Shown: piece after piece, positions 1 to 64,000 of the stretch | Layout: each line of letters begins with the position of its first letter | Position numbering within the stretch: the stretch's first letter is position 1 | NCBI RefSeq assembly: GCF_026914185.1 | Contig: NC_070563.1 | Coordinates: forward strand, 186,001-250,000 | Origin: Puccinia triticina | Lineage: Eukaryota; Basidiomycota; Pucciniomycetes; Pucciniales; Pucciniaceae | Length of the DNA stretch: 64,000 bases | Direction: 5' to 3' | Made by a program: the position numbers and the translations under genes | The notes under the pieces: generated by a model | The model's input: the letters and a program-made list of their open reading frames with translations, nothing else | Told to the model about the DNA's origin: nothing | Databases searched by the model: none

Positions 1-540
1 ATCTGAATGGCGTGCAACTTGACAACACCAAAAAGCATGGCGTGAGAACTCCCATACGCCAAGTCTGCAGGTGTATGACGCCGGAGATGCCAATTGCTCA
101 AGAAATGTTGGCATTGTGGTAGTCAAACTGATACACACGGCAGAATGAAGGATTTGGTGTAGGGCTGGCGGACCCACACTCAAGACATTTCAGGATTGGG
201 ATCTCAAACCCTGCCTCTGCCCTTGCCAGGATATTCAAGGTTTAGACTCCACCTCCGCCAATTCAGGTTTGGTCTCATTACATTCTTTTGGCTCTTTCAT
301 TTTGGTTCTTTTCCCAGGATATGTTTCTCTTGTTTCTATTACTCTGCTTGTTGTTTCTATTGTTCCTCTGTTCTGCGGAATACCTCTGCTTTGGGTGTTT
401 GGTTCTCTGGTTGTGGTTTGGTTGCAGAATGTTCCACATTTGTTGTGTTGGTTTTTCTGGTGGTTTTCCGTTGGTTGTTGTTGTCTTAGCAGTGGACGTG
501 TGTCGGACACAAGGGTCAGGTGCACACCACTCATCCTAGA
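1..540. other. unassigned sequence
   Basis: I recognise no gene here. Open frames of 80-100 codons run on both strands through a T-rich and TTG-rich stretch at 270-490, which is the usual source of spurious frames. No domain motif is visible. Confidence 0.4.
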
Positions 541-1101
541 CTAAAGATGGCAAACAGGTACCCAGCACCCGCCGGCGGGTACTCATCAGGTTGGCCATTA
601 CCGCCGCCGCGGGTGCCAAGTACGGGTACAGGTGTCTGTTTTTGTGAGATTTTCAGGCGGGTACCGCTGTGCGGGCATTTTGCTTTGGGCGAGATTATGT
701 CACAAGCAAGAGGCACCGGCTTAGTGCAAAGTTGGTGAGCAGGGGAATGGCGGTCTCTTTCTACTCTAAGAATAACAAAATAAAAACAGGTTTGCTCAAC
801 AAGTGGAACAAAGGCATCGAAGTCAAAAAGAGGAGGAAAATAATGTCGCAAAAGGGGAAAGGCAAGGAGGAAGTGATAGAAATATTGTAATCTCCCTCTT
901 CAATTTTTTTTTCATTGTATCAAGGCATGAAATATACAAAAGCTGCAATAAATAAGGAAAAGTACCACCGGTACCTGCCAAAAAGACCCGGGTACCGCCG
1001 CCGTGGGTACCAAGTACGGGTACGGGTGTCTGATTTGAGCAAAAAACGCGGGCGGTACCCGGACACGCAGAGAGTACCCGGGTACTGATTGCCATCTTTA
1101 G
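541..1101. mobile_element. MITE with short TIRs, hAT-like terminus
   Basis: The ends are inverted copies starting CTAAAGATGGCAA. Inside each end there are further GC-rich inverted blocks full of GGGTACC words. The 561-bp interval has no credible ORF, so it would be non-autonomous. The terminus resembles hAT elements (TARRGATGGCAA-type ends), but I could not find a matching 8-bp target duplication, so the exact ends and superfamily are tentative. Confidence 0.5.
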
Positions 1102-1170
1102 TTAGCACCCTATTTCTTTAAGGTAGGTCCCTATGAGGCTGTGCTCCTGCCAAACTATATGTTGTAGGGA

Positions 1171-1621
1171 TAGGGTTGTCGGCGCCATGGGGTGAGGCGC
1201 GCCGAGGTGCGCCCCCCCGGGGTGTGCACCCGGGGCCCCGAGAATCTCAAGAACTGGGGTCGGCGCGCACCTCTTACCCGTGAAAATAGGGTGAGTCACC
1301 CAGGAACCCACTTTGAGAGAATGTTGCAACGGCGGCGCCTGCCACAGGAATGTGACAAGATGTACCAGCTTAGGGAAGAAATATTCATGCCTGTAGCAAT
1401 GGTGCAACAAATACTTCTTGCACCTGTTTTTCTCATTTTTGCGGCACAAAATGTAATGAAATTTCATGTACATTGTCGTTTAATATGTAATTCAACTTAA
1501 TAGTTGAAAATAGGTGGCACCAAGCTTGCCGGGGCGCCGCCAGCCAAAGGCGCCATCCTTCGGGCGCTCAGCAGGCGCCCCAAGGCGCACCCCTTTTGAA
1601 AAGGTGGCGCCGACAACCCTA
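1171..1621. mobile_element. hAT-type MITE with 8-bp TSD
   Basis: The element starts TAGGGTTGTCGGCGCC and ends with the inverted copy. It is flanked on both sides by the 8-bp duplication TGTAGGGA (1163-1170 and 1622-1629). Eight-base TSDs and short TIRs are the hAT signature. The 451-bp interior has no transposase and is rich in GGCGCC blocks. A second family member lies at 8443-9430. Confidence 0.85.
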
Positions 1622-1629
1622 TGTAGGGA

Positions 1630-2640
1630 TGTACCCCATTAGCTATTTAGCCCACCAAGCCTGTTCCCCTGGAGCTAAAATCCCTCACCCACGGGTATAA
1701 AATGAGGCCTCTCTCCAGCCATTTGTTCCTCATGCTGGCAATTCCCCCCACATCACACCAAATTATATACTACCTACAATTTCATATTATTACCCTTACA
1801 TGAAGTGCAATAAAAAGTCTAACACATTTTTCTCATCATCAATATAACAAGTACCTGGTGCCAGTACCCTGTCCTTGGTTCCAATCCTGGTTGAAGCATA
1901 GTGCTCCTACACCTTCACACCTCACCTGAGCCACCCCAGGTTCCATCCCCACTCTTGACATTGATGACAATCTCTCACCCAACCTCAGTTCAATTCCCCC
2001 TCTTCAAATCTTCATCACCAATGCTCATTAATACTCTATACATCACACATATTGATTGAACAACTTCATCCTGAACCAACCAATCCTATCACGTGATTAC
2101 AACTTGCAAAGCTTACCCTGGTGGGTCTTGTTATCTGGTAGTTGGGCAGAGCTTGCAAATCCCCCATCACCTTCTCCATTCTGATTTATCAAAAGGGTGT
2201 TGCAACCACTTTTTTGTCTTACAACATCCTTGTGTCTCCATTGTGTATTCTTCCGTTGTGGTGTACAAAAGTGCTTCCTGCATAGAATTTACAGGACTCT
2301 GCCGCTACAAGATAGTTCCAGGATAAAGTTGAGTGGTCTGGAGAGCTCTGCTCCGCTCTGTAAAGTAGTAATGGGGTGCAATAAGCATAATCAAGCAAGC
2401 AAAGTAACATGTAAATAGCCGCAAGTACATAGAAAGCCGCTGCAAATACAATAAAATCCTCCGTAAAGTAAAATTCAAAGTAGCTCTGCCACAAGTAAAA
2501 AGTAAATCTCCACACGTAAGGAATCCGTACAAGAATAAATAATCAGAATGAACCCAAAGTCTGAAAAAATCATGATCCTCAGATAATGGGAGAGGGGAAG
2601 AATTCCCCCCCTCCTCCCTAGAAAAGGAAAAACAACATGA
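1630..2640. other. TATA-bearing repeat module and unassigned sequence
   Basis: At about 1670-1730 there is a block reading agctaaaatccctcac followed by a TATA box (gtataaaatgagg) and a CT-rich tract. The same order recurs near 19330/22190, 28785, 30080-30170 and 31190-31240, always beside or inside repeats, so it is a piece of a dispersed element and not a host promoter. The words caaaagggtgttgcaacca at 2190 recur at 22548, 30468 and 31735 as the end of the same module. No gene was recognised. Confidence 0.5.
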
Positions 2641-4469
2641 GAGAAAGAAAACTATCCTCCTCCGCCCGCCTCCCACACACGCAATCCTCCAAGCCACACT
2701 CCCACAACCACACATTTTTTCTGTCCATTCTGCTCTCATGTGGATCTCCTGTCACCTTTGCTGCACGTCATTGCCCACTGTTGGATGCCTCTTGCCTTAG
2801 CTTCCTTGCCCCTGTCTAGCCTACAATTCCGGGATCCCACATGCTGCCTCCGCCCCGGCTCCGCCCGCTTTGGCTGCCACAGCTTCCCCCGGTCACCGCC
2901 GCTACTAGCCAGTCCGCGCCGGCCTGCTTAAGTCAAGTCCAGTTCCGCTGTTGAGCTCCGCCGCCCCCGCGCCGTGTAGAATAACTCCGCGCTCCACCTC
3001 AAAGACACCCTCAGGGCCAGCCCTGCGGAATCCGCAGTCCGCAACCTCTGCAAACCCGTGTGGTAAATTTGGTTCCCCGACCCAGATTTACCACCACACC
3101 GTCAAATCCACTGTGGTGACCAAAAGGGTGTATGTATGTAAATGACTGTTTTGTAAGCTGGATCATCCTTGTGTATGGTTTCACATGTATGTAACTGTAC
3201 TATCACAATACCTTTGCATATGTGCTTTTGGCATTGCAACAGGCACAGCACACCACACTGGACCCAGGTGGCATCCTTAAACCAGCGACCTCAAGATTTA
3301 CAGTCCCGTCTCCGGATTTTGAGGCAACTGGAGGTTCTGCTTTCCTCTATTCAGAATTCACTGTTCCAACATTCTCCGCCAGACTTCTTCTGACGGTCAC
3401 AAATATTTTTCTTTTATTTTTTCTGTTTGTTTTTGTGTTACCAGCGGGGAACAGGAGTATGGAAGTAAGTCCCCTCCATAGTACTTCTCATTTCCTTGCA
3501 AGCTGAATTTCTCTCACTAACATTAAGCAGAGCTTGCCTTTGAGAAACGGTAGAAGATTAAATTGCAATTTATCCTGTATTTCTTCTCTCTTTTCCAGTT
3601 TTTCTGGTGTTAGATGTTTTTCTGCGCAGTTTATTTAATGCAGCGCAGCGGGGGACCGCTACGCGGCCAGCCCAACAGGAGATAGCTCAGCGGGACAATT
3701 GCTGCGCTACCGCTGAAAGCAGCGGGTTGCCACATTTTTCCCAAACCAAAAAGCGGTAACGCAGCGGGCGGGGCCGCTGCTTTCAGCGTAGAAAAGCAGC
3801 CCCCAAAATCGCTGCGCTTTTTGCAGCGCAGCGCTTTCACCCTTGGTCTTCTCTAGTGTATTTTCCCAATAGGTTGTATTTTATTGTTGGATTCTCAAGC
3901 CTCTGGGGCCAAGAAATGGTGCTGTTCAATAGAAAATGTTCATCAGTTGGTTGGTAAAGTGGTTCGATGAGGTGTGGAGTGACCAATGTGCGAATGATGT
4001 TTTGGTTTGTGAATTGGCCATGGTGTGGTTCTCGTCTTTGACGGAGCAAGAAAACACTACAAACTGGCAATATAGAAATACTCCAGGTGGTCAAAAGGAC
4101 ACCCGGGGAGGAGGAGCAACCGCCCGAGAACACAGTTTTATGGCTCCTTCTCTGATCTTTTGTTATACGTAGACTCTCTAGAGGCCTTCCTCCCAGAATC
4201 CAGATGAACAATTTTTTGATGGAAAAAAATCCAATCCAACCAGACCAGCTCTCACTCAGTATAGGCTTAGCCTTGTTGGTTTCTCTCAGTTATTTCAAAT
4301 TAATAAATTTAGTGTCAATATCACCATGGATTTCATTGGTCCACTTCAAAACACAAAGAAGGAAGAACTCTGCAGAGGATATACAATTGGAGGTATACGG
4401 ACATATACTATCTTAATCAATAAGAAACATAAGCAACGCAACAACAAGAAACAGGGGAAGCCTGGTTGC
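2641..4469. other. unassigned sequence with dispersed repeats
   Basis: No credible gene. 3118-3270 is a diverged copy of 51880-52025 (both contain gcattgcaacaggcacagca), so it is part of a dispersed repeat, probably an LTR end. 3640-3835 is a compact GC-rich repeat built of GCAGCGCAGCG words, including a hairpin near its right end. Confidence 0.4.
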
Positions 4470-6711
4470 TTATTCCTCAAGCAGCACCTTTTCGGCCGCG
4501 TCCTCATCAGTGCTTTGGCCTCGAACTATTTCAACACTCAAGCGCCCGATGTCGACTAGTCCATGGAATGTTTTTAAGAAATCAGAAAATAACATGTTCC
4601 CTTGCGCGTTGGACTCCTGCAACTGTTTGGGGTCGGTACCGTTTTCCTTCCGCATAGAGTTCCAACGGAAACGCATCTTCTCCTCGAATGGAAGTAGCTT
4701 CTCCAAAAGCTTGGGTGTGTTCTCTTCGAAGATCATAGCTAGCTCCGGGGCCAATGTTTCTTGGCAGGCTACCGAGGGATGGATCGTTTCCATCGAAGTT
4801 TCATCCCAAGCCGTTGGGAACTTCCTTACTGTTTTCAAAGTTCTACTCATCACGCCTTGCCTAGGACTGAGTAGAGCAAAAGAAAAGCGCTCAAAAAGGG
4901 GAGATTCAACACTAAGCCTAGTACATATTACATGAGAAAAAGACTAACTCGTGGGGCGCCTGCTTTCCCCAGTCAGCCTGGGGTACCGGCAAGGACATGA
5001 GATATTGCTCATCGATTGCAAGCAAGTTGTACCTCATCAAGTTGGCCTAAAACAAGCAGTCTGTCATGAAAAGATGATCGCATAAGCAATTCCAATTGAA
5101 CAGAAAACACTTACTACCATCCAGATGAGGGTGATGTCGGATAGGTCGTGGTCTGCATATCCACCGCCAACATCGCTGTGAGACCCCGGGAACCAGACTT
5201 GCTTGAGCACTTGCGGGTATTGTTTAAAACCACTTGTCGAGGGCGTCCTCACCCATTTGGTGGGAGTAAAGTCTTTCCGTGTCTCATGAACAGCTGCTTG
5301 GTGAAACGCCCCAGTAAGTACTCAACATGGACATCTCGAATTTTATTGTTTTTGTTGACTTACCCATGGCATGAAATGCATACTTGATTTGGTGGCTCAA
5401 CTTGGTGTCCCTAAAGCCAAGGAGGTTAAAACTTTCACCAAAGAATCCAGCTTTTTTTTAGCACATTATAAACAAATTTCTTCGATCAGCACAGTACCGT
5501 AGTTCGAGATAGAAGCGTGATCCTTGTACGCCCTACTCACGCAGACCTAACGCTCCAACGGTATCCCAGACACCCACGCATTTCAGAGTGCCCTCAGCCA
5601 AGCGACACATGTGTTTTTGTCCTCCATGGCGATAGTTATCAAGGAATTTTTCGGCGGTGTCTGAACGCTCGGTCCCCTCCAACCGAACCTGGTAGGCTGC
5701 AAGTACTTGATGAAAGTCGGCCATACCCGCAGTTGTCAAGATCCCAATATCAGCTATCAAACTGGCGATCGTCCTCGCGGTAAAAGCACCCCGAGAGAAA
5801 CCGAATAGGCTATAATCAAATGGATATTCTCAGGTCAAAGAAACTTATGGAAAAAACAATCCCTGTAGTATTTTTAACCTACAAGACTTCGTCCCCTGGG
5901 ATATAGTTTTGAGCAATGAACGCATAGGCTTCTCTGATTTTTGATAAAATACCAGATCCAGTAGCTCCTTGTGTTAGATCGAGCTTTTCAATAAAATTAA
6001 GTCAGTTGAATCCATAAATTCGGCTGTACACTTTTAAATCTTGTTGCTTACTGCTAGATCGTCCGTTGTTCCTGAGTTCAAAACAAGCACCAGGAGTTAA
6101 CAAACCCATGTTTGACAATTAAATTAACCTAAATTTGTGGCTGATAGTGGAAAACTAACCAAGGCCAGCTTGGTAGAACACGACTTGAGGTATAGGAGGA
6201 AAAGTGCGACGATCCTCAGGAAAAATACAGCGTGCTACAAGATAAATTAGTCAGTATATAGGATGAAGAAGAGTTCTAACAGTAAAAGTCCTTGTCAGAA
6301 AGAGGCCGGTTCCTCACATAGTTTCAGCACATTTGTTGCTGAACTAGGGGCTGAATTCAGTCCGTTCTTCCAAGTCCCTGCACAGAGCGAGAATTAGTCC
6401 GACGGACCTATGTAGTGTAAGAAAGACGTGAAGAATCGAGGAATGGACCGACCATCACAACATATGATTATACGCTTATGCAAGCGAGGTGCACCCTGTG
6501 TAATTTTCGGAGAAAGCATTTCGGCCTCGACGTAGCCAGAAGCATACAGGTTCGTGGGCAGCGTTGAGGAGCGGACGTTGCTTCCGGCCCTGCTCCCTTG
6601 AACATCATTTTTTTTGATCCCAGGCATATCTGTGTTCGATCGGGTCGGGGGCGTTTTGCTTGGCGGCATAGCAGGCGAAACAGCTGTAGTCAAATCAGGA
6701 AGTCGCCACAT
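4470..6711 (-). CDS. DUF2235 (Tle1-like) alpha/beta hydrolase, 10 exons
   Basis: I assembled ten exons, all GT-AG: 6711-6453, 6377-6318, 6234-6160, 6071-6052, 5983-5883, 5809-5541, 5450-5364, 5293-5115, 5046-4925, 4866-4470. They sum to 1569 nt, an exact multiple of three, giving 522 residues. The product matches the DUF2235 family of predicted alpha/beta hydrolases, related to the catalytic domain of bacterial type VI phospholipase effectors. Visible motifs are CDGTW (residues 85-89), LTQGATGSG, the nucleophile elbow GFSRG with Ser177, GVWDTVG with Asp254, FHDTKLS-like FRDTKLS, and FPGSHSDVGGGY with His329, which would complete a Ser-Asp-His triad. ETIHPSV near the C-terminus is also typical. 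Substrate and location are unknown, though fungal members are often predicted lipases. The start codon at 6711 is the first in the frame; MPPSK a few codons downstream is an alternative. No disabling change was found. It is one of two complete-looking host genes here. Confidence 0.88.
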
Positions 6712-8434
6712 TTAGCACGATTTGGATGTAAAGATAAAAGACCTCTAAAAGAAGGAATAAAAAATGGAAATTTCCATGACGAACGGCTTCTACTTTCGGG
6801 GCTTTGACACTCAGCTTTTGATGCTTCTTTCGAGAGGAAAAATTGGTATAATTCTTTGGCAAACATCGGCATTTCTGGGGACAATTCCAGTTATTCAGAA
6901 ATGTGATGTACACAAGTGGTATAGTAACCTTGGACTTTGGGCGGGATGCGCAGGTTGTAAGACGCAAGAAGATATAATAATTGCTGGTATGATCGGGAAA
7001 CAAAACGAGGAGAAATTGGGAAACTGGCCAGACAGGCAGTCTCTTCTTGCCTTTAAATATTCCGAAGGCGCACCACCGTAACATATCTCTTCTCCCATGC
7101 CACAAGCCGGATGATACGAGCAGAGACAGCCGGATTTCCGTGTCAGTTGGTCGCCGTTCTCCAGGAGCCCAATAAATGCGATGTGTTGTAAATGCTGGCG
7201 TAAATGCAGTGGCACAGCAAGGATATTAGGTTCGCGCACTTTGGGTTACATAGCGACGATTGACGATTCCCAGACTTGGCGAGATTGTGCATCTCGGCTA
7301 TATCCTGGATTCCTACATGCCTTTTAACATCGCTTCACAGCTAAAGGCTGGGCTGCCAGCTGCTGCTCGTAATGTGCGCCCGACACGCCAGGGTTGACGA
7401 AGGGCAAGTTCAGCTGGCCAACGGGAATATGTATATATACGGAACGCGTTGATGGAGCTATTTGTGTAAGCTTTAAGTTGCTGTAACTTGAAGCGTGAAG
7501 TATCCTGAAGTATCTATCGATAGTGGCGCATCTATCTCTATGTATGTACAACGCCTTGGTCATTTTTGTTCATCCATGACTCTGAAGTTTCTCAACACAA
7601 AGGCAGGGTTGGGTCTTGCATGAGTTGTGCAGATGGAGTGAAGAGGAGGGGAGAATTTGATAGCAGGTTGACAGCTCTGTTTATGAAGCTTATTGTCTTT
7701 TCCAAGAAGCTTGGACAGAATTTAAAAAAAGGGGGTTGAAAAATTGACTCCCAAAAAATAATTTTTCGACTCCCAAATGTTGCAGACGTCCGGAAGACCA
7801 TATTTCGACGTCCGCACTGGGTCGCCAGGACCCAAAATTGGTCCGGGGAAATTTTGGAAGTCGGAAAATTAATTCCACTATCCAGAATGGGAGTCAAACA
7901 TTTAATTTCACAAAAAATGGCAAAAATAAAGAAAAATTTATATCTCCGCACGGCAGAGCCCAAACCGCCCCGAAGTGTTACAGCGTGCAGAATACCCTCC
8001 AGAGGGCACATGGTGAGCTGCGCGGCATTTTCTCACAGCAGGAAAGCCATGTGCTACTGTGGCTGTAATTTGGCAGATTTCTTATAATGAAGGAAAATTA
8101 CCAAAACCTTAGCTATGGTGCCCCAAAGTGCCCCAAAATTTCACAGAACTGATTTAAATAACCTCCCTAAAATATTTTAGCTTCTGGGCAGTACCCCACA
8201 AACAGAACTTAGTTTTGAGGGTGTGGCAGCTTTTGCTCATATCTCCTGCTAAGGTACTTATTATCCGGCACATTCATAACTTTTTCTTCCCATGCACCAC
8301 ATGCACAAAAATCTGATAGCACAGAGAATTAGGCCCTGTTTGGCACTGATATAATTATAGATGATATAATTGCTGATTAATTCAATATAAATAGAAAATT
8401 CAACATAAAGCCTCCAAATTCTTTTTGTAGGCAA
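6712..8434. other. unassigned sequence with fold-back remnant
   Basis: No gene was recognised upstream of the DUF2235 gene. 7700-7920 is made of repeated gactcccaa words in inverted orientation around ggaccca, related to the TIR of the large MULE at 36813 and to 58320-58430. It may be a small MULE-type fold-back remnant. The 24-bp word starting tgacagctctgtttatg at 7669 recurs at 19685, which suggests another dispersed repeat. Confidence 0.4.
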
Positions 8435-8442
8435 CCTACAGT

Positions 8443-9430
8443 TCTGGTTGTCGGCGCCACCCCTCATGGCGCGCCTAAGTGCGCCCGCTCAGCACCCGCG
8501 CACTTTTTTCTGAAAATGTGGGTCGGCGCGCACCCAGAGAGACTAATTTTGTCAGGAGCTGGGAAAGAGTTTAAAACAAGTCCCAGAACCATCAATAATG
8601 GAATTTGAATCCCTGATAGCCCTGTGAATCAAATTTCAGAGTATTCAACTCAAGTGGAAAGTAAAGAGTGAGGGCTAACTGAGACTTGCCAAGGCTTGAT
8701 GAGGCTTTCATCCTTACTCGTCTCTTTGTAGGTGGTCTTCAACCTTCTGCTTGTTTATTCTTTCAACAAGCCAAATCTGCTTTAATCCGCCAACTAGAAC
8801 CTTTCCTGCTGAACCCAATTGGTCAAAGCTGTCTGTGACTCTGTTTCCCATGGGCCAAAATGGGCTGGCTTCCTGATGTCCAATCTCCAAAATGTGTGAT
8901 ACAGACATTTAGTCCAGTTTTGAGCCGTTCAAACAACACTTTTTCAAAAACAGAAGAGCAAGCAAAAAAACTGGAAAAGAAAACTCCAAGTATGAAAACA
9001 TGAACCTATACAACTCCTTCCTTAAGCTCCAGCCAAGCTGGAAGCATTTCAAGAAGGCATTTTTTGACCAAGATCAAGCTCAGAATGAGGTGCTCCTCTC
9101 ACAGGAAGAGGCCTTACACTGTTTGACTTTGATTTGTTGGAACACTTTCCTCTGCTAAAATGGAATAAAGATTTTGTTGATGTTGATGTGATTAATACCA
9201 ACCCCAATGAGGATTCAAACTGGAACCCAAAATATCTCATGTGCTGATCTACTTGAAAATGTGTCTCCTTGTCTTATGTATTTACATATTTACTTCAAAA
9301 TTTTATAGATTTTATGATTTTACAAAAAAACGCTCGGCGCCCCGGCGCCCCCAGCCAAAGGCGCCAGCTGCTGGCATTTTTCAGGCGCTGTCTGGTGCGC
9401 ACTTTTTCAAAATTGGCGCCAACAACCATA
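8443..9430. mobile_element. hAT-type non-autonomous element with 8-bp TSD
   Basis: It starts TCTGGTTGTCGGCGCC and ends with GGCGCCAACAACCATA. It is flanked by CCTACAGT on both sides (8435-8442 and 9431-9438). Termini and GGCGCGC-rich subterminal blocks match the 451-bp member at 1171. The 988-bp interior has no recognised coding sequence. Confidence 0.82.
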
Positions 9431-9493
9431 CCTACAGTACTGGTCTCTTCCACTTTGAAATCAGATTCAACTGATTCAGCCATCTTCAGCACC

Positions 9494-9540
9494 ATAATAC
9501 CATTATATCACTTTTGACCAATATGAAGTGATATAATGGT
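9494..9540. repeat. perfect hairpin next to a Helitron end
   Basis: taccattatatcactt and its exact reverse complement are separated by about 12 bases. The right arm ends one base before the CTAG terminus of a Helitron. It looks like host DNA or a small hairpin MITE next to the Helitron insertion. Confidence 0.6.
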
Positions 9541-9720
9541 ACTAGAGGCCAAGGCGGCTCCGCTGCTGCAAGGCAAAAAGGCCCAAGGTACTGTGCACCG
9601 TTTTGGAACTTGTCCAGATGGTCTGGGGGCAAAAAAATGAATAAATAGGCCTTTTATAAAGTTTTGGAAAATATGACTTCATTTAAAATGCTTGATTGCA
9701 ATAAGCGTAACAGCATGCTT

Positions 9721-9827
9721 TGTTGGGGGTTACACAACAAAACTTGTATTTAGGCACGGCATTGTAGGGGGATTTGACCCCCGGGGGAATTTGGAAATTC
9801 ATCGCTCTACCATCATCTTGCTCAATA
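9721..9827 (+). repeat. Copia 5' LTR, 107 bp
   Basis: It starts TGTTGGGGGTTACACAAC and ends gctcaata, so the ends are TG...TA instead of the usual TG...CA. It differs from the 3' LTR only at one T/C position near its end. At 107 bp it is very short for an autonomous LTR element. Confidence 0.9.
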
Positions 9828-9844
9828 GGTTATGAGCCTGCGCG
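9828..9844 (+). promoter_or_regulatory. primer-binding site, initiator tRNA-Met anticodon region
   Basis: GGTTATGAGCCTGCGCG lies directly after the 5' LTR. It is complementary to the anticodon stem-loop of eukaryotic initiator tRNA-Met (CAU loop), with one base missing in the C run. Priming from an internal cut of this tRNA is known from Drosophila copia, whose PBS also begins GGTTATGGGCCC. Confidence 0.85.
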
Positions 9845-10123
9845 AATAAAATTCCCTGAAGAACTTGACATTTCATTATCACTGGACCTGATTCCGACTC
9901 GGGCAAACGATTATTCAACTACACTCTTGATTCTGTCTCAAGGGGCAAAAGAAAAACGAGCCCGATTCCGTCTTGGGCGTTGGAACTGAGGACTAAGGCG
10001 TTCTAGTTCAATTTTTTCCGTAAAGGGTTAGGCAAACAGACTGCTAAAGTGAGTCGACCTACGTGTGCATCTCCCAAAGTGGTTGTGGTGAACTACGCGC
10101 CACGTTTGTGAGCATCAGGCAAG

Positions 10124-13100
10124 GTGTCTTACTTTCAGATTCCGGATCTGCCTCGTGGAACTCGATCGGGGAAGCGATTCGACAAGCCGACCCCAATCAG
10201 ATCTGAATCACAAGCAACTAGGCCGATTGCACCTCTACCACCGGAGCACTCATCTCCTCATAGGTGTTTGCTGAATTTTCCGCCGTACGCAGCCATACAC
10301 ACTCCACTACCGAATTCCACGTCGGCGAGTCGTGACGAAATGAGCACTCAGGAGGGCCAGCCGGTGGACAAAGGGAAGAGTCCTGCTGGAAGTTCGAATG
10401 CGGGGCCCCAATTTGTCACGCTTGATCAGCTTGCATTGTTACTCCAGAACATTAATCGACCGGTCGAGCAGAAGGTTGAATCAAAGACTGGAACTGAACG
10501 TGCGGTGGCCTTGGCGGATGCGCTTTCAAAGTATCAGAAACTAGGGAAAGCAATTGAACCGCAATTGTCCGAGGACGGAGTCAACTTTCCGGACTGGGAG
10601 CTGTCCTTGAGGGCGACGGTCACAAGAGTCTTTGAAGCCGAGGAATACTTTGGGTCGACTGCGAAGGACGTCGATGCAGATAGGGCGGCACTCACGGGCG
10701 TCCTAGTGGAAAACAGCGTCCATCCGTCACTTGTTGCTTCGGTCCGGGGAAAAGCTGGGCGAGTAGCTTTCACAACTCTTCAGTCTCGATTTGCAAACGT
10801 GTCATGGACCTACATCATGTCCAGGTGGACCAAGGCGAGCGACCCGACGGACGTATCGGCTGACTTGAACACGGCCTACTCGGAGATGCAGACCTGTCTA
10901 GATGAGATCGAGAAGCGGACGGGGGCGATTAGCAAAGACTTGGTCCTGGCCCTATTACTCCATCAGAGGTGTCATCCGCACTTTCAAGGGATTGCCAATG
11001 CCCTGGATGCCCGAATTGCAGTCAATCCCAAGAGTATGATCTCTTCCAAAACCATCTTGGAGATAGCGGGTCGTATGAACTCGAGTGTCGTCCCAGCCCA
11101 GTCGTCGGTGTTCGCGTATAAGTCGGCGAGAGGCGGAGCTGGCGATGGAGCGGTCAAGAAAGGAGGGGACCAATCTCAGTCAATGGTCGAGAAGAGCGAC
11201 GCGTGGGCGAAACGGGTCTTGACGGAGAAGAATCCCTGCCGGTATTGCTACGAATGGGGTCATTGGATGAATGACTGTCCTCTCAAGAAGAACCAAAAGC
11301 CGCCGGTGGGGGATCCTCGACTCTTGAACCCGAATGCCCACTTGAAGAAGTCGTCGGTGTGTCATCCTGCTCTCATGCAGCGCTCCAAAGCGGCAGTGGC
11401 GTCGATTGAGAAACAGCCGGGGAGTGGCGACGCGGCGCTCTTGGACTCAGGCGCGACGGACAGCGTTAGCAACGATGTTCGTCTCTTTACATCTCTCAGG
11501 CCAATCTCCATGTCCCTTATAGTTGCCTCTACAGACCGATTTCCCGTGAAGCAATTCGGGGACATCGAGCTGCCGACGCCGTTTGGAAAATTGAAAGTAA
11601 CGAACGTGCTGTATTGCCCGAACATCAGCGGGACGATCATCTCTTTGGGCAAGTTCAGGAAGAGAGACGGCGAAGTCAGGTGGGATGGAGAAAAATATAC
11701 ACTTGTCCAAAATAATGTTCTCTTTCCCTCATTTGAAATCAATGACCGCTGTTTCTTGCGGTGTACTTTGTCGGAGATTTTCGCGGCTGCGACGTCGATC
11801 CAAGGGTCTGTGATGCACGAGAGGATAGGTCACTTATCTCTGAGAATGCTCCGAGAGTCAGTGAAGAAAGGGGCGGTGCTGGATGTGCCGGGGTTCGAGG
11901 TGGCACCGAACAGGGGATGCGATACGTGCGCCACCATGAAAGCAGTGCACTCGCCTGTTGACTCGCCGTCGAGGAACATCTGCCTGGAGCCTGGGGATGT
12001 GGTGGCGGCGGATCTCATCGGGCCATACGACCAGTCCATAGACAAGTTCAAGTATGTCCTCTCGGTTCAAGACCTGGATTCTGGGATGGTCTCGGCGATT
12101 CCTATCAAGACAAAGGGCGACGCGACACAAGAGGTCATGAACTGGATCAGGAAGTTCAACAATCTGTCTGGGCGGAAGGTGAAGAGAGTACGTACGGATA
12201 ATGCCTTGGAGTTTGTAAGGAGTGGAAAGATGGCTGAATTCCTGGCGACTGAGGGAATTGTCCACGAGAAGGCCGTACCGCATGAACACCATCAAAACGG
12301 GGCAATTGAGAGGGTGAACCGGACGCTGGCGGAAATGGCGAGGTCGCTGCTTCACACGAAGAGACTGCCCAAGTATCTGTGGTCATATGCGTTCCGGCAG
12401 GCGGCATACATCTTCAATCGGTTGGTGCATCGGGGGCACGAAGTGACGCCTATCGAGAAGGTCCTCGGGACGAAGCCATCATTAGCGTTGTTGAGGGTGT
12501 TTGGGTGCGTGGCGTATATGTATGATCATACGCACAAGAAGCAAATGGTGCCTTACTCTGAGAAGACCAGGCACATCGGCGTGGCGCCAGAGTCGAAGGG
12601 CTGGCTTCTGTGGGATGAGAAGACAAAAAAGGTGTCGGTGGCGGCTTCGGTTCAGTTTGAAGAGGACAAACCTCATGTGATGGCGGACGTCGTGGACGCT
12701 GGAACGGACATGGAGGTCGTCTGCTCTGCTATTCAATGCGAGCGGCTTGGGGACTTCAGGCTGGGTGACGAGCTGGATCTTCAGGACACGGTGCTGGCGG
12801 CGTTGGAGGGGCGTGACCCATACGGCGGTGACTCCCCGACTTATCGTGAGGCGATTGAATCTCCGGAGGCTGGCGAGTGGCGAGGCGCAATGGATGAGGA
12901 AAGGAGGTCGCTGGAGGAGCTGGGGGTCGCGATGGAGGACGATCCGCCTGCAGATAAAAAGAAGCTACTCAGGTCTAGGTGGCTGCTTGGTACCAAGAGG
13001 ACGATGCAAGGGGCGCTCAGGAGGAGGAAAGCCCGGATAATTGTGGGCGGTCACAAGCAGATAAAGAAGGTCAACTACGACGAAACCTTCGCGCCAACAC

Positions 13101-14353
13101 CGACTTTTGCTTTGATGAGGACGGCGCTGACGGTGGCAGCAAAGCTCAAGTGGCCAGTTGCTTCGTTTGACATGAAGACCGCATTCCTTCACAGTGAAAT
13201 TGATGAAGATGTGTGGGTAGTCCCTCCGCCGGGATATCCTGTTACTCCCGGGAAAGTTTGGAAACTCAAGAAAGCTTTGTATGGGACTAAGCAAGCGGGG
13301 AGGTGCTGGTGGTTACACCTCAAGACGGCGCTGGGGAAAATCGGATTCGAGGCGAACCCGCAAGATCAAAGTACTTACACCTACAAGCGGGGGAATGACG
13401 TGGCTTTCTTATGGATCCATGTGGATGATGGGCTCCTGGTGGCCAGTTCGGATGCTCTGATGGCGCGACTCAAGGAAGGGCTATCGGAGGCGCTTACGCT
13501 CAAATGGGACGAGGCTCTGTCGTCGTTAGTGGGCATTCAGATCCGGCAGACAGAGAAAGGTTTTCGTCTTCAGCAACCGTCGTTAATCAGGAAGCTACTG
13601 GAGATGGACGGTTCTACACTCACGTCGGCGGTACCGTTGCAGGACAGCACCCTGCAGTCTAATCCTTCGACAGCACCGGATGCGGTTTATCTTTCGTACA
13701 TTGGAATTCTGTTGTACATTGCGCAGGGGACCAGGCCCGATATCTCGTTTGCTACTCATTATCTAGCAAGGTTTTCACTGGGCACAAACAAAAAACACTG
13801 GGCGGCTCTCAAGAGGCTAGTGGCGTATGTTCGGACGACGGCGCATTTTGAGCTGAAGGTGGAGCCTGAAGAGATGGAGAATCCACTGAGGACGTACGTG
13901 GACGCTAGTTGGATGGGCGAGGGAGCAAGGTCGCACCACGGTTTCATCACGTCTCTTTGGTCAGTGCCTTTAGCGTGGAACGCGAAGCGGCAGACAATCG
14001 TGGCCAAGTCGACATGCCAGGCGGAATACGTTGCCTTGTCAATGGCGTGTGACGAGGCGGTCTGGATGGCGGGGATTGTTTCCCCGCTGGTGGGCAACTT
14101 GAGGCCTTTGCTTCTGTGCGACAACAAGGCGGCGGTGAAGATCTCGACCAATACCGCAAGTATGAAAAGGACGAAGAACATTGATCGAGAATTTCATGTC
14201 ACCAACGAGCGGCTCAGAAAAGGGGAAATCGGACTGGAATGGGTGGCGGGGTCAGATCAGATGGCGGATTGCTTCACCAAAGCGCTGGGGGGAAACCTGA
14301 TGGAGAAATTTAATGGGGCTGTATTCGGGAATGGGAAGTGGTCAAGTGAGTGA
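10124..14353 (+). CDS. Copia Gag-Pol polyprotein, 1409 aa
   Basis: A single open frame encodes all retrotransposition functions. Domains in order are: Gag of UBN2 type in the first ~370 residues; a CCHC zinc knuckle CRYCYEWGHWMNDC (about 372-385); aspartic protease with DSGAT (about 441); the integrase HHCC zinc region (about 565-610, CDTCAT); the integrase core with Asp in ADLIGP (~629), Asp in RTDN (~691) and Glu in GAIERVN (~727); reverse transcriptase with FDMKTAFLH and the active-site variant HVDD (about 1099-1102); and RNase H with YVDASW, CQAEYVALS, LCDNKAA and the C-terminal MADCFTKAL. PR-IN-RT-RH order defines Ty1/Copia. The start at 10124 precedes the Gag domain; the ATG at 10340 (MSTQEG) is an alternative start. 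There are no frameshifts or stops, and codon use is GC-rich compared with the flanks. Confidence 0.97.
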   Translation: MSYFQIPDLPRGTRSGKRFDKPTPIRSESQATRPIAPLPPEHSSPHRCLLNFPPYAAIHTPLPNSTSASRDEMSTQEGQPVDKGKSPAGSSNAGPQFVTLDQLALLLQNINRPVEQKVESKTGTERAVALADALSKYQKLGKAIEPQLSEDGVNFPDWELSLRATVTRVFEAEEYFGSTAKDVDADRAALTGVLVENSVHPSLVASVRGKAGRVAFTTLQSRFANVSWTYIMSRWTKASDPTDVSADLNTAYSEMQTCLDEIEKRTGAISKDLVLALLLHQRCHPHFQGIANALDARIAVNPKSMISSKTILEIAGRMNSSVVPAQSSVFAYKSARGGAGDGAVKKGGDQSQSMVEKSDAWAKRVLTEKNPCRYCYEWGHWMNDCPLKKNQKPPVGDPRLLNPNAHLKKSSVCHPALMQRSKAAVASIEKQPGSGDAALLDSGATDSVSNDVRLFTSLRPISMSLIVASTDRFPVKQFGDIELPTPFGKLKVTNVLYCPNISGTIISLGKFRKRDGEVRWDGEKYTLVQNNVLFPSFEINDRCFLRCTLSEIFAAATSIQGSVMHERIGHLSLRMLRESVKKGAVLDVPGFEVAPNRGCDTCATMKAVHSPVDSPSRNICLEPGDVVAADLIGPYDQSIDKFKYVLSVQDLDSGMVSAIPIKTKGDATQEVMNWIRKFNNLSGRKVKRVRTDNALEFVRSGKMAEFLATEGIVHEKAVPHEHHQNGAIERVNRTLAEMARSLLHTKRLPKYLWSYAFRQAAYIFNRLVHRGHEVTPIEKVLGTKPSLALLRVFGCVAYMYDHTHKKQMVPYSEKTRHIGVAPESKGWLLWDEKTKKVSVAASVQFEEDKPHVMADVVDAGTDMEVVCSAIQCERLGDFRLGDELDLQDTVLAALEGRDPYGGDSPTYREAIESPEAGEWRGAMDEERRSLEELGVAMEDDPPADKKKLLRSRWLLGTKRTMQGALRRRKARIIVGGHKQIKKVNYDETFAPTPTFALMRTALTVAAKLKWPVASFDMKTAFLHSEIDEDVWVVPPPGYPVTPGKVWKLKKALYGTKQAGRCWWLHLKTALGKIGFEANPQDQSTYTYKRGNDVAFLWIHVDDGLLVASSDALMARLKEGLSEALTLKWDEALSSLVGIQIRQTEKGFRLQQPSLIRKLLEMDGSTLTSAVPLQDSTLQSNPSTAPDAVYLSYIGILLYIAQGTRPDISFATHYLARFSLGTNKKHWAALKRLVAYVRTTAHFELKVEPEEMENPLRTYVDASWMGEGARSHHGFITSLWSVPLAWNAKRQTIVAKSTCQAEYVALSMACDEAVWMAGIVSPLVGNLRPLLLCDNKAAVKISTNTASMKRTKNIDREFHVTNERLRKGEIGLEWVAGSDQMADCFTKALGGNLMEKFNGAVFGNGKWSSE

Positions 14354-14703
14354 CATTCCCTTAACTATGCACCTGCGGGGTTGCACTGGAGTAGTGGTTC
14401 ACCCAGCCACTCCAGTGAGCATTTGGCATGGCTTTCTTTCTGCAACACTACAGATGGGCTATTTGGCGACGACAAAAATCAAGGCAATGGGTCTCTTGGA
14501 TGGCGTAGTGTTGTTGTTATTGTTGAATTTTTTTAAATTTTTCATTGATATTTATGTATGTTTTTTTATTTCATATTGGCGGTGTAGTTTGTTTCTCTTT
14601 CAACTTTTGGCTTGTTTTTCCGGTTATTTTCCCTTCTTTTTTTTCTTCTTTTTTTCTCTCTCACTTTCTTTTCAAGGGCTGGGTTGTTTGTTGTGGGGGG
14701 GAA
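14354..14703 (+). other. Copia 3' untranslated region with polypurine tract
   Basis: Between the stop codon and the 3' LTR is a strongly T-rich tract (14500-14660). It ends in the polypurine tract gggggggaa (14695-14703) directly before the LTR, the expected site for plus-strand priming. Confidence 0.8.
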
Positions 14704-14810
14704 TGTTGGGGGTTACACAACAAAACTTGTATTTAGGCACGGCATTGTAGGGGGATTTGACCCCCGGGGGAATTTGGAAATTCATCGCTCTACCATCATC
14801 TCGCTCAATA
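14704..14810 (+). repeat. Copia 3' LTR, 107 bp
   Basis: It matches the 5' LTR over its full length except for one base, and is followed by the TGCTT target duplication. Confidence 0.93.
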
Positions 14811-14815
14811 TGCTT

Positions 14816-15780
14816 AGCTATACACCCACTTAGACTACACCGGGTTATCCTACTTTTCAGCTTGGTTGTCCTCTTGAAGCTGCATAACATACACCAGGCT
14901 GAAAACAGAGGCAATGCTTCCACATTGCCTGTGTTTTGGGTCCTGATTTTTTATTGGGTTGAGGGAAACCAATTGCTTGTTACCCAGAGCGGAGAGTTGC
15001 ATTAGGTGTTCCACATAGATTTTCATCCTTGCTTCAGTGCTTCCCCTCATCTAAAATCACTATATTATCTACTCAATAGTTTTTTTATCCCATCATCTCA
15101 ATTGAATTTTTCCAAAGTCTCAAGTAATATTTGATGAAAATTTCATTGTACCTAGATGGAAAGATCAATGCAGTTATTTCTATTTCTTATTAATCTCCAG
15201 GTTGGTATTTAAAAATGATTGGGAGTGGTGGCATCATGAATGAGTCAAACTGCCAGATTCATGAAAAAATGAGGCAAGCTGACACTTGGTTCCTGAGTGT
15301 AACATCAGCCAAACAAAGAAAAATCATCATGAGGAAGAAAGAAATATCACTTTTTTAGGTGCAAGGATCTGAATAAATCAAACAAATCTCAGGATAGACC
15401 TCAACAATAAAGAATGAGTTTTGTGTTGGGTATAACCCAATCAGTCAAGCATAAAAAGATATATTAACTCTGGTGCCCATTTCTTATGGCTGTTGTTATC
15501 AGAGGAAAACTAAGTGTTTCTTCCAAATTTGTTTCAGCTCTTGCTATTTTAGAATTTCATGTGAAAGATCATGTGAAAGACCAGTTCTGCCACTGCTTCA
15601 CTGCAGTATTTTGAATGAGCAGGGTCATTGGGGAGATAATTGGTGGTGGTGAGGGTGGGGGAGAATCCTTGCGGGTTTGGAGTAGGGGAGCGCGTGGTTT
15701 CCTCTCATTGAGGATTTAATCAGATGGACCGAGAGGGTGGGCGCGGACTGGAGGATAGGGCAGGGGGTTTTGGGAGGAGA
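14816..15780. other. unassigned sequence
   Basis: This is the interior of the putative outer Helitron. I see no gene, no conserved motif and no clear repeat unit in this stretch. Confidence 0.4.
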
Positions 15781-17060
15781 TCTGAGTCCCATTGATAGCC
15801 AGTCAGACCGGTCAACTGGCCATTGAGAGGTGTGAGTTCCCTCAATGGCCAGTCAGACCAGTCATTGAGAGGTATGAGCCCCCTCAATGGCCGGTCTGAC
15901 TGGTCATCCAGAGATGTGCAGACCGCCAAGGAGGTCAAAGCCTCCCCGGCAAGCAAGGGCACATTCTGACTGCTTGAAGCCAACTTCCTTGGATTCAGAA
16001 CAACCCTGGATGTCCCTGACTGGTCATCCAGAGGAGTAAACCTCTCCAGCTGACTTGTAAACAATTGGACAAGTGTGTACAGGCCAGCATTTTGTCTGCC
16101 CAGGTGCAGGGGCCTGGCAACAGAGTTGTGTTCAGGCAGGTGAAAAGAATGTCAGGGCCCAGGGAAATTGTGTCATGTGCGAGCTGGGACCAATACTTAA
16201 AGGGCTAGGGGGAAGCTGTTTGTCCCCCCAGGGGATCTGGGTTTTGTCCCACCCCCTCCCTGAAGGCCCCCTATTTCATTTGAGTAGGCTCCTTCTTGAT
16301 TGAAAAAAACACAAATTTGAATCTTGAACAAAACTTTAAAATTTAAACTTCAAACTCACACAAAACAAAAAATATGACCACAATCAAAACATACAAAAAA
16401 TAAAATAAACTCAAACAAAACCAAAAATTTACACTCAAACAAAAAATCCAAGTTTATTAAAATCACAGAAACACAGAAGGCAAGATCAAAGTTTTTGCCT
16501 GTGCTCATTAGCAAAAATCCCATAACCATTGAAATTCATCCCCAAACACCCCAGAGGGCACCTCGGATTGACCCTCCAGCCCGTGCCGGAGCAACAGGCA
16601 AAAGAAGGTTGGTCAAAAATGTAATCAAGTGATTAGTGGGCTCCAGGGAGGGGGGTGGGACAAAACCACATCCCCTGGGGGGACAAACAGCTTCCCCCAC
16701 ACCCTTTAAGTATCCAACCAGCTGCACACAACCTGGGCCTTCATGCTTTGCACCCTGAAGGTTGCCAGGGCCCTGCGCCTGGGCAGGCACAATGCTGGCC
16801 TGTACACACTCATCTGGGTGCTTACAGGTCAGCTCCAGGGCCTAAAGAGGGGGCTATGTCTACTCACATCTCTTCTTGATGACCAGTCTGACCGGTCATC
16901 GAGGGGACTCACCTCAATGACCGGCAAAGACCGCTCATTGGGAGGACTGACAGCTGTTGATGACCAATCTGTACCGGTCATTGAGGGGACTCACATCTCC
17001 TCTTGATGACCAGTCTTTGCCGGTCATTGAGGGGACTTGCATCTCCTCTTGATGACCGCT
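15780..17060. repeat. large inverted repeat: two facing Helitron 5' regions with palindrome arrays
   Basis: 15790-16300 is a diverged inverted copy of 16600-17060. Each arm carries a block reading gggacaaa(a)cc...ccccaggggat, a block gtgtacaggccagcat, and an outer array of palindromes (gaccggtcat type; arrays 15790-16040 and 16870-17060). The right arm follows the TCCAAGTTTATTAAAA terminus at 16447. The homologous block also follows the terminus of the Helitron at 27857 (read on minus), including accctccagctgtgcc. This marks both arms as Helitron 5' domains in opposite orientation. Confidence 0.6.
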
Positions 17061-17840
17061 GTGGTATGCTTTATGGTTACCCATCTAGCCCATTTCAAAA
17101 TTTCTTGTTTTCTCATATGTACACTCATGTCAGCCACAGAGTACATGTCACAGTACCTTACACGTACCAAGTACCTGCAATTGTTCACATTACATATAGT
17201 ACATTCATTTTTACACCTTTATTACATATGTATATCATTAGATACAAGCTTAAGAATGTACTCCTGTTATACATTACATCACAGATAACCATAGTTAAAT
17301 ACAGTTACCATAATGTACTGTTGTTATGAGAGTTAAGTTATGTGCAACAGTAAGATTACAATACATTGTAATATCACTGTACACGTGAAATACCCCAAGA
17401 CAGGTATCACCCATTTATCCCCTGTTAAGCCTCAGTCCCCATTTACATAATATATTGGTTATGATATAAATACATAAACAATACATGATGTAATCCAATT
17501 CAAAGAGCACTGAATGGCATCAATGATTGGTTATGATCAGCTAGTGTGCACAGCTACTGATCCAGGATCAGTACTGATCATTTCCAATGTTGATCCTCAT
17601 GAGGATCTGCTTCCCTTGAGCGCTTCCAGTTCCCCCCTGGTCCTGAAGCGCCTCCAAGCGCCTCATATTCCCTCCTGATCTTTCCCCTCTATATAAACAC
17701 GCCCCTCAGGACTGTTTATCCCTCAGAATATTATTACAGCAAAGTTTAACCCATACTATAGTTAAACAGTGCTTTCATTCTCAACCATCATTCAATTCAG
17801 GAATAACATCAACTCTTGATTACCCTTACCTTTCTGTAGG
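17061..17840. other. AT-rich repeat interior with TATA box, no gene
   Basis: No coding sequence was recognised. A TATA-like ctatataaacacgcccc lies at 17689, followed by a CA-rich leader-like stretch, like the other TATA modules of the window. Confidence 0.4.
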
Positions 17841-17842
17841 TA

Positions 17843-18540
17843 TGGTGCATCAAGCCCGTCTGGGCACTTGCCCAAGTTCCGGATGTAAATCAACAAGTTC
17901 GCGTGCCCAGGCCAAAGCCCGCTGGGCCAAGCCCCAAGCGCGCGTGGCCAAGACACAATTCCCACTTGGCACATAGCCAAGTTTGGGGGGTCCAGAGACA
18001 AGTCCCGCTGGGCCAATACCCAAGAAAGTGTGCCACGCACGCCGAGCGATGTATCACTGTGGGCTTGTACGATGAGTGATGCACCCCAAAGTTCAGGGGT
18101 GTATCACTCTGAAATGCAGAGTCCTCCCCACGTCTGCCTGAATCTTCAGTGGCGACTTGGTGGGATTGCTGAACGGACTCTGGAACAACAAATTAAAAAG
18201 AAGAAAAATGACGGTCAACAGAAGAAAAAAATGTAGAAAAAAGTTGTAAAAAAAGTGTGTATAGATGGATGCAACACGTCTGCTCACCTGACTCGAGCGG
18301 CCTGCTAGTTGTGCTGGTGGTCGTTTTGTGTTCGTGAGGTTAGAGGGTGGCCGGAGGAGCTCGAAGCCGATGGATTGGATTGGCCCAGCGGTTGTGTAGG
18401 CTCACCCGGGGCTTGGCTCTGTGCCAAGAATTGGGCCCCGCGGAACCCGCCCGATCCAGCCCGCTGTGCACACTCCCAAGCTCGCGTGGCCGAGTGCCCA
18501 GCGGGACTGGGCCAAGTGCCCAGACAGGCTTGATACACCA
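17843..18540. mobile_element. 698-bp TA-flanked MITE, copy 1
   Basis: The ends are TGGTGCATCAAGCC and the inverted copy (GGCTTGATACACCA), flanked by TA on both sides (17841-17842 and 18541-18542). TIRs extend about 35 bp with a few mismatches. By eye it is identical over its whole length to 43893-44590, 26,050 bp away. It contains no transposase, and all its frames are under 83 codons. TA duplication suggests mobilisation by a Tc1/mariner-type transposase. Confidence 0.85.
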
Positions 18541-18542
18541 TA

Positions 18543-19349
18543 AAACCACGAACCCAAGTTGAGTTATTCCTTGGATGCCTATTAAAACCCTGTGTTGATC
18601 TGGATGCGCCTTAATTGAGCAAGCCTCTCAGTCAAGATTACTGATAGAGTGAAACCTTTTACAGGTCTTACCACGAACCCATAGGCCCATCCTTGGCATC
18701 TTACACTATCATCTTGCTAGTAACAACCCTCTCAGACACGGTTAGTTACCTACAGGCTGACAACTCACAAATCACCCAATACGGCAACACCACTGGATTC
18801 TACAGCCAAAACTACACAGGACACCATGGACAACACACCTTAAACCCCTCTGGATCACAAGTTACAACCCCTTCAAGACACCATCATTCAATTACATACA
18901 CACAAAACACCATACTCAGGTCATGTAATTGGTTACATGAACCACACTTACCCAGGACATGTAACCAGTTACATGTACCACCCTGACAGTTTGTTTACCC
19001 TTCACATATCCTTTACCTCATCAGCTGCACTCATTTCATTGTGTTATGCACATGTCATGTAGTGTCATGCAGTGTTATGCACACTTGATGCAGGCTTATG
19101 CAGTCTGACAGTTGACAGATGACATCATGCAGGTGTCAAGATAGCAAAAACCCCTCATGCAGCTTGCAGATGACATCAGTTGACAGGCCAGGCCAGCTAA
19201 AATATCTCACCTCCTATTTCTCACTAGCTAAATTCCCTCATATGACATCATGACCTCATGTGACCTATCAACCACCAGCCAAAATACCTCATTGTAGCTT
19301 TCAGGGCAGCTAAAACCCCTCATTCTCTTGTTCCCCTGGAGCTAAAATG
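18543..19349. other. unassigned repeat-derived sequence
   Basis: No gene was recognised. The end (19290-19349) is the agctaaaa...gttcccctggagctaaaatg block of the TATA module. That block is interrupted at 19349 by the TRIM-like element and resumes at 22193 with tctcactcttttctatttaagg. Confidence 0.45.
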
Positions 19350-19564
19350 TGTTGAGTTGTCTGTTAGGCTGCTACCATGATGTATCACCACAGTATGGAG
19401 GGCTGTCGGATTGACCCATGAGCACTACCAACCAACCACCCAGCTGGCAGCCACAAGCGTCTGTAGCCTAGTTGGTAAAGGCAGCATCCTAGCATGTGTC
19501 TCAGCATAGCCTAGGTTGTGAGTTCAACTCTCACCAGACACATCTTCATTTTACAGTCTCTACA
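19350..19564 (+). repeat. TRIM-like 5' LTR, 215 bp, containing a tRNA-like module
   Basis: Starts TGTTGAG and ends CTCTACA, the canonical TG...CA. About 40% of it is occupied by the tRNA-like segment at 19457-19541. Confidence 0.9.
19457..19541 (+). promoter_or_regulatory. tRNA-like cloverleaf with Pol III A and B boxes inside an LTR
   Basis: A 7-bp acceptor-like stem (gcgtctg / cagacac, one mismatch), a 4-bp D stem (gcct / aggc) and a perfect 5-bp T stem (gtgag / ctcac) with a 7-base loop can be drawn. TAGCCTAGTTGG (19464-19475) fits the A-box consensus, and GTTCAACTC (19522-19530) fits the B box. The anticodon region is too long for a simple tRNA (34 bases between D and T arms), so it is a tRNA-derived module or an intron-like variant. 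The second LTR carries a diverged copy with a weakened B box. Confidence 0.7.
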
Positions 19565-19576
19565 GGTTATGAGCCC
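19565..19576 (+). promoter_or_regulatory. primer-binding site of the TRIM-like element
   Basis: GGTTATGAGCCC directly follows LTR 1. It is the same initiator-tRNA anticodon-loop complement used by the Copia element at 9828, so this element could be mobilised by Copia machinery. Confidence 0.8.
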
Positions 19577-20872
19577 AGAGCTACCTGAGCGCTACTTGCT
19601 TACAATAGAGACTTGATGAATTTGTGAATGCTTACTTGTAAGACCACGCAAACCCCTATATGCCTACATCTAGATCACGGGTTCTGACAGCTCTGTTTAT
19701 GAAGCTTAGGGCAAACACCCATCAAAATAAGGGTTTTTGAGCCCTAGCACTATAACTGTGCTGATGTAAACACTGGTAATTTAAATTACCAAGCTTGTTA
19801 CGTGGCAAATATAGCCACTACAAGGGTTTTAACACTCTGTAACAGAGGAGGAATTAATTATGTAATTATTAATTACAGGGAATTAATTTGGCGTAAAAGT
19901 AGGTGGTAAGCGCTTAAACTGATTGGCTGCTTGACAGAGGCGGTAATCTTACGGCAACTACTTATAAGGATAAAGCTTTAAATATGCTAATAAGGGATTT
20001 TTGATGATTTAAAGGGTTTAATCCAGTGAATTTTACGTGCTGGGGATGGTTTATAAGAGTGGCTACAAATGTAGCAGAGGAGAATATTCACGGCAAACTT
20101 ACAGTTTATGGGCGGTGAATGGTCTGGGGGATCTTTTCCTGAGGGCCAAATAGGCCTCTATTTATAGAGGGGACTTCAGTGGGCGTAAAACACTGAGTAT
20201 TTTTCTCCCTATGGGAGTATCCAGGGGTGTAGCCGTGAAAAGGGCTTGGCTGTGGGTAATTTAATTGTATTGTAATAGACTAATTTCCCTGACTCTGTCA
20301 CATGACATGTTTATAACCAATTGTCATGTGAAAGAGCTTCAGTAGAAGTCTACATAATACTTTCACGGGGTATTTTTACACAAGTAATATTACTCATTAA
20401 TATAAAACAGTTTAATTTTATGTAAATTGTTTGTATTACTAAATTTATGTATGTAATATTATTTTTGGGCGCTTTCTGGGGCCAATTCTTATTTATACAA
20501 TTAGTACATGAAGGAATAGGAATAAGGGGGTACTTTAAGTGGGTGACCCCCCTTAATTTATGATGAGGAATCTGATTCTGCAATAATAATTTAATAATTA
20601 TTATTATTTACTAAGTTATTGCAGTCTTTTGGATACTTGATGTATCTCTAAGGCTGACAGGTTCAATCCCTACGCTGATCATCTTTCCTGGGTCTCATTC
20701 CCAATCTCTCTTGGGGTCAATCCCCACTTCCCATCATGTAGCAAGGGGGGGTGTTGAGTTGTCTGTTAGTCTGCTACCATGATGTATCACCACAGTATGG
20801 AGGGCTGTTGGATTGACCCATGAGCACTACCAACCAACCATCCAGCTGGCAGCCACAAGCGTCTGTAGCCTA

Positions 20873-22090
20873 CACCGCCAGCAAACAGGTGACGTAATCC
20901 GGGTTTTGTCGCGCTGACGTAATCCAGATTCCAATTCAAACCCGCGCCCCGGGTGTGTTGTCACCTGTTGTGGATTTCGTCACCTGCCATTCTCAGTGGC
21001 AGGTGCAAGACGAAAGCACGACTCCCTCGATGGCCGGTGCTAACCGGTCATCGAGGGGACACACACACCTCCCTTGATGGCCCGTCTGGACCGGCCATCA
21101 AGAGGAACACACAACATTATCTCGTTGGCCGGTCAGTACCGGCCAGCAAGAGTAAAGTACTGTTTTCACTCTCGATGGCCGCTACTGACCGGCCATCAAA
21201 ATGTGATACACACACCCCTTGGTGGCCTGTCAGTACACCGGTAATTGAGAGGAAAAAACTAAACTCTCAATGGCCCGTACTGGCCGGCCATCGAGAGCAA
21301 AACTCTTTTCTCAATGTGTATACACATCACCCTCGATGGCCCGTCAGTACCGGCCATCGAGAGGAACATGATACACTCTTGATGGCCTGGACTGATCGGC
21401 CATCAAGAGGACATGCGCATCTCGCACAGTGACCCAACTGGTCATTGAGAGCAAAGCGCTTCACTCTCAATGGCCAGTCAGCGCAGGCCATCAAGAGTGT
21501 AGTATATTCCTCTTGATGGCCGGTACTGACAGGCCATTGAGTGGGGTGTGTATTTCCTCTCGATGGCCAATCAGTCCAGGCCATCGAGAGTGTATTATGT
21601 TCCTCTTGATGGCCAGTACTGACGGGCCATTGAGGGTGATGTGTATACACATCACCAAGAGAGTTTTGCTCTTGATGACCGGCCAGTACGGGCCTTCAAG
21701 AGTTTAGTGTTTTTGTCTTGATGGCCGGTGTACTGACAGGCCATCGAGGGGTATGTGTATCACCTCTTGATGGCCGGTCAGTAGCCGCCATCGAGAGTAT
21801 AAATAGTGCTTTACTCTTGCTGGCTGGTACTGACCGGCCATCAAGAGGGTGTAGGGTGTTCCTCTTGATGGCCGGTCCAGACGGGCCATCAAGGGAGGTG
21901 TGTGTGTCCCCTCGATGACCGGTTAGCACCGGCCATCGAGGGAGTCGTGCTCTCTTGCACCTGCCACTGAGAATGGCAGGTGACGAAATCCACAACAGGT
22001 GACAACACACCCGGGGCGCGAGTTTGAATTTGAGTTTGGATTTCGTCAGCGCAACGAAATCCGGGTTACGTCAGCTGTTTGCTGGCGGTG
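20873..22090. mobile_element. 1.2-kb fold-back TIR element, 3-bp TSD, inserted in LTR 2
   Basis: Termini CACCGCCAGCAAACAG and inverted copy are flanked by CTA (20870-20872 and 22091-22093). The uninterrupted LTR 1 (gtagcctagttgg) is the empty site. The whole element is nearly one inverted repeat: a 150-bp outer arm including tgacgtaatcc and cacctgccat...tcagtggcaggtg, and an inner array of hairpin units of the type CTCGATGGCC-N10-GGCCATCGAG. Frames such as WPVLTGHRG come from the array and are not protein-coding. Its TIR is related to that of 28094-32174. Confidence 0.88.
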
Positions 22091-22192
22091 CTAGTTGGTA
22101 AAGGCAGCACTCTAGTATGTGTCTCAGCATAGCCTAGGTTGTAAGTTTGACTCTCACCAGGCACATCTTCATTTTACAGTCTCTACAAAATG

Positions 22193-22590
22193 TCTCACTC
22201 TTTTCTATTTAAGGAGGCTCTCCTCCCCCCAGTTGTAATTTCTCTCAGCAAACTACTTGCACTCAGCTTACCCCATAACAGTACAATACTTGCTCACTCT
22301 ACAGTATTAGCCCCACTCTATATTGTGGTTTTACACCCTTACACATAAATTACAACCTCATTACAACACTTACACATCAGCTACATCACCATACCCCTTA
22401 AGCTACCTGCTCAAAGTAGGCTATCTTTTGATACACCTCCACTATCACTACATTAAACCTTCCAATCGTAGATTGGGGGGGCTTGTCTTAGTGTCTAGTG
22501 ACCCAGGAAAGGCAGAGGTAACCTCATTCATCCCTTTCCCCACTCAGCAAAAGTTTCTCAGGAACACTTTTGAGCTTTACACCGCTCTGA
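22193..22590. other. continuation of the interrupted TATA-bearing module
   Basis: It starts with tctcactcttttctatttaaggaggctct (TATA-like) and ends with cagcaaaagtttctcagg...cttttgagctttacacc. That ending recurs at 30463 and 31732 immediately before a palindrome array. No coding sequence. Confidence 0.5.
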
Positions 22591-22870
22591 CCGGTCATTG
22601 AGGGGACTCACCTCCTGATGACCGGTTAGACCGTTCATCAAGGACTCACCACCTCTCGATGGCCAGTTAGACCGGTCATCGAGGGGACTCACCACCTCTT
22701 GATGACCGGCACAGCCTGGTCATTGAGATGACTCACAGCTCTTGATGACCGGTTTGTGACGGTCATTGTGGGGACTAAAAGCTGTTGATGACCGGTCTTT
22801 GCCGGTCATTGAGGGGACTCACATCTCCTCTCGATGACCAGTCAGAACGGTCATCAAGAGGAGATGTGAG
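22590..22870. repeat. palindrome array (GATGACCGG type)
   Basis: About six hairpin units, each a GATGACCGGT arm and an ACCGGTCATC arm around a short loop, separated by spacers of the type aggggactcacctc. Confidence 0.85.
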
Positions 22871-25790
22871 AATGTGACTCTCCCACCCATCACTTCAGGT
22901 CGCATGGTCCTTTCCCCTGCCGTACCGCTTGCGAGTCAAAGGCCTAACTTAACTAAGTCCCTCTATTGGGGGGGGACGCCGTCCTGCAGGGACCCTCCAA
23001 AGGAAGGACTTGTACACTAAGTGGACCCCGCGGCTTGGCAACTCGGCCTTTTTCGAGCCTGTGTAGCTTCATCACATCACATTATGTGATTGAGTTGTAG
23101 GGGAACAAAAGATGCACAACATCTAGGAGAATCTTCCCACCTATTATGCTATTTTTAGGGATATGTAATGACAGTGAAATGTCTTTTTTTGCAACTTCAT
23201 CAGTTGGCTATATCCCGTATCACACATGTTGCACTGTACAGAATCTGAAATCCATGAAGTTACAACTCTGATTGCAGCTCAACAAGAGGTGTTGAGGATG
23301 GGACAAAACAGTAGAAAGATAGCAACAGCTTGGGCCCCCCCCAGAAATGTAAACAATATCAAAAATGGTGCAGAGGCTCATGAGTGAGATTGATTCTAAA
23401 AAAGTCCCCACCAAAAGTCATAATTCTCTCAGGCTGCGGGGTCCAAATAGTGCATAAGTCCCTCCTTCAGAGGTTGCTTTGCTCCAAGGAGGAGGGAATT
23501 AGCTAAGCTAGGTTGAAGGCCCCCTCCCAAACTGACAGACATCCCACAGGTACCCTGAAACAGTGAAGTGAATACAGTTCCTTTGAGGCAAAAAGTGATT
23601 TTGCGTAGCTCTGACAGGTGTATGTACAGAGGATGAAAATCAAAGGCAACTTTGCTTTTTTTGATGATGATTGCAATCTGTGAGACAATGCCCCTAGGGA
23701 CCCACATCTTGTGAAGCCCCGCACGCCTTGCAGGGTTCACCAGGTGTCACAACACCTATCACTTGATTCAACAGCCAGGATATAGTCTCACCCGCTCCCT
23801 CCCCTTCCTAGCTCGGCAGAGACCCCGGACCCCATCGACTACTCTCTCTGCCGTGCTAGGTAAGTTTGTCTTTCATTCTGTTCTCATTCTTCTCCAACCT
23901 CAAGACATATGTACATAGACTGATACTGAGAGACCCCGGACCCCATTGACTACTCTCTCTGCCGTGCTAGCCTGCAATACAGCCCCCCAAGGACGTTGGA
24001 ACTAGAACGTCCCCAGGCTTTAGGCCTTGTTCCCCCGTGCCACCAGTCTCCAACCAGTGAAGGGTCTCCCGACCCTTACACATATTACCCATTATGAGGC
24101 CTTCTTGCTAGCTGATTTCTTGACCATTAAGGTGGGGTGATTTATAACAAAACAAATACTGATAGATGTGCAGGCTTCTTGCCTGTTCATGTACATTGAG
24201 CAAACCTGACATGCCAAAAAAATATATTTTTGCAATTCCCTCATTTGGAGGCGGGCACTTTGCGCCCAGGAAGGACTGAGTTAAGTCCAGCCCCCTCTGA
24301 CCAAACACCCTTGCCCCTGCACAGAGCAACTGGAAAGTGTCAATGGCAATCCCTGCCGCACCCACTCCAGATGCTTCTCCCTGGGGCCCTCCTCCCAGCA
24401 ACGTTGATCAAACTCCAGATGGACTGGGTCACACAACCAGACAGCGGGGATCATGGAGATAGATTGCTTGGATATGGAAGAGTATGAAGTGATTAGATGA
24501 ATCATAATTAAATTGTCCTTGGATTTTTTAATCATTTTTGCTATAAATTAATCAGTCTCACAAAAACATTGTGGCTTGACTTATTCAGATTAAGACTTGC
24601 GCAATCCATTTTTTTTGCATGAAATTGATTTGAATGAGAAATTTGGATTTTTTGCATGCATGGGATGCAATGGAGTGTGTGTTCCTTAGCAGGGGATGGG
24701 GGATACTTCACAACAGCCCACTTAGCCAGATTTAAAATCATTTTTGCCTATCTAATATGGCTAGCCTGTTAAGGGAAGGGGTGATTGAAAGTGGCGGTGT
24801 GGAACTACTCAAAGGGGAGAATAGAGCTTGGAAGGGAAATGGATAGCAACACTAGTACTAATGTAAGCTATGCAAGGGTGCTGATGAGGCTGCCTTCCTG
24901 ACTAATGCTGAGGGGATGAGAGTAACACTAAGAAAAAGAAAGAAAAGGTGTGGCTGATTTCTACTTGATCTTAGGAGCTAGTACTATGAGCTGACTACTG
25001 ACTACTGAGGGCGAGAGGGTTGGAGCAGTGATGGAAGAGAGGAAAGCAATGGCAATGGTTCAATAGCAATGGGTTCAGGAGCAACTGCAATGGTTTCAAT
25101 GAGCAATAGGTGATGAGTGATTTCTACTATAATTTCTGTATATAATCTCTGCATAAATCTTCCATTTGCTGGGGTACAAGTGAGGGGGGGAAGGACAGTT
25201 CTTATAAGAAGGAAGGATGAGCACAGACAATGAGGAATTCTGGCTATGGGAATGAGGGTTGTACAAATGGGGAAAGGTGCTGGCTATGGGAATAAAAGAT
25301 TGTACAAATGGGGAAAGTGATGTGAACATAGTAACAACTTGTAATGATGAGCACTACTGAAAGGGGTAAGCACAGATCCAATGATGTAATATCTACAATA
25401 GGTATAGTACATAATGAGTAATGTATGTAAAGGGTTTAGTATGTGAGAATATATATGTAAAAGGAATGTAATGTAATGATTCAAGTAAGTTACTAATGAA
25501 ATGAGTATTGGAACTAATGAAGACTGTAGGTTTTCTGTAAGTCTTATATCCTCTATAACTACTGAACCATTGAAGATAAGGGGGTACTATGTATGAGTGA
25601 CTATATGTGAAATTTGATGTAGAACCTGAATATGTAATAATAACGAGGTATTTGTGAAGGGTGAAGGGGAGATGGGCAATGTAATGATGAATGTATGTAA
25701 AAGGAAGCAATAAAATACTACTTATGGTTTGGAATGGAGCACCACAGCGGGAGGGCCATTGAATTTGCAGTGGCGAAGCCGCCTTGGCCT
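22871..25790. other. unassigned sequence inside Helitron P
   Basis: No domain-bearing frame was found. 23829-23868 and 23931-23970 are a 40-bp direct repeat (agaccccggaccccat...ctctctgccgtgctag), 102 bp apart. 25090-25740 is low-complexity, AT-rich and full of open minus-strand frames without motifs. Confidence 0.4.
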
Positions 25791-25794
25791 CTAG
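25770..25794 (+). repeat. Helitron 3' terminus (plus)
   Basis: GTGGCGAAGCCGCC hairpin, seven bases, then CTAG at 25791-25794 followed by T. The same arrangement is seen, on minus, at 9542, 26358 and 55480. Confidence 0.75.
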
Positions 25795-26357
25795 TAACAC
25801 CATAAAATCATAAAATTCTAAGCTGAAAAAATATGTTGCACCCAAGCACTCAAATTAGAGCAACATTTCTAGAATGGTACATATGAAATCATCACTTGAA
25901 AGTTTTATGATTTTATGATTTTATGCATTGAAAGTTTCATGATTTCAACTTTGAACACCCTTAAACTCTAAACTCAAGCAAAAAAACAAAATTGAACTTT
26001 TTAAACTCAAAAAACACAAATTTGAAACTTTTAATTTCTTTTGCCTGCAATTTCAATGAAATGCAGCATGAACCCATGAAGTCAGTTTCTGTGAAACTGT
26101 GGTTTTAATAAACTTGGATTTTTTGCATACCCCCTTTTATGGGGTATATACTAAGGGAATAACTTTTTTGTTACACATCCCAGCCCCACAAAATTTGAGG
26201 GCACTTACACATGTGATTTTTCTGCTTTTCCTGAGTTTTTTGGGATATGTAGGGGGTGCGCGGTGGGCTTAGTAGGAAAATTCCTACTGACTGTATAGCT
26301 TTTTTGTTACATCTCCAAACAATCTAAAAGTTTCAGGAATTCTTAATCTTTGTATAA

Positions 26358-27857
26358 CTAGAGGCTACGGCGGCTTTGCCGCTTACCCGGGTGCGCTTGT
26401 AGGAAAAGTTGGGTGGAGGGTTGCGCTGAGGGCCACCTGGAATTGGTGGCAGGAGATTTGAACGGACCTTCCCTGGTTGAGTGGAAGATGCAATGGGCAA
26501 GGCCAGCGGCGGCGGGTAAGGTTGAGTTACGAGAGCAAAAAAAAGAGGTAGAAGTGGTTGGTACGTCAACCTAGTTGCAAGTGACGAGCTTGTATCAGGG
26601 ACAAGACTGGTTGTAAGCGATGGGGTTTAAATGTGGATGTGTTTGTTCATGCCCAGACCTAGACAGAAGCGAGCACAACAATAAGGAGCAAGGTGAGCAA
26701 GACAAGCCTGGAAGAGAATGTGAAGAAGTGCTCACCTTGAGCATGCTATCCCAGCGGCCTGCACAAAGTGGCATTTGGTCAGAAAAGAAGCCAATACAGC
26801 TGACGCGGTTCTCATGGCCGGCCAGAACACCTAATCTTTTGCCCTTCAGGGTGTCCCAGACGTTGCAGTTGAAATTGTTGTGGCCCGCAAAGAGGATCCA
26901 ACCCGAGGCGGAGAAGGCAACCAAGGTGATCCTGCAGAGCATGTTGTTGTGTGTGTACTGATTCAGCCTGATTCAGCTTGCAGCCGGTCAAACAGCCGCC
27001 AAAATGCGTCGTCTGAGACCCTTGGGAAAGAAGCTGGTTTGTGGTGGACAGGCAGATACATGTATGTAATGAGTTTTGGGATTGAGGCAGTTATACCGGG
27101 TAAAAAAAGTGGGGGGCTTACCATACGGCATTGATATCCAATTCATGCCCTATGAAGTATGCAGACCAAGAATAATATCAACACAAGGAAAGGAAGTCTT
27201 AGGAAGTTGCGAATGTTGGACTATCAGCTGAATGATAGAATGGGATTTCTAGTTGCAACCACTTACCTGAGCTTGTATGTATCACTTCTTGCATCATTAT
27301 GATTCCCCAGTGCCCTCATTCGCCTGGAGATGTGGCTTACTGGATGGTTACACAGCTGTGGTCAGGAAGCCAACTACTGTCATAGTTGCCGCAAGTCAAT
27401 TGGTAAATGGCCAAGGCGGCAGAGACGGTGTGTTGTGAGGGGTGGTTTTGTTGATGGTGTTGATTTGAGCTGGCAACAGCATAGCTGTGGCAACCAGCCC
27501 GCTGGATACATACCCAGTGGCTACAGGTTGATTCACTGTTGAGTGGGTATTTAGGGGGGCCAGCATGTCCAGCAAGAATGTCCCCCAGGGGTTCCGGTTT
27601 TGTCCGCCCCCTAGTTGCTTGATTAGGCCCCTCCTTGACTGCTCTTTCACAGAGTCTTTCACAACCAGCCCTTTTTTGCTTGTTGCTCTGGCACAGCTGG
27701 AGGGTCATCCATAGGGCCTTTGAGTCTTTGGAGATGATTTCAACTGCTGTGTGTATTGTCCAAATTGTGTGCTCTTCTGTTGTGTAATTTTTTAATTAAA
27801 AATAAGCCAAAACTTAGATCTAGGTTTCCATGTTTGTGTGGATTCAATAAACTTGGA
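26358..27857 (-). mobile_element. 1.5-kb Helitron carrying a G-beta gene fragment
   Basis: On the minus strand it starts TCCAAGTTTATTGAATCC after an A. It ends with the hairpin GCGGCAAAGCCGCC, then GTAGCCTCTAG, followed by T. Its 5' 350 bp are homologous to the 5' domain at 16447 (shared accctccagctgtgcc and a gggacaaaacc block). No replicase is present. The captured gene piece (26736-27020) lies on the same strand. Confidence 0.75.
26736..27020 (-). pseudogene. heterotrimeric G-protein beta subunit, C-terminal fragment
   Basis: Translated in pieces it gives [57 protein letters not shown] and [10 protein letters not shown]. These match the last two WD40 blades of G-beta in order (canonical [42 protein letters not shown]). 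A one-base frameshift lies between the first two pieces, a GTGAG donor follows MLK, and the upstream five blades are absent. It is a captured, non-functional gene piece with its exon boundary retained. The functional gene must lie elsewhere. Confidence 0.85.
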
Positions 27858-28093
27858 TTGTTCTTAGTCAGGATAAATACATAGAGAGATAAGATTATCT
27901 CTCTTTGTATGTACTGTATTTAATAAATGTGAAATGCAGTTAATTACATACTCAAAAGAGTGTGAAAGATTATGGTTTAATCCATAATAATAGTACATTG
28001 AATTAAAAGGTACAGTATTAATGTAATGACAGGGAATTGAACACATGAATTCATGTACATGAGTCAATTACTAATGGAGTCTTTAACCATTGG
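27858..28093. other. short unassigned AT-rich spacer
   Basis: No gene or repeat was recognised between the Helitron end and the next element. Confidence 0.4.
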
Positions 28094-29159
28094 CACCACC
28101 CGCAAACGGGTGTGGTTTTCTCCGCAGCCACACCCAGTGGTTTTCCCGCGGAACTCGCGCGGCCCGCGGACCCCCTAGCTGCATATCATTCGGGGTGCTT
28201 GTGGGGCCGACCGGTCATCAAGGCATACACCGCGATGACCATCTCAATCAAATGGTGATTGAGGTGTATGCTTTGATGACTGGTGTGGTGAGATCAATCA
28301 ACCATCAAAAGCGCCAAATTAGTATATTTTTATATAATAAAGTACATTACAAATTACATATTAAATATCTTTAGGACAAATCCTTTACATTAAATCTTTT
28401 CACTCAGATTTCACGTCTTTTTATCACCCAGAAAACCTGTGATAGTCCACTCAGCAGGAATCAATCACGCCACAAATTAGCACAGTAAATCATCAGTTTC
28501 ACACTAAGATTCATACTCATACTAGGCGCACAGCCACTTCAGCCTGTTTTGTTTTCACACATGTTTCCCCTCAATGATTTGAATCCACATTTTGGTAAAT
28601 CTAATCTTAGACGTGATCATCTTTCCCAAAGTAGCCATTTTATTTCACACTATATTAATTTCTTTTCACACTATATTAATTCCTTTTCACACTATATTAA
28701 TTTCTTTTTCACACACTGATTTCTTATTTCACACTACCTACATTATTGCACATCACAAAAACCACTCTCAGACGAGTTTTCATCTATAAAAGGAGGCCTT
28801 CCTTGCCCCTTCCTGTTTCCTTTTTCCCCATGCTTGCACTAAATAGTAATATTAAGATATTACTTCCACATTCATCACTTTATTATAGTTAGGAGTTAGA
28901 TCATAAATTTAGAAATTGATAATTATAACTTGCCCTTGATTACAAACCCAATCATGTCATTTATAACATCTCTTTATGCGCAAAAAACCTGGCTCTTAGG
29001 TTCTGAAAAAGCTAGATAATAGAATAATTCAGTAGATTGCACCACACTAAAATTCTTCCAGGGCTTATTTAGGAAGGCAGCCCTTCAAGCACCTTTAGCC
29101 TAAACTTTCCTGGTTTTTGCTATATTCCCTTCCAAGCTCAGATCACGCCCTGCTTGGAA

Positions 29160-29570
29160 GTTCCACACCGGTCGACTCCGGTCATCAAGGACCTCGATGA
29201 CCGGAGCCGGCCGGTCATCTGGATAACACACCTTGATGACCGTCTCAATTGAACTGTCATCAAGGTGTATGCCTTGATGACCGGTTGGCTCTGGTCATCA
29301 AGGACCTCAATGACCGGAGCCGGCTGGTCATCTGGATACCACACCTTGGTGACCGTCTCAATTGAACAGTCATCAAGGTGTATGCATTGAAGACTGGTCG
29401 GCTCCAGTCATCAAGGTACCTATGTACCTCAAGGGCCAGCCAGCTGGCCGGTCATCGCGGTGTATGTATACCTTGATGAACGGAGCTGACAGTTCATCAA
29501 GGCATACACCTCGATGACCAAAGCTGAGCAGTCATCAAGGTGTGGTATCCAGATGTCCGGTGTGGTAGAC
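29160..29570. repeat. palindrome array
   Basis: Hairpin units such as accttgatgaccg-tctcaattgaa-ctgtcatcaaggt alternate with gaccggagccggccggtc units, with spacer words gtatgc/gtatgt. Confidence 0.85.
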
Positions 29571-30490
29571 GGAAAAGTGGAAAAATAAAAAGTTTTTTCT
29601 ATACCACATAAGTACTCATACTAGGCCTCAAGATACCACCAAATGGACCCCAGAAATGGATTCTAAGGCCAAATTCACCCCAAGTCACCACTGGAAGCAC
29701 CCCTGGACCCCCTCTAGTGTGGTAGTTACACCTCATGGACACCTATCACACGGCCAGCCCCAGTAACCCAGCTGTCACCTGCCCCAACCCAAGTTTCACA
29801 GTAATACACTGATACACATCACAGGATACAAACATACATCTCCCTGTCAGGCTACCCTCATTACATATTAACTGCATACACTCCTTTATATACATAGTAT
29901 GACATCATTTACACTGTTTCTGCAGCCTCAGACTTTGTGTATACACTAATTCCCCCTGTATGACAGCTCATGCAGTCTACTGTCACCTCATGCATGCGTT
30001 AGAAGGTTCTGTTGTATATTCTGACACCATTCATGTGCCCCTGAGGGGTTATGACATCATTTGTATCTACTCCCACCAGCTAAAATCCCTCACCCTGTTG
30101 TCTAGATTAGCTGAAACACTAACCCACAAGCCCCCTCTGGGGCTCCTCTTTTGTCTATAAAAGGAGCTCTCTCCACCCCCAGTGGTCTGCTCCCCAGTTC
30201 CTCACCCAGAACTCACAAGTCACCCAACACTCATCCACAATCAAATCCTAAAAACCCTTATAACAATAACTCAACCCTTATAACAATAATTCAACCCTTA
30301 TAAAAAAGTAATTAAAACACTTACACGTTGCCGGTCAAACAGATTTCATCTGGAACAGACCAGACCTATCACTTAATAAAACTTGCAAGCTGAGCTTGGT
30401 GGGTCTTGTTGACTGATAACAGAAGGGCAGAGCTTGCAACTCCATCATATCCTTCACCATTCAGCAAAAGGGTTTCATTACCACTTTTGA
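29571..30490. repeat. TATA-bearing module, copy 1
   Basis: It starts gtagacggaaaagtgg and ends ccacttttgagtcttacact, a short imperfect inverted pair. It contains agctaaaatccctcac, then tctataaaaggagctctctcc at 30153. A near-copy follows at 30655-31760. A 22-bp tandem repeat (acccttataacaataactca) lies at 30251-30305. Confidence 0.7.
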
Positions 30491-30499
30491 GTCTTACAC

Positions 30500-30660
30500 T
30501 GGCTGGCTCCGGTCATTGAGGTCCTTGATGACCGGAGCCGACTGGTCATCAAGGCATACACCTCAATGACCGTTCAATTGAGACGGTCATTGAGATGTGG
30601 TATTCAGATGACTGGCCGGCTCCGGTCATCGAGGTCCTTGATGACCGGAGATGACCGGTT
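30500..30660. repeat. palindrome array
   Basis: Units ggctccggtcat...atgaccggagcc and cctcaatgaccg-ttcaattgaga-cggtcattgag. Confidence 0.8.
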
Positions 30661-31759
30661 TGGTAGACGGAAAAGTGAAAAATCAAAAGTTTTTTCACTT
30701 ACATATATTTACTCACCCTAGGCCTCAAGATACCACCAAAGGGACCTCAGAAATGGATTCCACGGCCAATTTTACCCCCAGTCACCACTGGAAGCGTCAC
30801 TGGAACCCCGCTGGATTGAAAGTTACACCCTCTTGGACCCTCATGGACACGGCCAGCCCCAGTCATCAACCTGTCACACCCCTCAAGTCACCTTTCCCAG
30901 TTATACACATACTCAGCAACAGCCCAACACATACTCTTTTCTATCCCTCTTAAATCCACTGCATATGCAGGGAACCAACCCCATTTCCTCTGTATTTGAC
31001 ATGTCCCCGCCTCATTTATGCACCCCTTGCAGCTGCATGCAGTCTTCTGACCCCATTTCTGCACTCCTTGCATTAGTCTGACACCACTCATGCACCCCTT
31101 GCATGAGGTAACCCTGTATTTGAAATTTCCCTGCTTCGTTTATGCGGTCCTTGCATCACCCACCAGCTAAAATCCCTCATCCAGGGTTCCCCTTGTAGCT
31201 AAAATACCTCACATTTGTCTATATAAGAAGCTCTCTCCCCCCCCAGTTGGTTTTCCCTCAGTTCAGTACCCACCAGTTATACAGATATCACCCATTAGCC
31301 AATATCATCACCCTTACACTTTTTCATAACATACCATATCAACCCTCTCATCTGCAATAACCACTGAGCTCACTCTCATATCACTGGTTGCATATCACGC
31401 ACCTGTACGAGTTACCTGGTTCTTGGTTCAACTCCCAACTGAGACATATACCCTTCTCAGTCTAGACATTCTTCTCAACTCTTTATATCACCCCCTTGAG
31501 GACCTGTGTTCAACCCCCACCGGAAACATCAAGTCAACTTGCACCCTTTCCATCATCACCAACCCTCTCAACTCTCACATACCTGTCATCAAACAACTTC
31601 ATCTGGAACTAGACCAGACCTATCACTTGATTAAAACTTGCCAAACTTAGCTTGGACTCTGCCCTTCTATACTATCAGATGATAGTATAGAAGGGCAGAG
31701 TTTGCACCTCCATCATCCCCTTCTCCATTCAGCAAAAGGGTTTCACAACCACTTTTGAG
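30661..31759. repeat. TATA-bearing module, copy 2
   Basis: Same order as copy 1: gtagacggaaaagtg, cctcaagataccacc, a run of tgcacccc words, agctaaaat, tctatataagaagctctctcc at 31217, then the cagcaaaagggtttc end. Divergence from copy 1 is moderate. Confidence 0.7.
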
Positions 31760-32040
31760 TCTTACACTGGTCATCAAGGCATACACATCAATGACCGTTC
31801 AATTGAGATGGTCATCAAAGTATACAGATGACCGGCCGGCTCTGGTCATCGAGTTTTTTGCCTTGATGCGGTTGGCTCCGGTCATCGAGGTACTATGTAC
31901 CCCAATGACCAGCCAGCTGGCCGGTAATCAAGGTTTATGTATACCTCAATGACCGTTCAGATGGTCATTGAGGTACCTTTATACAACCTAAATGACCAGC
32001 CAGCTCTCCGGTCATTGAGATTTATGCTAATGACCGGTTG
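31760..32040. repeat. palindrome array
   Basis: Same hairpin type as 29160-29570, ending at the right TIR. Confidence 0.8.
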
Positions 32041-32223
32041 GCCCCATAAGGACCCCAAATGATATACAGCTAGGGGGTCCAGGGGCCGCACAAGTTTTCG
32101 GGGGGCCGCGCGAGTTCCGCGGGAAAACCACTGGGTGTGGCTGCGGAGAAAACCACACCTGTTTGCGGGTGGTGTGGGTCACAAGACAGGTAATTATACA
32201 CATGGACTTAGTGTCTCAGTGTC

Positions 32224-32371
32224 TGATAACAGGGGACCCTGTGTTTAGCGTGTTATTGGGGGGCAGCTTGTGGCGCGCACGGAGGGGGGCCTGACACCAG
32301 ACAAGGTCAATTCAACAGAGATTCCCATGTGCAACAATTTTCCCTCTGTGCGCAAAGTAAATCTGTATTGA
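32224..32371. mobile_element. right-end remnant of the MULE-type fold-back family
   Basis: ggcgcgcacggagggg and the final ccctctgtgcgcaaagtaaa match the right end of the element at 47765-49735. The left end is not visible, so this is a truncated relic. Confidence 0.55.
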
Positions 32372-32874
32372 AGAGTTGTCTGAAGATTATTCAACCAACA
32401 TTTTCACCCCAAAAAGGTTATGTTATCCAAAACCTCCAAACCTCAAAAATAAAAAAGTTACTAAACATTATGTTACTCAAAAAAAATGTTATGTCACCCA
32501 AATGGCTAAATTGGATAACTAGAAAAAAATTATGGTATCCAATCAGCCCTCTGTAACATACCTTAATGTAACTGCCCACCCTTGCTTGCATGTAAGGAAT
32601 TTTTGTACTGCTGAATTGTAACCCTTAAGAGTTCTTGGCATCCAGCCATTTAGAGGTTGGCTGTCAATTTGAAATAGTGTCCAGAGGTTCTTCCCTGCTG
32701 ACTCAAAAGCTAACATTTCTCAATGTGTCATGATAACAGCAACTGAGAGAGGGTACAAATAAAAATTAAAAGAGGAAAACAGTTTTGTGTATGGCAGGGA
32801 AAAACAAACAAGCTCCATATGTACAAAGAAAGAAAAAGGTTTCAAATTGTGAAAACAACCTAGAACAACAGTGT

Positions 32875-33230
32875 CTATAGATCCCTTGGTAACTGTACAA
32901 TGAACTGGTGCTTTACAATATCCTGAAAGGACCTGATACCGCGTGACAGGGTGTCTGCCTTATTTTCCTTTGAAAAAACTCTCTTAGCCAGAAGGTTGAT
33001 TCCTTCTTTGATTATCATTTTGGGTATTTTTATCCATTCACTGCTTGTGGAAACATCTCTGGTCTTCTTGTTGTTCACTCTGTTTTCAGTTGTTGTATTA
33101 TCTGTCCACACAACCAGGGCCTTCCCTCTTTGAGTACAGATCTGCAGAAGCATTTAAAGACCTAGGCGTACAGCGACTGCAGTCTGGATCTCCAGCCTCT
33201 TGAATTTTGAGAGTGCAGTCTGCGACATTT
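32875..33230 (-). pseudogene. retrotransposon RNase H-like fragment
   Basis: On the minus strand VVWTDNTTTEN, followed by EWIKIPKMIIKEG and SKENKADTLSRG, reads as the end of an RNase H-like domain with the final ADxLSRG motif found in Gypsy/DIRS-type polymerases. An in-frame stop precedes MLLQICTQRG, and no reverse transcriptase is attached, so it is a broken remnant. Confidence 0.65.
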
Positions 33231-33354
33231 AGATGTAAGTTATGTACATATAAGAGCCTGTGCTACAGCTCATAACAATGGAGTGGTGGTATTGATAGGA
33301 TGGTGTGGCAGTATTGATGGGATGGGGTGTATTGATGCATGAGATGGTGTGGCA

Positions 33355-33770
33355 ATAGGAACCCAAGGTAGGACCCCGGAAAGCCCCGACCAAGCCGCCT
33401 CATGTAAATTTTGCTAATTCCGGGTTTTGGATACGTGGGAAAATTAGGTTTTCCCACTTGGACCTGGTTTGGATATGTAGTACATGAGGAGGATTTTTTG
33501 GGAGAAAGGCCCACCGGGGCAAAATTAGACAAAAAAAGCCTTTTTTTTTGGCTGGGAATTGAACCAAAGACCTAAATAATTGGTTTTTTTTCCCAGGCAA
33601 GCCCAAAATATACCAATTACATTAGGAACGTCTTGGAAAAACAAACCAATTTAGATATGTATCCAGTGATTTACATGTGGAGCATTTTGCAAAAAAATGT
33701 CCCCCGGATACGTTTTACATGGGGTGGCTTGGTAGGGGCTCTCCGGGGTTCTCCCAAGGTGCATAGATAG
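33355..33770. mobile_element. MITE-like inverted repeat
   Basis: The left arm (ccaaggtaggaccccgg ... accaagccgcctcatgtaaa) is the diverged inverted copy of the right arm (tttacatggggtggcttggt ... ccggggttctcccaagg). The interior of about 200 bp has no coding sequence. No target duplication could be fixed. Confidence 0.55.
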
Positions 33771-34299
33771 CTGAATGTAACTATTATGGCTCTACCTCAC
33801 CCTTTAGCTTGTGAGCTAACCATTGCTAGATGTAGCATCAAGGGTTAGGTGTATTTTATGCAACTAATTTAGCTTGTGTTTAGCTCAGCCCGGCGTGGTT
33901 GAGATTTGTGGCTAAACTAAGCTTCAAGACAAACTAGCCACTGGTAAGGATGCTCTAAGGGCAATAATAAAGCAGCCTATGACTCAAATTTGTTCTTTAC
34001 ATAATTTTTAATCACACAAAATGCCCACTAGAACTGATAAAATATGACCTTGTAAGATGTGTATGGTAATGATATGAGCTACAGCAACTAATTGCGGGAT
34101 TTGAGTCTGATACTACCAACACCACCTATTGACTAACTATTACAAATGCATTAATAATAATCATTTGGATTTCATTAAATGGGCAATTATGAGCTAATAT
34201 ATTGAGAACCTCTTCTCCGCAGGTACATAGTGATGAATTACAGAGGAGTTTTGAATGGAGGATGATTGTAACCAATCAGTCATACCCCCTAGTACAGCT
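33771..34299. other. unassigned sequence downstream of the opsin-related gene
   Basis: AT-rich, with no recognised gene or repeat. Confidence 0.4.
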
Positions 34300-35656
34300 T
34301 CATGATTCTGGTGGATGCGGTTGTGCTTGTTCCTCGATATTCCCACCAATGCTGTTCCATATCCTTGCCTCGATATAGCGATTAGCTCCAACCACATTCG
34401 ATTCGGGTATGATGCTCACTCCGATCAGGACCCACGTTGCAAAAATTGGTCTGGTCAACATATCTAAAATCGAAAACTGTATTGCCTCAATCAAACACCA
34501 AAATGAGGAATGTAGTCAAAGTGGTAATGATCAGTTTTTTCAAAGTTCTGAGGAATACGCAGAAATCAACTTACCAAAGCGATCTCCAGGAATGGATCCA
34601 CCTGAGTTTTTACAAAAACCAAACGCCAATTTTATTAGCATGTTAAAGACTTTCTGGACCCCAGCGGCCCAAAAATTATTAGGTAAACTCACGGGCACAC
34701 TCCATATAATGGGATAGAAGGAGCCCAGTACCACGATATAAACAGCCAAATAGTTGAAGAATGCGGCGACTCGAGCTGAGTTGTGAGCGGAAGACCTCCT
34801 TCCACTTGTCAGAATTTCGCGTACAATACTTAGCCTAAGAGCTCGGCGTAAATACGAGGCAGACCGGTTAGCCAGTTGACTGGTGGGTGATTTCTTTTAA
34901 AACATTTTCTGCGCTCGCGTACCAAAATATCCAAGCCATTAGAACCAATGGCCATCTCAATCTATTAGACCGTTGTATAGTACCCAGGAAGCCTGTCACA
35001 CACATTCCAATAGCATTTAAAGCCTAGATCCGGACCAGTTTCAAAGATCGGCGTTGTGATTGAACGATGGTATCGGTCAGCAGGAAATCACATTCGAACT
35101 CAACTCGATACCAACGAACTTCAAGTTATGGTAATCAGAGGCTCCAGGACTGACCATGATCACCAGATCTTGTATTGAAACTCCTGAAATCAGCCCCAGT
35201 TCTACGAGTACGAGCGGAAACGTCAAGATCCAATGCAGATCTCTTATCCATATCGAGCTTCCCGTGACGTTGATATCGGTCAAGATAAAATAACTGGATA
35301 TTTGTTTCGAAATGATTTGATCAGTTTAGGGTATGTCCACTTCGCATGAAAACAGGCATAAGCGAACGCCGTTTAGGTAAACTGACTAGGTTACCAGGGT
35401 TAACGTACTGAGCGTCAAGCTGATGTGGTGAAGCAATTTTGTGTTGGGTTGTTGACGTGTGGTGAGGACCCATTGGACGGCGGTGGAGATGGTCATGAGA
35501 CCAAAAGTGACCCACAGGATCTAAAACCAATCAATCAATTCTAAAAAGAGCATCAACGAAAAGGAAAAATTGTCTGCTGGTTCGAAGAGACAAATCCTTG
35601 TCAACCGAGCAAATATCAAGAAAGACTTCAACCTTTGTAGTCGGAACCGATGACAT
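34300..35656 (-). CDS. opsin-related seven-transmembrane protein lacking the retinal lysine
   Basis: Exons on minus, all GT-AG: 35656-35633, 35520-35395, 35293-35155, 35023-34923, 34834-34693, 34601-34575, 34485-34300, with compatible phases from 35293 on. Hydrophobic helices are visible in ILWVTFGLMTISTAVQWV, LHWILTFPLVLVELGL (helix C), PLVLMAWIFW, FNYLAVYIVVLGSFYPIIW and the last helix SILDMLTRPIFATWVL. The helix C pattern RDLHW...TFPLVLVE and the last-helix pattern LDMLTRP match microbial rhodopsins. The Schiff-base Lys position is Arg (TRP for AKP), and the primary proton-acceptor Asp of helix C is His. This fits the fungal opsin-related (Hsp30/Yro2-like) group, membrane proteins of unclear, stress-linked function. 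The join between 35395 and 35293 is unresolved: a frame giving AFAYACFHA (35345-35370) belongs there by homology but has no clean acceptor, so the gene may carry a small lesion. Confidence 0.75.
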
Positions 35657-36812
35657 CTCTGTCGACCGGCTTTCGAGCGTTTTCGAGGATTCTTGATGGG
35701 AGTTGCTGTGTGTTGATGGAGGGACGGTTGTTGATAAATATACACCCTGTTCAATGCTTCGTACACTGCTTATTCCTTGGCCAGTTCTCCTATTTTCAGA
35801 GTTTCCGGCCGAAAAAACGGTCCACGAGTGACGTCATCGAAGAGGCGACGATCAGTTTCGGGGGCTGGGGGACCGGGGCGGTGAGCTGTGGTATCCTACC
35901 CCCGACGCCTACGAACTTGTCGAACTTAACACAAGTCCCTCCCTGTGCTCGCGGGGCGCGAGCACCCTCCCGCTTGCGGGAGGGACTTGTGCCTAATGTC
36001 CGATATTTGGCCTGAGGCTGCCCAGCCAAACATCTGAAAATTCCTTATATCCCCCATATCACCGTATACCCATTGGATTTCTTCACAGCCTCTGGCATCA
36101 TTAGAATCAGATTTTCTTTCTACATATTCTGGCGTGTTTAACACAACACCTACCCCCATCCCTTGAAAAAAAAATTGTTGTAAGGGCATGGCTTGCGAGG
36201 CCTTGCAAGGCTGAAACCGTGAGAAAGTGTCTGTACTTGACCTGCAAATGGCCCGGCGGGTCTGTCACATTGCTCAGAAAATGCCCTTACAAGAATGGCT
36301 GCTGAGCGGCCAGTTCTTGATGAATTTACTTGAAAAAACATGTACAAGACAGCTGAGATCAAGGGCTAGACATGGCCAACTGGGATTTGGATTATGAGGT
36401 GATACCAAGTTGTAGGAGAGTTGTAAACACAAAATCACACATTTTCATTGAAAAAACCTGTCAGCCTCAGGCCAAATATGGGACATTAGTCCTAAGCCTC
36501 TCCTTCGGAGACGCTTCGCGCCTCCTTGGAGAGGCTTAGTTAAGCTCGCGAACTTGTCACAAGTCCCTCCCTGTGCTCGCGCGAACTTAACACAAGCGTA
36601 CCCTCCTCGGGGGAGCGTAGCGACCTCTGAACTTAACAAAGTCCCTCTGCTGCGGGCGTGTGTCTTGCGAAGCAAGCCTCCGACAGCCCTTGGCAGGAGG
36701 GACTTGCGCCTTATCGCCCCTTTTTGCGGGGGCAAGATTCTAAATTTAGGTGGCAGGAGTTTTCAAACTTCTATAATTCCTTGCTTCCATGTCTTTATTT
36801 GGAATAAAGTTG
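35657..36812. repeat. fold-back repeat with AAGTCCCTCC palindromes
   Basis: gcctaatgtccgatatttggcc near 35991 is inverted at 36463-36490. It is bordered by small palindromes such as cctaagcctctcc...ggagaggcttag (36492-36540) and cacaagtccctccc...gggagggacttgtg. Related copies lie at 50220-50680 with 52030-52450 and at 63380-63465. No gene was recognised. Confidence 0.6.
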
Positions 36813-37540
36813 GGGTCTTGGAAAAATAACTCCCAACTTTTGGGAAAACAACTCCCATACGTCCGCGCAACTATTTTTTGACCAGCGCTTGACGTCGACC
36901 TGGATCCTTTTTTTGGGTACAGCTTTTTTGGGAGTCGTCAACCCAAAATAATTTCATTTTGGGAGTTGTCCCTACCAATTTTTCTGAATATTTTTAGGGG
37001 GTTAATAAACGTACCTGGTTTTTCTGCGTCTGTACCCGGTTTTTGTGTACCCCCTTTTCCGCGTACATACCCGGTTTTTTTCTACTCATTTCTACGCGAC
37101 GCAAATAGGCTTAAAATTCATCTAACGTCCCAAAAATAATTATGGTGCATTCAAAAGTTCAAAAAAGCAACTTTAAATGATTTGATTAATTTTTTGCATA
37201 CCCCCTTTTCCCAAGTGTGTACTAAGGGAATATCTTTTTTGTTACATGTACCAGGGTTCCAAAAACTTGAGGGAAAATTTAAACATTCATTTGAAGCTTC
37301 CTTTGAAATTTTTCAGAGAAAAAAATAGGTACGTGGCAGGTACGTGGTGTGCTTAGTAGAAGAATGACTGCTACATGTATAACTTTTTTGTTACACATTT
37401 AAAGAGTCTAAAAATTTCAGAAATGTTTCTATGGTATATACTCTGTGCGCCATTGAATTTATAGCAATGGGGTAAACACAAACATGAGATATAGGGGGGC
37501 CGGGCAGCCTTAATAGGAACAATCTGGCTAATTGAATATT

Positions 37541-37924
37541 TTTTTTGATAAATTTCCCAGAAGTCTAAGGACTTAAGGGGTTATATAATGATGCATAATC
37601 TCTGCGCTCTGAAACTTTTGGCAATATTGCTACCTCAGAACATGAAATATAAGGGGTGTGTTCCAAGAAAAAAATATTAAAAATAGGGGGTTAATAAACG
37701 TACCCAGGTATTTCCGCATTTGTACCCGGTTTTTGCGTACCCTCTTTTCCGCGTACGTACCCGGTTTTTTTCAATTCATTTACCACACACCCCTTATATT
37801 TCATGTTCTGAGGTAGCAATATTGCCAAAATTTTCAGAGGGCAGAGAATATGCATCATTATATAACCCCCGCAGTCCTTAGACTTCTGGGAAATTCATCA
37901 AAAACAATATTCAATAATTAGCCA
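37541..37924. mobile_element. 384-bp hairpin element nested in the left arm
   Basis: ggctaattgaatatt...gggaaattcatcaaa...aattagcc forms arms of about 150 bp around a core that repeats the GGGGGTTAATAAACGTACC terminus. The empty site is visible in the right arm of the host element (rc ggaacaatctgcaccagg near 40780). Confidence 0.65.
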
Positions 37925-38149
37925 GCACCAGGGGGGAAAGTGTGGCACTCCCTGGAGAGTGCCAGACCGTATGTTCCTTTGGGAAGACTGTCTGATGTCA
38001 AATGTGTGAGCATGTGGCATTCAGGATTCAAATATATTGACCTTATGTTCAACTCAGGCTGATCTTTGATCCACTCCATGGCAAACATGTTGGTAATTGA
38101 GTTGAGGGTCCCCCACTTGACGCCTGGTACAACCTGGTATTCTACACTT

Positions 38150-39060
38150 TGTGGTGTGTTTCAGGAATCAAGTTGAGACCCCCTCCACTCAATGAGTGGG
38201 GTGTAAAGTCATTGAGCAAAGATTCCCTCCACTTGATGACTGTTGGACAACCATTGATTCAAGGTTTTGTCCACTCAATGACCATATCTAAATTACCAGC
38301 CACCAAGTGGAGAAATCCTCCACTCAATGACTGGTTTTTAATGTCATTGAGTGGAGGGATTCTCCAATTGATGACTGGTGTGTGTACTAGCTGTTGAGTG
38401 GAGGGGTTCCTTACTCAGTGACTGGTTCTACCAGCCATTGAGTGGAGACACCCTCCACTTGATCACAGGTCACTAGCTGACTGGTAAAATCCCAGATCAG
38501 TGACCAGTACTGCATGTTGGTCATTGAGCCGGGCCTCTCCCAGCTTTAAGGACCATATGTACTGTACATAGCGCAAGGAAAGTCCCGGCTTGATGGACAG
38601 TATGTACTGTCCATCCTGCTGCACTTTTCCAAGCTGAGTGTCCAGTGTAGACTGCCTACCACGCTCGGAAAGGCTGACTAGATGACCAGCATGTGCTGGT
38701 CATCGGGCTAGGGCTTCTCGCTGGATGACAAGTATGTACTGGTCATCGGATTTGAGCTCGGAGAGGCTGCGGATCAATGACCAGGGCATGATACCTGTCA
38801 AGCGCGGCCTCTCCCAACTCGATGGCCAGTTTGCGTTGGCCATCCAGTCGGAGAAGCCCTAGTCCGATGACCAGCACCTATTGGTCATTGATCTGGGCCT
38901 CTCTGAGCTTGGTGGGCGGTCTATACTGTCCACCAAGCTCGGAAAAGCCAAGCTGAATGAACAGTATTTAGTGCACTGTTCATTGAGTTGGGGCTTTCCG
39001 AGCTCAATGACCAGCAAACAAGGGTCATCGAGCCCGTGTAAACAAGCAACTCGCCAATGT
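38150..39060. repeat. palindrome array, CCACTCAATGAC and CTCGATGACC subtypes
   Basis: The first half uses units like ccctccactcaatgactggt...gtcattgagtggaggg. The second half uses atgaccagtatgtactggtcat with gagaggc spacers. More than a dozen units. Confidence 0.8.
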
Positions 39061-40714
39061 CCACCCTGATGTTGGGCCGAACATGATGGTGGACATAGCA
39101 ACAACAAAAAAACACCCTCCCCGGGGACCCCCGGGGATACAGAGCTGATCCCTGTTGCCCCGCTGCCACCGCAGTTGACTTGTGCCCCGCTTGAAACTCC
39201 CGGAAAACAAGTTGTTTTGGTGATTTGCAACACATATGAACACCATTTTTGCCACTCCTAAATGATGATAATTTTCATTGTTCTGGATACAGCAGGTCAA
39301 AAGAGCACCATTCATATCTTACACCTGGTGCTAATAATTAACATGTGATAAGAGCAATCAACCCCATTTTTTTGCACAATGGACATGGAAATAGTGGGAG
39401 GTGTGATGAAGGCATGCTACCTGGAAGAAAAAATTGCCCAAAACAGTCAGGGAAAAGGTGTGAAGATGATTGATCTACAAGAAAAATGGTATGACCCATG
39501 CTGAGATGTGTGTGGACATTTCAGAATTGACTTTTCACCTCAGAGTTCTCAGACCAGCTATTGAAATCTTTCTCCTACTGGTTCCAGGATCATCAAAATA
39601 TTGATGCACCTGTTGATATCCCCCAATCTTCCCCCTTCCCGCTGTGAAGCTTAATAACTTTAACCTCTAGCCGCTGCATTTTTCAATCAGATGGAGGTCA
39701 AGTGAGAGAAAATTGTGCAACATGTATTCACATACAAAAGGTGCATGGTCCCAAATGAACAGCTGAAGGCATGTGTAAGCAGTCGCTAAGGAGCGCTTCA
39801 CTAGGTCAGGGTCGGAGGCGGGAACTGGGAGATGCGGGACAGGGGGACAGCTTTCTAGAACCTCTGATTCTGATATTGCAAAGGGTCAGGGGTGCTAGCT
39901 CAGGAGAGATGGCATACCAATCTCTATCAGTATTTACAATAGTGAGAGAGGAGGATGGGGAAAAGGGAAAATGGGAAAAGACTCACCTAGCTCAGGAGAG
40001 ATGGCATACCAATCTCTGCTGAGCTAGGAGGGGCGGGGGAGTGGCTGGACTAAGTACAGGATTATTTGGGAACCTGTGAACCTTCTTGTGACACCCCCAA
40101 GGAGGGGGGGTTACAGCATGGCAAACTTTAGCCTGCAGAATTGGACCATCACTTGGTAAAAATGGCTGGTGAAAAGGCCTCTTTGATTGTTCACATTTCA
40201 TATTAGAGGGAGGGAATTCAGGTTAGAGAGGTTTTCCCAGCTTTGACACTGTGTGATACTCAAAAAAGAGAAATTTAATTTTACATAACTTTCCTCCCAA
40301 TAGATGAAGGGAACAGGCATGGCGGAAATATCCCACAAGGATTGATTTACCAGTTAGCTGAGCCTTTGTGGTTGCTATATTTTACAGCTATCTTTAATTA
40401 TGTGATTTTATGTGGGTTTTGATTAAAAAAACTCAGCCCAGAAAAATATTCCTTGTCACTTGGTCAAGGATATCTTTGAGCATCAGGATATTTAAATTCT
40501 TGGCAAAATATCTTGTGAATTGAAGCTCACATCCAGGATTTTGTTTGATATGAACCAAACAGAAAATTTCAACTAAGATATTTCCATGTGTTGGAATTGA
40601 GTTACAGATCATCCTGCAACCACTTCACCTACAGTTTCACATCTGTTGGGAAGAAAGTTGAACAAAGAGTTGCAACTCACATCTAACTCACATCAGACCA
40701 TTTTACTGACAGAA
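39061..40714. other. unassigned interior of the hAT-like element
   Basis: No domain-bearing frame. gctcaggagagatggcataccaatctct occurs twice, at 39897 and 39987, about 90 bp apart. Confidence 0.4.
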
Positions 40715-41439
40715 TTACGGCCTGGCACTCTCCAGAGAGTGCCACACTTTCCCCCCTGGTGCAGATTGTTCCTATCAAGGCTGCCCGGCCCTCCTATATC
40801 TCATGTTTGGTGTTTACCCCATTGCTATAAATTCAATGGCAGACAGATTATATACCATAGAAACATTTCTAAAATTTTTAGACTCTTTAAATGTGTAACA
40901 AAAAAGTTATACATGTAACAATCATTTTTCTACTAAGCACACCACGTACCCGCCATGTACCTATTTTTTTCTCTCAAAAATTTCAAAGGAAGCTTCAAAT
41001 GCATGTTTAAATGTTCCCTCAAGTTTTTGGAACCCTGGTACATGTAACAAAAAAGATATTCCCTTAGTACACACTTGGGAAAAGGGGGTATGCAAAAAAT
41101 TAATTAAATCATTTAAAGTTGCTTTTTTGAAATTTTGAATGCATCATAATTCTTTTTGGGATTTCAGATGAATTTTAAGCCTATTTGCGTCGCGTAGAAA
41201 TGAATCAAAATAAAACGGGTACATACGCGGAAAAGAGGGTACGCAAAAACCGGGTACAAACGCGGAAATACCCGGGTACGTTTATTAACCCCCTATTTTT
41301 AATATTTTTTTCTCGGAGGGTTTGGGAGTCGTTCACCCAAAACAAGTGCCCCCTGCGTTAATTTGGGAGCTGGCCGCGGGGCCACGGAAACCCCCAGGGA
41401 GTCGTGACGGCTCCCCTTCAAACCCCCCACCCATCACAC

Positions 41440-41560
41440 ACCACAACCGCCCGATCACCGTCCACCCGTCCACCCCAACCGCCCGATCAATCAATGAAAC
41501 ACCACAACCGCCCGATCACCGTCCACCCGTCCACCCCAACCGCCCGATCAATCAAACAAA
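41440..41560 (+). repeat. tandem repeat, about 61 bp x 2
   Basis: Two copies of cacaaccgcccgatcaccgt...ccgcccgatcaatcaa directly precede the Ala/Pro-rich frame. Confidence 0.8.
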
Positions 41561-42289
41561 ATGATCAACCCAGCCGCCCCCGCCGCCGTCCAGGACCAGG
41601 ACTTCCTGGCCCCTGTCGCCGCCATCGAGCACGTCAAGCACGCCGAGCCCCCTGTCGCCGCCATCAAGTACGCCAAGGCCCCAGTGCCTGGCGAGCACAC
41701 CGAGCCCCCAGTGGCTGGCGAGCACACCGATCCCCCAGTGGCTGGCGAGCACACCAAGCCCCCAGTGGCTGGCGAGCACGCCAAGGAAACCCCAGCCGCA
41801 GGGCCAGGTAAGCCCCCTCCCCTGCCGACTCCCTCCCATCCAAAATGGAGGCACCGAGCCCCCAACACCCTTGTTGCTGCCCTTGATCCAGCTGCCAAAG
41901 GCCCCGCGAACGGGTCTGGAATTGACGCCGACTCCCTTGCGATCGCGGCCCAGGAGGTAGCCCCAGAATCCTTTGCAGGCATTGGGTCCCACGCAGCCAC
42001 CGACTCCCCAGGACCAGCCATTCTAGACCCCCAAGGAGCCGTCCTAGCCAGCGGTGCTCAATGTCTAGCCCCTGCCTATGCTGCCAACTCCCGTGACCCC
42101 ATTGACTCCCATACTCCTGCAGCCGCCGACTCCCAACCTCCCGCAGCTGCCGACTCCCAAACAGCAGACGCCAACTCCCATTCAGCCGCTGACTCCCAGG
42201 CCATTGCCGCTGTCGAAGCCTGCATTCAGACCACTGAAGCCCTTCAAGACGTCACCCTAGACCCCCTCCTCCTGCAAATTACTCAATAA
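41561..42289 (+). CDS. Ala/Pro-rich low-complexity ORF, 242 aa, possible 5' part of the MULE gene
   Basis: I do not recognise a domain. Residues 45-77 are a 9-residue tandem repeat (PVAGEHTDP type), and the second half is rich in AADSQ words. A TAA ends it. After the stop the same frame goes on with an acidic Glu-rich segment (EENEEELEDYSLD) for about 50 codons, then shifts frame and reaches the recognisable MULE transposase. It may be the disordered N-terminal region of the transposase gene, broken by a stop and a frameshift, or a separate small ORF of the element. GC content is higher than the flanks. Confidence 0.45.
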   Translation: MINPAAPAAVQDQDFLAPVAAIEHVKHAEPPVAAIKYAKAPVPGEHTEPPVAGEHTDPPVAGEHTKPPVAGEHAKETPAAGPGKPPPLPTPSHPKWRHRAPNTLVAALDPAAKGPANGSGIDADSLAIAAQEVAPESFAGIGSHAATDSPGPAILDPQGAVLASGAQCLAPAYAANSRDPIDSHTPAAADSQPPAAADSQTADANSHSAADSQAIAAVEACIQTTEALQDVTLDPLLLQITQ

Positions 42290-43892
42290 ATTTCCAAAAA
42301 AAAACTAGAAAACCAAATCCATGAAGAAAATGAGGAGGAACTTGAAGATTATAGCTTAGATAATCCAGACAAGAAGACGCTTGAGGAATATGTAGAGCTA
42401 GCTAGAGAAGAGAAAACCATTGAAGATTGTATAGTAGTTTAGAATTAGATGGAGATGATACTAACAATGATCCAAACTCTGAAACTGTTCCAACTGAAAA
42501 AAACCCAGAAGAAATTAAAAAAATACTTGAGAAAATTGCTGAAGAGAGAACTGAGAAGTAGCTCAAAGAAATGGAACTTGAGAACAAGAATCAACCGGAT
42601 GATGATGACTCAGTAAATGAAGAAGGAGTAAAGACAATATACAACAACATTCCTGCGCCGCCAGCTGGAGTTTACGACGACGTGGAATTGGTTAAGGAGG
42701 CCATCCAAGAATTTGCTTGTGCGCATGGCTTTGGGATATTGGTCAAACACTCTGTTCCTGGAAAGAGTGTCCATTTTAAATGTGTCAGGTCTGTTATTTC
42801 CCACTTCTTTTTCATTCTTCTGCTACTATTTGAATTCCCCATACTGACATTAAATCCACATTGAAATGATACAGAGGAGGTGATCCTGCAAAAAACAAAC
42901 GTAAAGGTGATACTTGTGAAAATATATCATCTCAATTGATTGGCTGTCCGTTTGCCGTGGCCGTATACAACCAGAAGAAGAAGGGCCACTGGAAATTCAC
43001 AGTCTCCAACTTGAATCATAATCACCGCCCCACCGCCGCCATTGCCCACACTGTTCACCGTAAGCTCAGCGACAATCTCTAAGAAGAAATGAAAAGACTC
43101 GGCAAGGCCGGATTGTGACCGGCACAAATACTTGAATTCCTCAAGAAGATGCACCCTGAAGATACAATCCTGGCCACAATTGATACAATTTACTTGGCAC
43201 AAAAGCGGGCTGCGCAAGAGATGTTGCAAGGAATCAGTCCCATCATTCACCTGAATGAAATTCTGGCTGGAACCAATTTCACGACAATGACAAAGGTTGA
43301 CAAATCTGGCAAGCTCAAAGGCCTTTTTTTCTGTCATTCCCTCTCTGTTAAGCTTCTCCATCAGTACCATGTGATCCTTTTCCTTGACTGTATGTACAAG
43401 ACAAATAAGTATTGGATGCCTCTCCTCCACATCACTGGTTCACTGGAGCCAACAAGTCTTCCAGTTTGGCATTCTGCTTCCTTGCCAAAGAGACACAAGA
43501 TTATTACAACTGGGCCCTCAAATCCCTCCTGACAGTTTTCACCTCCAACAAGATTCCCCTTCCTGCTGTTGTTCTGACCGACCAAGAAGAAGCTCTCAGA
43601 AGCTCTCATCTCCTCTCTCCAGTCCAATTTTCCGGATTTGACCCACATGCTTTGCACTTGGCACATACAGAAGAACTTGGTCTCCAATGGCGCGAAACAC
43701 ATCAAGAACAAGGCAAAGGAGTTCAAAATGCTGCAACACTGGAGCAACTTAATCAAGATGACTAGTCCAGGCGATTTTCATTCAAGCCTCAGTTGGTTTT
43801 GCGCGAAATAGGGCAAAGGTTTTGGAGATTATATGATTGAGACATGGCTTCTGATGTGTGAAAAGTATGCTAACGCTTGGAATAAGGATATA

Positions 43893-44590
43893 TGGTGCAT
43901 CAAGCCCGTCTGGGCACTTGCCCAAGTTCCGGATGTAAATCAACAAGTTCGCGTGCCCAGGCCAAAGCCCGCTGGGCCAAGCCCCAAGCGCGCGTGGCCA
44001 AGACACAATTCCCACTTGGCACATAGCCAAGTTTGGGGGGTCCAGAGACAAGTCCCGCTGGGCCAATACCCAAGAAAGTGTGCCACGCACGCCGAGCGAT
44101 GTATCACTGTGGGCTTGTACGATGAGTGATGCACCCCAAAGTTCAGGGGTGTATCACTCTGAAATGCAGAGTCCTCCCCACGTCTGCCTGAATCTTCAGT
44201 GGCGACTTGGTGGGATTGCTGAACGGACTCTGGAACAACAAATTAAAAAGAAGAAAAATGACGGTCAACAGAAGAAAAAAATGTAGAAAAAAGTTGTAAA
44301 AAAAGTGTGTATAGATGGATGCAACACGTCTGCTCACCTGACTCGAGCGGCCTGCTAGTTGTGCTGGTGGTCGTTTTGTGTTCGTGAGGTTAGAGGGTGG
44401 CCGGAGGAGCTCGAAGCCGATGGATTGGATTGGCCCAGCGGTTGTGTAGGCTCACCCGGGGCTTGGCTCTGTGCCAAGAATTGGGCCCCGCGGAACCCGC
44501 CCGATCCAGCCCGCTGTGCACACTCCCAAGCTCGCGTGGCCGAGTGCCCAGCGGGACTGGGCCAAGTGCCCAGACAGGCTTGATACACCA
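43893..44590. mobile_element. 698-bp TA-flanked MITE, copy 2, inside the MULE gene
   Basis: Identical by eye to 17843-18540. Flanking TA at 43891-43892 and 44591-44592. Removing the element and one TA restores the reading frame (NKDI then PLFKHRPTSQIESLHA), which fixes the element ends to the base and shows it jumped into the transposase gene. Confidence 0.92.
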
Positions 44591-45498
44591 TACCTCTTTT
44601 CAAGCATCGGCCAACGTCTCAAATTGAATCATTGCATGCTTTCATTAAATCTTATGCCCTGGGCCCCAACAATTCTTTTGCCGCCGTCATCAAGTTAATC
44701 ACAAATGCGCTTGAAGCTCAATCCCACAAAATCTCTGTGGTGCATCACAAGGAGAAGATTAGAAGCCTTCAATCAATAGGGAAGATTTTCTTGCTCTGTC
44801 ACAGCCGGATCACCCACTTTGCTCTCCGGAAGGCGCAGGATAATCTGAGAGCAAGTGTTGACCTGGAGAATTGGCACAGGTGCAACAGGTGTTACAAAAA
44901 CCAGATGGGAATTCCTTTTAAGCATACACTCCGACAGCGCGCAATGGATGGCGAGAAGATACTCCCCAAGGATTTTCATGTCCAGTGGCACATGAAGGTA
45001 AGATCTGGGCTTCTTTTATCTTTTTGTCATGTGGGGGGGCCTTGGATGGCCGGTTTTTGTGGACGACTCCCGTTTTTGCTTTGACAAATCCTGTTTTTCC
45101 ATGGACGACTCCCATTTTTCTCCAACGACTCCTGTTTACCCCCGCGCGCCCCAGGGACAGGAACAACTCCCATTTTCTGTCCATGCGGAATGCGAATTAG
45201 GATAACAACTCCCAACAACTCCCAAATCACCCAACCGCGGAGCCTCAATTGGAAGAACGACTCCTGTTGACTCCCATTTGTCTGGTCATTGCCACCGCCC
45301 CTCTGCCACCCCTCCCTCCAATTTTTAACCTCCCCTGTGTTGTTCACTTACTAACTGGAGTCTTTTCATTCCCCCCAGGATCTTCATGCACTTGACACCA
45401 ACGCTGATCTCACCCAAATAGAGCAAGTCAGCCGGATCCGCAAAAGGCTCCTGCAGATGAATCCCGCGCGGATGGTGGCCCAGTTACAGGCTATCAAC

Positions 45499-45515
<17 letters not shown>

Positions 45516-45530
<15 letters not shown>

Positions 45531-45585
45531 TGAACCCGGGTTGGGCTATCTCTAGGTGCCTGCTTTACCACTAAGCTACGAAGCC
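45516..45585 (-). tRNA. tRNA-like gene, degenerate anticodon arm
   Basis: On minus, 70 nt: acceptor GGCTTCG/TGGAGCC pairs with two G-T wobbles, D stem GCTT/AAGC, T stem CCGGG/CCTGG with a TTCAAGT loop. A box TAGCTTAGTGGT and B box GGTTCAAGTCC are intact, and TTTCTTTT downstream could terminate Pol III. The anticodon stem (GGCAC/TAGCC) has two mismatches. By position the anticodon would be AGA, but a serine tRNA should have a long variable arm, which is missing. It is better read as a tRNA-derived insertion or pseudogene in the MULE gene. Confidence 0.6.
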
Positions 45586-47302
45586 TGAGTTGCCAGATTC
45601 ATAATCTAACAAACAGCCTATTGGAAGGCTCTGGAACCGTTGTGACAATCCAAGAACCAACACAAGCTCAGGCCACCCGTGAACGTCCAAAAGGCGCGCC
45701 AAACAAACCAAAATCTACAAAAAGGGACCCCTCCGCCTTTGAACACATTGAAAATAAAAGGAAGAATGAAGAAGGAGCAATGATGAAGTCCAAGAAACAG
45801 AAGCTAGCGGAAACCAGAAAAGCGGAGAAGGAAGAAATGAAACAAATGAAGAAAGAAGAGAAGGAGCAACAAAAAAGGAAGAAAGAAGAGGAAAATAAAG
45901 AGCAAGAAGAGAAGAAGAAGGAACCAGCGCCCAAGAAGAGGAAACTCCCGGCTCAAAAGTCAAAGACCACCAAGAACGTCGCTCTGTCTCCTTCTCCAAC
46001 TCCTTTCATGTTGCTGTTTCCATCACCATCACCCTCCTCACCTGCTCTTCCTCCTCCTCCGCCGCCAAAAGCCCAAGCCCCGACAAAGCGCTTCAAACCG
46101 GTCCGTGTCGCGCCTAAGAAGCCAGATCCACCTTCCCCTTTCCCTCCTGTGAAATCAGCCTTGTCTGCCGCCGCCCCTCTGCAGCAACGTCCGTCCCGTG
46201 TCGCTGGGAAGTTTCAAGCTCCACCTTCCCCTTCCCCTCCTGTGCAATCAACCTCGTCTGCCCCTGCACCTCTGCTGCAACTTTTGACCCGCGCCACCGC
46301 TAAGAAGCCAGCTCCACCTTCCCCTTCCCCTCCTGCTCAATCAACCTCGTCTGCCCCCGCCCCTCCGCGGAAATTGAGCCAGGTACCTCCTCCGCAAGCC
46401 ATGCGAGTCCCTCCACCGCCAACAGCTCCAGTCTCTCCATCACCAACAGCTCCAGTCCCCCCCAACCATCCGAAGAACCAGTCAACCAACCAAATTGGCT
46501 CAATCAACTCCCAGTCATCATCAGAACCTTGGTCAAGCGTATCCTTGATGTTGAGTCAGATGGCCATTGTGGATTTCGCGCGGTGGCATGGTGCTTGGGG
46601 AATGGTCAGGGCGCTTGGGGTGCAGTCCGAGAAGCTCTAGCCAACGAAATCAGCAAACAAAGCAAGTGGTACGTGAAATTGGGACATTTCCACAACGTCA
46701 AGTCGACTCTGGCCAGAATAAACATTTCCAGTACCAAAGGTTGCAGCATGGCTCATTGGATGGTGATTCCCTCTTCCGGCGAAGCACTGGCCAACACTTT
46801 CCAACGGCCAGTTTTTTATTTCACTGAAGAGTGGTCTCAAACTTTCCTTCTCTCCTTCTGCCCTCCTAACAGAAACCCCCCAATCTTCTTGGCTTTTATC
46901 CGGCGGATTGATCAGTTTGTGGCCCTAGAACTATCCTCCCCTGACGTCTTCCATGCCCCTTCCCTACAAAAGAGCTGGAAGCTAAATGCCAACCCAGAGG
47001 CACTAGGTCAATTGGGAGGCAAGATACTCTGATTGTTTTGCTCAAATAGGTGGAAGAAAGCTCCTCTTTCCTGATAAGAATGGTAAATATTACTAGTATT
47101 CCCATTTGTAATTTTCATGTATTGGTGGTTGTCCTAGTCTTTTTTGAATAAATATTGTGTTTATTTCTCTCTAGTATTTTTTGAATAAATACTGTTTTTA
47201 TTTTCTTGTCCTTATTATATCTGGCAGCTCTGAGAGTTTGTGACATCAAACATGAGGCACAAATTGTGTGCTGGTAGGGAGCATGTCTATTGTGGAGCTG
47301 CA

Positions 47303-47690
47303 CCCCTCATATCTCATGTTCTGATGGCACACTAATGCCACAAACCTTATAGCGCAGAGTATTTACAGTCTTGAAATATCCCTGGAAATTTTAGACTGTT
47401 TGGGTGTGTAACACAAAGGTTACACAGTTAGCAGTCATTTCCTACTAAGCATTCAGCACGCCCCTTATGTGTCATGTTCTGATGGAACAATAATGCCAAA
47501 AAATTTATATCACAGAGTTTATGCAGTCTTAAGATATCCCTGGAATCTGTGGACATTTTGGGTGTGTAACGCAAAAGTTACACATTCAGCAGTTATTTTC
47601 CTACTAATTTTGGCGCACATCCCTTATATCTCATTTTCCAATGGGACAATACTGCTAAAACTTTCAGTCTTGTCTTTTTATGTATATTTC
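47303..47690. repeat. tandem repeat, about 158 bp x 2.4
   Basis: Units start cccctcatatctcatgttct (47303), ccccttatgtgtcatgttct (47461) and cccttatatctcattttcc (47621). Each contains gtgtgtaac.caaa.gttacac. The unit is related to the interior of the hAT-like element (37640, 37795). Confidence 0.75.
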
Positions 47691-47939
47691 TCTGTGCTCT
47701 CAAATTTTTAAGCATGTGGTAGATGGGAGAAAGAAGTTATGGTTGTTCATGAATAATAAAAATACAGGTTTACTTCGCGCACGGAGGGAAACTTGTTGCG
47801 CACAGGAATTTCCGTTGACTCGACGTCACGTGACATTGGGCCCCCCTCCGTGCGCGCCATCAGCTCCCCTCAAAAAACTATCCGCACACGGGGGTGCCGT
47901 GCGGTGACAGGTGGCCGGGGTGAAGCACTCCGGCCATCC

Positions 47940-48330
47940 AGAGGAAACAATCCTCTTGCTGACCAGCACAGACCTGTCATCTGGCGGCTACATCCCTCTC
48001 GATGACAGGCATAGACCGGTCATTGAGAGGCTACATCCCTCTCAATGACTGGAATAGATCAGTCATTGGGAGGCTACATCCCTCTTGATGACCAGCATAG
48101 ACCGGTCATCAAGAGGCTACATCCCTCTCAATGACCAGAATAGACTGGTCATTGGGAGGTTACATCCCTCCCAATGGATGACCGGAATTCCGGTAATTGA
48201 GAGAGATGTGTTCTCTTGATGACCAGAATGCTGGTCATTGAGAGAGATGTGTTCTCTCGATGACCAGAATGCCGGTCATTGAAAGAGATGTGTTCTCTTG
48301 ATGACCGGAATGCCGGTGTGGAACTCCTAC
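47940..48330. repeat. palindrome array, left arm
   Basis: Units of the type ctcgatgacaggcatagaccggtcattgagaggctacatcc, mirrored by the right-arm array. Confidence 0.85.
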
Positions 48331-49004
48331 CGTGCCAGGCGGTAGGCAGAGATTTGAGGGGATGGGTGCTGTGTGAGCTGCCCTCGTGGGTGGTCCAAGA
48401 AATGAGATGAGGATCAAAAAGAGTGATAGCGTTGGGGGGGGGGGGGGGGGGGGATTTTTGAGAGACGACGGGGATGGAATACCGTTGGCAGTGGTTGGTT
48501 TGAGGAGGATCAGGTGATGGTGATAAGGGGGATAAGGATCAGGAATAGAGCTGGGGATACTGCCAGCAGATCAGAAAAGGGTGATGGAATTTCTCTTGGA
48601 TCAGAGCAAGTCCCCTGCCATCCCATCCTCCAAGTTCGAACTCAAACTTGGACTCTGGGGAGTGACATGTCACAGGACATGTCATCACATCCCTAACTAC
48701 AAACATCAAACAGGAAAAGAGGAACAAAAGAAGAAACACAAGAAAACACCACAACAATCAAATGATAAAGAATCTAAACAGAAAACAAAACAAGACAGAA
48801 CAAAACCCACATTACTCATGTGTTAGGACCAAGAAAGGAAAAGAAAGAATCTGGGAGGGATTGAAAATCTTGAGGAAGTGAGAAAGTGAGGGAAGGGATC
48901 ATCTTGAGGATGAATCTTGAGGCTGCAGGGTCTTGCTGGTGAGATTGCTGATCTTGCTGACTTGATGATTTTGATGATCTGGAGGGCCTGTACTGGTTTG
49001 AACA

Positions 49005-49560
49005 CCACACCGGTCATTGAGAGAGATGTATCCTCTTGGTGACCGGTCTACTCAGGTCATCGGGAGGGATGTAACCTCCTGATGACCGGTCTATTCCGGT
49101 CATTGAGAGGGATGTAGCCTCCCGATGACTGGTCTATTCCAGTCATCAAGAGGGATCTAGCCTCCCAATGACCGGTCTATGCCGGTCATCAAGAGGGATG
49201 TAGCCTCCCAATGACCGGTGACCGGTCTATTCCGGTCATTGAGAGGATTTTAGCCTCCCAATGACCGGTCTGTACGGTCATCAAGAGGGATGTAGCCTCC
49301 CAATGACCGGTCTGTACCGGTCATTGAGGGGGAAGTGTCCTCTTGATGACGGGGATGCCGGTCATTGAGAGAGATGTGATATACCCTCTCAATGACCGGT
49401 CTATTCCGGTCATCGAGAGGGATGTAGCCTCTCAATGACCGGTCTGTGCCGGTCATCGGGAGAGATGTAAACTCCCAATGACCGGTCTATTCCAGTCATT
49501 GAGAGGGATGTAGTCTCTTGATGACCGGTCTGTGCCGGTCATCAAGGGTTTTGTTTCCTC
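49005..49560. repeat. palindrome array, right arm, 43-bp period
   Basis: The best unit is CCTCTCAATGACCGG + TCTATT + CCGGTCATTGAGAGG + GATGTAG: 15-base arms, 6-base loop and 7-base spacer. About 12 units. Arms vary between units mostly by changes that keep pairing (A-T or G-T). Confidence 0.88.
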
Positions 49561-50219
49561 CAGATGGCCGGAGTGTCTCAACCCGGCCACCTGTCACCGC
49601 ACAGCACCCCTGTGTGCGGATGTTTTTTTGAGGGGAGCTGGTGGCGAGCACAGAGGGGAGCCCAATATCACGTGACATTGAGTCAACGGAAGTTCCTGTG
49701 CGCAACAAGTTTCCCTCCATGCACAAAGTAAACCCATAAAAATATTATTACAAATTAGTGGGGACAACCCCCAAAATAAAATTATTTTGGGTCAACGACT
49801 CCCAAAAAAGCCGTACCCAAAAAAAGGGTCTAGGTTGACATCAAGCGCTGGTCAAAAAATAGTTGTGCGGACGTATGGAAGTTGTTTTTCCAAGACCCTA
49901 TAAAGTTGCTTAGGTGAAAGATTAGCTTGTGCCTGTCCAACCTATAGAATTTGGGTAACTTTTCGACATTACTTCTGGTCCAAAAACAATCTTGAAATAT
50001 ACACAAAATGAGGGTTTTGCACGGAAAGGGTCTGTGCTCACCAACACACTTTCCACAGTTTGCTCTCCACAAGAATGTAGAGGGGATCATGGGAGATGTA
50101 CACATCGGTACTCTTTTCTCCAGCATGTTCCAATGAAATTGATCTAATAAACAAGGAGTGGATGTGGTGGGTGAGCTGTAGAAAAAATAAACAAAATACC
50201 TTGAAAATTCATTCTTGGT

Positions 50220-51001
50220 GCGCGAGTTCGGGGAGCTAAGGGGTAAGTCCCTCCTGACGGAGGCTTGCTTTGCGAGTTCGCCCCCAAAGTCTCAAGGGAC
50301 TTTGTCAATTTTGAGCAACCTCCGAAGGAGGCAAAGGAGGGACTTGCCTCTAAAGTTGCATTTCTGGCCCTAAAGGATCAAGACAAATGGCAGGGAGGAT
50401 GCCACACTCCCCCATCTTCCTCAATATCACCCTTTAGACTTCCAATTCTCTCCTTGCTTTTGGCACCATTAATCACCAGCTTCTTAGCTTATTTTCCCCC
50501 ACTTCAAACTTCCCTGTATTCATCCTCCCTGGTGCGCAAGCACCCTCCTGCTTGCAGGAGGACTTGTGCCTAATGTCCAACATTTGGCTTAAGGCTGCCC
50601 AGCCAAATGTTGAAAAATGCCTTCTAACCCACATATCACCGCATACCCCTCTGATTCCTTCACAGCCTCCGGTGTAGGACTCCAGTCTCCAGGGATGGAT
50701 GGGTAATTGAAGTTCCTCTGAGGGGGAAATAAATTGTATGATAGGTTGAAAGGCTATTACAATCTATGGGTGGTTTGAAAGACCTGCTACTCTAATAGTA
50801 CTATGCAAATAACCAAGAGTCTTGTAATCAATATTCAAATGTGGCAGATTCCAAGATAGCTCTTACTTTCATATAGTAATCTCTATCAGACCTAAATATC
50901 TAATTCAATGTCTTTTTATACCGGTTATAACTAAGGATAACGTGGTTTGTTATGGTGAAGTTCCTCTACTGTTGTTGCTGTTATAATTTGTACTACTACT
51001 T

Positions 51002-51034
<33 letters not shown>

Positions 51035-52450
51035 ATATGCTAATAAGGAGAATGGGTTGTTGGTTGGTTGATTGTTGATTGTTGGTTGGTTGGTTGTTGA
51101 TTGTTGGTTCTACTACTGCACTATGACTGACTGACTCTATGCTACTCAATACTACTACTGCTAACTACTACTACTAGCTACTACTGTGACCAAACCTCTG
51201 TAGGCTGATGGTCAAAAAAGAGAAATTATGGGGGGGAGAAGAGCTCCTTTTATATTGAAGAGTGAGGGATTCTAGCTCCAGGGAAACCTTTCACTGCAAA
51301 AAAAACTTGGTCAACTGCTTTCAGTTGACATGCAGGATACTCAAGCCAAGCTGCCATTGTAACTCCACCTGAATGCACAAGTGTCTTTGTTGGCACAGTC
51401 ACTGTGCAAGGTGCAAAGTGACTGTGAATTAAAGCTTGGGTTGAGTCAAACCTTGAGTAAGGCTGGTGTAACACCACAAGCTTCCTCAGAGTTACTACAT
51501 GTCAACTGCTCACAGTTGACACAGTTTTTTTTAGTGTGTGTGAGAAAATTTAGCTGCAGGGGATCTCAGTTGCACAGATGTACACCTGTACTGCACAGCC
51601 ACACAAGCAATGAGGGAATTATGCTGCAGTGACACTCTTTGTACACCTTATATGCCTGCATATATTGCACTGCCTGATGTTGTTTTTGCTATGTACCCAA
51701 GCCACCTTCCATATCCTTCAGAATGTGTTGCTATGTAACCAAGCCACCTTCCATGCACTCTGCACCCAACTAGAATACTCCCCCTTTCCAGGATTTGGGG
51801 GTCAAAGCCTCTCTCTGGTCCTCCTCCCTTGTCCTTGTATCCACATCGTGTATTCTTCCGTCCAATCAGCCATGGCCACCAAAGGGTGTATGTATGTAAA
51901 ATGTTGTAACTGTTGTGTCAGATTATCTCCTCCTCTTGTAATGGGTTCCACCTGTATGTAACTGTACTATCATAATACCTTTTCATATGTCCTTTTGGCA
52001 TTGCAACAGGCACAGCACACCACACTGGTACCATTAGAATCTTCTTTCATTTCTACATATTCTCATCTATTCAAACCAACACCTACCACCATCCGCTGAA
52101 AAATAAATTGATGTAAAAATTCCACCTGAGAGCCTATCCGGCCTGATGTAAGCCGGATAGCCAGTCCGGCCTAAACACATGAAAATAAGGTAAGATGTCA
52201 TATGTCAAAACCCTGTGGGACTCCAGCCTATGCACTCAAGAGACCTGCCATTCTCAAGTTAATACTGAAAAAAAAACGTGAGAGTGTGTCTGACCTTGTC
52301 CTTTGGATGATCCGATGGCTTCTTTGTATTGCCCAGGAATAGCCCTCACAAGAATGACAGCTGAGCGGCCAGTTTTTGAGGGATTTACTTACAAAAATAT
52401 GTACAAGATAGCTCAGATTGAGGGCTAAAACTGTGAGATTTCTCACCAAG
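50220..52450. repeat. fold-back repeat split by an LTR-like insertion
   Basis: 50530-50680 (cttgtgcctaatgtccaaca ... ttcacagcctccgg) and 52030-52450 (attagaatcttctttc ... gtgagagtgtgtctgac) are consecutive in the related element at 35985-36240. The 1.35 kb between them (about 50677-52027) is an insertion, probably an LTR. Its end shares gcattgcaacaggcacagca with 3230. Exact ends are not resolved. Confidence 0.55.
50996..51110. repeat. microsatellites (ACT)n and (TTGG/TTGA)n
   Basis: A (tac)n run of about 12 copies at 50993-51034, then a ttggttgattgttgg-type run at 51058-51110. Confidence 0.9.
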
Positions 52451-52533
52451 GCAAAAGGCTTAGCGCTCATAAATTGAGAGAGCGGTCCGGAGCTGAATCA
52501 GCTGCGGAACTTGGTAAGCAAAGCAAACCATCT

Positions 52534-53954
52534 TGTCAGCCTCCGTGATGCCAAGGACTACTCCTTCTAGCTACACGTGGTGCAAAACTAGTATAAAAGA
52601 GTATAAAACTCTGGGACAAAAAATCCAAGGGATAATTCCAATGATATATTGGTAATTATGGCGTAAAATATATGAAAAAATGGCGTAATTATATTAATAA
52701 AATTAATATAATTAAATAAAGAGGGGCCTGATAAAATCAGGGGTGTTTAATCCCTCAAAAGCAAACACTGGGGCCTGTAAACAGGTGTGGTTTAAATCCC
52801 AGCAAGGAATGGCGAAGAATCTCAAGAGAAAGGGGTTTGAACTTACTAGTAAAAAGCCCTTAAAGTCTTGAGGTTCTTCAGGGTAGAAACTGGGCAGTTG
52901 AAAGCGCTTGAAGAGGTTGATTCTGAAGGCTTGGTGGACACTGGGCAGTTTCTGGCGACAAAATGAGGCTAAAAACAACTACTAAGGGACTTACCAGGCT
53001 AGAAACAGGCTATTGAGCACGTGTTGAAGGCGGGTAAATTCAAGTAGGTATGTAAAAGCGTGAGGAAAGGGCTATTTGGGCGGACAGAGGGCTCTTTAAA
53101 TACCTTTTGCAGCCCTCTGAGGCGCCCAGGGGAGCCTCAGGGGCACTGGCCAACTTGTGGGCGCCTGCAAACAGGTTTTTTGCCGTGTTGATGGCGCCAT
53201 AGAGGCTTGAAACCCTTTGGGGGTGTGCCAAGGGAGACTAAATCAGTATTTTGATACCACAGTTCAACCTTGCTACATGTGTGGTACAGAAGGGGCTGAG
53301 ACATGTGGCCATTTGTTCCAGAATAGGCCACAGTATTTCCCAATCTAGTGTAATGAGCATGTACTAGTCCTTCTGCTGTGTCAGGAATATTCTGTTTACA
53401 TCCATGTGACATCATTACATATGTACAGCTTATGTAATGTATGTATTGTTTCACGTGGAGGGGCAGACTTGATGTCATTACTTCCCTGGTGGTCGTGCTG
53501 TAATGTACAGGTAGCCCTTTTGGGGTTTCATTCATGTTTGGAGCTCTGTGCCGTCTTTGGGCGTAGTGCGCAGCACGCGGGTTTAGATTTAACTCAACCT
53601 AAGTTGGGCTATCTTCTAAACTAAACATAACACCTCAGTTTCGTCACTGAAACTGGGGTAAAAGCATATATGGTTATGTTTATAAGCATACAGGTGCATT
53701 CACACGGGACGTGGTGCACCTGTTAAATTTTTTGAAGTCAATTTACACAAGGAAGGAATAACAATTAAGGGTACCTTGAAGTGAGGTACCCTAGGTTAAA
53801 TTAGGCTTAGATTCAGAATATGGAATAATATTCCAGGTTTTATATGTCTAATTATAAGTAATAGAAGTACTAGTGTATCTTTCTTACGTAATAATATTTC
53901 ATGTTTGCTTTTGATATTATGTCATGGTGGCTCTGACATAGTAGCCAGCTGACA
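52534..53954. mobile_element. solo LTR A, 1421 bp, TSD CATCT
   Basis: Starts TGTCAGCCTCCGTGATGCC and ends GTAGCCAGCTGACA. CATCT flanks both sides (52529-52533 and 53955-53959). It is homologous over its whole length to LTR B. There is no internal retrotransposon sequence, so it arose by LTR-LTR recombination. Confidence 0.9.
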
Positions 53955-53959
53955 CATCT

Positions 53960-54417
53960 TCTGCAGTCCAAACCAGCCGCAAGGCGTTGTAAAACTGACA
54001 CATCAAATTTGATGTATGCAGGCCCAACACCAGCGAGCAAATCAGGCTCGTGGATAATCCCGGCTCCCAGCAACTAAGAGCTAGAATATGAGTCAACACC
54101 AAAGGTGAGCGACTGACAACTCAAAACTTTGAAAGCAAAATGGAAATCTAATGCCTCTTCCATAAAACTCCTAAATCCTTTAGACATTGTTGAGGAGGAC
54201 AAGACCAACAGCACCGTCTATTATCAAAGAGAAGTAGAGAGACACGGTGAGTGGACGATTTCCAGACTGGCACAACAGAAACAAAAAGGCTAATGAGAAA
54301 CGCTCCACTCAGACAGGGCAGCGTTGTTACTCAGCCGTTTTGCCTAGTACAACCAAGTGGACCCCAAGGGCCAGAAACCCAAATTGGGTAAGGACGCTTG
54401 AGTCTTGAAGTATAGCA
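53960..54417. other. unique sequence between two solo LTRs, possible host gene remnant
   Basis: Minus-strand frames give stretches such as LLAGVGPAYIKFDVSVLQRL and SLIIDGAVGLVLLNN that look protein-like, but I could not assemble a gene or name a family. It continues at 63059 once LTR B is removed. Confidence 0.35.
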
Positions 54418-56599
54418 AAGGATGTCAGCCTCCGTGATGCCAAGGAATACTCCTTCTAGCTACACGTGGTGCAAAACTAGTATAAAAGAGTACCACACTC
54501 TGGAACAAAAGTCCTAGGGATAATTCCAATGATATGTTGGTAATTATGGCGAAAAAAATATATGAGAAAAATGGTGTAATTATATTAATAAAATTAATAT
54601 AATTAAATAAAGAGGGGCCTGATAAAATCAGGGGTGTTTAATCCCTCAAAAGTACACACTGGGGCCTGTGAACAGGGGTGGTTTAAATCCCAGTAAGGAA
54701 TGGTGGAGAATCTCAAGAGAAGGGGTTAAACTTGTTGGAATACAGACAACCCTCATAAGAGGAGTACCCCCGGTGAGTAGTACTTTTGTACACTCACCAC
54801 AAAAGGCTCATAATGAATAAGCTTATTCATTATGTTCTAAACCTGTAACAGGTCAATCAGATGACTCCACTCACAAGAAGTCACGCACTCTTGTGACAAG
54901 CAGTTACGCAAGCAACCATCTTGCACAAAACTCCGACGATCATCAATCGTCAAGCTTGTTGTGAGTTTAATCCTCACTTCACAAACTTAGTTGGTTGGAA
55001 AGCTAACCGCTTTCCTTCCCTCTACAGATCGGAACTTGTTGAAGTTCAACCCAAACCAAACCATCAAAGAAGTCAACTGCTCACTATCTTATCGTGAGTA
55101 GCGTGACACTTTGATTGAACCAATACAAGCAGAACAGAGAACTGACTTCGTTCTCTTTCTAACAAACAGCCCTACGAGTCTTATCAACCGTATCAGCTCG
55201 TCGATCACCGACAAAGATAATCTTTAAGAAACAAAACTAGGAACAATTACTCTCAAGTAATTTTGTTCTTCTTTCTTAATAACATCTTTAAAAGGCTGTT
55301 AAACATGAACTAATTGAATCGATCGATTGATCTTCTCTTTTCCAGAACAGATATAATTTATCTATAAAAGTCTAAAAGACAGTGCATTGGATTGATATTC
55401 GTGTGCAGATTAAACTACTGCCTTCAGGTAAAATAGCTTTAGATCTAGAACTCAATTATATGCTCTATTGTATTTATTACTAGAGTCCAAGGCGGCTGCG
55501 CCGCTGCAACCCCCCAGAGCATGCTTTCACAGTTTGATTTTTATTTTAGCTAGATAAATTATTGTATGTTGTTGTTTGAAACAACTCAATTTCTACTCCT
55601 GATCTGTCAAACAAAAAATACATGGAAAATGAATTAATCTGAATGTGTTGGTGTTGTCACTTTGGATTCTCAAAGTTGAAAACATATAAACTTCTCACAT
55701 TGTGGCATAATCCTAATGTAATCACTTTCTCTTCAGGAAAGTAAACAGATTAAATAAGCAGATAGTTTACAGTTGCTGAAAAGAAGATTTTTTTTTTTTT
55801 GAAATGTGCTGGTATGTCAAAACTTTGAAGAACCCTGAATTTAAGGTAGACTTAACCTGTCAAATAGTTTCTTCAACTAACTGCATGGATTTATCACATT
55901 CAACAGATTGCTTCCAACACCATTTTATTAATCATATTCATTCACAGTCTTGTGCAGATACAAGGCTTTTTTTGGGTACTCAGTCTTGTGCTGCAGTGAA
56001 GCATTCAAAATTTGATCAGTAGCCGCGTCAATATGGTTAGATCCATAATGAATTTTTGGGAATGGAGGGCTTGTGGCAGCCTAAAATGTGTTCGTTACTT
56101 CTGCTCAGAGATAAAACAAGAGGAATCTACCTTTGTGCAGGCGCCATGATCCACCAAAGGGACATACAACCAGCAAAGTAACAGAGAAAAAAACCACATA
56201 AAAATACATATGAGGGTAGGGATGCAGAGATCACAGAAAACACTGGCTGTGTATAGCATTTGGCACAAGATGGTGTTGTTTTTTGGAGGGAGGAAGGGGG
56301 GGCTATGTGATGAGTCTGATGGAGGACCGATTGAGGAACGGCAGCGGGGAAGAGTCAGATCCAGACAATTTTATTCTGACAATCCTTCATCCATCCATTT
56401 TGTGACCTGGATGGACACAAGGAGAAAGGGATTCCTCTGAGTATTAGATGGTGAGGAGGCGGATGGAAGAGTAAGGCATTGCTTACCCGGTCAATCAGCA
56501 GCGGGTAGTGTGCAATTCTCCTCTACATAGGCTGGAGAAATTAATGCTTGAATTTGAGGCCCTTAAATTTGAGACCATTGAGCGGGTCAAAGACGGAGT

Positions 56600-56890
56600 T
56601 TTGGAGTCTCAAGTTGGCGAGGGAGTGCCTGGGCGCCGGGCGTCTGGGCCTGGCGGCCCTCCAGCGCGCTCACAAACGGCTTCCGGAACAGCACAATCTC
56701 CCCAACGTTTGCAAAGATGATTGGCACCCCCCGCACGCCAATCAGCAGCTCAAGCTCCCCGTAAAACACCTACGAGAAGATCTAGTAGATCTCAACAAAG
56801 ACCACCTCCGTCCAGATCAGATCGTATATTGCTTCCTGGTGGTTCTGCTCCTTCTTGGAATATGTAGAGCAACCAGGTGGATCCATCAAG
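56600..56890 (-). pseudogene. RhoGEF (DH domain)-like fragment
   Basis: HQEAIYDLIWTEVVFV is very like the first helix of Dbl-homology domains (RQEAIYELIxTExDFV). After a stop and a TAG acceptor, the frame continues as PIIFANVGEIVLFRKPFVSAL, which fits the conserved IFxNVxEIxxFxxxFLxxL helix. No PH or CNH domain follows. With stops present and no complete domain it is a captured fragment. Confidence 0.55.
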
Positions 56891-56944
56891 CTAGATGAAG
56901 TCTGATAATTAGGTCCACAGAAGGTACAGGTAGGTTTATTTGTC

Positions 56945-57323
56945 TTAGGGAGGGGTGGATGGTTGGGCCAAGGAGTGAGGAGGACACTTACATTGCCAGG
57001 ATTGACATTGAGTTGAGTTGAGGGTGAGGTTGCTAATGGTCAACGGCTGGCGTTGTGGTTGAGAGTGTTTGTCAAAGGTGTGGATGGGGCCTCTGAACGC
57101 CAGAAGAAATCTCTCATAAGGGGAGTTGACGGTGCTTCTGGTAGGGCGGAGGTTGAACGGGCAGTCGCAGATGAGATGGATTTTGCCATGCCCAAGAGCC
57201 ACAAGCAGAAGGTGTTGTGAGTTGATGGGACGGCCGCCGCAGTGGCGTAGATTTGAGTGCAAATATTGGGGGCTGGTGATGGGGCTTGAGTTGCTCGCAG
57301 ATTGCGCAGTTTTCAGATATCAT
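56945..57323 (-). pseudogene. exon-like fragment of unknown protein
   Basis: An open minus-strand frame ends in a GTAAG donor at about 56990 (LNSTQCQSWQC then donor). It contains TFDKHSQPQRQPLTISNLTL. I do not recognise the family. It lies on the same strand as, and next to, the RhoGEF-like piece and may come from the same host gene. Confidence 0.35.
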
Positions 57324-57491
57324 TAGGATCCATTTTGGCTCCGGATGGTCTGCTGAGCAACTGAGAGTGAATTAGTGACAACTTCGTCATAATGAAGGAA
57401 GTACCAGGTACCATGGTCGTCGTCATTGTCACACTTTCAACACCTAGCCGGTCAAAACACCAACAGGAGGGGCATGGCGGTGGCGTAGCTG

Positions 57492-58004
57492 TTAGGGCTT
57501 GATTAATGTGGCACTTGAGTGGGTGGATCTTGAGAGCCGTAGTGCTGGATCTTCTATAAAACAGGCTTTGACTTGTTTGTTTGTTTCCCCCAGGGCGTCC
57601 TCTGCCGCTGTACTTCCAGCGTGCGGTTTGTGCTCAACCCCCTCCGCTGTTGCACTTGCACAGTTTGAGGGGCTAAAGAGTTGGCCCCCGGGTTCTGCAG
57701 CCTTTGCTGCGGGATGGGGGCCTTCAACACCCTTCCTTTTTGACCTTTGCGCTTGACGCAGGCTGGAGGTTGGCCCAGACGCAACAGCCATTGCTGTTCA
57801 CAACACCTTTGGTGTTGTTTGGGGGCATTTGAGATTTCTTTTTTTTCAGTTCTGTTGTATGTGTATGAAACCTTGTTTTTTTTTTTTGTGTTTTATAATA
57901 AGGGGAAACCCTTGATGTTTTTTTCCCTATTTTGACAAAATGTAAGGGGAACCCCTTGATTTTTTTTCAACTTTTTACAAAACTGTGTCTTTAATAAACT
58001 TGGA
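57492..58004 (-). repeat. Helitron 5' domain, internal copy
   Basis: 57582-58004 is homologous to 61553-61942, including the aaggggaaacccttgat blocks and the terminal ctgtgtctttaataaactt. Frames here are coincidental. Confidence 0.7.
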
Positions 58005-58570
58005 TTCTGAGAAATTTGCGCAAAATTGGAAAATTTTCACTTTCATTTTTTTTCTGTCATAATCATTCTTGGGAACTTATTTTACACCCCTGCAGCCAAT
58101 CCCATGACTTTGGGTCTGTTGCTTGAGCTTCTGCAATGAAAAATGCAGTTCCAAAAACATTAGATGACCCACTGTACATACATACTTGAAGATTAGCAAA
58201 TCCACCAAATTAGACCCACAGTGCACGCAGCATGTGCTCTTGAGAGGGCTTCTGCCCGCTGTAAAATTTTGATGGGCTTTGGGTACCCCAGTGAGAAGGT
58301 ATTTTTTCTGTAATTTCTTATAAAATTACATTTCCGACTCCCAATCTATGCGGGGAAATTACATTCCAACTCCCAAAAATTATGTTTTGGGAGTCAGAAT
58401 GTAAGTTTTGGGAGTCAAATAGTCAAGCCCCTCAAAGAAAGCCAAAAATTACATGCAAGTACAACATTGGTGCGCAATATAAATAAACACGTGTGGAACT
58501 GGTTGTTGCTACACATAATGGATGCCACAGTCAAAATGTTTTAAACAGCCAAACAGTTGACAGTATGAAA

Positions 58571-61270
58571 TCAGCCGGCAAACAGCCGGATGCCGAGGTA
58601 GATTGTTGATCCGCCGAGACGGATCAGCGCCACTGTGGAACAAAAAGGGAGGGGAGAAGTTGGAGGATTGGTCAGAAGGACGGTCTGATGATTGACACCA
58701 GGGCGGAGACTTACTGAAGGCTACAAAGCCAAGAATGATGATCATGTATAGCCGGACCTTCAAGCTGGCTTTTCCCAAAGCAAAGGAGCTTCTCACATCG
58801 CCATCCAATATGCAAGCGACCACGATACCCTAGATAACCCAGCGCTCAGCGAGTGTACCTATAAGAATCGATCAAGGCGGATCGGGAGGAGACTTACGTT
58901 GGCGAGCGTCCAGAGCAGGACAACGTTTGTTCGGACGCTTTTGTAATAGTCTTGCTTTAGAGCTTCTTTCTCCTTGTCCGACCGGTTCTTTTCGACCAAT
59001 TTCGGCCGAGTTTTCAGGTTCATCAGCGCTTCGTCATAAGTCTGGTCAAGAGCTTTCTGCTCCAGCGGGCATGTGATCTCTACTTTCGAATCGCCAGCAA
59101 AGACTGCCACTCCCAGGTCGGTTTATATGATGTTCTGGTACTTCGTTCCCCAAGAAAACTCATGCTACGCCGTGTCAAAAGGGTACGCACACGAAATTCA
59201 GTCTGAGAATCGTCAAAGAATCACACAGTTGTGTGGCACCAAATTGCTGGCTTACAAGGTTTGCGAATGTATAGACGTTGAGTACGTTGATATATGCTGG
59301 GGCCAATAACCTGAGAGGAATAAACACTCAATGATGAGTGATGTTTGGTTCAAATTCTGATAGATTGGCTGAGTGGTTACTCACAAATACTGCAACATGC
59401 AGGTTAGCAAATGCCACGGATCTAGCGCCAGGACACTTGACGTGATCCAAGAACCCGAGTCGAGCAAAATGCCAGATCAGTCAGCGAGCGGGTCAAGGAT
59501 AATCGGATAAGAGCCAGATTGCTCGATCTTACCCAAAGTAGCAATCAATGAAATGACGATTTGCGCATACAGGGTGGCATTGGCTCCACCCTTGACAGCT
59601 TTGACTAAAATCAACACACACGCGACCAACATGTAGAGTGCAAGGCATCCAAAAATTATCATAGCAGAAATATATTTCCACTTGGCCCTGGGAAGGATAG
59701 AATGAAAGTCAACTATTTGTTTTCAGGCTAGTAACTGAAAGTCACCTCACTGACCCTTGTGGCCGGTTTCCCATGGATAGCAAAAAGCACCCTATCAAAG
59801 TTCCAGTATAGAGATACTAAGCAATAGCATTCTACACATGTTAATCATCTTACTCTCGTATGCGACTAAAGCGAGCAAGTAATCTTACGTGTAATGAAGT
59901 ATTGATGATTGTGATTGCCTTGGGCATTTTCAGAGATGGGTCTTCGAGTGAGGATGATAGTAGTACAAAAAAAATGTACTGATGTAGGACAGCAGCATGT
60001 TAGCTCACGCTGGAATAACTGAGAAAAGCCGAGAGGGGGGGGGAGGGATCATGCTCACGTAGTTTGCCAATCCATACCAAGCAAATAAAAGATTCAAAAA
60101 GTTGTAGAGTCCTTCGAAGTAGAGTGCAAGAGCCTGCTTTCGGGAGTGTTCGGTGCGAGACATCTGGCCTATATGTGCCAAGGAATAAATAGCGGCGAAG
60201 AAGCTTCCGTTGAGCCAACGACGGCGCTGACTGATGAATTCTGGGACCTCGTTGGGCACATCGGTCTCGCCCCAGGCGCTCTTGACGTACTTGAGCACCC
60301 AGTTGTGCCCGCGTTTGGCCACCAGCTCCCAGCACAGGATCCGGTCCTCGGCCAGATACATGTTCGACGTAAACACATCCGCATCCCGACCGGCAAGCGT
60401 TTCGCCCTTGAAGTACGACGCTAGCGGTCCTCGCCCGATCTCATCGTTCTTGAGTGCAATGTATCAATAGGCTGAGAATGCGCCGGGTAGAACAGATATA
60501 TAGCCGAATACGGATTCCGTTCGTTTATCCAAGATGTCTAGAAGACCAACCAACATTCTCATCATCAGTATCTCACAAGGCATAGCGCAGGTGTGAGTGC
60601 CTAATAACGTGCTCACTTGACATTTTATATTCGAAGTTTTGAGCGGCCACTATGGGGTTGAGTAGTCCGAGCCAGCCTTTGCCTTTCATTGCACAAATCT
60701 CACCACACGCGCCACCGACGTTTGAGTTGAGATCCATTCATTTCCAGAGATGGTACAAGCTACGCGGGCCCGGTTTGGTGCCCACCTCGAGAAGCACGCA
60801 GACGTTGGGCTGAAGAAGTGGACAGAAGGCATTGAACATCCACCAGTGAGAGTTGATCTTCTTCTGGTTGCGCTCTTTCATGCAGAAGATGATCTGTGTG
60901 GGCACAATTCCCTTCTCTAATCCCTTGAACTTCAGGTCACTGTCTACCAAAAGTTGGGTGGTGAACTCGTAAATGTGTGCTGTCACGGGTTGGTCTTGAA
61001 ACATGTTGGATCCTACACCAGCTTGATAAACACCTAATGCGGAAAGACTACCCCCCAAGAAACCCTGTATTAGCGCTGACAGGACTATGTATGTACGGTG
61101 ACCAGGAGAGCTTACCAGTCGAGAACTCGTGGATGAATGACCTTCTGCCCATCCGCAACGATGCAGACCACCACTTTCTTCCAGCCGTCTTTTCCCCACG
61201 TCCTGGATTTATTTCTGGTGCAAAGATGGGCGATGTTTTCTTTGAGGATGGTAATAAGGCGACACGTATG
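58571..61270 (-). pseudogene. chitin synthase (division 1), 5'-truncated, two nonsense changes
   Basis: Exon pieces on minus read: [171 protein letters not shown] and ILDGDVRSSFALG, ending RLFAG then stop at 58571. EDR and QRRRW are the catalytic signatures of family 2 chitin synthases. The N-terminal third is missing: homology stops near 61270 at the Helitron 5' domain. An in-frame TGA (60466-60464) replaces the Arg of SAYRY, and a TAA (59125-59123) lies just before TDLGV. One intron near 59440-59530 lacks an AG acceptor. It is captured and dead. Confidence 0.88.
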
Positions 61271-63058
61271 TTATGCTAGATGGGCATTGATAGCAGCGAT
61301 AACAGCTCGCACAAATTACCCTCACCCCTAGAGTCAGGTTGCGCCACGGTGGTTTGTTAGTGCACAGCAATGATAGGGTGGTGTGGCGGTAGGTTGCAGA
61401 TAGCAACGGTGGATATGTACAACGTCGTGGCGAGGGTAACGGTGAATTTGATTCAGCGCGAGCTGAGAGAACGGCGGCGGCGAGTCCAGCAACGCAGCAA
61501 AGGACAAACTGCTTAAAAGAGAGGCAGCGTTTGAGATTATTGATTCCCCAGGGCAATTGGAAATGCTGCACTTCCAGCTATCCATTGCCCTCAACCCCTC
61601 CGCTGTTGCACATGCGCAGTCTGAGGGGCAAAGAGTGGGCCCCCCACTGGTCCGTAGCCTTAGCTGCTGGCCGGGGGCCTTCATGTCCATCCCTTTTGAC
61701 CCGCGCGCTAGACGCGGGCTGGGGGGTGAGCCTGAGTACACAGCTCTGCTGTTGTTGGGGGGCTAGGTCGAGATTTTATTTTTTGAATGATTGTTGTATG
61801 GAGATTATTGCGGTCATTTTTTGGAATTTTTACATAAGGGGAAACCCTTGATTTTTTTTTTGCTCTTTTGTTATTTTATAGGGGGAACCCTTGATCTTGT
61901 TTTTTACAATTCAGATAAAACTGTGTCTTTAATAAACTTGGATTATTTTACTTACAATAAGAAATATATCTTCAGTTTTATCAAATCTTACAAAACTTAC
62001 TAGAATTAAGCCCTTAAAGTCTTGAGGTTCTTCTGGGGTGAATCTGAGCAGATTCAGACGAAGGAATGTGGCTAAAATCAGCAACTATGGATCTTACCAG
62101 GCAGAGAACAAGTGTTGAGCACATGTTGGAAGCGGGTAATAATCAAAGTGGGTGTAATAGCATGAGGAAAGGGCTTTTTGGGAGGACAGAGGGCTCTTTA
62201 AATACCTTTTGCAGCCCTCTGAGGCGCCCAGGGGAGCCTCAGGGGCACTGGCCAACTTGTGGGCGCCTGCAAACAGGTTTTTTGCCGTGTTGATGGCGCC
62301 ATAGAGGCTTGAAACCCTTTGAGAGTGTGCCAAGGGAGACTAAATCAGTATTTTGATACCCAGTTCAACCTTGCTACATGTGTGGTACAGAAGGGGCTGA
62401 GACGTGTGGCCATTTGTTCCAGAATGGGCCACAGTATTTCCCAATCTAGTGTACTGTGCAAGTCCTTCTGCTGTGTCAGGAATATTCTGTTTACATCCAT
62501 GTGACATCATTACATATGTACAGATTATGTAATGTGTGTAGTGTTTCACGTGGTGGTGGAAGGGCAGACTTGATGTCATTACTTCCCTGGTGGGCGTGCT
62601 GTAATGTACAGGTAGCCCTTTTGGGGTTTCATTCATTTTTGGAGCTCTGTGCCGTCTTTGGGCCAAGTGCGCAGCACGCGGGTTTAGTTTTAACTCAACC
62701 TAAGTTGGGCTATCTTCTAAACTAAACATAACACTTCAGTTTCATGGTTATTGAAGTGTTATAAGCATATGTACATATGTATATAAGCATACAGGTGCAT
62801 TCACACGGGACGTGGTGCACCTGTTAAACTTTGAAGTCAATTTACACAAGGAAGGAATAACAATTAAGGGTACCTTGAAGTGAGGTACTCTAGGTTAAAT
62901 TAGGCTTAGATTAAGAATATGAAATAATATTCCAGGTTTTATATGTGGAAGTATAAGTAATGTTAGTAATAATGTCTCTTTCTTATGTAATGATATTTCA
63001 TGTTTGCTTTTGATATTATGTCACAGTGGCTCTGACATAGTAGCCAGCTGACAAAGGA

Positions 63059-63965
63059 GAACAGATGAGCTAACGGCGCTTGTTGCCTAGACCGACACAG
63101 GTTAAACACTAGGACCGCCATCCATCTACACATCCCCTTCTTACCAACTTCACCCTAAGAGAGCGGCCTATTGCCTGCTCTTAGGTAAATCCTCATCTCC
63201 ATTTCATTCTCTTATCAAGACTAAGTTGTAATAAGCTTTACAAACTCTTAATAAGAAATAAAATTATCTTAGTCGTCTGAAACTTTTCAAAAACCTGCTA
63301 CATGGGGCTTTAAATTTAAATTTGAGAGATAGATGCAATATGGATGTGAATACAAAAGTTGTGATTTTCTACATAAAAGCCTGTCAGCCTCAGGCAAAGA
63401 ATGTGACTTTAGTCCTAAGCCTCTCCTTTGGAGATGCTTTGCGCCTCCTCAGAGAGGCTTAGTTAAGCTTGGAACGCCTAGCTGTACAATCTAAGGTTGT
63501 GCCCCAAAAGCAGGGTTCGGGGCATGACTTTGGGATCATTCCCCAGGGCAGTATCCTAGCCCCCAAGCTCCTAGCTGTAGCCTGTATCTTGACTCTTTGG
63601 AGGCAACCCAACCGTTATCCGTGGAATCTATTGCACGGCTGGGCATTCAAGGGTGAGGTGGGGTGGAGTGACTGCCTAGGATCTTTGGTTTGGATCTTAC
63701 TGAACCAGTGAGCACCAAAGATTGTGGTTTGCTTGGGCAGACCATAACTTAACACAATTCCCCCTGGTGGGAGGCTCACTGTGGCTGGCCGTGAAGCAGC
63801 GCCCCCTCCCGCACCAGAGAGCAGACAATGGTATACACCACACCAATTTGGGCCATAGAAACTCAACCAATCAGCTTCAAGTCACTAGTTTTGTTGAGAT
63901 GGTTCAAAACAGTCTTCAAAGCACAAATATGAAAAAACAAACATAGAAACAAAAATTATGTAATT
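63059..63965. other. unassigned sequence with fold-back repeat piece
   Basis: It continues the unique sequence interrupted by LTR B at 54422. 63380-63465 is a copy of the cctaagcctctcc...ggcttag palindrome seen at 36492. No gene was recognised. Confidence 0.4.
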
Positions 63966-63971
63966 TACCAA

Positions 63972-64000
63972 AATTAAGGGTGTTAATAAATGTACCGGGT
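63972..64000. mobile_element. left end of another hAT-like element, cut by the window
   Basis: gggtgttaataaatgtaccg matches the terminus of the 36997-41293 element; the rest lies beyond the window. Confidence 0.5.

What the first reader, a model, noticed from the sequence alone, without database searches (positions are those of the whole stretch)
15780..49560. One hairpin-array motif shared by transposons of several unrelated classes
Arrays of perfect or near-perfect palindromes around GATGACCGG / CCGGTCATC lie inside a MULE-type fold-back (47765-49735), a 3-bp-TSD TIR pair (20873-22090, 28094-32174), a hAT-like element (38150-39060, variant core) and Helitron 5' domains (15790-17060, 22590-22870). 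Terminal sequences and TSD lengths differ, yet the array core is the same, while loops and spacers are element-specific (for example GATGTAG in the 43-bp unit). Arms differ between units mainly in ways that keep pairing. This suggests either a module that moves between elements, a binding site for one shared protein, or selection for hairpin transcripts (small-RNA precursors). I know of no described family that explains it. The family-level links are inference.
Basis: partly seen in the sequence, partly recalled or inferred. Interest (0 to 1): 0.88.

Follow-up and report, generated by a model that had tools for sequence, protein, structure and literature searches.

The report
Shared inverted-motif array in unrelated transposons
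In a rust-fungus genome, short "jumping genes" of several unrelated families carry the same array of a short sequence repeated in mirror-image pairs, in two families sitting where a gene-bearing relative holds its gene for moving, which suggests one shared factor that many transposons exploit.

Summary
The window lies in a Puccinia genome (122.8 Mb, 18 contigs, P. triticina-like). Exact hairpins GATGACCGG-N0-30-CCGGTCATC occur 3436 times, the reversed pattern once. Arrays sit in short elements with largely unrelated ends and different target duplications: hAT (8 bp), PIF/Harbinger (TNA), CAC-ended (3 bp), a long-TIR family (mostly 8 bp) and others. For two superfamilies one gene-bearing relative with the same ends was read; neither has arms within one mismatch, and in the short copies the array lies between the shared ends. 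Across groups a discrete 15-nt arm (CCTCTYGATGACCGG) is kept while loops and spacers are near random. Arms alternate in orientation in 645 of 684 close pairs. "Arms differ mainly in ways that keep pairing" fails: most changes are unmatched, with a small excess in the hairpin register. The MULE, Helitron and hAT labels for window elements E, A and D were not confirmed. Best reading: a portable cis-module captured by many transposons and kept for a sequence-specific factor (inference). Neutral filler, hairpin RNA and a mobile hairpin remain open.

The parts
47765..49736 (.). Element E: short long-TIR fold-back element with arrays in both halves; 8-bp TSD TAAAAATA (47757-47764 / 49737-49744)
   Evidence: Read; inverted halves; TSD; at least 40 genome TIR hits (only 40 of 257 candidates scored)
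47930..48317 (.). Left hairpin array of E (43-bp and 41-bp units)
49010..49571 (.). Right hairpin array of E (43-bp unit, spacer GATGTAG)
20873..22090 (.). Element B: CACYGCCAGC-ended element, self-inverted over its whole length (86%), 3-bp TSD CTA; array of variant core GATGGCCGG
   Evidence: TSDs of 5 further copies; at least 40 TIR hits (40 of 179 candidates scored)
21022..21944 (.). Hairpin array of B
28094..32174 (.). Element C: CACCACCCGC-ended element, 3-bp TSD TGG, interrupted by two LTR-like insertions
   Evidence: TSDs of 3 further copies; TIR hits
28203..28300 (.). Left array piece of C
29163..29560 (.). Array piece of C
30499..30658 (.). Array piece of C between the two LTR-like insertions
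31767..32040 (.). Right array piece of C
29561..30498 (+). LTR-like insertion in the array, flanks CCGG / CTGG
30659..31766 (+). LTR-like insertion in the array, flanks CCGG / CTGG
15790..17059 (.). Element A, left portion: fold-back arms 16048-16286 / 16622-16834 and hairpin arrays
17060..22581 (+). LTR-like insertion splitting array A (TGTGGTATG...TTTACA, CCGC on both sides); itself hosts a tRNA-bearing TRIM-like element, a 702-bp element and element B
22582..22870 (.). Element A, right portion of the same array (inference)
   Evidence: 80% match of 16862-17057 to 22644-22839
38150..39060 (.). Element D: old array of variant hairpins; no TIR with TSD found

Best explanation
The arrays are one portable cis-module: inverted pairs of a 15-nt arm, CCTCTYGATGRCCGG, with loops of mostly 4-9 nt, repeated about every 41-50 bp in A, B and E. 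Short derivatives of several DNA-transposon superfamilies have acquired it in the interior. In two superfamilies it lies between ends shared with a relative that holds transposase sequence there instead (shown, one such relative read in each). Capture probably happens by template switching during gap repair after excision (inference). The module is kept because a sequence-specific factor recognises the arm (inference from arm conservation against near-random loops and spacers). Arrays then act as multivalent docking platforms that help short copies propagate or escape silencing (inference). Each element still moves by the transposase that fits its own ends (inference from its TSD).
For: Genome-wide enrichment 3436 vs 1. 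Family ends unrelated by alignment except E-L069 (z 14) and G-L065 (z 15.7); the other pairs have z up to 3.4, except a short E-T patch of 20/27, z 5.0. TSDs differ by family: 3 bp in B (6 of 6) and C (4 of 4), 8 bp in hAT-like T (4 of 4), TNA in Harbinger-like, mostly 8 bp in E. L083, 3220 bp, same TIR as array-bearing L067 and L095, has DDE_Tnp_4 and Myb_DNA-bind_3 matches and 0 arms within one mismatch; L095 has 33. L097, 3797 bp, same ends and TSD length as L076 and L092-L094, has a fragment like proteins named HAT C-terminal dimerisation and 0 arms; L093 has 20. L095 = 273 bp like one L083 end (81%) + array + 228 bp like the other (89%); L093 = 141 bp of the L097 left end (94%) + array + right end in pieces at 69-81%. 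Between-group identity: spacer 0.27, outer arm (not used for ascertainment) 0.56, core 0.88 (ascertained), loop 0.31. Alternating orientation in 645 of 684 neighbour pairs within 26 bp.
Against: No binding factor is identified; no expression, methylation, small-RNA or binding data were available. The survey was ascertained by the exact core, so only the outer six arm positions are an unbiased test, and 13 of the 20 groups are not defined by ends and may be related. A gene-bearing relative was read in two families, one copy each, not shown to be functional; Pfam found no hAT domain in six L097 pieces. None was found for B, C, E, G or the L075 type. Variable loop length fits poorly with a rigid dimer site; strict alternation is not needed for independent monomer sites and leaves structure-based readings open. 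662 mixed hairpins (GATGGCCGG with CCGGTCATC) show that an arm change is tolerated. No other rust genome could be searched.
Confidence: 0.45

Rival explanations
1. Neutral hitch-hiking: the array is a recombinogenic palindromic minisatellite captured as filler when transposon interiors are lost; arms are homogenised by fold-back templating or conversion, with no function.
For: Unit number varies among E copies (14 to 34 hairpin units counted). A small excess of matched arm changes in the hairpin register but not in the spacer register is what fold-back templating would give. Most best matches between arrays of different end types are only about 67-78% identical, so arrays diverge freely outside the arms.
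Against: Does not easily explain why the same 15-nt arm is kept across unrelated families while adjacent spacers and loops are near random, or why 7 of 8 de novo hairpin clusters are of this one type.
Confidence: 0.28
2. Hairpin RNA: transcripts of the arrays fold and feed RNAi or another RNA pathway, silencing or shielding the elements.
For: A 300-nt piece of array E folds far better than shuffles as RNA (z -12). For the related stripe rust, small RNAs from long inverted repeats and from hAT and MuDR elements are reported (PMC4578785, passages).
Against: The predicted fold pairs distant units as well as neighbouring arms. Any palindrome would do for pairing, yet the sequence is conserved. Most arm changes are unmatched. 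No small-RNA data could be mapped here.
Confidence: 0.17
3. The hairpin is itself a mobile unit, spread between host elements by an enzyme that recognises the arm, as REP palindromes relate to RAYT proteins in bacteria (recalled).
For: Discrete unit with conserved stem and variable loop, as described for sponge mitochondrial hairpin elements (PMC2800124, passages).
Against: No lone unit with an insertion signature was looked for; units occur as arrays with family-specific loops, which suggests local amplification.
Confidence: 0.07

Closest known systems
Foldback-type elements and Galileo: long, internally repetitive TIRs with several transposase THAP-domain binding sites (PMC3688188, abstract and passages)
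   Same: Repeats in inverted halves, proposed to raise binding multivalency
   Different: There the sites belong to one element's own transposase; here the motif occurs in several superfamilies and is absent from the two gene-bearing relatives read
Tetris of Drosophila virilis (PMC4079207, abstract and section list)
   Same: Non-autonomous fold-back element with internal tandem repeats
   Different: One family, about 220-bp repeats; a motif shared across superfamilies is not described in the abstract
BrickBuilt MITE of Porphyromonas gingivalis (PMC4596501, abstract and section list)
   Same: Minisatellite inside a MITE
   Different: Bacterial, one family, 23-nt tandem repeats without spacers
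Repetitive hairpin-forming elements of mitochondria (PMC2800124, passages)
   Same: Conserved stems, differing loops, hairpins sometimes in tandem
   Different: Organellar, not cargo of DNA transposons
CACTA (En/Spm) subterminal repeats bound by TNPA (recalled)
   Same: Short motif in both orientations inside a transposon
   Different: Subterminal, one superfamily, part of the coding element

Membership tests
PIF/Harbinger (H1: L067, L095, L096, L083) | 3-bp TNA target duplication and shared TIR | tested here: met
   TAA (L067), TGA (L095), TTA (L083); L096 left end only
PIF/Harbinger (H1: L067, L095, L096, L083) | Relative with the same ends holding DDE_Tnp_4 transposase and a Myb-like ORF | tested here: met
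   L083 pieces
hAT (T: L076, L092-L094, L097) | 8-bp target duplication | tested here: met
   4 of 4 array copies and L097
hAT (T: L076, L092-L094, L097) | Relative with the same ends holding hAT transposase sequence | tested here: met
   One L097 fragment matches proteins named HAT C-terminal dimerisation; against it, Pfam found no hAT domain in six L097 pieces and a PDB search with one piece found nothing
CACTA/EnSpm (B, C) | Ends CAC... and 3-bp TSD (definition recalled) | tested here: met
   B 6 of 6, C 4 of 4; B duplications end in A and 5 of 6 fit TNA, so PIF/Harbinger is not excluded for B
CACTA/EnSpm (B, C) | Transposase of the superfamily in a relative with the same ends | not tested
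   no gene-bearing relative was sought
MULE (E) | About 9-bp target duplication (definition recalled; 8-11 bp also occurs) | tested here: inconclusive
   8 of 11 copies read as 8 bp, one 9, two ambiguous; window copy 8
MULE (E) | MULE transposase in a relative with the same ends | not tested
   no gene-bearing relative identified
Helitron (A) | 5'-TC, 3' hairpin and CTRR end, insertion between A and T (recalled) | not tested
   array explained as one split by an LTR-like insertion
hAT (window element D) | TIR with 8-bp TSD | tested here: inconclusive
   none found in flanks 37300-38260 and 39010-39900; the element is old and ends may have decayed

The most novel reading that the evidence does not exclude
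A cross-superfamily cis-module: short derivatives of unrelated DNA transposons in one genome have each come to carry, in place of the transposase gene, the same array of a 15-nt inverted-pair motif, because a single factor that binds it raises the success of any transposon carrying it.
Probability: 0.33. Interest if true: 0.87.

Novelty: new variant of a known kind. Interest (0 to 1): 0.68.

Why it matters
Non-autonomous transposons are usually understood as ends plus arbitrary filler. Here the filler is the same conserved module in families with different ends, so the success of short elements may depend on a shared host or element factor and not on the ends alone. The genome holds thousands of copies, so conservation, small-RNA, methylation and expression tests are possible with public data.

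Tried and rejected
Compensatory evolution as the main signal: rejected. Within-element permutation gave 2984 matched positions vs 2987 expected in E and 2255 vs 2270 in other elements. The second test, de-duplicated within families, gave a small excess in the loop register (CpG cells 79 vs 63.7, 7 of 1000 permutations reach it; other transitions 50 vs 42.5, 89 of 1000; transversions 30 vs 22.4, 68 of 1000). The spacer register showed a deficit (75 vs 85.7, 45 vs 64.9, 28 vs 34.7). An intermediate count with near-identical copies not merged gave a stronger transversion excess outside E (83 vs 68.1, 0 of 1000) and none in E (2 vs 3.8); I set it aside because copies were counted repeatedly. Genome-wide at the A/G position: both arms A 3436, both G 147, mixed 323 + 339 = 662. 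Independence from the arm frequencies would give about 54 both-G and 848 mixed (own arithmetic), so matched arms are in excess; but differences between families alone would do this, and 662 of 809 changed hairpins are unmatched.

CpG decay as the only source of arm variation: partly rejected. From the table, CpG positions vary about 4.7 times as often as other inner positions, and 5 of 6 changes in the left TIR of window E against L049 are CpG transitions. But in window E arms, loosely matched, transversions (62) and other transitions (57) outnumber CpG-site transitions (46).

Hairpin-targeted LTR insertion: not supported as a special target. 17 of 21 5'-LTR flanks have NCGN, and of these 21 only the window's own copy lies in an array. 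Against this: related LTR sequence lies beside or near the array in 3 of the 20 surveyed loci (L001, L074 adjoining, L079 about 340 bp away), and three such insertions lie in window arrays, so enrichment in CCGG-rich arrays is possible and was not measured.

Other rusts through proteins: an array-coded ORF found nothing.

Survey limits: one search listed only the first places. They form about 25 clusters in the first 2.7 Mb of contig 1, of which I fetched 20. TIR with TSD was found by script in 6 of 20 (L065, L067, L069, L071, L075, L076), plus the left end of L068 by eye; the rest are unassigned. In mismatched flank pairs (200, all 380) scores reach 50, but none has a TIR of 16 or more with a TSD of 8 or more. 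By that mark L065, L069, L071 and L076 stand, L067 rests on its further copies, and L075 (score 20-26) is uncertain.
Full report
What was checked. The window (64 kb) lies at G000:C6:186001-250000 in a genome of 122.8 Mb in 18 contigs. The copia ORF is closest to a Puccinia coronata protein (58%; only the 7991 best candidates were scored). A P. triticina 1-1 BBBD protein (P0029) has a 99% match in the genome, and P. triticina haplotypes are 121.6-123.9 Mb (PMC12210899, passages). I take it as P. triticina or a close relative (inference). The motif is enriched in the window (110 vs 9.3) and in the genome (3436 vs 1; 15-nt arms 431 vs 0; variant core 147 vs 0). A hairpin scan without the motif gives 61 in the window against 0-5 in five shuffles.

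Elements in the window. B (20873-22090) ends in CACCGCCAGC with TSD CTA; the paralogue near 19461 lacks it. C (28094-32174) ends in CACCACCCGC with TSD TGG and holds two LTR-like insertions. E (47765-49736) has long TIRs and TSD TAAAAATA. A reads as one array split by an LTR-like insertion at 17060-22581 with CCGC on both sides. D is an old array without detectable ends.

Elements in the genome. Of about 25 array clusters listed on contig 1, 20 were fetched. L067 has TIR GGCCCCGTTTGG and TSD TAA. L076 has TIR TAAGGATCGCC and an 8-bp TSD. L071 has TIR GGGTCAGCC and a 9-bp TSD; L065 has the same type of end, with an 8-bp TSD that has one mismatch. L069 has an E-type end with an 8-bp TSD. L075 has GAGCATCC with TAA and is uncertain. 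Extra copies gave consistent TSDs: B TTA, CCA, TGA, TCA, TTA; C TAT, CAA, CAC; hAT-like CCCAAAAC, ATCTCCTA, GACACAGG; E mostly 8 bp (the others read by eye). Ends of the families are unrelated by alignment except E with L069 and G with L065; E with T shows a short patch (20/27, z 5.0), the rest z up to 3.4.

Gene-bearing relatives without the array. L083 (3220 bp, TSD TTA) has the same TIR as L067 and L095; its ORF pieces match DDE_Tnp_4 and Myb_DNA-bind_3. It has no arm within one mismatch (8 within two), against 33 within one in L095. L097 (3797 bp, TSD CTTGATCT) has the same ends as L076 and L092-L094; one piece matches proteins named HAT C-terminal dimerisation. It has no arm within one mismatch (7 within two), against 20 in L093. 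Pfam found no hAT domain in six L097 pieces. In one search, seven end matches cover exactly query bases 1-122, the part before the hairpins; six of these have a hAT C-terminal match within about 170 bp, each with a stop inside, so they may be remnants. Alignments show that L095 and L093 resemble both ends of the gene-bearing relative and have the array between. So in two superfamilies the array is absent from the relative read here, which argues against its being that transposase's own subterminal repeat. Element-specific repeats near the ends (GGGTACC-type in the hAT family, GGAGTGC-type in L071) exist in addition to the array (by eye). For B, C, E, G and L075 no gene-bearing relative was read.

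Arm constraint. Averaged over pairs of 20 groups (7 of them defined by ends), identity per position is 0.27 in the spacer (-14 to -7), 0.56 in the outer arm (-6 to -1, not used for ascertainment), 0.88 in the core (ascertained) and 0.31 in the loop; for the 7 end-defined families 0.26, 0.59, 0.89 and 0.34. Loop length is family-specific: 4-5 in L067-type, 6 in hAT-like and B, 6 and 9 in C, 8 in L001 and L066, 4 and 6 in E. Orientation alternates in 645 of 684 neighbour pairs within 26 bp.

Pairing. In the first test matched positions equal permutation. In the second there is a small excess in the hairpin register and a deficit in the spacer register, but 373 of 452 changed CpG cells and 393 of 423 transversion cells are unmatched. 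Genome-wide, 147 hairpins have GATGGCCGG on both arms and 662 on one; this is more matching than independence gives, but family differences alone would do that. Generic pairing is therefore not the main constraint, though a weak hairpin-level process is not excluded. RNA of one array piece folds strongly (z -12), with pairing across distant units.

Reading. The sequence-specific arm, near-random loops, acquired position and presence in several superfamilies favour a shared recognition module (inference, 0.45). Neutral filler (0.28), RNA hairpins (0.17) and a mobile hairpin (0.07) remain.

Literature. Eight paper searches, seen as listings, showed no title or abstract start describing this array or one motif shared across superfamilies. 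The rust transposon paper PMC12210899 has no 'hairpin' or 'palindrom' in its main text. The library lacks most subscription journals, so this is weak evidence of absence.

Noticed in passing
19350-22187: TRIM-like element with about 215-bp LTRs, TSD AAATG, and a tRNA gene (Rfam, 19457-19542) inside the LTR; element B is inserted in its second LTR.
   Followed up: partly
17841-18542 and 43891-44592: Two 702-bp copies, 100% identical, with inverted ends TATGGTGCATCAAGCC; evidently recent movement.
   Followed up: no
29561, 30659, 17060; L005-L034: An LTR family with NCGN before 17 of 21 5' LTRs, which makes CCGG-rich arrays likely targets.
   Followed up: partly
43000-47032: Decayed region that looks like a MULE transposase and an OTU-like domain (recalled resemblance; Pfam gave no hit on the pieces tried).
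   Followed up: no
L098:100-2030: The interior of a 3.5-kb E copy translates into repeated peptides; it looks like a degenerate minisatellite, not a transposase gene.
   Followed up: no
L071:84-420; L093:31-171: Family-specific subterminal repeats (GGAGTGC/GCACTCC; GGGTACC/GCGGGT) lie between the ends and the shared array.
   Followed up: no
36995-37925, 40762-41317: Further fold-back repeats, about 93% identical in inverted orientation, beside array D.
   Followed up: no
L099-L178: The same 18-base palindrome recurs at several places in Chromobacterium amazonense, perhaps a terminator-like repeat of that genome.
   Followed up: no
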